DNA of 26,773 nucleotides from a virus, in the IMG/VR virus record IMGVR_UViG_3300030012_002057, positions 1 to 26,773 of that record, one strand, 5' to 3'. Numbering within the stretch: the first letter of the stretch is position 1; each line of letters begins with the position of its first letter. Under the pieces are notes generated by a model. The model was not told the DNA's origin. It ran no database searches and was given only the letters and a program-made list of their open reading frames with translations. The position numbers and the translations under genes are program-made. Below are positions 1-26,773 of the stretch, piece by piece.

Positions 1-1300
1 CCCCCATCTCTTCGCCTTGTTCAATTAGCCACTCTGCGGCCTCTACTTTCGGGCCTTCGAAATCGCTTGATAACTGAATATCGGTTGAGAATATCGCTTC
101 CGCTTGCTCCAAACCAAAGCCCAACATCGAAACGAGAATCTGTATCCCTTGGGTGCGCGTAAGTTCTCCCGTTCCTACCTTCGTAATAACATCGACCGCT
201 GTACTTATTTGTACGCCTGTGTAAGACTGATCGACGTTCGCCTCTTCTACGGCTGTTCCAATCGGTGCAACTTGCGCCGAAATACCGGAGGCGTTTAGAA
301 GCGTTTTAATAGTGCTTATAAGAACGTCACGGTATCCGCTCACTACGTTATCCTCGAAAATATCTGCTGACGTTTCAAGCTCCGCACCGCCGCCCAACTT
401 GCCGGGAACAGATACCCCAAAGAGCATCGGGTTGGTAACACGGTGGCCGATCATAATTTTAGCGGTAACCTCTTCCGAAAGGAACTGGTATTGCTTATCC
501 GCGTCCGATAACTGGAACGGCTCGAAGTCGGGCTTTCTATCCGGATCATCGGAGTACGTTACGATAAACTTCCCCGCGTTGCCCGCTCCGCTCAACTGTC
601 GCTCGATGTCCATCCGGATACGGTTGCGCTCCTCTTGCGGTGGTATGCCGTTCTTGAAGTGAATAGAGAACGAGGGCGACATCCCGTTCTGCATATTGTT
701 AATGTGGTAAATAGAAATCTCTTTGTCGAGTTCGATGTAGTTAATCGAACCGATATAGTCGGGCTTTGGATAGTAGTACGAACCCGGAGAAAACGGCTTT
801 ACGTACATTATCTGCGTAGGGTGATCCATCTTCTCCTTTTCATTGAAGGGGCAAAGCTCGACGGGTTCCTCTCGCTTATCTGCCCAGTCCTTCGAGTAGA
901 AGTACGACTCAACCTTCTCATCTTCATTTACGAAGCCGCTACGGACGTTCTCGAAAGGAAGGTGAGATACGTTTGCGATCGTGGTACGGTCGAGGCTCCA
1001 ATTGATTTCGAGGGCGAAGCCGCCTTGAATCTTGAAGTCCAAACAAGCCTTGCGGAGTTCGTCGTTCAAGTTCCATTGGTCGAACGCCAAACGACCTTCT
1101 AAATCGGAAGCGTCGAAGCCTTCGCCGAATATCATCATCGCAATGGACGTAACCAAAGCGTTGTGAGTAGCGGAGGAATGGTAGAGGTCTACCAGGTATT
1201 GTGGGAATAGGTTGTCGTCGCCGTAATTAACGAACCCATTTTGGTTGGGCGTTTCGCGATAGGAACGCTCCTCGTATTTGCTGAGTTGTAGAATTTCCAT
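1..1300 (-). CDS. Portal protein, N-terminal part (continues across the window ends)
   Basis: The portal forms the dodecameric channel at the capsid vertex through which DNA is packaged and leaves. The frame starts at ATG 1300-1298 and stays open to base 1. It reads MEILQLSKYEERSYRETPNQ, then YGDDNLFPQYLVDLYHSSA and later TNPMLFGVSVPGKLGGGAEL, a pattern I recognise from portals of Bacteroidota phages. The start overlaps the stop of the upstream gene by one base (TAATG), which supports the start. The last complete residues are GEEMG. The first base of the next codon is position 1, and its other two bases are 26773 and 26772 if the molecule is circular, giving GAT (Asp). The rest of the protein is then the open frame at 26265-26773, for about 602 residues in total. 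The family call rests on recalled similarity and is strong; the circular join is inferred. Confidence 0.9.
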   Translation of the reverse strand, partial: MEILQLSKYEERSYRETPNQNGFVNYGDDNLFPQYLVDLYHSSATHNALVTSIAMMIFGEGFDASDLEGRLAFDQWNLNDELRKACLDFKIQGGFALEINWSLDRTTIANVSHLPFENVRSGFVNEDEKVESYFYSKDWADKREEPVELCPFNEKEKMDHPTQIMYVKPFSPGSYYYPKPDYIGSINYIELDKEISIYHINNMQNGMSPSFSIHFKNGIPPQEERNRIRMDIERQLSGAGNAGKFIVTYSDDPDRKPDFEPFQLSDADKQYQFLSEEVTAKIMIGHRVTNPMLFGVSVPGKLGGGAELETSADIFEDNVVSGYRDVLISTIKTLLNASGISAQVAPIGTAVEEANVDQSYTGVQISTAVDVITKVGTGELTRTQGIQILVSMLGFGLEQAEAIFSTDIQLSSDFEGPKVEAAEWLIEQGEEMG

Positions 1301-1704
1301 TACTCGTAATAAATAACGTTATCGGGAATGGTTATGCTCGGTATCGTGTATCCCGTTTCCCCGGTTACCGTAAGCGTCCCGCGCTCTATTAAACCAACCA
1401 CGCTAGCATCGGACGCGCTGAGGTTGGTGCTTGAGTTTTGCCCGTATACGTCATACGTATACTGTCCCGATTCTGTAAGAAGAACCCTCCCCGACGCTCC
1501 GAGCGGTTGGTTAGTAAGTACCGATAGCTTCGTATATCGAGCGTTGTCCGCGTCAACATTTCCCACCATTGCGTATGTATCGTTACTCGCCATACTCGTA
1601 AAGATAACGAGATAGTGAGTAAAGGTATCGAAGTCCTTCTTCGCTTCTTGAAGCGTGAGGTAAATGAACTGTTCGTCGGAACTATTTGGAGCGAGTGTAA
1701 TCAT
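1300..1704 (-). CDS. Small conserved phage protein of unknown function, between tail-tube candidate and portal
   Basis: The product is 134 residues, from ATG at 1704 to a stop that shares one base with the portal start. I do not recognise a named family. It begins MITLAPNSSDEQFIYLTLQE. The first third is mixed helix and strand (residues about 15-40), and the rest is rich in Ser, Thr and Gly with alternating hydrophobic residues, as in a beta-sandwich virion protein. There is no signal peptide or membrane segment. It lies downstream of a terminator (1711-1738) and is translationally coupled to the portal, so it is probably made in similar, modest amounts. A head or neck structural role is an inference from position only. 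Confidence 0.75.
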   Translation of the reverse strand: MITLAPNSSDEQFIYLTLQEAKKDFDTFTHYLVIFTSMASNDTYAMVGNVDADNARYTKLSVLTNQPLGASGRVLLTESGQYTYDVYGQNSSTNLSASDASVVGLIERGTLTVTGETGYTIPSITIPDNVIYYE

Positions 1705-1710
1705 ATCGAA

Positions 1711-1738
1711 AAAGAAAAGGGAGGACTAATGCCCTCCC
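1711..1738 (-). terminator. Intrinsic terminator after the probable tail-tube gene
   Basis: On the minus strand GGGAGG (1738-1733) pairs with CCTCCC (1724-1719) around an 8-base loop. It is followed by TTTTCTTTTT (1718-1709). It lies between the stop of the 171-residue gene (1774) and the start of the next gene (1704). It would reduce transcription from the abundant capsid and tail-tube genes into the low-copy portal. Confidence 0.75.
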
Positions 1739-1773
1739 CCGTCCTGTAACCTTTGAACCAAACAAAAATGAAA

Positions 1774-2289
1774 TCAGGATCCAGCCGTGAAGGTGATGTT
1801 CGAATCGTCAGAAGCGACGAATGGAGCAGGAATAACCTCCTCTGCTGTCAATTGGATTTGGTAACCGTTGAGGTCGCCCTTCGCGGTTCCCGTGCCTACG
1901 GTTCCCCCGGTGGCTTCCGCTCCGGTTGTGTGACCCATCAAGAAGTAGTTGTCGTTATTGTCTTGAACGATAACGAAAAGGCGGTTCTTCAACAGATCGG
2001 CAATTTCTACGTTATCCGCAGCAACGAGATTCGGCATCGTCAACTCAAGAACTTGAGAGTAGAAAACCGTTCCGTTTTCAACGGAGGCCGTAACCGTCTG
2101 TTGAAAAGAACCGCTGTTCTTAGTGAGTTCGAAACCGAATACCTCGATAGCAGAAGCGGCGGCAATAACGCCCGAAGTAATAGAACCCCAATCGGACGCG
2201 TTGAATGCCTTAATCCAAACGCGCTTGATTCCTCCGATTTTATCTTTGCAGGGAAACGCCCTGCCGTTAATTGTCAATGTACAAGCCAT
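1774..2289 (-). CDS. Probable major tail (tube) protein
   Basis: The product is 171 residues and starts MACTLTINGRAFPCKDKIGG. A longer reading from TTG at 2337 runs through the hairpin at 2306-2330, so I prefer ATG at 2289. The protein is Ala, Thr and Gly rich, with alternating hydrophobic residues and the segment FLMGHTTGAEATGGTVGTGT (about residues 114-133), a sequence type I associate with the gene next to the capsid in Bacteroidota phages. It has no membrane segment and no catalytic motif. The compact all-beta appearance, its place directly after the major capsid gene, and its bracketing by hairpins all fit an abundant tail-tube subunit. That function is inferred, and a capsid decoration protein is the main alternative. 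Confidence 0.7.
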   Translation of the reverse strand: MACTLTINGRAFPCKDKIGGIKRVWIKAFNASDWGSITSGVIAAASAIEVFGFELTKNSGSFQQTVTASVENGTVFYSQVLELTMPNLVAADNVEIADLLKNRLFVIVQDNNDNYFLMGHTTGAEATGGTVGTGTAKGDLNGYQIQLTAEEVIPAPFVASDDSNITFTAGS

Positions 2290-2305
2290 AGTTAAGAGGA
2301 ATTGT

Positions 2306-2330
2306 GGGGAGGGATTTAAAGCCCCTCCCC
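2306..2330 (-). terminator. GC-rich hairpin after the major capsid gene
   Basis: GGGGAGGG (2306-2313) and CCCTCCCC (2323-2330) form an 8-bp perfect stem between the capsid stop (2338) and the next start (2289). No T run follows on the minus strand, so it is not a canonical terminator. It may be a partial terminator, or an RNA stem that protects the capsid message from 3' decay. Confidence 0.5.
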
Positions 2331-2337
2331 GATTCAA

Positions 2338-3264
2338 TTATGCCGAACGGCGACCAACTGCGATAGAGTCGAGGTCTACCACCTGCGTACCACCGGAGAA
2401 CTGCATAATCACGCGGGTAACGTCATCACCAGTTACACCTGTCAAATCCAAAACAGAGGCTTGAATATGATCAGTCAAGAGGTTCGTGCCGAAGTACAAG
2501 TTCTCGCCCTTAGCGAACAAGAAAGTATCGTCAGGCATACCGCCGGGAGTGATGATTTCGTAACCGTTGTACTGGTTAGCGGCTCCCTCAGCGTGGAAAG
2601 GCAAGTTGTACGTATCGGCCAGAGCGTTGTAGTACAACTGCTTCATCGCGCGGCTCATAAAGAGCTTCGTATCGGGGTCGCCCGCGATTACGTTAGGAAC
2701 AGCCAAATCGCCGATGCGAGTCAAGATGTTCCCGGCAGTAGTTGCACCTGAGAACGTATCCTCTTCGCCGGGAGTACCTGCTACAATCTTCGCGCAGATG
2801 CCGTCGAATGAAGTGTAAGTACCATCGGTTCCACCGTCGGTAGAATCGTAGTTGCCCTGCCAGATGTTTCGCTCGATGCCCTCAGCAACCTTCGCGGCTA
2901 CGTATTGAGCAACAAAAGAAGAGAAATCAGCGGGGGCCGCTGAAGATTGTCCGCGCATTTGTGCAGACTCCCAAGTTGCGCGGAGGTCAGCGTTGCAAAC
3001 CTGCTCGTTTACTTTCAAAGCAGAAGCTTCCAATACCGCCTCGCCCAAGGTCAATTGACCGGCAGAAGGGGTAGAGAAGGCGCAATCGTCGTTCGCTTGG
3101 ATTGCTGCCCCTGAGAACTTGCGGAGAACCGCTTTAGAGTGTACGTTCTCCAATACGGAGATGTAACCATTTGCGAGAGTGTCAGCAGACAAAATCGCGG
3201 CGGCTACGTAAGGACGTGCCGCTTCGCCGGCGTAAGTACCGACTCCAACTGTAGCGTTAGCCAT
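2338..3264 (-). CDS. Major capsid protein (HK97-fold type)
   Basis: The product is 308 residues, MANATVGVGTYAGEAARPYV onward, ending VVDLDSIAVGRRSA. It builds the icosahedral head shell. The features are those of HK97-type capsid proteins of Bacteroidota phages: an Ala-rich N-terminal arm, a long helix near QYVAAKVAEGIERNIWQG (about residues 124-141), a P-domain-like helix FMSRAMKQLYYNALADTY, then FLFAKGENLYFGTNLLTDH and a terminal strand. The TAATG overlap with the scaffold-like gene fixes the start. The protease-scaffold-capsid order is standard and supports the call. Hairpins downstream (2306-2330, 1711-1738) would keep its expression above that of the portal. I see no delta domain, because the acidic assembly protein is a separate gene. 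Confidence 0.9.
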   Translation of the reverse strand: MANATVGVGTYAGEAARPYVAAAILSADTLANGYISVLENVHSKAVLRKFSGAAIQANDDCAFSTPSAGQLTLGEAVLEASALKVNEQVCNADLRATWESAQMRGQSSAAPADFSSFVAQYVAAKVAEGIERNIWQGNYDSTDGGTDGTYTSFDGICAKIVAGTPGEEDTFSGATTAGNILTRIGDLAVPNVIAGDPDTKLFMSRAMKQLYYNALADTYNLPFHAEGAANQYNGYEIITPGGMPDDTFLFAKGENLYFGTNLLTDHIQASVLDLTGVTGDDVTRVIMQFSGGTQVVDLDSIAVGRRSA

Positions 3265-3899
3265 TATTTAGAAAATTGATTGTGGATCGCAGCGACGCGT
3301 TCCTGGATTGATAAACTTTTCAAATCGACGGGGGCAGGTGCCTCCATCTTTGGAGCGCGTGACAGGCTCGGTGTGGCCTGCTTACTCAACTCCGTAATCT
3401 TTGCGTCCCGCTCTTCGATTTGTGAAGAGAACTCCGCCTTCGTTGCTTCGATAGCTTCTGCGATCATACCTGCAACGTCTTCTCGTGTTAACACCTCTGC
3501 CGATGCTTCTACCTCTTCCACCTCTTTAGGCTCTTCGGCCTTTGGCTCTTCGGACATCTTCTCCTCTTCGTCTTTGTCCTTATCGCCGTAGGCCATATCC
3601 TCTTCTTTCTCCTTTTCTTCGGCTTCGGTTTTGGCTTCCATCTCGGAAACCTTGCCGTCTTCTACCTTCAAAGACGTGCCGTCTTCAAGGGTGTAATCTC
3701 CATTCGGGAGTGGAATCTTTTCGTTCTCGTCATTCATAACGAAAACCTCAACGCCGACAGCAAACGAGTCCGCGTCGGTCATAATTTCTTGGCCGCTTTC
3801 TAGCTTTGCGGTTGCCATTTGGACTTCTTCTTTTTCCTCCACTTCTAATTCAACGGAGTACTTTTCGAACAAGTCGGAGATGCGTTCTTTCAATGTCAT
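3264..3899 (-). CDS. Acidic capsid scaffold-like protein
   Basis: The product is 211 residues, starting MTLKERISDLFEKYSVELEV. Residues about 85-135 are an almost uninterrupted Glu/Lys/Asp stretch, and residues about 138-172 (LTREDVAGMIAEAIEATKAE and following) should form a coiled coil. The C-terminus, SLSIQERVAAIHNQFSK, is a short amphipathic helix like those that touch capsid subunits. A charged, helical, low-complexity protein between the prohead protease and major capsid genes is the classical position of the internal scaffold that the protease later degrades. A small beta-rich segment (residues about 30-85, with PLPNGDYTLEDGTSLKVEDG) is less usual for a scaffold. Function is inferred from composition and context. 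Confidence 0.8.
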   Translation of the reverse strand: MTLKERISDLFEKYSVELEVEEKEEVQMATAKLESGQEIMTDADSFAVGVEVFVMNDENEKIPLPNGDYTLEDGTSLKVEDGKVSEMEAKTEAEEKEKEEDMAYGDKDKDEEEKMSEEPKAEEPKEVEEVEASAEVLTREDVAGMIAEAIEATKAEFSSQIEERDAKITELSKQATPSLSRAPKMEAPAPVDLKSLSIQERVAAIHNQFSK

Positions 3900-3935
3900 C
3901 TTCGAAGAGTTTTTTTATATAACGGTTTATTGGAA

Positions 3936-5450
3936 TTATTCCTTATTTCTCTTGGGGTGTTCCTTTGGTAATAGGTCGTTGTCCCCGGTGTACTTCTTGT
4001 TCTGTGGCCGCCCGTTCTTTACCAGGTAGAGGAAAGCGTTCACGCGGGCAAAGGCCCAAGCCGACGCGCTCTTAATCTTTGGAGAGTGGCTTACGTTGAA
4101 CGCTCCCAAGCCGCGTTGGAATACCGCCTTTAACATTCCTACGTTCACGCCGTATCCGAGCTTCTCTTTATAGCGTTCGTTAAATTCGTCGCTCTTCTTC
4201 TTCAAGGTGGCTTCGTCTTTCTTGCTCACCTTTGCGGATCGCGTATCGGATGCATCACCTTTTGCCGTCCCTTTGCCTTTCGGGTTTCTGTTCGGCGTGT
4301 CGCTCTTGGGGGCTTTGCGGCTTCTACGAACCCCTCCTCGTGGGCCAATCTCTGCGAGTTGGTGAGTGGCTCCGGGCATATACCACGTCTTCCCGTCAAG
4401 CTCGTGGGTGTGGATACCTTCGAGGCCCATATCTTCCGCCGCCTTACGTGCTGCTTCTTCTGTCGAGTAGGCCAATCGGTCGTTAATAATGGCGTGTTCT
4501 TCGCTTATTACCTGGCTAACCATATACTCCAAAAGCAACTCTTCGAGGTGTTCCAGTCCGAGTTCTATCTCAATAGCGGATAGCAGTTCGAGTTCTGATA
4601 GTTTCGACTTTGCCCAACGTAACCCGGCCTTACCTCCCCATAACAGATAAGATATAGTTCCGCACGCGCTCGTGTCGCTTGGGTCGTAGTACTCCTCCGC
4701 CCGTGAGAGGTACGAGTACATTCGCTTAATCGTCTCCTCCGATACAGGTTCCCCGGCTGCTAACTGCGCACTCCGTACCCTACCGGTTTGGGTCGCGCAT
4801 TTGTTACCGTGCTTCTCGTTGAGTTCGCGTCCTCGCTTTGCGTTGTTCTTTACCGCGTCGGGGTAATCGCTATACGACTCCATATCGACGCGCTTTCCCT
4901 TCTTATATCGCTTGTCCTCCTTTACGGTGGCCTTCGCCATCTCGTACTTATTCGCAAAGTACCCCTCGATAGAGAAGCCCTTAACGCTGCCCTCCTTTAC
5001 GAACTTCTCCCAAATCGCATCGTTCTCCACCTTCATTGAAACCATCCACGTACCAACCGGGACTTCAAGCCCGTACATACGGGATTTGTCCTGCTCGCCC
5101 TCTACGATCCACGACTCTACGACGTGCAAGCCGTTAATCTTGTGCTCGTGTTCGAGGGTGGCGTTCGCTTGATTGCCGTTCTTCAAGTAAAGTTCCATCG
5201 CCCGGCGGACGGTCTTCTTTGAGAAGTAGACGTAATATTCTTCATCCCCGCTTTTTCGATAGATCGGCTTATCTGGAATCAGGGCGGCCCCCATTACGAT
5301 ACGCTTCTCTTCGTCCTGCGTTTTGAATTGCAAGAGTTGGGCGTTCATCGCTATGAAGTCCGATTCGATAGCGGGTTGTTCTACCAGGGAAATAGCGTCG
5401 ATTCCGTAGAGTTCCGCTTCTTCGTCGATTACGAGTTCTATAAAATTCAT
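3936..5450 (-). CDS. Multidomain prohead protease (XkdF-like serine protease with C-terminal DUF5824-like domain)
   Basis: The product is 504 residues. Residues about 40-180 look like the XkdF-type prohead serine protease: HEHKINGLHVVESWIVEG carries candidate catalytic His101/His103, and GSVKGFSIEGYF carries candidate Ser160. It would trim the scaffold and capsid during maturation. A second block (about 190-285) contains GNKCATQTGRVRSAQLAAGE, RMYSYLSRAEEYYDP and CGTISYLLWGGKAG. A third short block (about 330-365) has GIHTHELDGKTWYMPGATHQ with possible metal-binding His residues. After a basic linker, residues about 425-500 match the DUF5824 pattern (LKAVFQRGLGAFNVSHSPK, AWAFARVNAFLYLVKNGRP, DNDLLPKEHP). 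The start overlaps the tape-measure stop as ATGA. The protease call is strong; the roles of the other domains are unknown. They may be ballast cargo, as the protease is encapsidated. Confidence 0.85.
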   Translation of the reverse strand: MNFIELVIDEEAELYGIDAISLVEQPAIESDFIAMNAQLLQFKTQDEEKRIVMGAALIPDKPIYRKSGDEEYYVYFSKKTVRRAMELYLKNGNQANATLEHEHKINGLHVVESWIVEGEQDKSRMYGLEVPVGTWMVSMKVENDAIWEKFVKEGSVKGFSIEGYFANKYEMAKATVKEDKRYKKGKRVDMESYSDYPDAVKNNAKRGRELNEKHGNKCATQTGRVRSAQLAAGEPVSEETIKRMYSYLSRAEEYYDPSDTSACGTISYLLWGGKAGLRWAKSKLSELELLSAIEIELGLEHLEELLLEYMVSQVISEEHAIINDRLAYSTEEAARKAAEDMGLEGIHTHELDGKTWYMPGATHQLAEIGPRGGVRRSRKAPKSDTPNRNPKGKGTAKGDASDTRSAKVSKKDEATLKKKSDEFNERYKEKLGYGVNVGMLKAVFQRGLGAFNVSHSPKIKSASAWAFARVNAFLYLVKNGRPQNKKYTGDNDLLPKEHPKRNKE

Positions 5451-7027
5451 CCTACGAGGGTGGCTTGGTCGTTAATACGTTGGTTTGCTTGTTGGGCGTT
5501 CGATACTTCCGAAGAGACGACATAGGTACGGAAGCCCGTTTGGCCTGCTCCCGCCCCCAAGAATCCGAGGTCGAGTTGCGGTGCTGTGGGTGATGGTGGT
5601 TCGGTGAGGTTCGGACGGTTTACGCTTGTCGCTGCCCCACTAACCCCCGCCTCGAATTGCTGACGGCTTATGGTTGCAACTTGTGCGGCTCCTGCTGCCC
5701 CGGCTGCCGCCGCTGCAAGAAATCGAGAGCCCGGAAAAGTTGCGTCTTTTGCAAGTGCGGATCCTATTGCTTCCGCCGTGTTCATAATGGTGGTAACAAT
5801 GGCGAGCTTTTTACCTATTTCAAAACTGCGCTTCGCTCTCTTTTCTTCGTCTTGTGTAAAGATGGTGTTCAAATCGCCAAGGAAGGTCAAAGCCATTTGA
5901 GCAAATTCTAACGCTTGATGCCCGGCTAACTCTGCTCCGTTTTTAAAGTCTTCAAATGTTTTGCGACGTAACCTGCGCTTTTCTTCCTCCGCGTCTCGCG
6001 TCGCTAACATCTCATCCGTCACGGTTGTATGCGTTACGATAAGCCCCTTTTCTGCGGTTTCCGTTTTAACCTGAAGCGTCTTTGTCTCTTCTTCCCGTCG
6101 CTTTGTATTCGCCTCTGCGGTCGCCTTCATAAGGTCGATTTCCGCTTGTGCTGCTTCCTTAGCCTTTGCAATACCTTCCGAACGTAACGAGTTGAGTTCC
6201 GTTTGCAGTCGCTTTTGAGTACGGAGAGAAGCGGATTGTAGATCCAGTACCGCCGCCTCTGCTTCGGCTACGCGGTTGAGGTCTTCTTCGAGACTTTCAC
6301 CGAGGGCGATTTGTTCCCGTGCGATACGCGCACGCTCTTCGGCGAGGCGTAGTTGTTCGTCTACGGTCTTTTGTTCAAGCTCTACGGCGCGTTGTAAGGC
6401 ATCGATTCGCTCTTCTACGGTCAACGTATCGTCTTCGGCCAAAAGACGCGCTTTAGAAATCTCTAAATTCGTTTGCGCTCGTGCTTTGGTGAACTCCCTC
6501 TCTTCGTCCTTTAGGCGGTTCATAGCCCGCTCTAAATCGGAGGCCGCTTTGGTCTCTCGAATTATCTCGTCCGTGATTCCGGTAAACGAAGATTTGACGT
6601 CCTCCAACGCTCCTTTGAAATCCCCGGTAAAGAACTTCACCAATGCGCCCCCAATCTTGGAAACGCGATCTCTTAAAACGTCGAATGCAGCACCGAGAGC
6701 CGCCGTTGCTACTTTGAGTTGTTCCGCACCTCTCTTTGTGCTTGTGAAGAAGGAAACAAGCGATCCGATAGCGACAAGAAGAAGCCCTATTCCGGTAGCA
6801 GCAAGAGCGACTTTAAACGACTTCAAACCCGTTACCCCGTTCTTGATTCCTCCGGTAAGATTGCGGAAGCCAGAAACGGCTCCGCCCGTCATCTTGTCGA
6901 GTTGGTTAGTCAGCCCAGATACCGCGCCGCTCGTTCCCTCTACGCCCGTTTGAACGTCCTGTATCGCGCTATTTACGTTGCCCGTATCCGCGCTAAACTT
7001 TAAAACGTAATCTTGCTGAGTAGCCAT
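5447..7027 (-). CDS. Tape measure protein
   Basis: The product is 526 residues, MATQQDYVLKFSADTGNVNS onward. It sets tail length and is threaded through the tail tube. Visible features are a Gly-rich N-terminal helix region, a hydrophobic segment (about 70-92, FKVALAATGIGLLLVAIGSL), a long charged coiled coil (about 165-345, rich in Glu, Ala, Arg and Lys), a second hydrophobic helical region (about 365-450) with AAAAAGAAGAAQVATISRQQ, and a Pro/Ser-rich C-terminus. This is the typical layout of Bacteroidota siphophage tape measures. At 526 residues it is short, so a short tail would be expected. The first 28 bases overlap the small membrane-protein gene upstream, and its stop overlaps the protease start. 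Confidence 0.85.
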   Translation of the reverse strand: MATQQDYVLKFSADTGNVNSAIQDVQTGVEGTSGAVSGLTNQLDKMTGGAVSGFRNLTGGIKNGVTGLKSFKVALAATGIGLLLVAIGSLVSFFTSTKRGAEQLKVATAALGAAFDVLRDRVSKIGGALVKFFTGDFKGALEDVKSSFTGITDEIIRETKAASDLERAMNRLKDEEREFTKARAQTNLEISKARLLAEDDTLTVEERIDALQRAVELEQKTVDEQLRLAEERARIAREQIALGESLEEDLNRVAEAEAAVLDLQSASLRTQKRLQTELNSLRSEGIAKAKEAAQAEIDLMKATAEANTKRREEETKTLQVKTETAEKGLIVTHTTVTDEMLATRDAEEEKRRLRRKTFEDFKNGAELAGHQALEFAQMALTFLGDLNTIFTQDEEKRAKRSFEIGKKLAIVTTIMNTAEAIGSALAKDATFPGSRFLAAAAAGAAGAAQVATISRQQFEAGVSGAATSVNRPNLTEPPSPTAPQLDLGFLGAGAGQTGFRTYVVSSEVSNAQQANQRINDQATLVG

Positions 7028-7188
7028 TTGCCAATTTTATAGATGACGAATCCAAGCGCGGAAACGTAAACGAGAGTCAAGAACCAATCCAATACCTTGA
7101 ACCAAAGCGGGACTTGAACCCTTTCCCCTTTGGCCTGGAGTAATTGGATGGCCTCTGCTATATAACGGTGATTGTCAAGATTCCTCAT
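7000..7188 (-). CDS. Small membrane protein beside the tape measure gene
   Basis: The product is 62 residues, MRNLDNHRYIAEAIQLLQAK and so on. ATG at 7188 overlaps the upstream stop as ATGA, which argues against the longer TTG reading from 7254. One hydrophobic segment (about residues 31-52, WFKVLDWFLTLVYVSALGFV) is followed by a basic tail, so it should sit in a membrane. The frame runs 28 bases into the tape-measure gene. I do not recognise it. Single-pass small proteins near tape-measure genes sometimes assist DNA entry, but nothing in the sequence shows this. Confidence 0.65.
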   Translation of the reverse strand: MRNLDNHRYIAEAIQLLQAKGERVQVPLWFKVLDWFLTLVYVSALGFVIYKIGKWLLSKITF

Positions 7189-9431
7189 TGCTCGAATGGT
7201 TGGTAACAATTTGACGTCGCGTTGTCGTAACGGTAACCGTACTTCTCGCAACAAACGCGCGTGACTTGATCAACTGTTGCCCCCGATGGATTCGAGAACT
7301 GTATTTTCCCGTCTGCCTTGTCGATGCCCGTTGGGAGAAATTGACAGTCCCGAATATCTGAAAGTACCTTCAGGAGTTCCACCTTTGCGAGGTCTTCCGA
7401 GGTAGCGTCGTAAGAGATTGACAGGATCCGCCAATAGGTATCCTTCAAGTAAATCTTATCCGAGAATTCGAATGAAGCAATGTCCGCCCGTGTCAACCGG
7501 AAGAATGCGGTGAGCTTACGAGCGTCGGAACTGTACAACTGATTCACGAAAGGCGACCAATACTTGTAGTAAAGCGTATTCAATGGGTTAGCTTCTACCA
7601 AATGAAAAGGGCGTTCGGGGCCATATCCTAAGTCCTCATCCGTAACCGTTGCTTCTAAATCGGAATACTGCGAAAAGGCAGGGTACGCCGTAGCGGTTTG
7701 CGTAGCGGAATTAGCGTCGTTGAACAAGTAAACATTTCCGGGTTCTCCTCCGTTCCAAAATGCCAAACGCGGCAGAGGGTCTTTAATTCGCTTGTCGTCT
7801 TGGTCGGTATCGACCAACATACGGTGAACCGCGAATTGTGTTCCCGGGATGTAAGATACGACGTGCGGAGCGAAGGGGCTTTTAATCTCCTTTGTACCCG
7901 ATGCGAAATCGTTCTCCGGATCATCTACGCGGTATCGACCATACACCCTCGAAGCGTTTTTGAACACCAAGTCGTTAACAAGGTCTTTTCCGTTCGAGTG
8001 CGTCCAGTCGTATTGGCGGCATTGTAAGTCCGTCGTTGGCTCTATTGTGATGTCTTTCGAGAGGTCTATTAAATTCGTCCAATCTTTCGACGTGCCAGAA
8101 CTGATGTAGGTATTGAACGGCTCAACGTACAGCTTCTTCGCGTTGTTTCTATCCGGGATGAATACGAGATTGAACATCTTTTGCAAACCGGATACGAAAT
8201 CGATTTGCTTCATTACGGGCATATTCGCGGCGGTGTCTACCGTTTGCCCGCTCGAAGGATCTGTTATTTCTACTACCTCCCAACCCGTAGTGCCGGGGCC
8301 AATTGTACCCGCCCCGTTCAAGGTCAAGTCAAAACCAGACGCGCTGATATTGCGTTGAAGAGTTATTGATTCGCCCGAGTTTAAAAATATGGGATCGGTC
8401 ACGACTGATACAAAGCTATCATCTACAACGGGGCCGGGAACGGCATCCATAATGGTAGCGATATTCGTGCTCCCCCCCTTTGCCAAACGCACCGTTAGAT
8501 TGATTGTCCCCGGTGAACTCAGCGTTGCATCAATGTTAACGCGAAAGCGGTAAAACGCTCGAACGGGTGTGGTGTATGTAGTTCCGTCAAAGTTGTTGTT
8601 TTGGTCGTAGAACGGTGAAGCCTCAGAGAAGCCAGTCAAGTTTGTAAAACCGGATCCGCTAACTGTGACATCACTTGTATATCCACAAAGCATAACGTTA
8701 TTACCGGGCCTTAGACATTCCGTAGCAGTGCAAATCCCAATAGGAGTCCGGTTTCCGTTGTTCATCAACAGATAGAGATCCGTAATCTCTTCGAAGCCCG
8801 TAGCCCCATCAAAAAAGTCGCTCTCCATCGTGTAACCCGCAGCATCGAGAATCTCTTCCAATAGTTTTGGGACACGGAAATACGGTGTAAAGTCGCCGTG
8901 TTCGAGTGGATTGTCAGTAGTCCAAATAGTGTCGCTTGTCCAGTTCTGCCCCTTGTCCGGGAGGCCGTAACGTATCGCACCGCTCGAAAGGCCACCTGCC
9001 CAACTCAATACAATTTGCGTTGCGTTAAGCGTGTGATTGTACGAGGAGAGGTCGAGGTCGGAAAGCATCCCGTCCCCTATATCGTGAGATAGGTTTGCCG
9101 TCTCTCCAAAGAATACGAGTTCTACGTCTGCGTACTTGCCCTTTTGAACGTATATCGCCTTCACCTGGACAAAGCCCCGCATTACCGGGATGGTGTTGTA
9201 TGTAAGCTCTGCGTCTACTTTGGTCTTGGGATCCCAATCCGGAATAAGTCCGAACTCGTTAACCGGGCCGAAGTAATCTTGGTTCTTCTTCGTGAGCGGT
9301 ACGCGGAAGGTCTGCGAAAAGTTCGAACTGCTCGAGTTGATGTCTTGCAAGTTGCTGAACTGATACGAGAGGTTCACGGGTTCATTCTCGTACAACTCTA
9401 TTTCGTTTCCGTCGATCGTAAGTCTTAACAT
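7185..9431 (-). CDS. Large tail/baseplate structural protein
   Basis: The product is 748 residues from ATG at 9431 (MLRLTIDGNEIELYENEPVN); a TTG one codon upstream is less likely. The N-terminus contains SSSSNFSQTFRVPLTKKNQD, which I recognise from large tail proteins of Bacteroidota phages and prophages. The middle (about 230-400) is Gly/Thr/Asn rich and beta-like. A later block (about 440-660) includes QKMFNLVFIPDRNNAKKLYV, DWTNLIDLSKDITIEPTTDL and FFRLTRADIASFEFSDKIYL, which resembles hub or distal-tail protein segments. The C-terminus carries Cys pairs (VCCEKYGY, NCYQPFEQ). A tail-tip hub or baseplate role is inferred from size, composition and its place upstream of the tape measure. Confidence 0.75.
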   Translation of the reverse strand: MLRLTIDGNEIELYENEPVNLSYQFSNLQDINSSSSNFSQTFRVPLTKKNQDYFGPVNEFGLIPDWDPKTKVDAELTYNTIPVMRGFVQVKAIYVQKGKYADVELVFFGETANLSHDIGDGMLSDLDLSSYNHTLNATQIVLSWAGGLSSGAIRYGLPDKGQNWTSDTIWTTDNPLEHGDFTPYFRVPKLLEEILDAAGYTMESDFFDGATGFEEITDLYLLMNNGNRTPIGICTATECLRPGNNVMLCGYTSDVTVSGSGFTNLTGFSEASPFYDQNNNFDGTTYTTPVRAFYRFRVNIDATLSSPGTINLTVRLAKGGSTNIATIMDAVPGPVVDDSFVSVVTDPIFLNSGESITLQRNISASGFDLTLNGAGTIGPGTTGWEVVEITDPSSGQTVDTAANMPVMKQIDFVSGLQKMFNLVFIPDRNNAKKLYVEPFNTYISSGTSKDWTNLIDLSKDITIEPTTDLQCRQYDWTHSNGKDLVNDLVFKNASRVYGRYRVDDPENDFASGTKEIKSPFAPHVVSYIPGTQFAVHRMLVDTDQDDKRIKDPLPRLAFWNGGEPGNVYLFNDANSATQTATAYPAFSQYSDLEATVTDEDLGYGPERPFHLVEANPLNTLYYKYWSPFVNQLYSSDARKLTAFFRLTRADIASFEFSDKIYLKDTYWRILSISYDATSEDLAKVELLKVLSDIRDCQFLPTGIDKADGKIQFSNPSGATVDQVTRVCCEKYGYRYDNATSNCYQPFEQ

Positions 9432-9449
9432 CAATTCAATTCTTTAGGG

Positions 9450-9497
9450 GTTCGAACATTGTCCCGCTTGGTCACCTGAACGGGACAGTTCTCGAAC
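9450..9497 (-). other. Long imperfect inverted repeat between two tail genes
   Basis: The arms at 9450-9469 and 9478-9497 match at 15 of 20 positions when one is reverse-complemented (blocks GTTCGA and TGTCCCG), around an 8-base loop GGTCACCT. It sits two bases past the stop of the 419-residue gene and before the next start at 9431. No T run follows, so it is probably an intercistronic RNA stem, a weak terminator or a protein-binding site. Confidence 0.45.
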
Positions 9498-9499
9498 TC

Positions 9500-10759
9500 T
9501 TAGCATCGGATGATTTGTGCGAGTTCAACTTCGAACGAAGTAACGAAGACCTTCGAAACGGTTTCTTCTTCTACCTGCATCGAGTTTTGTACGATTGTCA
9601 AAGGAACCCAAGAACCGTCAATATCGGCCATTACGTTTTTACTCCTCATACAAAATTGAAGTAAGGTGAGTTCCTCAATGGTGAGAATACCGTTCAACTG
9701 GTAGCGTTCCTTCGCTTCGAGTTGATACGGCTTTATCTGTCGTTCGCTGCCTCCTATTTGAAACTGCGCACCGCTGTAGTCGCCTACAATCTTTCGATAC
9801 GTCTTCTCTTCCCTTGTGAGCGTCTTTTGCTTCTTGCCGTTAAAGCGGAGGTAATCCCATCCGCCGCGCGTATTCGTCCACGCCAATTGAACCGCTTCGT
9901 TCTTGTTGTGTCGGCAGTCGTTGGTAATGCGTAGCGTGTTGCCCGTTGGCCCGCTCGAAGTAGACGGAATTACATCATAATAACCCCACCCTCCCGTAAC
10001 GCCGTTTAACTCGCTTGTGAGGGCTGCAAACGAAGCCGGGTAAACGTATGCATACAACAAGCTCCCGTCGGTTGTAGAGTCGCTCCAGGAAGTGGTGGGA
10101 ACCAAGCCCCCGTTGGTGCTATTTACCACGTATTCGAGGGTCGCTTCCTGACTCCCTGCCGTGTCGTAAATCTTGAATGTCAGTTGCGTAATGAGTGACC
10201 CGGTATCGTCCGAGTTAATAAAGGCGGCAACTCCTTGGTCTTCAATGGCTGCCTTTACATTTATTACGTTGCTCACGGGTACGCGATCCGTTAGCCATAC
10301 CTTTTTTGAGGTAGCCGTTCCGTAGTAATCCGAGAACGACGGGAACAGCCCTTGTGAGAGTTGCTCGTATCCGTCGAAGAGGTAATAATATGCTGAAGTA
10401 TCCTCCGCAAGAGTTTCGCTGCTTCCGTCGAAGTGTCCGACCTTCAAACGGTATCGCTTGATATTTCCATTTGAGCGGGAATACATCTTGTTATTCAGCG
10501 AGTGAATCGTCCCCGTCTGCGCAAATTTAAAAGCGTCCACTTCCAAGCGTCCCAAGATGGCTTCCGATAAATCGAAGAAGGCGGTATCTGCAGGGTTAGG
10601 GGTAAGGTAAACCTTGGAAATATTTGTACCGTTCTCCTCTACCTGAACTATAAAGCGGTAGTCGTCCGTAACGGTGATGTCCGGTATAATAGTAAAAAGG
10701 AGCTTTTGCCCGGCGGGTATCCAGGAGCCTCCTGCGGGGCCGTTGTCGATTGATGCCAT
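9500..10759 (-). CDS. Tail structural protein, family unknown
   Basis: The product is 419 residues, MASIDNGPAGGSWIPAGQKL onward. It is rich in Gly, Ser, Thr and aromatic residues with beta-strand periodicity throughout, and has no signal peptide or membrane segment. The segment AWTNTRGGWDYLRFNGKKQK (about 292-311) is the most distinctive. The last 60 residues (ELTLLQFCMRSKNVMADIDG, then VEEETVSKVFVTSFEVELAQ) resemble a closing beta-domain seen in Bacteroidota phage tail proteins. Its start shares one base with the stop of the connector-like gene (TAATG). The neighbours are a connector-like gene and a large tail protein, so a distal-tail or adhesion-related role is plausible but unproven. Confidence 0.7.
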   Translation of the reverse strand: MASIDNGPAGGSWIPAGQKLLFTIIPDITVTDDYRFIVQVEENGTNISKVYLTPNPADTAFFDLSEAILGRLEVDAFKFAQTGTIHSLNNKMYSRSNGNIKRYRLKVGHFDGSSETLAEDTSAYYYLFDGYEQLSQGLFPSFSDYYGTATSKKVWLTDRVPVSNVINVKAAIEDQGVAAFINSDDTGSLITQLTFKIYDTAGSQEATLEYVVNSTNGGLVPTTSWSDSTTDGSLLYAYVYPASFAALTSELNGVTGGWGYYDVIPSTSSGPTGNTLRITNDCRHNKNEAVQLAWTNTRGGWDYLRFNGKKQKTLTREEKTYRKIVGDYSGAQFQIGGSERQIKPYQLEAKERYQLNGILTIEELTLLQFCMRSKNVMADIDGSWVPLTIVQNSMQVEEETVSKVFVTSFEVELAQIIRC

Positions 10760-11319
10760 TACTTAACTGTAATATTTCCGAGATTCAACTTGAACTTATC
10801 TTTGATATCCTCCGCTACTGCCTCGCCGATTTGCTTGTTAAATCGACCGGAGACAGCAACAAAGGCTTTCTCATAGAACCGCAGTCCAACGATTCCCTTA
10901 CGTTTGACGCTGCGAGCGATCAAGAAAGCGAGGGAGTTCATATTGCTTTGGCTCTGCTTCTTGAATCGTCCCTTCTCATCGCGTAAACGGATGCCCTTCG
11001 AACGGATCCACGGCAAGAACACTTTGGACGGGGGTTGCTTGCGGAATCGAAAGAAAGGACTCTTTTGGTTCTTCTGCGTCCCGTTTACTCCCCAATGGAT
11101 GAACGCGGCGTACTTGTTGGCTTTGCCCCTCGCCCCAAAGGTGACCTCCCGCACTTCGTTACCGCGTACCCGGACGCGATACGACAGCGACCGTTTGAGC
11201 GTTCCGGTAGCTACTCCGTAATTCTTGTTCCGACCGATTCGGCGTCCTCCGATCCGGCGTTTTGCTGACTTGAGAACCTCATCGGCAAATAGGATGATTG
11301 CCTTGTTCAGGTTCTTCAT
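10759..11319 (-). CDS. HK97 gp10-like head-tail joining / tail completion protein
   Basis: The product is 186 residues and strongly basic. The pattern fits the gp10-like family: an N-terminal helix (MKNLNKAIILFADEVLKSAK), GVATGTLKRSLSYRVRVRGN, then KANKYAAFIHWGVNGTQK, FRFRKQPPSKVFLPWIRSKG and a C-terminal ARSVKRKGIVGLRFYEKAF helix. Here 'gain of amide-type rigidity, then aromatic HWG' is the recognisable core. Such proteins occupy the neck between connector and tail tube. ATG at 11319 overlaps the upstream stop as ATGA, and its stop overlaps the next start as TAATG. The gene is far from the other head-tail connector (25701-26264), which is unusual. The family call is from recalled similarity. 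Confidence 0.65.
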   Translation of the reverse strand: MKNLNKAIILFADEVLKSAKRRIGGRRIGRNKNYGVATGTLKRSLSYRVRVRGNEVREVTFGARGKANKYAAFIHWGVNGTQKNQKSPFFRFRKQPPSKVFLPWIRSKGIRLRDEKGRFKKQSQSNMNSLAFLIARSVKRKGIVGLRFYEKAFVAVSGRFNKQIGEAVAEDIKDKFKLNLGNITVK

Positions 11320-11567
11320 CGCTTGCCGTATTCACCTATTGGGATGTCAATAACAACGTGCGTTCCATCTGGTTGCACGTATTCCATCTGCCGTGGTTCA
11401 GTTACCACCCACGTTTCATAAGTGGCATAGTAAACCCCATCGATTTCTTCGCATTCCTCTATTGACTCTTGGTCGTACAAAAAAACCATATTTGGGACAC
11501 GACTATCAGTCCAACCTTCGAAAAAATCCGTGTCTTCGGGCACAGTTACTCTATATGTATTTTTCAT
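11316..11567 (-). CDS. Small acidic protein of unknown function
   Basis: The product is 83 residues, MKNTYRVTVPEDTDFFEGWT onward, acidic, with many Tyr, Val and Thr and a likely all-beta fold. It starts 2 bases after the stop of the RCC1-like fibre gene and its own stop overlaps the gp10-like start (ATGA). It shows no membrane segment or known motif. Its place directly after a fibre gene suggests a fibre chaperone or accessory tail protein, but that is only positional. I do not recognise the family. Confidence 0.65.
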   Translation of the reverse strand: MKNTYRVTVPEDTDFFEGWTDSRVPNMVFLYDQESIEECEEIDGVYYATYETWVVTEPRQMEYVQPDGTHVVIDIPIGEYGKR

Positions 11568-11569
11568 AT

Positions 11570-12808
11570 TTAACCTACAATAAAAAAGTGACCACTTGAG
11601 TTGTCATTATAAGCGATGCAACCAACAGTTGAATTAGCGGATCGCAAGACTTCCCAAGAAGAGTTGTTGACTACACTTAAACCGGCAGCTAACTTGAGTT
11701 CATACGCATTATTCCCCCCCATTCTACATTCCCCAGACTTTATTGCGAAACAATTTCTTGTCGTACTTCCGTTTAAATCCCAACCGAAGTAGTCTTGCCA
11801 CCCCGTGCCAAGCGAGTCCAGGCGAAGGCCCGCTGATGCGTCTTGAGCATTATCTGAAGACGAAACAGCATTGTCGGGCCTAATATAGCTGTTGTATGCA
11901 TACCCGTGAAACCTTAGATATCCATCTGTATCTATGTTGCACATGCCGTAATAAGTCATAGTGCCAATTTTTGAGCAGACATAATCAGAGGTGCTGTCAA
12001 CCATTAGCAATGGGCCGTTCTTATCGCCACTTCCCGTAAGCTGTGGCCCTGCAAATCTATTGGCATTATTACCCGTAAAGTAAACGTCGCCGTTAGTCAT
12101 CAGAAACTGAGCGCATCTATAGCCAGGCTTTACATCCGCAAAAGTGGTTAGGTCAAATTGCTCTCTCGATAAAGTTGAAATGGTGCTTGTGTTGCCTTGG
12201 CCTAACATATAATCATAACCATAACCACACGCGTAAAGATGCCCACTTGTATTTATTAAATAAGTCGCTCGATATCCAAACTGGATTTTCGACCAGTCGC
12301 CAGAACTATTCACCTCCGTCCAACTGCTGACGCTTGATGTTGAGCCGTCGCCTCGCATTCGATATGAACCACGCCCTAAAAACCAATAATCTCCGTCTTT
12401 TATCGCCCCGAATTGATTGTCTCCGCCAGTTATATCTGTCCAATTTGTATCTGATCCGTATTGTCGCCACGTACCATCCGCTATGTATGCAGAAGGCTTG
12501 TAGTAAGTATTCCCAGGAGCAGAGGAAGGGTAATTGTACCAAAGGGTGCCATCGCTTTTCAGGGCGTGAAACTGAACGTACTCGTTGCAAACAATTTTAG
12601 TAAAAGAGTTCGTGGTGTCTGTTGGCCCCCTTCCAAATTCAGCACCAACTGAGGAATTATAGGGGTTTACTGCATCTCCTATTAGCTGTACACCAGTCGT
12701 AGCTAAGGCGTTTGCCGTTAAGCCCGTGCCGCCTGAAGGCACGTCTTGTTCGTTGATTTTTGCGATATCTGCCATTTCGATTCCGTTATTTTTATTGATA
12801 GTAGGCAT
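11570..12808 (-). CDS. RCC1-repeat-like tail fibre / receptor-binding protein
   Basis: The product is 412 residues. ATG at 12808 shares a base with the stop of the long fibre gene (TAATG); an internal ATG gives MADIAKINEQDVPSGGTGLT, a common opening of Bacteroidota phage fibres. From about residue 80 on there are repeating units in which a hydrophobic strand, a short [KNT]xDGxxxxxG turn and an aromatic strand recur: ALKSDGTLWYN, GAIKDGDYWFLG, LINTSGHLYACGYGYDYMLG, LMTNGDVYFTGNN and NIDTDGYLRFHGY. This is the signature of RCC1-type seven-bladed propellers. The protein most likely sits at the tail tip and binds the host surface. The C-terminal SSGHFFIVG closes the propeller. The receptor and whether it enzymatically acts cannot be told from the sequence. 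Confidence 0.75.
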   Translation of the reverse strand: MPTINKNNGIEMADIAKINEQDVPSGGTGLTANALATTGVQLIGDAVNPYNSSVGAEFGRGPTDTTNSFTKIVCNEYVQFHALKSDGTLWYNYPSSAPGNTYYKPSAYIADGTWRQYGSDTNWTDITGGDNQFGAIKDGDYWFLGRGSYRMRGDGSTSSVSSWTEVNSSGDWSKIQFGYRATYLINTSGHLYACGYGYDYMLGQGNTSTISTLSREQFDLTTFADVKPGYRCAQFLMTNGDVYFTGNNANRFAGPQLTGSGDKNGPLLMVDSTSDYVCSKIGTMTYYGMCNIDTDGYLRFHGYAYNSYIRPDNAVSSSDNAQDASAGLRLDSLGTGWQDYFGWDLNGSTTRNCFAIKSGECRMGGNNAYELKLAAGLSVVNNSSWEVLRSANSTVGCIAYNDNSSGHFFIVG

Positions 12809-15186
12809 TACGCAAGCTCGATAAAGTCGTTCGACGGATTGAACCAAATTTGTCCGTTCGCGCTGTCGAGGCAATAACCAACGACGCGAACAATATCTCC
12901 CGTTCCCGAAGGTGCGGTACTCGTAATATCTCCCGCCGTGGTCGATACGTACAACTCTTCCCCAATCGTTCCGGGGTCGTGGTCGAGTGTAAACATCCCC
13001 CGCAATAACATCCCGTCAACATCCGGATCGGTTCCCAATGCGAGGGCTAACAAAACACCCCCCGCTGTACCCGTTGCGTCTGCGTCGGCAAGCGTCCAAC
13101 CGCCGCTGCTGTTGAGGTAATGCAACGCCCCTTGCGTTGTGGATCCCGTACCAATTTTTACGATGTCGCCGTTGCTGCTGTAATCAGTTGCGGACGTTTT
13201 AGCGAACAAGATGTTTTTCGTATTCGTATCGAGGTCGCCTCCGAGTTGCGGTGTGGTATCTTCCACAATATGCGAAATACCACCGCCTCCGCCTCCGCCT
13301 CCGGTTCCATTGGAAGCAGCGGTAATTCTACCTTGTGCATCGACAGTAATATCTGCGGAGGTGTAACTGCCGGCGGTAACTGCCGTATTTGCAAGATCTA
13401 TTGTCCCGGTCGCGGTAATCGTCCCGCCGTCTAACCCTACCCCTGCCGTTATGCTTGTAACTCCCGCGTTATCATCTGTCCAATCCAAAGCCCCGTTGCC
13501 GTCGGTTTTGAGTAATTGGTTAGCGTTGCCGTCTGTCGTTGGCAGAGTAAGCGTGTAATCTGCACCTGCTGAATGCGCCGGGCTTTGTATCGTAACGCCG
13601 TGGGAGCCCTCTTCGCATTTCAACCGAATAGCACCGGGATTCGTTGCGCCTTGTATATCAACTAAACCAGTACCATTCGGGAGCAGTTTAATATCTCCGT
13701 TTGTTGTGGTTGTTGTAATCGTGTTTGCTTGCGTGTCGAGGTTGCCTGTTAGTTGTGCGCTTGATGCCATCAACGCGCCCGCAGAGGCTACGTTCGTTGC
13801 GTCCGTTACATCGGCTCCAGTTTCGATACCTGCGAGCTTCGTAGCGTCCGCGCTTGGGTAACTGTTCTTCGCTGTGTTCGCCGTTATCGCGTTGGCTTGT
13901 GCCGTGCTTATCGTCGTGGTATCTCCTGCAAGTGCGGTTGTACTGGTAGTTCCTAACTGCAAGAGCGCGGTATCCCCTTCGAGGGCTGTTCCTGCGCTCG
14001 TTCCAAAGCCCGGGAAAGAGGTCTTTGCGGTATTTGCTTGAACCGCTGAATCTTGAGATATATCGCTCGTAAGTGCGAGCGTTCCGGCAGTAGCAGGAAG
14101 CAAAACGGTAATATCGCCCGATGCGTTAGGTACTCGAAGCCAAATCTTATCGCCGCTCGAATCCTCGAACTTAAACGTGTTACCGCTCTTGATAATCGTT
14201 TCCGCTACGTCTTCAGTCGTCGTACCTTCTATTCGAATGGCCGTAAATTCTGCGGATCCGTCGGAATCGGTTGCAACGGTAATATCTACGACACCCGGAG
14301 AGCTTTCCGTTATGGATATACCCGTGAGGTTTACCTTCATTGCAGCCGTGGTAGCTTGCAAGTCGATGTTACCCTTTGTGGTATCGTTGAGGGTGTCGAA
14401 CATCTGCGCACCAGTACCGCTCGCCTTGAAGTTTGCGAGCAGTTGTTGCAGCCCTGGGTTCAGTTGGAACTTGGTTGTTCCGCTATTGTACGAAAGCACG
14501 TCCCCGCCCGACGGAGTGCCGACAATATCAACATCGGATAAATCATCTAAGGATTCCGCCCCTCCTCCTCCGGTATCGAGGGTAACTACTCCGTCGCCGT
14601 TATCGGTTAAGGTGCCGTTCGTTACTTTGATCGTGCGAACGCTGAGGACATCGGTAGCACCATCGACCGTCAACATTCGAAGGATACCCCGTCGGGCGTA
14701 CGCTACTTCGTCCCCGCCTTCCGGGCTAACCCCGTCAATAGGTGCGTTACAAGCGTCCCATTCGTAAGGGATGGAAACGGACAGATCCAAGAGAACCCCG
14801 GAGAGTACGTTCTTTGTTTCTTCTTCAAGCGGAGTAGTCGTGGCGTTTACGACCTCGTAATCCTGCGCAAATAAGAAGATATTTCCGCCGTTCTTAATAT
14901 CGGCAATAATGTCCTCCGCGCATTGCTCCGCATCGCTCACCACCTCCTTCTGTCGGTCTACCTTCTTCGTCTTATCGGCGGGTACGTCGAGGATATACAC
15001 CTCAAGGTTGTACGTCTTCGTTCCGGGGTCGTAGGTTGCTCCCGTATAAACGAGGTGCATCAACGGGAACGAGGTGAACTTCGTGAGGTCTACGTCATCG
15101 GGAGAGCCAAACGAAAAGGTTTCGATGAAGAAGTGATTCTCCGCGAATATCTTGAAGCGTTCGACGATGTTGTTAAACGTGATCAT
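12808..15186 (-). CDS. Long tail protein: tail-terminator-like N-terminus fused to a fibre
   Basis: The product is 792 residues. Residues 1 to about 150 (MITFNNIVERFKIFAENHFF, then FTSFPLMHLVYTGATYDPGT, VYILDVPADK and a Cys/Ala-rich helix) look like a compact folded domain found as a separate protein in other Bacteroidota phages, probably a tail-terminator or completion protein. Residues about 210-660 are Thr/Ala/Gly/Asp-rich and collagen-free, with repeated LTGNLDTQANTITTTTTNGD-type strands, as in trimeric fibre shafts. A run of eight glycines at about 629-636 separates the shaft from a C-terminal domain of about 155 residues (YCLDSANGQIWFNPSNDFIE near the end). The fusion would anchor the fibre to the tail. 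The start overlaps the chaperone frameshift product by 14 bases. Confidence 0.8.
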   Translation of the reverse strand: MITFNNIVERFKIFAENHFFIETFSFGSPDDVDLTKFTSFPLMHLVYTGATYDPGTKTYNLEVYILDVPADKTKKVDRQKEVVSDAEQCAEDIIADIKNGGNIFLFAQDYEVVNATTTPLEEETKNVLSGVLLDLSVSIPYEWDACNAPIDGVSPEGGDEVAYARRGILRMLTVDGATDVLSVRTIKVTNGTLTDNGDGVVTLDTGGGGAESLDDLSDVDIVGTPSGGDVLSYNSGTTKFQLNPGLQQLLANFKASGTGAQMFDTLNDTTKGNIDLQATTAAMKVNLTGISITESSPGVVDITVATDSDGSAEFTAIRIEGTTTEDVAETIIKSGNTFKFEDSSGDKIWLRVPNASGDITVLLPATAGTLALTSDISQDSAVQANTAKTSFPGFGTSAGTALEGDTALLQLGTTSTTALAGDTTTISTAQANAITANTAKNSYPSADATKLAGIETGADVTDATNVASAGALMASSAQLTGNLDTQANTITTTTTNGDIKLLPNGTGLVDIQGATNPGAIRLKCEEGSHGVTIQSPAHSAGADYTLTLPTTDGNANQLLKTDGNGALDWTDDNAGVTSITAGVGLDGGTITATGTIDLANTAVTAGSYTSADITVDAQGRITAASNGTGGGGGGGGISHIVEDTTPQLGGDLDTNTKNILFAKTSATDYSSNGDIVKIGTGSTTQGALHYLNSSGGWTLADADATGTAGGVLLALALGTDPDVDGMLLRGMFTLDHDPGTIGEELYVSTTAGDITSTAPSGTGDIVRVVGYCLDSANGQIWFNPSNDFIELA
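13281..13304 (-). repeat. Short (GGAGGC) tandem repeat encoding a glycine run
   Basis: The plus strand reads caccgcctccgcctccgcct followed by ccgg, a hexamer repeat in frame inside the long fibre gene. It encodes a flexible polyglycine hinge between the fibre shaft and the C-terminal domain. Such a tract could change length by slippage in steps of two residues. Confidence 0.6.
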
Positions 15187-15855
15187 GTGCGAGCTTGTCT
15201 TTTAAATACGAAAGGTGTTGAAATACCACTTGTATAGGGAGTTCCGTAACCTTGTCCATCTTGAGGAGGTCTTCACCTGCGAGGGCGTGGAGGACGTGAT
15301 ACCATCCCCATTTTTCGCCGACTGGATCGCTGCCTCCGCTACCTCCAGTAAAGAGGACTTCATATCGAGCAGCAGTTCGTTTCTGGTAGTCCAAAAAAAA
15401 AGCAGCGTTCCGGATACGAGGTCGGCGGGCATCTCCTCAAATATCGAAGCGTCTTCTTTGGCGGTGTATTTCTTTACCTCGTATTTCTCTCCGAGTTCGT
15501 AGGTAACCTCCCGAAAGAGAACCGCCATCACTTTGTGGGCGTTCTTCCAAAAGTCTTCGAGGTAGTTTTCTAGGTCGATCCATTCCCCCGCCGTGAATGC
15601 GTCCCAATCGGGAACGAAGCCGAAGCGTTTTCCGGTTATCTCTACGACTTTCTCGAATCGTGCGGTCTCTTGGGTTAGCAGTTGGTCAAGGTGCGCTGTA
15701 GCGGCTTCTATGAGCTTCTGAGGCATCGTCCGTAGTTTGTCTACGGATTGACCTGTACAAATGGAGATGCGTTCGAGTTGGTTCTCGCTTGTCATCATTA
15801 CTTGCAGTTCTCCGAGCGTGAGATCCGACCATCTATGAGGGAGGCGTAATTCCAT
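15173..15855 (-). CDS. Tail assembly chaperone, long form made by -1 frameshift
   Basis: This entry spans two frames joined at the T9 tract (15401-15393 on the minus strand). Residues 1-154 come from the frame that starts at ATG 15855. The ribosome then slips back one base and reads TTG GAC TAC onward, adding 73 residues, for about 227 in total. The added part contains EKWGWYHVLHALAGEDLLKM and LPIQVVFQHLSYLKDK, a pattern I recognise as the C-terminal domain of tail assembly chaperones. The N-terminal part (FVPDWDAFTAGEWIDLENYL, FWKNAHKVMAVLFREVTYEL) is also typical. By analogy with lambda gpG/gpGT, the long form would bind the tape measure and recruit tail-tube subunits. The frameshift is inferred from sequence; a homopolymer sequencing error is the alternative. 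Confidence 0.7.
15202..15855 (-). CDS. Tail assembly chaperone, short form (no frameshift)
   Basis: The unshifted frame encodes 217 residues: MELRLPHRWSDLTLGELQVM, the shared chaperone domain to residue 154, then 63 residues that start WTTRNELLLDMKSSLLEVAE and end YKWYFNTFRI. In the lambda-type system this is the more abundant form, analogous to gpG. The unshifted C-terminus is less conserved in appearance than the shifted one, but a helix-like LLLDMKSSLLEVAEAAIQSA is present. The gene follows a terminator at 15907-15930. No SD-like site is seen before the ATG, and the leader is A-rich. Confidence 0.7.
   Translation of the reverse strand: MELRLPHRWSDLTLGELQVMMTSENQLERISICTGQSVDKLRTMPQKLIEAATAHLDQLLTQETARFEKVVEITGKRFGFVPDWDAFTAGEWIDLENYLEDFWKNAHKVMAVLFREVTYELGEKYEVKKYTAKEDASIFEEMPADLVSGTLLFFWTTRNELLLDMKSSLLEVAEAAIQSAKNGDGITSSTPSQVKTSSRWTRLRNSLYKWYFNTFRI
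15392..15403 (-). promoter_or_regulatory. Slippery T9 tract for -1 frameshifting
   Basis: The minus strand reads GCTTTTTTTTTG. In frame 0 the codons are CTT TTT TTT TGG. A slip of one base back gives TTT then TTG, entering a frame open for 73 codons whose stop overlaps the next start. A nine-base run of one nucleotide also permits polymerase slippage during transcription, which would give the same product. Confidence 0.65.
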
Positions 15856-15906
15856 CGTTTAAATAACTTGCTTTGTTCGGTTTCCTTACGTCCGGAAAGT
15901 TAGGGC

Positions 15907-15930
15907 AAAAAAAAAGCCCCCGAAGGGGCT
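15907..15930 (-). terminator. Strong intrinsic terminator with UUCG loop
   Basis: On the minus strand AGCCCC (15930-15925), loop TTCG and GGGGCT (15920-15915) are followed by a run of T. The stem is closed by C-G pairs around a UUCG-type tetraloop. It lies after the 59-residue small gene and before the chaperone ATG at 15855, ending the second promoter-small ORF-terminator cassette. Confidence 0.9.
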
Positions 15931-15950
15931 GCTGTTCGTTCATAAGTATT

Positions 15951-15969
15951 GGGGGGCATTGCGCCCCCC
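15951..15969 (-). terminator. Second GC hairpin preceding the strong terminator
   Basis: GGGGGGC (15951-15957) and GCCCCCC (15963-15969) form a perfect 7-bp stem with a 5-base loop, 11 bases past the stop of the small gene. No T run follows. It forms a tandem pair with the terminator at 15907-15930 and could stabilise the short transcript's 3' end. Confidence 0.55.
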
Positions 15970-15979
15970 TTTGTTTCAC

Positions 15980-16159
15980 TTATGCGTTTTCGTTGATGTA
16001 GCTTTCAAGTTCATTCAATGCACTTTGTGCTTCGTTGCGCAGCACTTTGAATGGCTTCAACAATTTGCGTTCATTTGTGGAGGATTCGCACCATTCAGTC
16101 AGGCGTGCGCTCTTTTGTTCAAAGTCCTGGCAAAGGGTGTTGTACTTTTCAAGGTTCAT
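15980..16159 (-). CDS. 59-residue helical protein in its own promoter-terminator cassette
   Basis: ATG at 16159 opens MNLEKYNTLCQDFEQKSARL, then TEWCESSTNERKLLKPFKVL and RNEAQSALNELESYINENA. The protein is wholly helical in appearance and charged, with no membrane segment. It has a Bacteroidota promoter 35 bases upstream (16194-16226), a leader almost identical to that of the 46-residue gene at 17454, and hairpins plus a strong terminator downstream. This looks like an independently expressed unit inserted between terL and the tail genes. I cannot name a function. Small helical proteins of this kind may act as host takeover or regulatory factors, which is only an inference. Confidence 0.75.
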   Translation of the reverse strand: MNLEKYNTLCQDFEQKSARLTEWCESSTNERKLLKPFKVLRNEAQSALNELESYINENA

Positions 16160-16193
16160 AGCTGTTTGTTTTTGTTTGTTTCGTTTGATGTCT

Positions 16194-16226
16194 CAAAGAT
16201 AAGGAAACTTTTCTTTTACTTCCAAA
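16194..16226 (-). promoter_or_regulatory. Bacteroidota-type promoter for the 59-residue gene
   Basis: On the minus strand the -33 element TTTG (16226-16223) and the -7 element TATCTTTG (16201-16194) are 21 bases apart. This matches the TTTG/TAnnTTTG consensus of the primary sigma factor of Bacteroidota. The start codon follows 34 bases further, after an A/C-rich leader ending AAACAGCTATG. Confidence 0.8.
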
Positions 16227-16244
16227 ACTTTTCTTTCTTTTTTT

Positions 16245-17402
16245 CTATCCGATAGCGTAAGCCCCGAAGTTCGGGTTCGTTTGGTTGAAAGTGATCGCGT
16301 AGCGCATCGCGTCGATAGCGTGGTTAAATTGGTCTACGGGTTCATTCAGTTGCTTGCCGTTCTTATCCTCCTTCCATTTGTAGTTGCGTAGCTCCTTGAT
16401 AAGGTTCACACTCCGAGACGTGATAAGTAGCGGGCGCGAATGGAGGAACTGGATTCCGCTTCTAACCGAATCTCTACCCTTTCTTGCTCCGTGAGTATTG
16501 AATCCGTGACCGTGTATCTCATCGATGCTCTTGGGCTCTGCGGAGTCACAGATAACAACATCCGATCTATCAACGTTATTATCTCGGAGCATTTGTGCGA
16601 TATTGCTATTAGTGAGGCGCGTTGCGTAGCAGAGTTCGTCGACCGCGAAGCCGTGGCCGTCGGTGTACACTCGGACGATCGCGGTTGGGTCGTTCGTATA
16701 TCCGAAGTCGAGTCCGATGTTGAGGAGTTTAAATTCATTTGGTATCTGGTCTATTTCTTTCCAATGGGTAAAGATGGTCGCACGGCTTGTTCCTCGTTCT
16801 CCGAGTCCGTACACCCTCCAGAAGTTTTCGTCTGCTTCTTTGAAGCGTTCAATTTCCAGGAGTACACTTTCGGGAAGGAACGGGTTATCCTTGTACGTCG
16901 TTTTAAAGAAGTCGCAGTCATCGCGTTTGGGTAAGTCGTAAAGCCAATGGAATTCGTCGGAGGGGTTAAAGTCTACAATTATTCTCCCCGTGGTTCGGAG
17001 GATAAGTTGCCGCCAATCTTCGAGGGTTATCTCGTTGGCTTCGTTGATAAAGAGAACGTCACGTTTACGGCCTCGCACCTTCTGCGGTTGATCCACCGAA
17101 ATGAACTCCACGAGGTTTCCCCATAACTGGTAAGTAGCTTCCGATTTGTTGTGGAGTTCGACGTTATAGGCGTCTTCGTTTTCGAGTATCTCGAAGAAGT
17201 CCCGCATCGCCGTAGCACGAAGGGCGGGGAAGGTCTTACGGCAAATGGTTACTACGAGGCCGGTATTCTTGTAACAGAGTTCTATAAGGCATTGCAAAAT
17301 TGAGAAGGTCTTGCCACTACGCGTGCCGCCTTGATTGCAAATTATCCGCTTCTTTGAGTTCCTTACGTGATAATATGTTGCCGGAAGTTTCACCGAGTAC
17401 AA
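16245..17402 (-). CDS. terL: Terminase large subunit
   Basis: The product is 385 residues from TTG at 17402 (MYSVKLPATYYHVRNSKKRI); GTG at 17393 is the alternative. The ATPase part shows Walker A GGTRSGKT (25-32), Walker B DVLFINEANE (115-124, Glu121 catalytic) and the coupling motif RIIVDFNPS (140-148). The nuclease part shows LNIGLDFGYTND with Asp232, DVVICDSAEP with Asp286, and FNHAIDAMRYAI near the end with its Asp. It cuts concatemers and drives DNA into the head together with the small subunit and portal. At 385 residues it is compact but has all motifs. No in-frame ATG lies before Walker A, and an intrinsic terminator ends only 6 bases upstream, so it may depend on read-through from the terS operon. 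Confidence 0.92.
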   Translation of the reverse strand: MYSVKLPATYYHVRNSKKRIICNQGGTRSGKTFSILQCLIELCYKNTGLVVTICRKTFPALRATAMRDFFEILENEDAYNVELHNKSEATYQLWGNLVEFISVDQPQKVRGRKRDVLFINEANEITLEDWRQLILRTTGRIIVDFNPSDEFHWLYDLPKRDDCDFFKTTYKDNPFLPESVLLEIERFKEADENFWRVYGLGERGTSRATIFTHWKEIDQIPNEFKLLNIGLDFGYTNDPTAIVRVYTDGHGFAVDELCYATRLTNSNIAQMLRDNNVDRSDVVICDSAEPKSIDEIHGHGFNTHGARKGRDSVRSGIQFLHSRPLLITSRSVNLIKELRNYKWKEDKNGKQLNEPVDQFNHAIDAMRYAITFNQTNPNFGAYAIG

Positions 17403-17407
17403 GGTAT

Positions 17408-17430
17408 AAAAAAAGCCCCTTTCGGGGCTT
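17408..17430 (-). terminator. Intrinsic terminator directly before terL
   Basis: The minus strand reads AAGCCCC GAAA GGGGCTT, then a T run (to 17408). The GNRA loop and GC stem make it strong. It follows the 46-residue gene's stop (17454) and comes 6 bases before the terL start codon, so its stem may overlap the terL ribosome footprint. Confidence 0.88.
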
Positions 17431-17453
17431 CTGTTGGTTTGGTATTCTTGGCT

Positions 17454-17594
17454 TTAGATTTTCTCTGCCACCTTTTGCGCGATCGCGTCTATTCCCATGA
17501 GTGTCTTGCTATTTTCTTTGAGAACTTCTGAAATCAAAGCGTTCCAGTTGATTCCTTCGAGTTCTTTTTTAGCGGCGGTTACTTTGTTGTTCAT
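17454..17594 (-). CDS. 46-residue protein in its own promoter-terminator cassette
   Basis: ATG at 17594 opens MNNKVTAAKKELEGINWNAL, continuing ISEVLKENSKTLMGIDAIAQ and KVAEKI. It is helical, basic-to-neutral and without a membrane segment. A TTTG-N19-TATCTTTG promoter lies 32 bases upstream and a strong terminator (17408-17430) lies downstream. Its leader matches that of the 59-residue gene at 15980 nearly base for base, although the two proteins look unrelated. The gene separates terS from terL, which usually touch. The function is unknown. Confidence 0.75.
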   Translation of the reverse strand: MNNKVTAAKKELEGINWNALISEVLKENSKTLMGIDAIAQKVAEKI

Positions 17595-17625
17595 AGCTGT
17601 TTGTTTTTCCGTTTGTTTGATGAAT

Positions 17626-17656
17626 CAAAGATACAGCTATTTTTCCATTCTCCAAA
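17626..17656 (-). promoter_or_regulatory. Bacteroidota-type promoter for the 46-residue gene
   Basis: The -33 element TTTG (17656-17653) and the -7 element TATCTTTG (17633-17626) have the ideal 19-base spacer. The sequence lies in the 84-base gap between the small terminase stop (17679) and the small ORF. An A/T-rich UP-like tract follows towards terS. Confidence 0.85.
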
Positions 17657-17678
17657 AAAAAAATCACTTTTCTGAAAA

Positions 17679-18026
17679 TTATTTTTCATTCAACCAAGAT
17701 AGCGGCTTCTTCTCTTGTACCTCTATCTCTTGCCGTTCGATATATCCGCGCTTCTTGCCTTTGGTCTTTAGAAAGAAGATAGTCGCGGCGGGGTTGCCTT
17801 CCTTTACGAGTTTGTAGAGGTGGCTTTCTGCGAAGTCAAGAACGCCGTCTTGAATCGATGCAACCGCGCTCTTATATTCTTCGTCCGACTTCAACCAAGC
17901 GTAATGCGTGGAGCGGTCGATACCTACCATTTTGGCCGCTGTCGATACGATACCGAGGGATTTCTCCAAGGCTTCCAACATAGCCTCTTTTTTGGTGTTG
18001 GATTTGTGGGTTTTTACCGCTTCCAT
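17679..18026 (-). CDS. terS: Probable terminase small subunit
   Basis: The product is 115 residues, MEAVKTHKSNTKKEAMLEAL onward. Residues about 22-58 form a helix-turn-helix of the type seen in terminase small subunits: LGIVSTAAKMVGIDRSTHYA, then WLKSDEEYKSAV. A second helical part (DFAESHLYKLVKEGNPAATI, FFLKTKGKKRGYIERQEIEV) is the common oligomerisation and tail region in this family. It recognises phage DNA for packaging. Its start shares one base with the ParB-like stop. It precedes terL but is separated from it by a small cassette and terminator. Confidence 0.82.
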   Translation of the reverse strand: MEAVKTHKSNTKKEAMLEALEKSLGIVSTAAKMVGIDRSTHYAWLKSDEEYKSAVASIQDGVLDFAESHLYKLVKEGNPAATIFFLKTKGKKRGYIERQEIEVQEKKPLSWLNEK

Positions 18027-18520
18027 TACTTACCGCATAATTCGCATTTGGGTTTCTCCTCTTTCTCTTCCTTCTCTTCTTGTGGATCCCATACGTTAAG
18101 ACCCCATTCGTTTAGTTCGGTTGCGTCCCAATCGTTTGCAAGAATATCCATATCGTCCTCTCCGAATGCGACGTTATCTTTAATAATCATCTCCCTACAA
18201 GTGTCCTCGTAGCTTTTCCCGAGTTTTAGGAAGGTTTCCGTTTGCGCGTGATATTCCCGATCGTACACTTGAACCGTTCCGTATGTCCATCCGAGATGGC
18301 GCATCGCTCTATATCTCATATTGCCGCCGATTATGTTTCGGTTCTCATCGATGATAATCGAACGAACTGCGCTCATATCGGGCAGCGACTCGAGGCTGTT
18401 AACCAACTTCCAAAACCTCGCCTCTTTAATCTGCCTCGGGTTCCTCGGGTTGGCTGTTATCTCCGAGAGCTTCATTGGCTTGGACAATAACGGCTTCAAG
18501 GGTTTGTCTGAATTCGACAT
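18026..18520 (-). CDS. ParB-like nuclease-domain protein
   Basis: The product is 164 residues. MKLSEITANPRNPRQIKEAR and VRSIIIDENRNIIGGNMRYR, then AMRHLGW, match the ParB/sulfiredoxin-like N-terminal domain (Gly-Gly-Asn-Met-Arg-Tyr-Arg in place of the GERRxxA box). The second half, with CREMIIKDNVAFGEDDMDIL, is typical of phage versions. The C-terminus is an acidic linker ending KCELCGK, which looks like half of a zinc ribbon. In phages this domain often sits with methyltransferases or terminases, and here it lies between dcm and terS. It could be a DNA-binding or nicking helper for packaging, but this is not shown. ATG at 18475 is an alternative start that reduces overlap with the next entry. 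Confidence 0.8.
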   Translation of the reverse strand: MSNSDKPLKPLLSKPMKLSEITANPRNPRQIKEARFWKLVNSLESLPDMSAVRSIIIDENRNIIGGNMRYRAMRHLGWTYGTVQVYDREYHAQTETFLKLGKSYEDTCREMIIKDNVAFGEDDMDILANDWDATELNEWGLNVWDPQEEKEEKEEKPKCELCGK

Positions 18521-18647
18521 TATGAACGGCTAAAGTTAGGAGGAGGGTTGCGGGATCCGGCCCCGTATGGAGTCGCACTACTTCGGCGTTCTCCGTAATT
18601 AAGAGGAAGTTCTTCGCGTGGAGGAGGGCTTTACGTGCGTTTCTCAT
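18426..18647 (-). CDS. Small overlapping protein between dcm and the ParB-like gene
   Basis: From ATG 18647 the product is 73 residues, MRNARKALLHAKNFLLITEN onward, with a helical body and an acidic tail (NSQPEEPEAD). It overlaps the dcm end by 17 bases and the ParB-like start by up to 95 bases. Without it there would be about 110 bases of empty sequence, unusual in this tightly packed region. Its amino acid make-up looks like a real protein, but the long overlap leaves doubt. No family is recognised. Confidence 0.5.
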   Translation of the reverse strand: MRNARKALLHAKNFLLITENAEVVRLHTGPDPATLLLTLAVHNVEFRQTLEAVIVQANEALGDNSQPEEPEAD

Positions 18648-19509
18648 ATTCTTGGATTGCTTCAAATATACGCAAAGCTACTTGAGGGACTATTGCGTTT
18701 CCGTATGCTTTGATGGATTCTCTTCGCCATTTTGGAAAGGTGATACCGTCCAGTTCTTTGGGAAGCCCATCATCTCCTCCACAAACAGGGGGGACAGTTG
18801 GGAACCGCTCCCACCCGCAAACCGAATCGCTAATTTGTTGGTTTTGTGTTGTTGGCTCGGGCTGTTCTCCTTCTGTTTTGCGTCTTGTGTTAATGGTGTC
18901 GGGAGAAAGTTGCCGTAAAGCATTTGACTCGTGAGGCTGTTGTACTTCGTCCCGTTCCTGTATCCTTTTGCCTCTGCTCTCGCTCGCATCTCCTCGGGGT
19001 GTTCGCTGCGTTCCGTTGTCGTTGGCGTGAGCAACAAACCACACTCGGTCGCGGCGGTGGGGAGCGTTGACGGCAGCAGCTGGAAGAATAAACGGTTGTA
19101 CGGAGTACCCGTGAGCTTCCAGGTCAGCGCACACCTCCTCGAAAACCAGTCCGCCGTTCCAATTAACAAGCCCGCGAACGTTCTCTCCCACGATCCAACG
19201 CGGTGAACACTCTCGAACAATTCTAAGCATCTCCGGCCACAGATGGCGTTCGTCTTCCTTTCCTTTTCGTTTTCCTGCGGTGCTGTATGGTTGGCAGGGG
19301 AATCCTCCTGTAAGTATATCAATTCGTTTAGCGTAAGTTGCCGCGTTAAATTCTTTGATGTCTCCATATTGTTTGGCGTTTGGAAAGTGGTGCTTTAGGA
19401 CTTTGCGCGGGAACTCTTCCCACTCGCAGTTGAACAGGTTTTCCCACCCCATCCATTCGGCGGCAAGGTCGAAGCCACCGATTCCGGAAAATAGGCTTCC
19501 GTGTTTCAC
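18631..19509 (-). CDS. dcm: DNA (cytosine-5) methyltransferase
   Basis: GTG at 19509 overlaps the upstream stop as GTGA and gives a normal start (MKHGSLFSGIGGFDLAAEW, 292 residues); ATG at 19557 adds 16 residues. Motif I is LFSGIGGFD (6-14), motif IV GGFPCQPYS with catalytic Cys72, motif VI ENV (109-111), motif VIII HRRDRV (151-156), and motif X AYGNAIVP near the C-terminus. It methylates cytosine C5 in a short target, most likely to protect phage DNA from host restriction; no partner endonuclease is seen. The region between motif VIII and the C-terminus, where target recognition lies, is hydrophilic and low in complexity (ANDNGTQRTPRGDASESRGK) and coincides with a long second open frame, so its amino acids may be doubly constrained. 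Confidence 0.92.
   Translation of the reverse strand: MKHGSLFSGIGGFDLAAEWMGWENLFNCEWEEFPRKVLKHHFPNAKQYGDIKEFNAATYAKRIDILTGGFPCQPYSTAGKRKGKEDERHLWPEMLRIVRECSPRWIVGENVRGLVNWNGGLVFEEVCADLEAHGYSVQPFILPAAAVNAPHRRDRVWFVAHANDNGTQRTPRGDASESRGKRIQERDEVQQPHESNALRQLSPDTINTRRKTEGEQPEPTTQNQQISDSVCGWERFPTVPPVCGGDDGLPKELDGITFPKWRRESIKAYGNAIVPQVALRIFEAIQEYEKRT
18690..19367 (-). CDS. Overlapping open frame inside dcm (candidate second gene)
   Basis: An uninterrupted frame of 225 residues runs one base downstream of the dcm frame, from ATG 19367. It includes CGRRCLELFESVHRVGSWER, RRCALTWKLTGTPYNRLFFQ, GLLLTPTTTERSEHPEEMRA, NFLPTPLTQDAKQ and QLSPLFVEEMMGFPKNWTVS. I recognise this pattern (TWK, FQL, LLPTPT and MGFPxxWT) from hypothetical or methyltransferase-associated proteins annotated in other phages. 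It could be a real overlapping gene, or an open frame conserved only because the dcm DNA is conserved. Sequence alone does not decide. If real, it could assist or modulate the methyltransferase. Confidence 0.4.
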   Translation of the reverse strand: METSKNLTRQLTLNELIYLQEDSPANHTAPQENEKERKTNAICGRRCLELFESVHRVGSWERTFAGLLIGTADWFSRRCALTWKLTGTPYNRLFFQLLPSTLPTAATECGLLLTPTTTERSEHPEEMRARAEAKGYRNGTKYNSLTSQMLYGNFLPTPLTQDAKQKENSPSQQHKTNKLAIRFAGGSGSQLSPLFVEEMMGFPKNWTVSPFQNGEENPSKHTETQ

Positions 19510-19730
19510 GGGTGTATGATTCTGCCCTCTACGTCTCTCGCTATGGTTTCGAGCCATTCGCGGTCGTAGTGGGTCATATTGTACTCTCTTCGATGCAGCA
19601 TCCGGAGTCCTGGGGTTTGTCCGATTGCGTCGAAGTATTGCTTCTCTTCAAACTTCTCTTTCTTCGGTAGCTTCATAAACTCCCGGATGTTGTGCGCTAT
19701 CTCCTCCCGTTCTTCTTTGGTATAGGTCAT
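19506..19730 (-). CDS. Small charged protein upstream of dcm
   Basis: From ATG 19730 (ATGA overlap with the upstream stop) the product is 74 residues, MTYTKEEREEIAHNIREFMK onward. It is highly charged and helical, with KLPKKEKFEEKQYFDAIGQT in the middle and MLHRREYNMTHYDREWLETI near the end. It shows no membrane segment and no metal site. Its stop overlaps the dcm GTG start. No family is recognised; translational coupling on both sides suggests it belongs to the dcm block. Confidence 0.65.
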   Translation of the reverse strand: MTYTKEEREEIAHNIREFMKLPKKEKFEEKQYFDAIGQTPGLRMLHRREYNMTHYDREWLETIARDVEGRIIHP

Positions 19731-19876
19731 TCCTGAGTTTCTTCTTTCCAAATCGTGGAACAAACTGCTACGCGCTGATCTGCATCGGGGAAGTCCCGCT
19801 TCGTAACTACCGCGTTGATACAGCGGTGCATAAATTGATAGCGGTTCTCGCCTTTGTTGGGTTTAGGTAGTGGCAT
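19727..19876 (-). CDS. Short conserved phage protein (MPLPKP type)
   Basis: The product is 49 residues, MPLPKPNKGENRYQFMHRCI, then NAVVTKRDFPDADQRVAVCS and TIWKEETQE. This opening, with 'MPLPKPxKGE', a Cys, 'FPDxxQRxAVC' and a Trp, is a recurring small protein in phage genomes that is often found beside portal or head genes. Its function is unknown. The stop overlaps the next start as ATGA, and the start is 13 bases inside the zinc-ribbon gene. Confidence 0.7.
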   Translation of the reverse strand: MPLPKPNKGENRYQFMHRCINAVVTKRDFPDADQRVAVCSTIWKEETQE

Positions 19877-20246
19877 CTTTTAAGAGTTGTTTCAGTTCGT
19901 TTAACATCCTCCGGTTACAGCTACTGCATTGGGAGGCTTTTGTATTCGTACCGGTCGCTTTGCTGTAGAGCCGTGCGAGGTCGCCGTTAGTCGCATTGCG
20001 TGGGTTGTCGATTAGTTCCCGGATCGCGTCGAGGTCGCTTTGTTTTATCTCCGCTTGCCATTTACCGAGCGGGCAGGAGGCTACCTTTAACCGAGTTTTC
20101 GTAGGCATATGGCAACCGCAGAGTTTGGAGTCGGTAAACGCTTCCGTTACCAACGGGCCACAACTCTTCGTCGATGGTACGAAGTGTTCGCAGTCGTAGC
20201 AAATAGCGAGGCGATCAGTCCTCTTCTGTCCGGTTACGAAGAACAT
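19863..20246 (-). CDS. Cysteine-rich, probable zinc-binding protein
   Basis: The product is 127 residues, MFFVTGQKRTDRLAICYDCE onward. Cysteines occur as CYDC, C-GP, CGCH and SCPLGKW in the first 62 residues, and as CSSC near residue 108, consistent with zinc-binding. The centre contains SDLDAIRELIDNPRNATNGD, a helical part. This composition (a treble-clef-like N-terminus and a C-terminal CxxC) is known from small phage proteins of unknown role. The first 32 bases overlap the sigma-like gene. DNA binding is plausible but not demonstrated. Confidence 0.7.
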   Translation of the reverse strand: MFFVTGQKRTDRLAICYDCEHFVPSTKSCGPLVTEAFTDSKLCGCHMPTKTRLKVASCPLGKWQAEIKQSDLDAIRELIDNPRNATNGDLARLYSKATGTNTKASQCSSCNRRMLNELKQLLKDATT

Positions 20247-20688
20247 TCTTCAGGGTTTTTCGGGTGAGGTGTAGTGAGCGATATAAGGTTGATTCTCCAA
20301 TGCCAGACCGTCGAGATATTTCAGCCATATTCCATCCGCTAAGATATAGTCCGAAAACTGTTCTATCGAACCACCCGAGACGGTCGAGAATGAGTTGGAG
20401 TTGTTCTCGTTGGAGGGCTTTGGTAAGGTCGGTTTCTGTGGCTTGTTCTTGGGGTTCATTATCGTTTGTTTTATAGAGTTCCTTAAATTTTCCGCGTGTG
20501 GCTTCAAAGTACATAGCCTTAACAAAGTACCCGAAGGGGTTTTCCATATATCGCTTATCTACGCAGCGGAGATAAACGTGGTGTACAAGGTCGGTCGGAT
20601 CGTCCGTCCATCGTTTCGCAACGTGAACGAGTTTCGAATAGTTCCGTGTTAGGAATTTATTCCAATCCTCTTTGTGCCTTGATTTCAT
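20215..20688 (-). CDS. Sigma-70-like (ECF-type) transcription factor
   Basis: The product is 157 residues, MKSRHKEDWNKFLTRNYSKL onward. The first half, with WTDDPTDLVHHVYLRCVDKR and ENPFGYFVKAMYFEATRGKF, resembles sigma region 2. The second half, with LDRLGWFDRTVFGLYLSGWN, then MAEISRRSGIGESTLYRSLH, matches region 4 (a helix-turn-helix that reads the -35 box). It could redirect host RNA polymerase to phage promoters, perhaps for the structural genes for which I see no consensus promoter. Region 2 is short and divergent, so a sigma-like DNA-binding protein without promoter-melting activity remains possible. It sits between ninG-like and the zinc-ribbon gene, in the middle block. Confidence 0.7.
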   Translation of the reverse strand: MKSRHKEDWNKFLTRNYSKLVHVAKRWTDDPTDLVHHVYLRCVDKRYMENPFGYFVKAMYFEATRGKFKELYKTNDNEPQEQATETDLTKALQREQLQLILDRLGWFDRTVFGLYLSGWNMAEISRRSGIGESTLYRSLHLTRKTLKNVLRNRTEED

Positions 20689-21055
20689 TTACTTTTCTCC
20701 TGTAGTAGCGGCACTTCTCCTCGAGTTCTTCTACCGTCCACTTCTTTGTTTTGTTGCTCTCGATGAGTATAGCTTCTGCCGTTCCTTCGCCGTATTGCGC
20801 ATCCAGGTTCTTTCCGAAAACGTACTGTTGGCCCCCGGTCATATTGCATTGCTTACATTGGAACTGGCAGTTTTCTTCCTTCCATCGAGTGGCGAGTTTC
20901 GCCCGGGTGATGAAGTGGCCGCAGTCTACCTCCTTCCAATGCCGTAAACGACCGCACGTGTAACAATTTCCCCAACCTTCTTCGTTAGATCCACGCAAGC
21001 GGATGAACTGCGAGAAGATGGAATCAAGTTTGCTTTTCGTCTTCGCTATTCCCAT
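20657..21055 (-). CDS. ninG: NinG/Rap-like recombination nuclease
   Basis: The product is 132 residues. CYTCGRLRHWKEVDCGHFIT, then KEENCQFQCKQCNMTGGQQY, provides Cys pairs and His in the pattern of lambda NinG (Rap), a structure-specific nuclease that cuts recombination branch points. The N-terminal LDSIFSQFIRLRGSNEEGWG and the C-terminal helix WTVEELEEKCRYYRRKVNEI complete the family's usual layout. It would resolve recombination intermediates during replication of concatemers. The length is close to the shorter NinG proteins. It overlaps the sigma-like gene by 32 bases and the upstream gene by a similar length, so the genes are coupled. Confidence 0.85.
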   Translation of the reverse strand: MGIAKTKSKLDSIFSQFIRLRGSNEEGWGNCYTCGRLRHWKEVDCGHFITRAKLATRWKEENCQFQCKQCNMTGGQQYVFGKNLDAQYGEGTAEAILIESNKTKKWTVEELEEKCRYYRRKVNEIKAQRGLE

Positions 21056-21545
21056 TCTTTCCCGGTATTAAAAAAGGGTTATTCTTCATTCTCCAAGCGA
21101 GCTTCGCAGCCTCTGCGTCATACTCGGGGACGTTCGTAGGGTTGTCCGTACCCCGTGTAATATGTTGATGCTGTCGTTCAAGGATCGGGGCGCGTTCTTC
21201 CTCGTGCTTGGTGATGCAATCGCGAAACTCCTGCATCTTCAGACGCTCGTAGAAATTGCCATAATATCCTGTTCTCATCCGCTGACAAATTAGTTTCAAT
21301 TCCTCCAATTTCAAAACGGGGAATACTTCGAAAATCATCTCCGCGCAAAGGGCTACGTCTTCAAAACTCTGAAGGGTCTTCTTCATCTCGAGCTTTATAA
21401 CCGTCTCCTGAATCATTGAGATAACAGCCGCCCTGGTCGCTTCGGGCATAACGCGGAGCGCGGTTTTGATGTTCGTTCCTTGCTGCCAACACTCCTCCGG
21501 CGTGTACTTAAATAATCCCGTTTCTGATATAGTTGTTAAGCTCAT
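21024..21545 (-). CDS. Helical protein of the replication block, family unknown
   Basis: From ATG 21545 the product is 173 residues (MSLTTISETGLFKYTPEECW). ATG at 21647 would add 34 residues but overlaps the initiator gene by 140 bases. It is helical, with SFEDVALCAEMIFEVFPVLK, then LEELKLICQRMRTGYYGNFY and ERLKMQEFRDCITKHEEERA, which I recognise as a recurrent protein in Bacteroidota phage replication regions, without a named function. It directly follows the winged-helix initiator. A helicase-loader or initiator-partner role is conceivable from context but no ATPase motif is visible. Confidence 0.75.
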   Translation of the reverse strand: MSLTTISETGLFKYTPEECWQQGTNIKTALRVMPEATRAAVISMIQETVIKLEMKKTLQSFEDVALCAEMIFEVFPVLKLEELKLICQRMRTGYYGNFYERLKMQEFRDCITKHEEERAPILERQHQHITRGTDNPTNVPEYDAEAAKLAWRMKNNPFLIPGKNGNSEDEKQT

Positions 21546-22185
21546 CTCTGCTTGGGCCTTTTGGAGTTGCCTTCTTTGGTCGAGGGAAGATTCCTTGCCA
21601 TTGGTTGGCGATAGCGATTTGTATTGCTTCGATTGCTTGTTGTTCATCTCCGTTTGTTTCGTTGTGTAGTTTATGGAGCGCAGCCAATTCACCGCGCCGG
21701 GTGTACTTCTTAATTTTTCGTTCTCTACGGTCTTCTTTCCATTCGCTCCAAATATCTGCGAATCGTTCGGAATCCCAAGGGAGGACGATCGCCTCTTCTT
21801 TAGATTGTTCTTTTACTTGTTCTTTAGTTGTATTAATAGAGGTACTATTCTTTCGGGCTGCCGGAAACTTTTTTACGGTCTGCCCGTAAGATTCTTTCCC
21901 CCTGCCCGTAAATATTTTACGGTCTGCCTGATAGGTTACCTTCCTTCTGCGTCCGTCGAACTCGATTTTAATAAACCCCATACCCTCCAATTTCTTGAGG
22001 GCTTTTGAGATCGTAGGCCGGGAAACCTTGTACTCTTCCTGTATGGTGTCGTTGGACTTGTAGAAGGCTTTCCCTTCGCCCGTGAACGAGTCGATTTCAG
22101 CCAGGAGGGCTTTCTCGGTGAGGCTAAGTTCCTTGTTTAGCCAAACTTCCTTCGGGATCCATACCCCTTTGAATTCTCTTTCCAT
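21508..22185 (-). CDS. Winged-helix replication initiator-like protein
   Basis: The product is 225 residues, MEREFKGVWIPKEVWLNKEL onward. Residues about 20-85 form a winged-helix domain (LTEKALLAEIDSFTGEGKAF, YKSNDTIQEEYKVSRPTISK, ALKKLEGMGFIKIEFDGRRR), as in phage replisome organisers. After a charged linker (about 90-135), residues about 140-205 (FADIWSEWKEDRRERKIKKY, IAIANQWQGIFPRPKK) look like the C-terminal part of these replication proteins. It should bind the phage origin and recruit host replication proteins; no phage DNA polymerase is present. The start lies 12 bases past a terminator T run, with a CATCTTTG box adjacent to the ATG. Confidence 0.82.
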   Translation of the reverse strand: MEREFKGVWIPKEVWLNKELSLTEKALLAEIDSFTGEGKAFYKSNDTIQEEYKVSRPTISKALKKLEGMGFIKIEFDGRRRKVTYQADRKIFTGRGKESYGQTVKKFPAARKNSTSINTTKEQVKEQSKEEAIVLPWDSERFADIWSEWKEDRRERKIKKYTRRGELAALHKLHNETNGDEQQAIEAIQIAIANQWQGIFPRPKKATPKGPSRDELNNYIRNGII

Positions 22186-22197
22186 TGCTCAAAGATG

Positions 22198-22223
22198 AAA
22201 AAAAAGGGGGCTAAACCCCCCCC
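22198..22223 (-). terminator. Intrinsic terminator overlapping the stop of the 71-residue gene
   Basis: On the minus strand a GGGGGGGG run (22223-22216) and CCCCC (22210-22206) form a stem with loop TTTAG, followed by eight T (22205-22198). The stop codon TAG (22213-22211) lies in the loop. It separates the early block from the replication block. Confidence 0.88.
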
Positions 22224-22426
22224 TCTTTCTCACACAGTAAAACCTCTTCGACGATTTCGGCGTAGTTGGCTCCGGTTTGATCGCTTATCTCTGGAATGTG
22301 CTTGAGCATATTCCGAGGGCGCAAACTGCACCAACTTCGAACCGTCGCTCCGGTTACTTCCAGTTGGTAGGCTGCCTTTTCGAGTGATCCGTAGTTGCGG
22401 ACAAGAAACAGTTTAATATTATTCAT
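22211..22426 (-). CDS. Cro/CI-like small helix-turn-helix protein
   Basis: The product is 71 residues, MNNIKLFLVRNYGSLEKAAY onward. SLEKAAYQLEVTGATVRSWC (about 14-33) is a helix-turn-helix like those of small phage repressors, followed by a helical tail. No operator pair is evident. It is the last gene of the early block, and its 3' end forms a terminator. A regulator of early or replication genes is likely; without an integrase or a clear lysogeny switch, Cro-like control is more probable than lysogenic repression. Confidence 0.7.
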   Translation of the reverse strand: MNNIKLFLVRNYGSLEKAAYQLEVTGATVRSWCSLRPRNMLKHIPEISDQTGANYAEIVEEVLLCEKEGGV

Positions 22427-22703
22427 AGCGTTCGAATTTAAATGCGCCCCAAAGGAACGACTTCTTAACTACCACCCGCTTCGGTAAAACGCCGTTAGAA
22501 GCGTTTTGAGGGGTCTTCTTTGCGTTTTCTACGTTCGCGATAGGGGTAGCCTTATCCGGTTTTATTTCGCCGCGTTTTTTGCGCTCTTGTGCGATTACGT
22601 TAAAAACAAGTTGACGGCTGCAGTTGTACTGCTTTGCCATCGTTGCAACTTTGGCGTTAGGATGCTTGCGCAGATATGCGCGTATTTTTGCGCTCTTGCT
22701 CAT
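22419..22703 (-). CDS. Small helix-turn-helix protein
   Basis: The product is 94 residues, MSKSAKIRAYLRKHPNAKVA onward. The first 40 residues contain TMAKQYNCSRQLVFNVIAQE, a helix-turn-helix of the sigma-region-4/transposase type. The remainder is basic and probably disordered (NAKKTPQNASNGVLPKRVVV) and ends FLWGAFKFERYE. It overlaps the 71-residue gene by 8 bases and the upstream gene as ATGA. It is probably a DNA-binding regulator or accessory replication protein; the target is unknown. Confidence 0.7.
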   Translation of the reverse strand: MSKSAKIRAYLRKHPNAKVATMAKQYNCSRQLVFNVIAQERKKRGEIKPDKATPIANVENAKKTPQNASNGVLPKRVVVKKSFLWGAFKFERYE

Positions 22704-23086
22704 AGCTTGGAGATTAAGGTGTCCCGTAACTTAATGAGCCATTCCGCCGCCTCGATAATCTTCTCCGGATCGCCGCTTTCCCGGTCGATGGCGTGACCAA
22801 TTGCCCAAGAAGCGGTAATTCGCTTCGTCTTTTCTGGGTCTTCTTTGTAGCCGCCTCCGCCGCCTTTGTTCGCATATCCCGCTTTATCGAGCTTCAAGCG
22901 GTCGCCGTACTTGCCCGGCGTGACGGTATACTCTACTTCGTCGCCGACGTTCCAACGGTCGATGGTCTTCGAGTTGACCTCGCCGGAGGTACCGTCTTCG
23001 AGACCTATCTCGAATTTAAACATCGTGCCGTTACGGCCTTCCCACGTGCCATTCGGTTGAATGGACTTGATTTTAGATTGTCCCAT
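22700..23086 (-). CDS. OB-fold-like protein, possible single-stranded DNA-binding role
   Basis: The product is 128 residues, MGQSKIKSIQPNGTWEGRNG onward. Residues about 1-65 show the strand pattern of a small OB-like barrel (MFKFEIGLEDGTSGEVNSKT, then WNVGDEVEYTVTPGKYGDRL), a Gly-rich linker follows (GGGGGYKEDPEK), and residues about 85-128 are helical (ASWAIGHAIDRESGDPEKII, EAAEWLIKLRDTLISKL). Such proteins in Bacteroidota phages lie in replication/recombination blocks and are thought to bind single-stranded DNA. The acidic C-terminal tip typical of SSB is absent. Function is inferred. Confidence 0.65.
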   Translation of the reverse strand: MGQSKIKSIQPNGTWEGRNGTMFKFEIGLEDGTSGEVNSKTIDRWNVGDEVEYTVTPGKYGDRLKLDKAGYANKGGGGGYKEDPEKTKRITASWAIGHAIDRESGDPEKIIEAAEWLIKLRDTLISKL

Positions 23087-23103
23087 TTTGTTTGGTTTTG
23101 GGG

Positions 23104-23283
23104 TTAAACATTTCGTTTTCTAAAATGACGAACGAGATCCGCCGCAAGATTATCTATCAACCGGCGGAAGCGTTCCTCTTCTGCGCGTTCTTCTTGCCAT
23201 TGGTTGAAGTTCTCCGTTGGGCAGACGTGAACGCTGCTCTTAACGCATACGGGTTTTACCCATTGCTTTTTTTCTAAATTCAT
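23104..23283 (-). CDS. Small early protein, unknown
   Basis: From ATG 23283 the product is 59 residues, MNLEKKQWVKPVCVKSSVHV onward; a longer TTG reading from 23328 is less likely. It has two Cys (PVCVKSSVHVCPTENF), a charged helix (EERAEEERFRRLIDNLAADL) and a basic end. It overlaps the 57-residue gene by 44 bases. No known family is recognised, and there is no membrane segment. It lies between the OB-like gene and the 57-residue gene in the early block. Confidence 0.55.
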   Translation of the reverse strand: MNLEKKQWVKPVCVKSSVHVCPTENFNQWQEERAEEERFRRLIDNLAADLVRHFRKRNV

Positions 23284-23413
23284 TGTTAATGTATCGTTCA
23301 AGGTTCGTAATTGAGGATTGGACTTCAAAGAGAAGGCGGTCTATCTCTTCGCCTTCAAACTCCTTTTGCGCCCATCCGTAAAACTTCTGCACGTCTTCGC
23401 GTAGTTGTTCCAT
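23240..23413 (-). CDS. 57-residue early protein, unknown
   Basis: ATG 23413 shares a base with the upstream stop (TAATG) and the frame ends at 23240. It reads MEQLREDVQKFYGWAQKEFE, then GEEIDRLLFEVQSSITNLER and YINNEFRKKAMGKTRMR. It is helical and amphipathic, with an acidic first half and a basic end, and no membrane segment. The clean stop-start overlap makes it a convincing gene despite its size. Both this and the next gene upstream start with MEQL, though they otherwise look unrelated. Confidence 0.65.
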   Translation of the reverse strand: MEQLREDVQKFYGWAQKEFEGEEIDRLLFEVQSSITNLERYINNEFRKKAMGKTRMR

Positions 23414-23688
23414 TACAGTATACGGGTTTGGAGGTCGTACTTCAGTTTTTTCATATCGATATCGAGGTAGTCCGAGAAGTGAATCTCGCTGATGTCGATT
23501 TTGCTTCTTCCCGCTTTGCAGAGAAAGACGCGCTCGATAGTAATTGGGGTAAAGTCCGGGCCGTGAAGCTCGCAGTTCTTGGACTGTCCTTCCAAGGTAG
23601 GTTGGTCGTATTGCTTACGACGGAAGTAGACCTCTAACGTCATTGAGTCGATAAGGCCAACGTGTACAGATTCGAGTAGTTGTTCCAT
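23413..23688 (-). CDS. 91-residue early protein, unknown
   Basis: ATG at 23688 gives MEQLLESVHVGLIDSMTLEV and so on, with FLCKAGRSKIDISEIHFSDY and DIDMKKLKYDLQTRIL. Mixed alpha/beta; no membrane segment or recognised motif. It is the first gene after the holin terminator and therefore probably the first of the early transcript. It is coupled to the 57-residue gene by TAATG. An early host-interaction or regulatory protein is possible, but nothing in the sequence shows this. Confidence 0.65.
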   Translation of the reverse strand: MEQLLESVHVGLIDSMTLEVYFRRKQYDQPTLEGQSKNCELHGPDFTPITIERVFLCKAGRSKIDISEIHFSDYLDIDMKKLKYDLQTRIL

Positions 23689-23758
23689 TGTTTAAATCGT
23701 TTGTTGAGGCAATGTTCAAACAAAAATTCCTTAAATCCAAATTTTCTTTTAAAATGTC
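23689..23758 (-). promoter_or_regulatory. AT-rich leader, likely start of the early transcript
   Basis: Between the holin terminator and the ATG at 23688 lie 70 AT-rich bases with several TTTG words (minus strand: AAAATTTGGATTTAAGG, then TTTTTGTTTGAACATTG). No TTTG/TAnnTTTG pair has the correct spacing, so this is a candidate promoter region by position only. The AT-richness would also suit an origin, but I see no repeats. Confidence 0.3.
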
Positions 23759-23793
23759 AAAAAAAAAGAGGGAAGCCCCGTTGAGCCTCCCTC
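23759..23793 (-). terminator. Intrinsic terminator after the holin gene
   Basis: On the minus strand GAGGGAGGCTC (23793-23783) pairs over 11 positions (two of them G-T) with GGGCTTCCCTC (23778-23768), followed by nine T (23767-23759). It ends the lysis operon about 55 bases after the holin stop. Confidence 0.9.
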
Positions 23794-23846
23794 CCATCAA
23801 ACGATAAACTGATACAACCAGAACAAACTGGAGTGCGAATATACCT

Positions 23847-24275
23847 CTACTTCTGAGAAGAACCAAAGTAATAGTTAACCACTTGCCCCACGAGCGTACC
23901 CTCTGCGAATCCGAGAATGTGAAAGAAGATCTCTTTGTCCTCAACGCCGGACTTCGCCCATACGACCATAGTGATGCCGATGATCATCGCAGCCATCCCC
24001 ACAAACGACTGCATCCAATCGCGCTTTTTCAAAACGCGAACCATCTCCACTTCCCTTTCCCGTGCGCTTGCCCGATCCGCGTTCTCGTATTCTGCGAGCA
24101 TCAGCCGCGCTTGCTTCTTCTCTTCTTCGCTTTCCGTAGTTGCGTCAATTAACGCGCCTATAGCCTTCAAAGCGTCGCCTCCTGGCACTACGTCGCCGAT
24201 AGCCTCGAAAGCCTTTGGAGCTTTGTTTCGAAACCACGCTCCGAGCTTGGTATTCTTTAGTGGAGTTCGTGACAT
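23847..24275 (-). CDS. Holin-like membrane protein
   Basis: The product is 142 residues. The first half is soluble and helical (LGAWFRNKAPKAFEAIGDVV, PGGDALKAIGALIDATTESE) with a charged helix (EYENADRASAREREVEMVRV). The second half has two hydrophobic stretches: MQSFVGMAAMIIGITMVVWA (about 88-107) and IFFHILGFAEGTLVGQVVNY (about 116-135). This matches the 3-TM holin-type family seen in phages and gene transfer agents. It would form the membrane lesion releasing or activating the lysis enzyme. It is the last gene of the lysis cluster and ends at a terminator. Its start overlaps the phosphoesterase end by 19 bases. Confidence 0.8.
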   Translation of the reverse strand: MSRTPLKNTKLGAWFRNKAPKAFEAIGDVVPGGDALKAIGALIDATTESEEEKKQARLMLAEYENADRASAREREVEMVRVLKKRDWMQSFVGMAAMIIGITMVVWAKSGVEDKEIFFHILGFAEGTLVGQVVNYYFGSSQK

Positions 24276-25102
24276 TGTATCGCGTATTCTTTGCCTTGTG
24301 GCTTAATGGTAAACCGCCATCCACCGAGGCGAGGGGTAGAGAATCCCTTCTCAACCTCCCAACCAATAGAGCGGTCTTTCTTTTTGTACGATCCGGTCTG
24401 CACTACGTGAACCGTTTCTTGTGAGTGGTTGAAGTTGTTCGTAAGGACGTCGCGCATTACCGGGTGATACCATTTTTGGTGAGTGTGGCCCCGTGCAATG
24501 ATTCGCGCCTGCGGGTAGTCCTTCATATCTATATCGACATTTAGAACGCCTTTAGAACGCTTCGCGTTGCCTCCGTAACCGTGATGGTAATGCAGCGGAT
24601 ACGAACGGCGTGTACCCTGGCCTTTGCGGTCGCACTTGAGAATGACCCACCCCGCGTAATACCCTGCAACTACGTCGCCTCCTTTTGCGTTTAAGAGAGC
24701 CACGATGCGTTGGGTACAATCTACCCCGTGCCGCTTAGTTATGTTGGTCTCGTGGTTACCCATCGAGATAAGTTTAATAACGTCCTTGTACGGTTCGAGT
24801 TTATCGGCGCAGTCCTTCAAGACCTCATCGATATATGCCATCTTTTTAAGCTCTGGCCGCAACGAGTCGTAATTTCCGCGTGGATCTCTGGGCATCTGCA
24901 TCAAGTCCATTAGGTCGCCTAAAATGAAAACCGACGCTCCTTCTTCTTGTGCCATCTGTAGATGTTTGAAGAATAACCGCCGGTCGCATTTTACGGAGTC
25001 GAAGTGAACATCCGAAAGGAGATATATCGCTTTCTCATCTTTCGCGTTTTCGAAAGAGAGCGGGAGAATATGTATATCCCGGTCTTTTGTCAATAAACCC
25101 AT
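24257..25102 (-). CDS. Calcineurin-like metallophosphoesterase
   Basis: The product is 281 residues with the five phosphoesterase motifs: SDVHFD (Asp31, His33), LGDLMD (Asp63), GNHE (115-118), LHYHHGYGG (about 170-178) and GHTH (205-208). The di-metal site looks complete. It overlaps the endolysin gene by 13 bases and the holin gene by 19 bases, so it is expressed with the lysis genes. The substrate cannot be told: phosphodiesters in nucleotides, DNA or a cell-surface polymer are all possible. In phages such proteins have been linked to nucleotide signals and DNA metabolism, while its location here hints at a late role. Confidence 0.88.
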   Translation of the reverse strand: MGLLTKDRDIHILPLSFENAKDEKAIYLLSDVHFDSVKCDRRLFFKHLQMAQEEGASVFILGDLMDLMQMPRDPRGNYDSLRPELKKMAYIDEVLKDCADKLEPYKDVIKLISMGNHETNITKRHGVDCTQRIVALLNAKGGDVVAGYYAGWVILKCDRKGQGTRRSYPLHYHHGYGGNAKRSKGVLNVDIDMKDYPQARIIARGHTHQKWYHPVMRDVLTNNFNHSQETVHVVQTGSYKKKDRSIGWEVEKGFSTPRLGGWRFTIKPQGKEYAIQCHELH

Positions 25103-25458
25103 ATACGGTGTTGAGGTTTGTTTGTGTCGAGGTCTACGTGTATAAAGTTCGGCGCGATTCCTATTCTCGTGAACCCCACTTCCTGGAGCGCGTCGAGGAT
25201 GATAAATCGGCTCCGGCTGTCCGTGCAGAAGATATCCGCTGCTAAACCTAAAAGGTGAGAAGAGTTCCTCGAAGCGTTATAACCCTGCTTTATTAACGAT
25301 TGATTGTGAGCAACACTTCGAAAGCCCGAGGTTATAACAAACGGAATCCCGGCGCAATCTCGAGCCTCATCCAACATAGCGAGAAAGTCCAGATCCATCA
25401 TCTCCCCGCTGCCGGCTTGGTCGGGGGAATCGAACTCGTCGAAGGTAAAGTATCTCAT
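25090..25458 (-). CDS. Peptidase M15-family endolysin
   Basis: The product is 122 residues, MRYFTFDEFDSPDQAGSGEM onward. The zinc peptidase motifs are present: SGFRSVAHN (44-52), SSHLLGLAADI (66-76, with His68 and Asp75 as ligands) and FIHVDLD (105-111, His107). This type cleaves peptide cross-links of the cell wall and serves as endolysin in many Bacteroidota phages. There is no signal peptide, so a holin is needed for access; one lies two genes downstream. Its start overlaps the coiled-coil gene stop as ATGA. Confidence 0.9.
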   Translation of the reverse strand: MRYFTFDEFDSPDQAGSGEMMDLDFLAMLDEARDCAGIPFVITSGFRSVAHNQSLIKQGYNASRNSSHLLGLAADIFCTDSRSRFIILDALQEVGFTRIGIAPNFIHVDLDTNKPQHRIWVY

Positions 25459-25655
25459 TTCTCCGCGAGCATTAATTCGATTTTGTGGACGGCCTTAACT
25501 ACCTCCTTCATCATCTCTTTTAATTCGTCCTTGTCGGACTCTACGCGGATAATACGCCCCTTCAACTTCTCAATCTCGCGGTTTAGGTTTACCCATACCG
25601 CTACTATTGCGATTGCGCTTGGAAGGAGTAGGAACGTTATTTCTGTCGAGGTCAT
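25455..25655 (-). CDS. Small membrane-anchored coiled-coil protein (lysis-associated)
   Basis: The product is 66 residues: an N-terminal membrane segment (FLLLPSAIAIVAVWVNL, about 8-24), then a charged coiled coil (LKGRIIRVESDKDELKEMMK and following). This layout, one membrane span plus a periplasm-sized coil, is seen in inner-membrane spanins and in small holin-like proteins. It is coupled to the endolysin gene by ATGA, and a lysis role is likely by context. No matching outer-membrane lipoprotein partner is seen. Confidence 0.7.
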   Translation of the reverse strand: MTSTEITFLLLPSAIAIVAVWVNLNREIEKLKGRIIRVESDKDELKEMMKEVVKAVHKIELMLAEK

Positions 25656-25700
25656 CGAGAAACTTTTTCAGTAGGGTTATATTCTCTTTTCGGCTTTTTC

Positions 25701-26264
25701 TCATCCGAAGTATGCTTTCAAATCTACGGGCAGAGGGTAGGTAGTGCCTCCGCTTATCGTCATTCCGCTTTGGAAATAGTCCGCAGGCTGTGGCAACATA
25801 TCCGCTCCCGTGTTACTGTTGTACTCCGGGAACAACGAGAGGTTATTGCAGAGGTACTTGTAAAGGCGATACGAGTAGAACTGGGCGTTCTGTCGCGCTC
25901 TTTCTACCTCTCGGTGTAAATCGTCCGGGCTAATCGCTTGCGTGTCTTCTGAGACCCTTAAAACGAGCGAGCCGTTATCCATCTTCACGTACAGCGAAGG
26001 GATAAGCTCCACCATCGTCCACCAGAGCGTTGCTTTACGAACGTAGGAATCCATCAACGTAGCGTAATCGCCCGACAAAGAAGAACCGGAAATATCGCTC
26101 TTTAGCTTGTTCAGTAGATCCGTTCCCAAATAGAGTTGAATATACTTGTCTTGTGCGAGGATGATAGACGGAACGAGGTACGCGTCCTCAATGCTTCCGT
26201 TAATATTTGTAATCCGCTTAATGTAGTCCGGATTAACGAAAAGGACTTCTGCTGTTAGTGCCAT
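25701..26264 (-). CDS. Head-tail connector protein (DUF6712/gp6-like)
   Basis: The product is 187 residues, MALTAEVLFVNPDYIKRITN onward. SIEDAYLVPSIILAQDKYIQ, then LYLGTDLLNKLKSDISGSSL, and the helical LMDSYVRKATLWWTMVELIP and RARQNAQFYSYRLYKYLCNN match the connector/adaptor family often placed directly after the portal in Bacteroidota phages. It forms a ring below the portal that joins head to neck. The ATG is immediately next to the portal stop. The position agrees with the circular joining of the two portal pieces. Confidence 0.8.
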   Translation of the reverse strand: MALTAEVLFVNPDYIKRITNINGSIEDAYLVPSIILAQDKYIQLYLGTDLLNKLKSDISGSSLSGDYATLMDSYVRKATLWWTMVELIPSLYVKMDNGSLVLRVSEDTQAISPDDLHREVERARQNAQFYSYRLYKYLCNNLSLFPEYNSNTGADMLPQPADYFQSGMTISGGTTYPLPVDLKAYFG

Positions 26265-26773
26265 TTATCGTGGGTTTAAATAGCCGTTATTTGGCATATC
26301 GGTGGGGCGTGTTGCAACTCGGCGATCATTTTCCTCGAGACGCTTTGCGCCGACTCCGGCCTCTCGAATGACTTTCTTCGCTTGGTTTACGGAAATCTTC
26401 TTGTTGTTCTTGCGGAGGTATGTATGTCGCTTCCAAAAATGCCGGCAATTAGGCCCGCCTTTGTAGAGCCATATCGAGTAAGTATCGGTTCCATTCGGCC
26501 CGAAGCCTCTATTAACTGCACGGTCGCCCGCCGCGATTATATCCTCGTAACGGTAAACCCTGCGGGCTGACATCATTTTCTTGCAAAAATCCCGCTGCGG
26601 GTTTGGATCCCCGGCGTAAACGTATCGAACCTTAATAAGTTCGGTATCTTGTTCGCTTTCTCCTGCCGTGGGGCGGCTGCCTTCCGGAACGATGGCGCGA
26701 GCAAAAGCCCACAGCGCGTCCCGCTTTTCTTCGAGGTCGTAATCAACCGCAACCTCTTCGATGAGTTCCCAAT
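26265..26773 (-). CDS. Portal protein, C-terminal part (continues from the left window end)
   Basis: The frame is open from the right edge, so the visible ATG at 26576 is internal. It reads WELIEEVAVDYDLEEKRDAL, then SEQDTELIKVRYVYAGDPNP, FCKKMMSARRVYRYEDI, FGPNGTDTYSIWLYKGGPNC and RHFWKRHTYLRKNNKKISVN, ending PTDMPNNGYLNPR. I recognise this as the C-terminal extension of portals in Bacteroidota phages, with a conserved Cys/His pattern. Joined to the left-end portal (codon shared by base 1 and bases 26773-26772) the frame stays open. Its role beyond the channel is unknown; the extension may close the portal or bind DNA. Start and middle lie in the entry at 1-1300. Confidence 0.85.
   Translation of the reverse strand, partial: WELIEEVAVDYDLEEKRDALWAFARAIVPEGSRPTAGESEQDTELIKVRYVYAGDPNPQRDFCKKMMSARRVYRYEDIIAAGDRAVNRGFGPNGTDTYSIWLYKGGPNCRHFWKRHTYLRKNNKKISVNQAKKVIREAGVGAKRLEENDRRVATRPTDMPNNGYLNPR

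Follow-up and report, generated by a model that had tools for sequence, protein, structure and literature searches.

A 26.8-kb virus record that very probably is one nearly complete, circularly mapping unit of a small tailed phage, opened in its portal gene

Both record ends lie in one portal gene

The virus record IMGVR_UViG_3300030012_002057 was analyzed over its entire length of 26,773 nt, referred to here as the window. Both of its ends fall into a portal gene, which raises the question whether the record represents a whole genome that maps as a circle or a fragment of a larger one. The original prediction was a complete, circularly permuted phage genome cut inside the portal gene.

The minus-strand ORF 1300..2 encodes 433 aa ending in ...GEEMG and leaves base 1 over, while at the right end bases 26773-26772 complete a GAT codon, after which the frame continues as WELIEE... 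from 26771 to the stop at 26265. Recomputing the two ORFs (1300..2 and 26771..26265) confirmed the predicted frame arithmetic, as the joined portal frame comprises 1,299 + 1 + 2 + 507 = 1,809 nt with zero internal stops. An in-phase join is by itself weak evidence, because two coding ends are in phase by chance in about one of three cases. The portal join is more than that, since the pieces match the same PHROG family in order (positions 1-350 for the left and 398-558 for the right piece of the 560 positions of PHROG 33693), are contiguous in relatives and correspond to one CDS in phage P12024S.

The N-terminal piece is 96% identical to the full-length relative L002, which shows 96% identity to both pieces, and the C-terminal piece is 99% identical in L082 and L028. 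In all three, both pieces are found side by side in a single open frame. In total, at least 60 distinct related contig sequences carry them in one unbroken gene, and at the DNA level a 1,200-nt piece with the join in its middle matches without interruption 41 of the sequences compared, some of which are overlapping loci of one contig. The two ends of the window are neighbours in one portal gene; in the relatives they are adjacent, as in a circularly mapping genome, and the window shows a deficit of 3 nt at this point. For independent random ends on a 26.8-kb circle, the arithmetic chance of lying within 3 nt of each other is about 7/26,776 = 2.6e-4. A connector had been noted after the joined portal, and a DUF6712 candidate is found there, likewise in the relatives mapped (Table 1).

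The portals of the clade are either 534-549 or 600-609 aa long, depending on a cassette located just before the join (window 2-250, residues about 352-433); the long form is present in the window and the short form in its nearest closed relative, G001. Among solved portal structures, only weak matches to HK97-type portals were obtained (E about 0.16).

Table 1. Features of the window; positions refer to the 26,773-nt record.
Feature	Position	Strand	Evidence and remarks
Left record end	1..3	-	...GAAGAGATGGGGG; abuts 26773, about 3 nt missing (AAG in closest relatives); alignments with L002, L082 and L028
Portal, N-terminal part	1..1300	-	433 codons and first base (G) of the split codon; PHROG 33693 portal, E=8e-41
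Small conserved protein	1300..1704	-	Directly upstream of the portal; closed relative G001 opened inside
Virion structural protein, likely major capsid protein	2338..3264	-	PHROG 1623 'virion structural protein', E=1e-6; major capsid protein inferred from gene order
Head maturation protease (XkdF-like, Peptidase_S78_2), long C-terminal extension	3936..5450	-	Pfam, E=1.6e-15; PHROG 3017
Short tail tape-measure protein, 526 aa	5447..7027	-	PHROG 9483, 3336; closed relative G007 opened at this gene
Tail completion / neck protein candidate	10759..11319	-	PHROG 5, E=1e-4
Terminase large subunit (TerL), SPP1 gp2 / Sf6 gp2 type	16245..17402	-	PF17288, E=5e-20; PF04466, E=1e-17; closed relative G003 opened inside
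Terminase small subunit (TerS)	17679..18026	-	PHROG 309, E=1.5e-8; closed relatives G002 and G006 opened here
NinG-like Holliday-junction nuclease	20657..21055	-	PF05766, E=1.4e-13
Replication initiator (O-like)	21508..22185	-	PHROG 678, E=2e-17
Endolysin (peptidase M15)	25090..25458	-	PF08291, E=1.2e-10
DUF6712 (PF20459) head-tail connector candidate	25701..26264	-	Pfam, E=2e-16; directly downstream of the portal
Portal, C-terminal part	26265..26773	-	2 bases of the split codon, and stop; PHROG 33693, E=1.5e-48

Unit length and circular map

Gene order was compared with 17 longer relatives over their full lengths. The near-full-length ones have the window's genes in the same cyclic order, shared round the whole circle, but starting at other points. 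Seven relatives close on themselves, five of them with exact end overlaps (99 nt in G001, 73 nt in G003, 123 nt in G006, 99 nt in G007 and 127 nt in G008) and two with near-exact ones (139 nt at 98.6% in G002 and 254 nt at 99.6% in G004). Their unit lengths range from 25,101 to 28,209 nt with a mean of 26,398 nt, and the end overlaps are mostly k-mer sized. End repeats of k-mer length are what circular templates leave behind when they are opened at random positions (CheckV paper, PMC8116208). On the window map, the seven relatives are opened at about 1490 (the gene before the portal), 6977 (tape measure), 16523 (TerL), 17845 and 18016 (two different points in TerS), 21247 (an early gene) and in the 10.8-12.8 kb region (tail fibre).

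With 26,773 nt, the window agrees in length with the closed relatives, and the size that had been called small in the original prediction turned out to be normal for the clade. No terminal repeat was detected in the window by searching for exact overlaps of 8-399 nt or by BLAST of the end regions, and the CheckV rule relies on a terminal direct repeat with a minimum of 20 bp, which the window does not have. Every gene family that the seven closed relatives all share is also present in the window. Two more occur in five of the seven but not in the window; incompleteness was considered as an explanation and rejected, since G001 is without them too, which indicates a lineage difference.

Additional relatives touch on the same unit. 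G010, a more distant one, has a self-overlap of 98 nt, one base in from its end. G011 (40,311 nt, L149-L151) reaches its own starting sequence again after 26,678 nt (91% identity over 709 nt) and after about 26.7 kb continues with about 13 kb of another phage type, including a second tape measure, an endolysin, an initiator and a NinG-like gene. Because it runs on into genes of a different phage type, G011 is probably a chimeric contig; it still yields a like unit length. The ends of G005 (L137, L138) share an overlap of about 310 nt with an identity of only 86%, which suggests that two strains were combined in closing the circle or that the region is recombinant.

Thus, the record very probably represents one nearly complete unit, cut within the portal gene, of a small tailed phage with a circular map; 26,773 nt are present, and the full length is probably about 26,776 nt. 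An unmarked 26.8-kb record is thereby upgraded to a near-complete genome, and it follows that a record can be a whole genome though it fails the terminal-repeat test.

Missing bases at the junction

Between GEEMG and WELIEE, 57 of 60 distinct relatives have two residues and the remaining three have three, while a single residue occurs in none of them. The two-residue forms comprise ED, KD, DD, DE, EE and others, as opposed to D only in the joined window. The portal pieces are correspondingly separated by at least 6 nt in every relative examined and by 3 nt in the window join. L082 reads ATGGGGGAAGATTGGGAA, whereas the window ends read ATGGGGG and ATTGGGAA, so that AAG is absent in the window. 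When the whole viral collection was scanned for the join, allowing 0-12 free bases, only four contigs were returned, all of them already among the relatives compared and all with two residues at this position.

The exact 603 codons of the original prediction could therefore not be upheld: 604 are expected, and one residue is missing in comparison to all 60 distinct relative sequences. Portal residues missing at the join, which had been named beforehand as a sign against the prediction, were indeed seen in the alignment, at the scale of one codon only. What stands of the prediction is about one full unit, the circular map and the cut in the portal gene; the exact closure does not. An in-frame join may look perfect and yet be without one codon.

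A simple substitution bubble was considered for the 3-nt gap. Of the three missing positions, the first two differ among the relatives aligned, but the third (G) is constant in the L-relatives aligned, so that such a bubble does not fully explain the gap.

Packaging

By sequence, TerL matches the TerL structures of SPP1 and Sf6 (PDB 2wbn, E=2.6e-20, and 4idh, E=1e-10) and is related to headful terminases, as in pac phages of the SPP1/Sf6 type. SPP1 and Sf6 package DNA by the headful route. A circular map could also arise in cos-type phages, whose DNA circularises on infection. Because of the SPP1 gp2 / Sf6 gp2 type of TerL together with the circular map, headful packaging of concatemers is likely for the window phage, although the TerL type is not proof. 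The O-like initiator would start replication leading to long concatemers, from which the SPP1/Sf6-type terminase would fill the heads. Virions would thus carry circularly permuted DNA with terminal redundancy and no fixed end in the population, and the cut in the portal gene would be without biological meaning. When a tailed-phage genome assembles as a circle, its linear DNA in the virion is normally circularly permuted or has redundant termini; this was argued for P12002L/S (PMC4615864).

Alternative explanations of the record ends

If the window were a fragment of a larger linear phage genome, with a coincidental in-frame join, the absence of a terminal repeat would fit, and distant cultured relatives are indeed larger (P12024S, 35.7 kb). 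We give this almost no credence, as the two ends share a gene and meet to within one codon, many relatives run through the join and seven close at 25.1-28.2 kb. It is also very improbable that the window ends are physical genome ends, produced by cuts of the packaging machinery at or close to this stretch of the portal gene: the cut positions of the window and of G009 differ, seven relatives close elsewhere and many read through unbroken. In an independent contig sample taken by the downstream gene, upstream ends were found at 229, 371, 1054, 1118 and 1648 nt and beyond, compared to 510 nt in the window, and none coincided with its cut. What speaks for physical ends is G009, whose opening lies in the portal gene as well, at a distance of about 146 nt and again without an overlap. 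That both records end in the C-terminal region of the portal without overlap owing to a first cut of the packaging enzyme near there is accordingly highly doubtful; if it were true, the portal gene would contain a packaging site, recognisable by these contig ends.

The deficit itself can be read in another way, namely as a true one-codon deletion in the portal linker of this strain, in a genome that is complete and base-exact. In its favour, the deficit amounts to precisely one codon and keeps the frame, the linker varies in residue and length among the relatives (two residues in 57, three in 3), and G009, whose ends abut with neither overlap nor gap, demonstrates that contigs trimmed to exact abutment occur. 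Such a deletion is nevertheless unlikely, given that the one-residue form is found neither in the 60 distinct relatives nor among the join variants in the viral collection and that a further assumption would be required for the only such case to fall at the contig ends. A loss of about 3 nt when the contig was made is favoured, as the one-residue form is absent from all relatives. In this view, the assembler broke the circle within the portal gene at no preferred position, and about one codon was dropped there (AAG in register; in terms of the protein, GAA or a similar codon). The overlap by which closed contigs are usually recognised is absent from the record.

Further genes and features of the window

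Nearly all genes are located on the minus strand. Besides the features listed in Table 1, holin-like proteins and a sigma-factor-like protein were found, and no tRNA genes could be identified in the window. Tape measure and neck genes are present and no sheath was found; a siphovirus morphotype with a long non-contractile tail is predicted.

Iteron-like repeats of 22 nt (GGCAGACCGTAAA...) are located at 21842-21929 inside the O-like initiator gene. G002-G005 possess another N-terminal DNA-binding domain in the initiator and other repeats (GCAAC..GTTGC) at the same place, so the DNA-binding domain and the repeats seem to be exchanged together. A cytosine-5 DNA methylase is encoded at 18631-19557, and only some relatives have one (G011 and G017, with a weak match in G008); the site is an exchangeable cargo slot. 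The window is variable between 10.8 and 15.2 kb. For a tail-region protein with RCC1-like repeats (11570-12874), none of the longer relatives compared gave a match. The TerL gene is flanked by two hairpins that resemble each other (15904-15940 and 17403-17439); both are GC-rich, have minus-strand T-runs and are terminator-like.

Relatives and comparison with known phages

The window phage is an ordinary member of an uncultured, mostly marine clade of small tailed phages. The record is hence placed in a well-populated clade (at least 597 related stretches) whose cultured relatives are only distant, such as the flavobacterial phage P12024S (Inhavirus). No near-identical isolate phage was found in the phage collection, where a megablast search gave no match; with a portal identity of 29%, close nucleotide similarity to the type phage of Inhavirus is not found. 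Searching bacterial genomes with TerL for prophage hosts resulted in only three distant matches (Bacteroides salyersiae with 45%, a bacterial MAG and a Bacteroidetes MAG). Because these matches are few and distant, a host among the Bacteroidota is only suggested.

Two relatives illustrate the likeness within the clade. G001 (IMGVR_UViG_3300030116_002395, 25,841 nt) has the same cyclic gene order as the window, with 99% identity in the C-terminal part of the portal and 87-100% in most other proteins. Its exact 99-nt end overlap gives a closed unit of 25,742 nt, and its opening lies in the gene upstream of the portal. Unlike the window, it has a short portal (544 aa) and is without the cytosine methylase and part of the tail region. 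G009 (IMGVR_UViG_3300046167_000298, 26,484 nt) is like the window opened in the C-terminal half of the portal without end overlap, but its ends abut with no missing base and its proteins are mostly about 60-88% identical. Several one-base frameshifts in the portal gene near the contig ends of G009 (L145-L146) suggest sequencing errors in that record.

In Nonlabens (Persicivirga) phage P12024S, a single portal CDS (3405-5087) matches both window ends, with 29% identity over residues 1-341 and 51% over the C-terminal part, and an endolysin, a holin and a metallophosphatase are annotated downstream. In contrast to the window, P12024S has a genome of 35.7 kb and its own replication module with primase/helicase, and the identity is low. 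Bacillus phage SPP1 and Shigella phage Sf6 share the nuclease and ATPase domains of TerL with the window phage; host and size differ, and the comparison refers to TerL only. Phage lambda carries iteron-like repeats within its initiator gene O, and the same arrangement is found in the O-like gene of the window.
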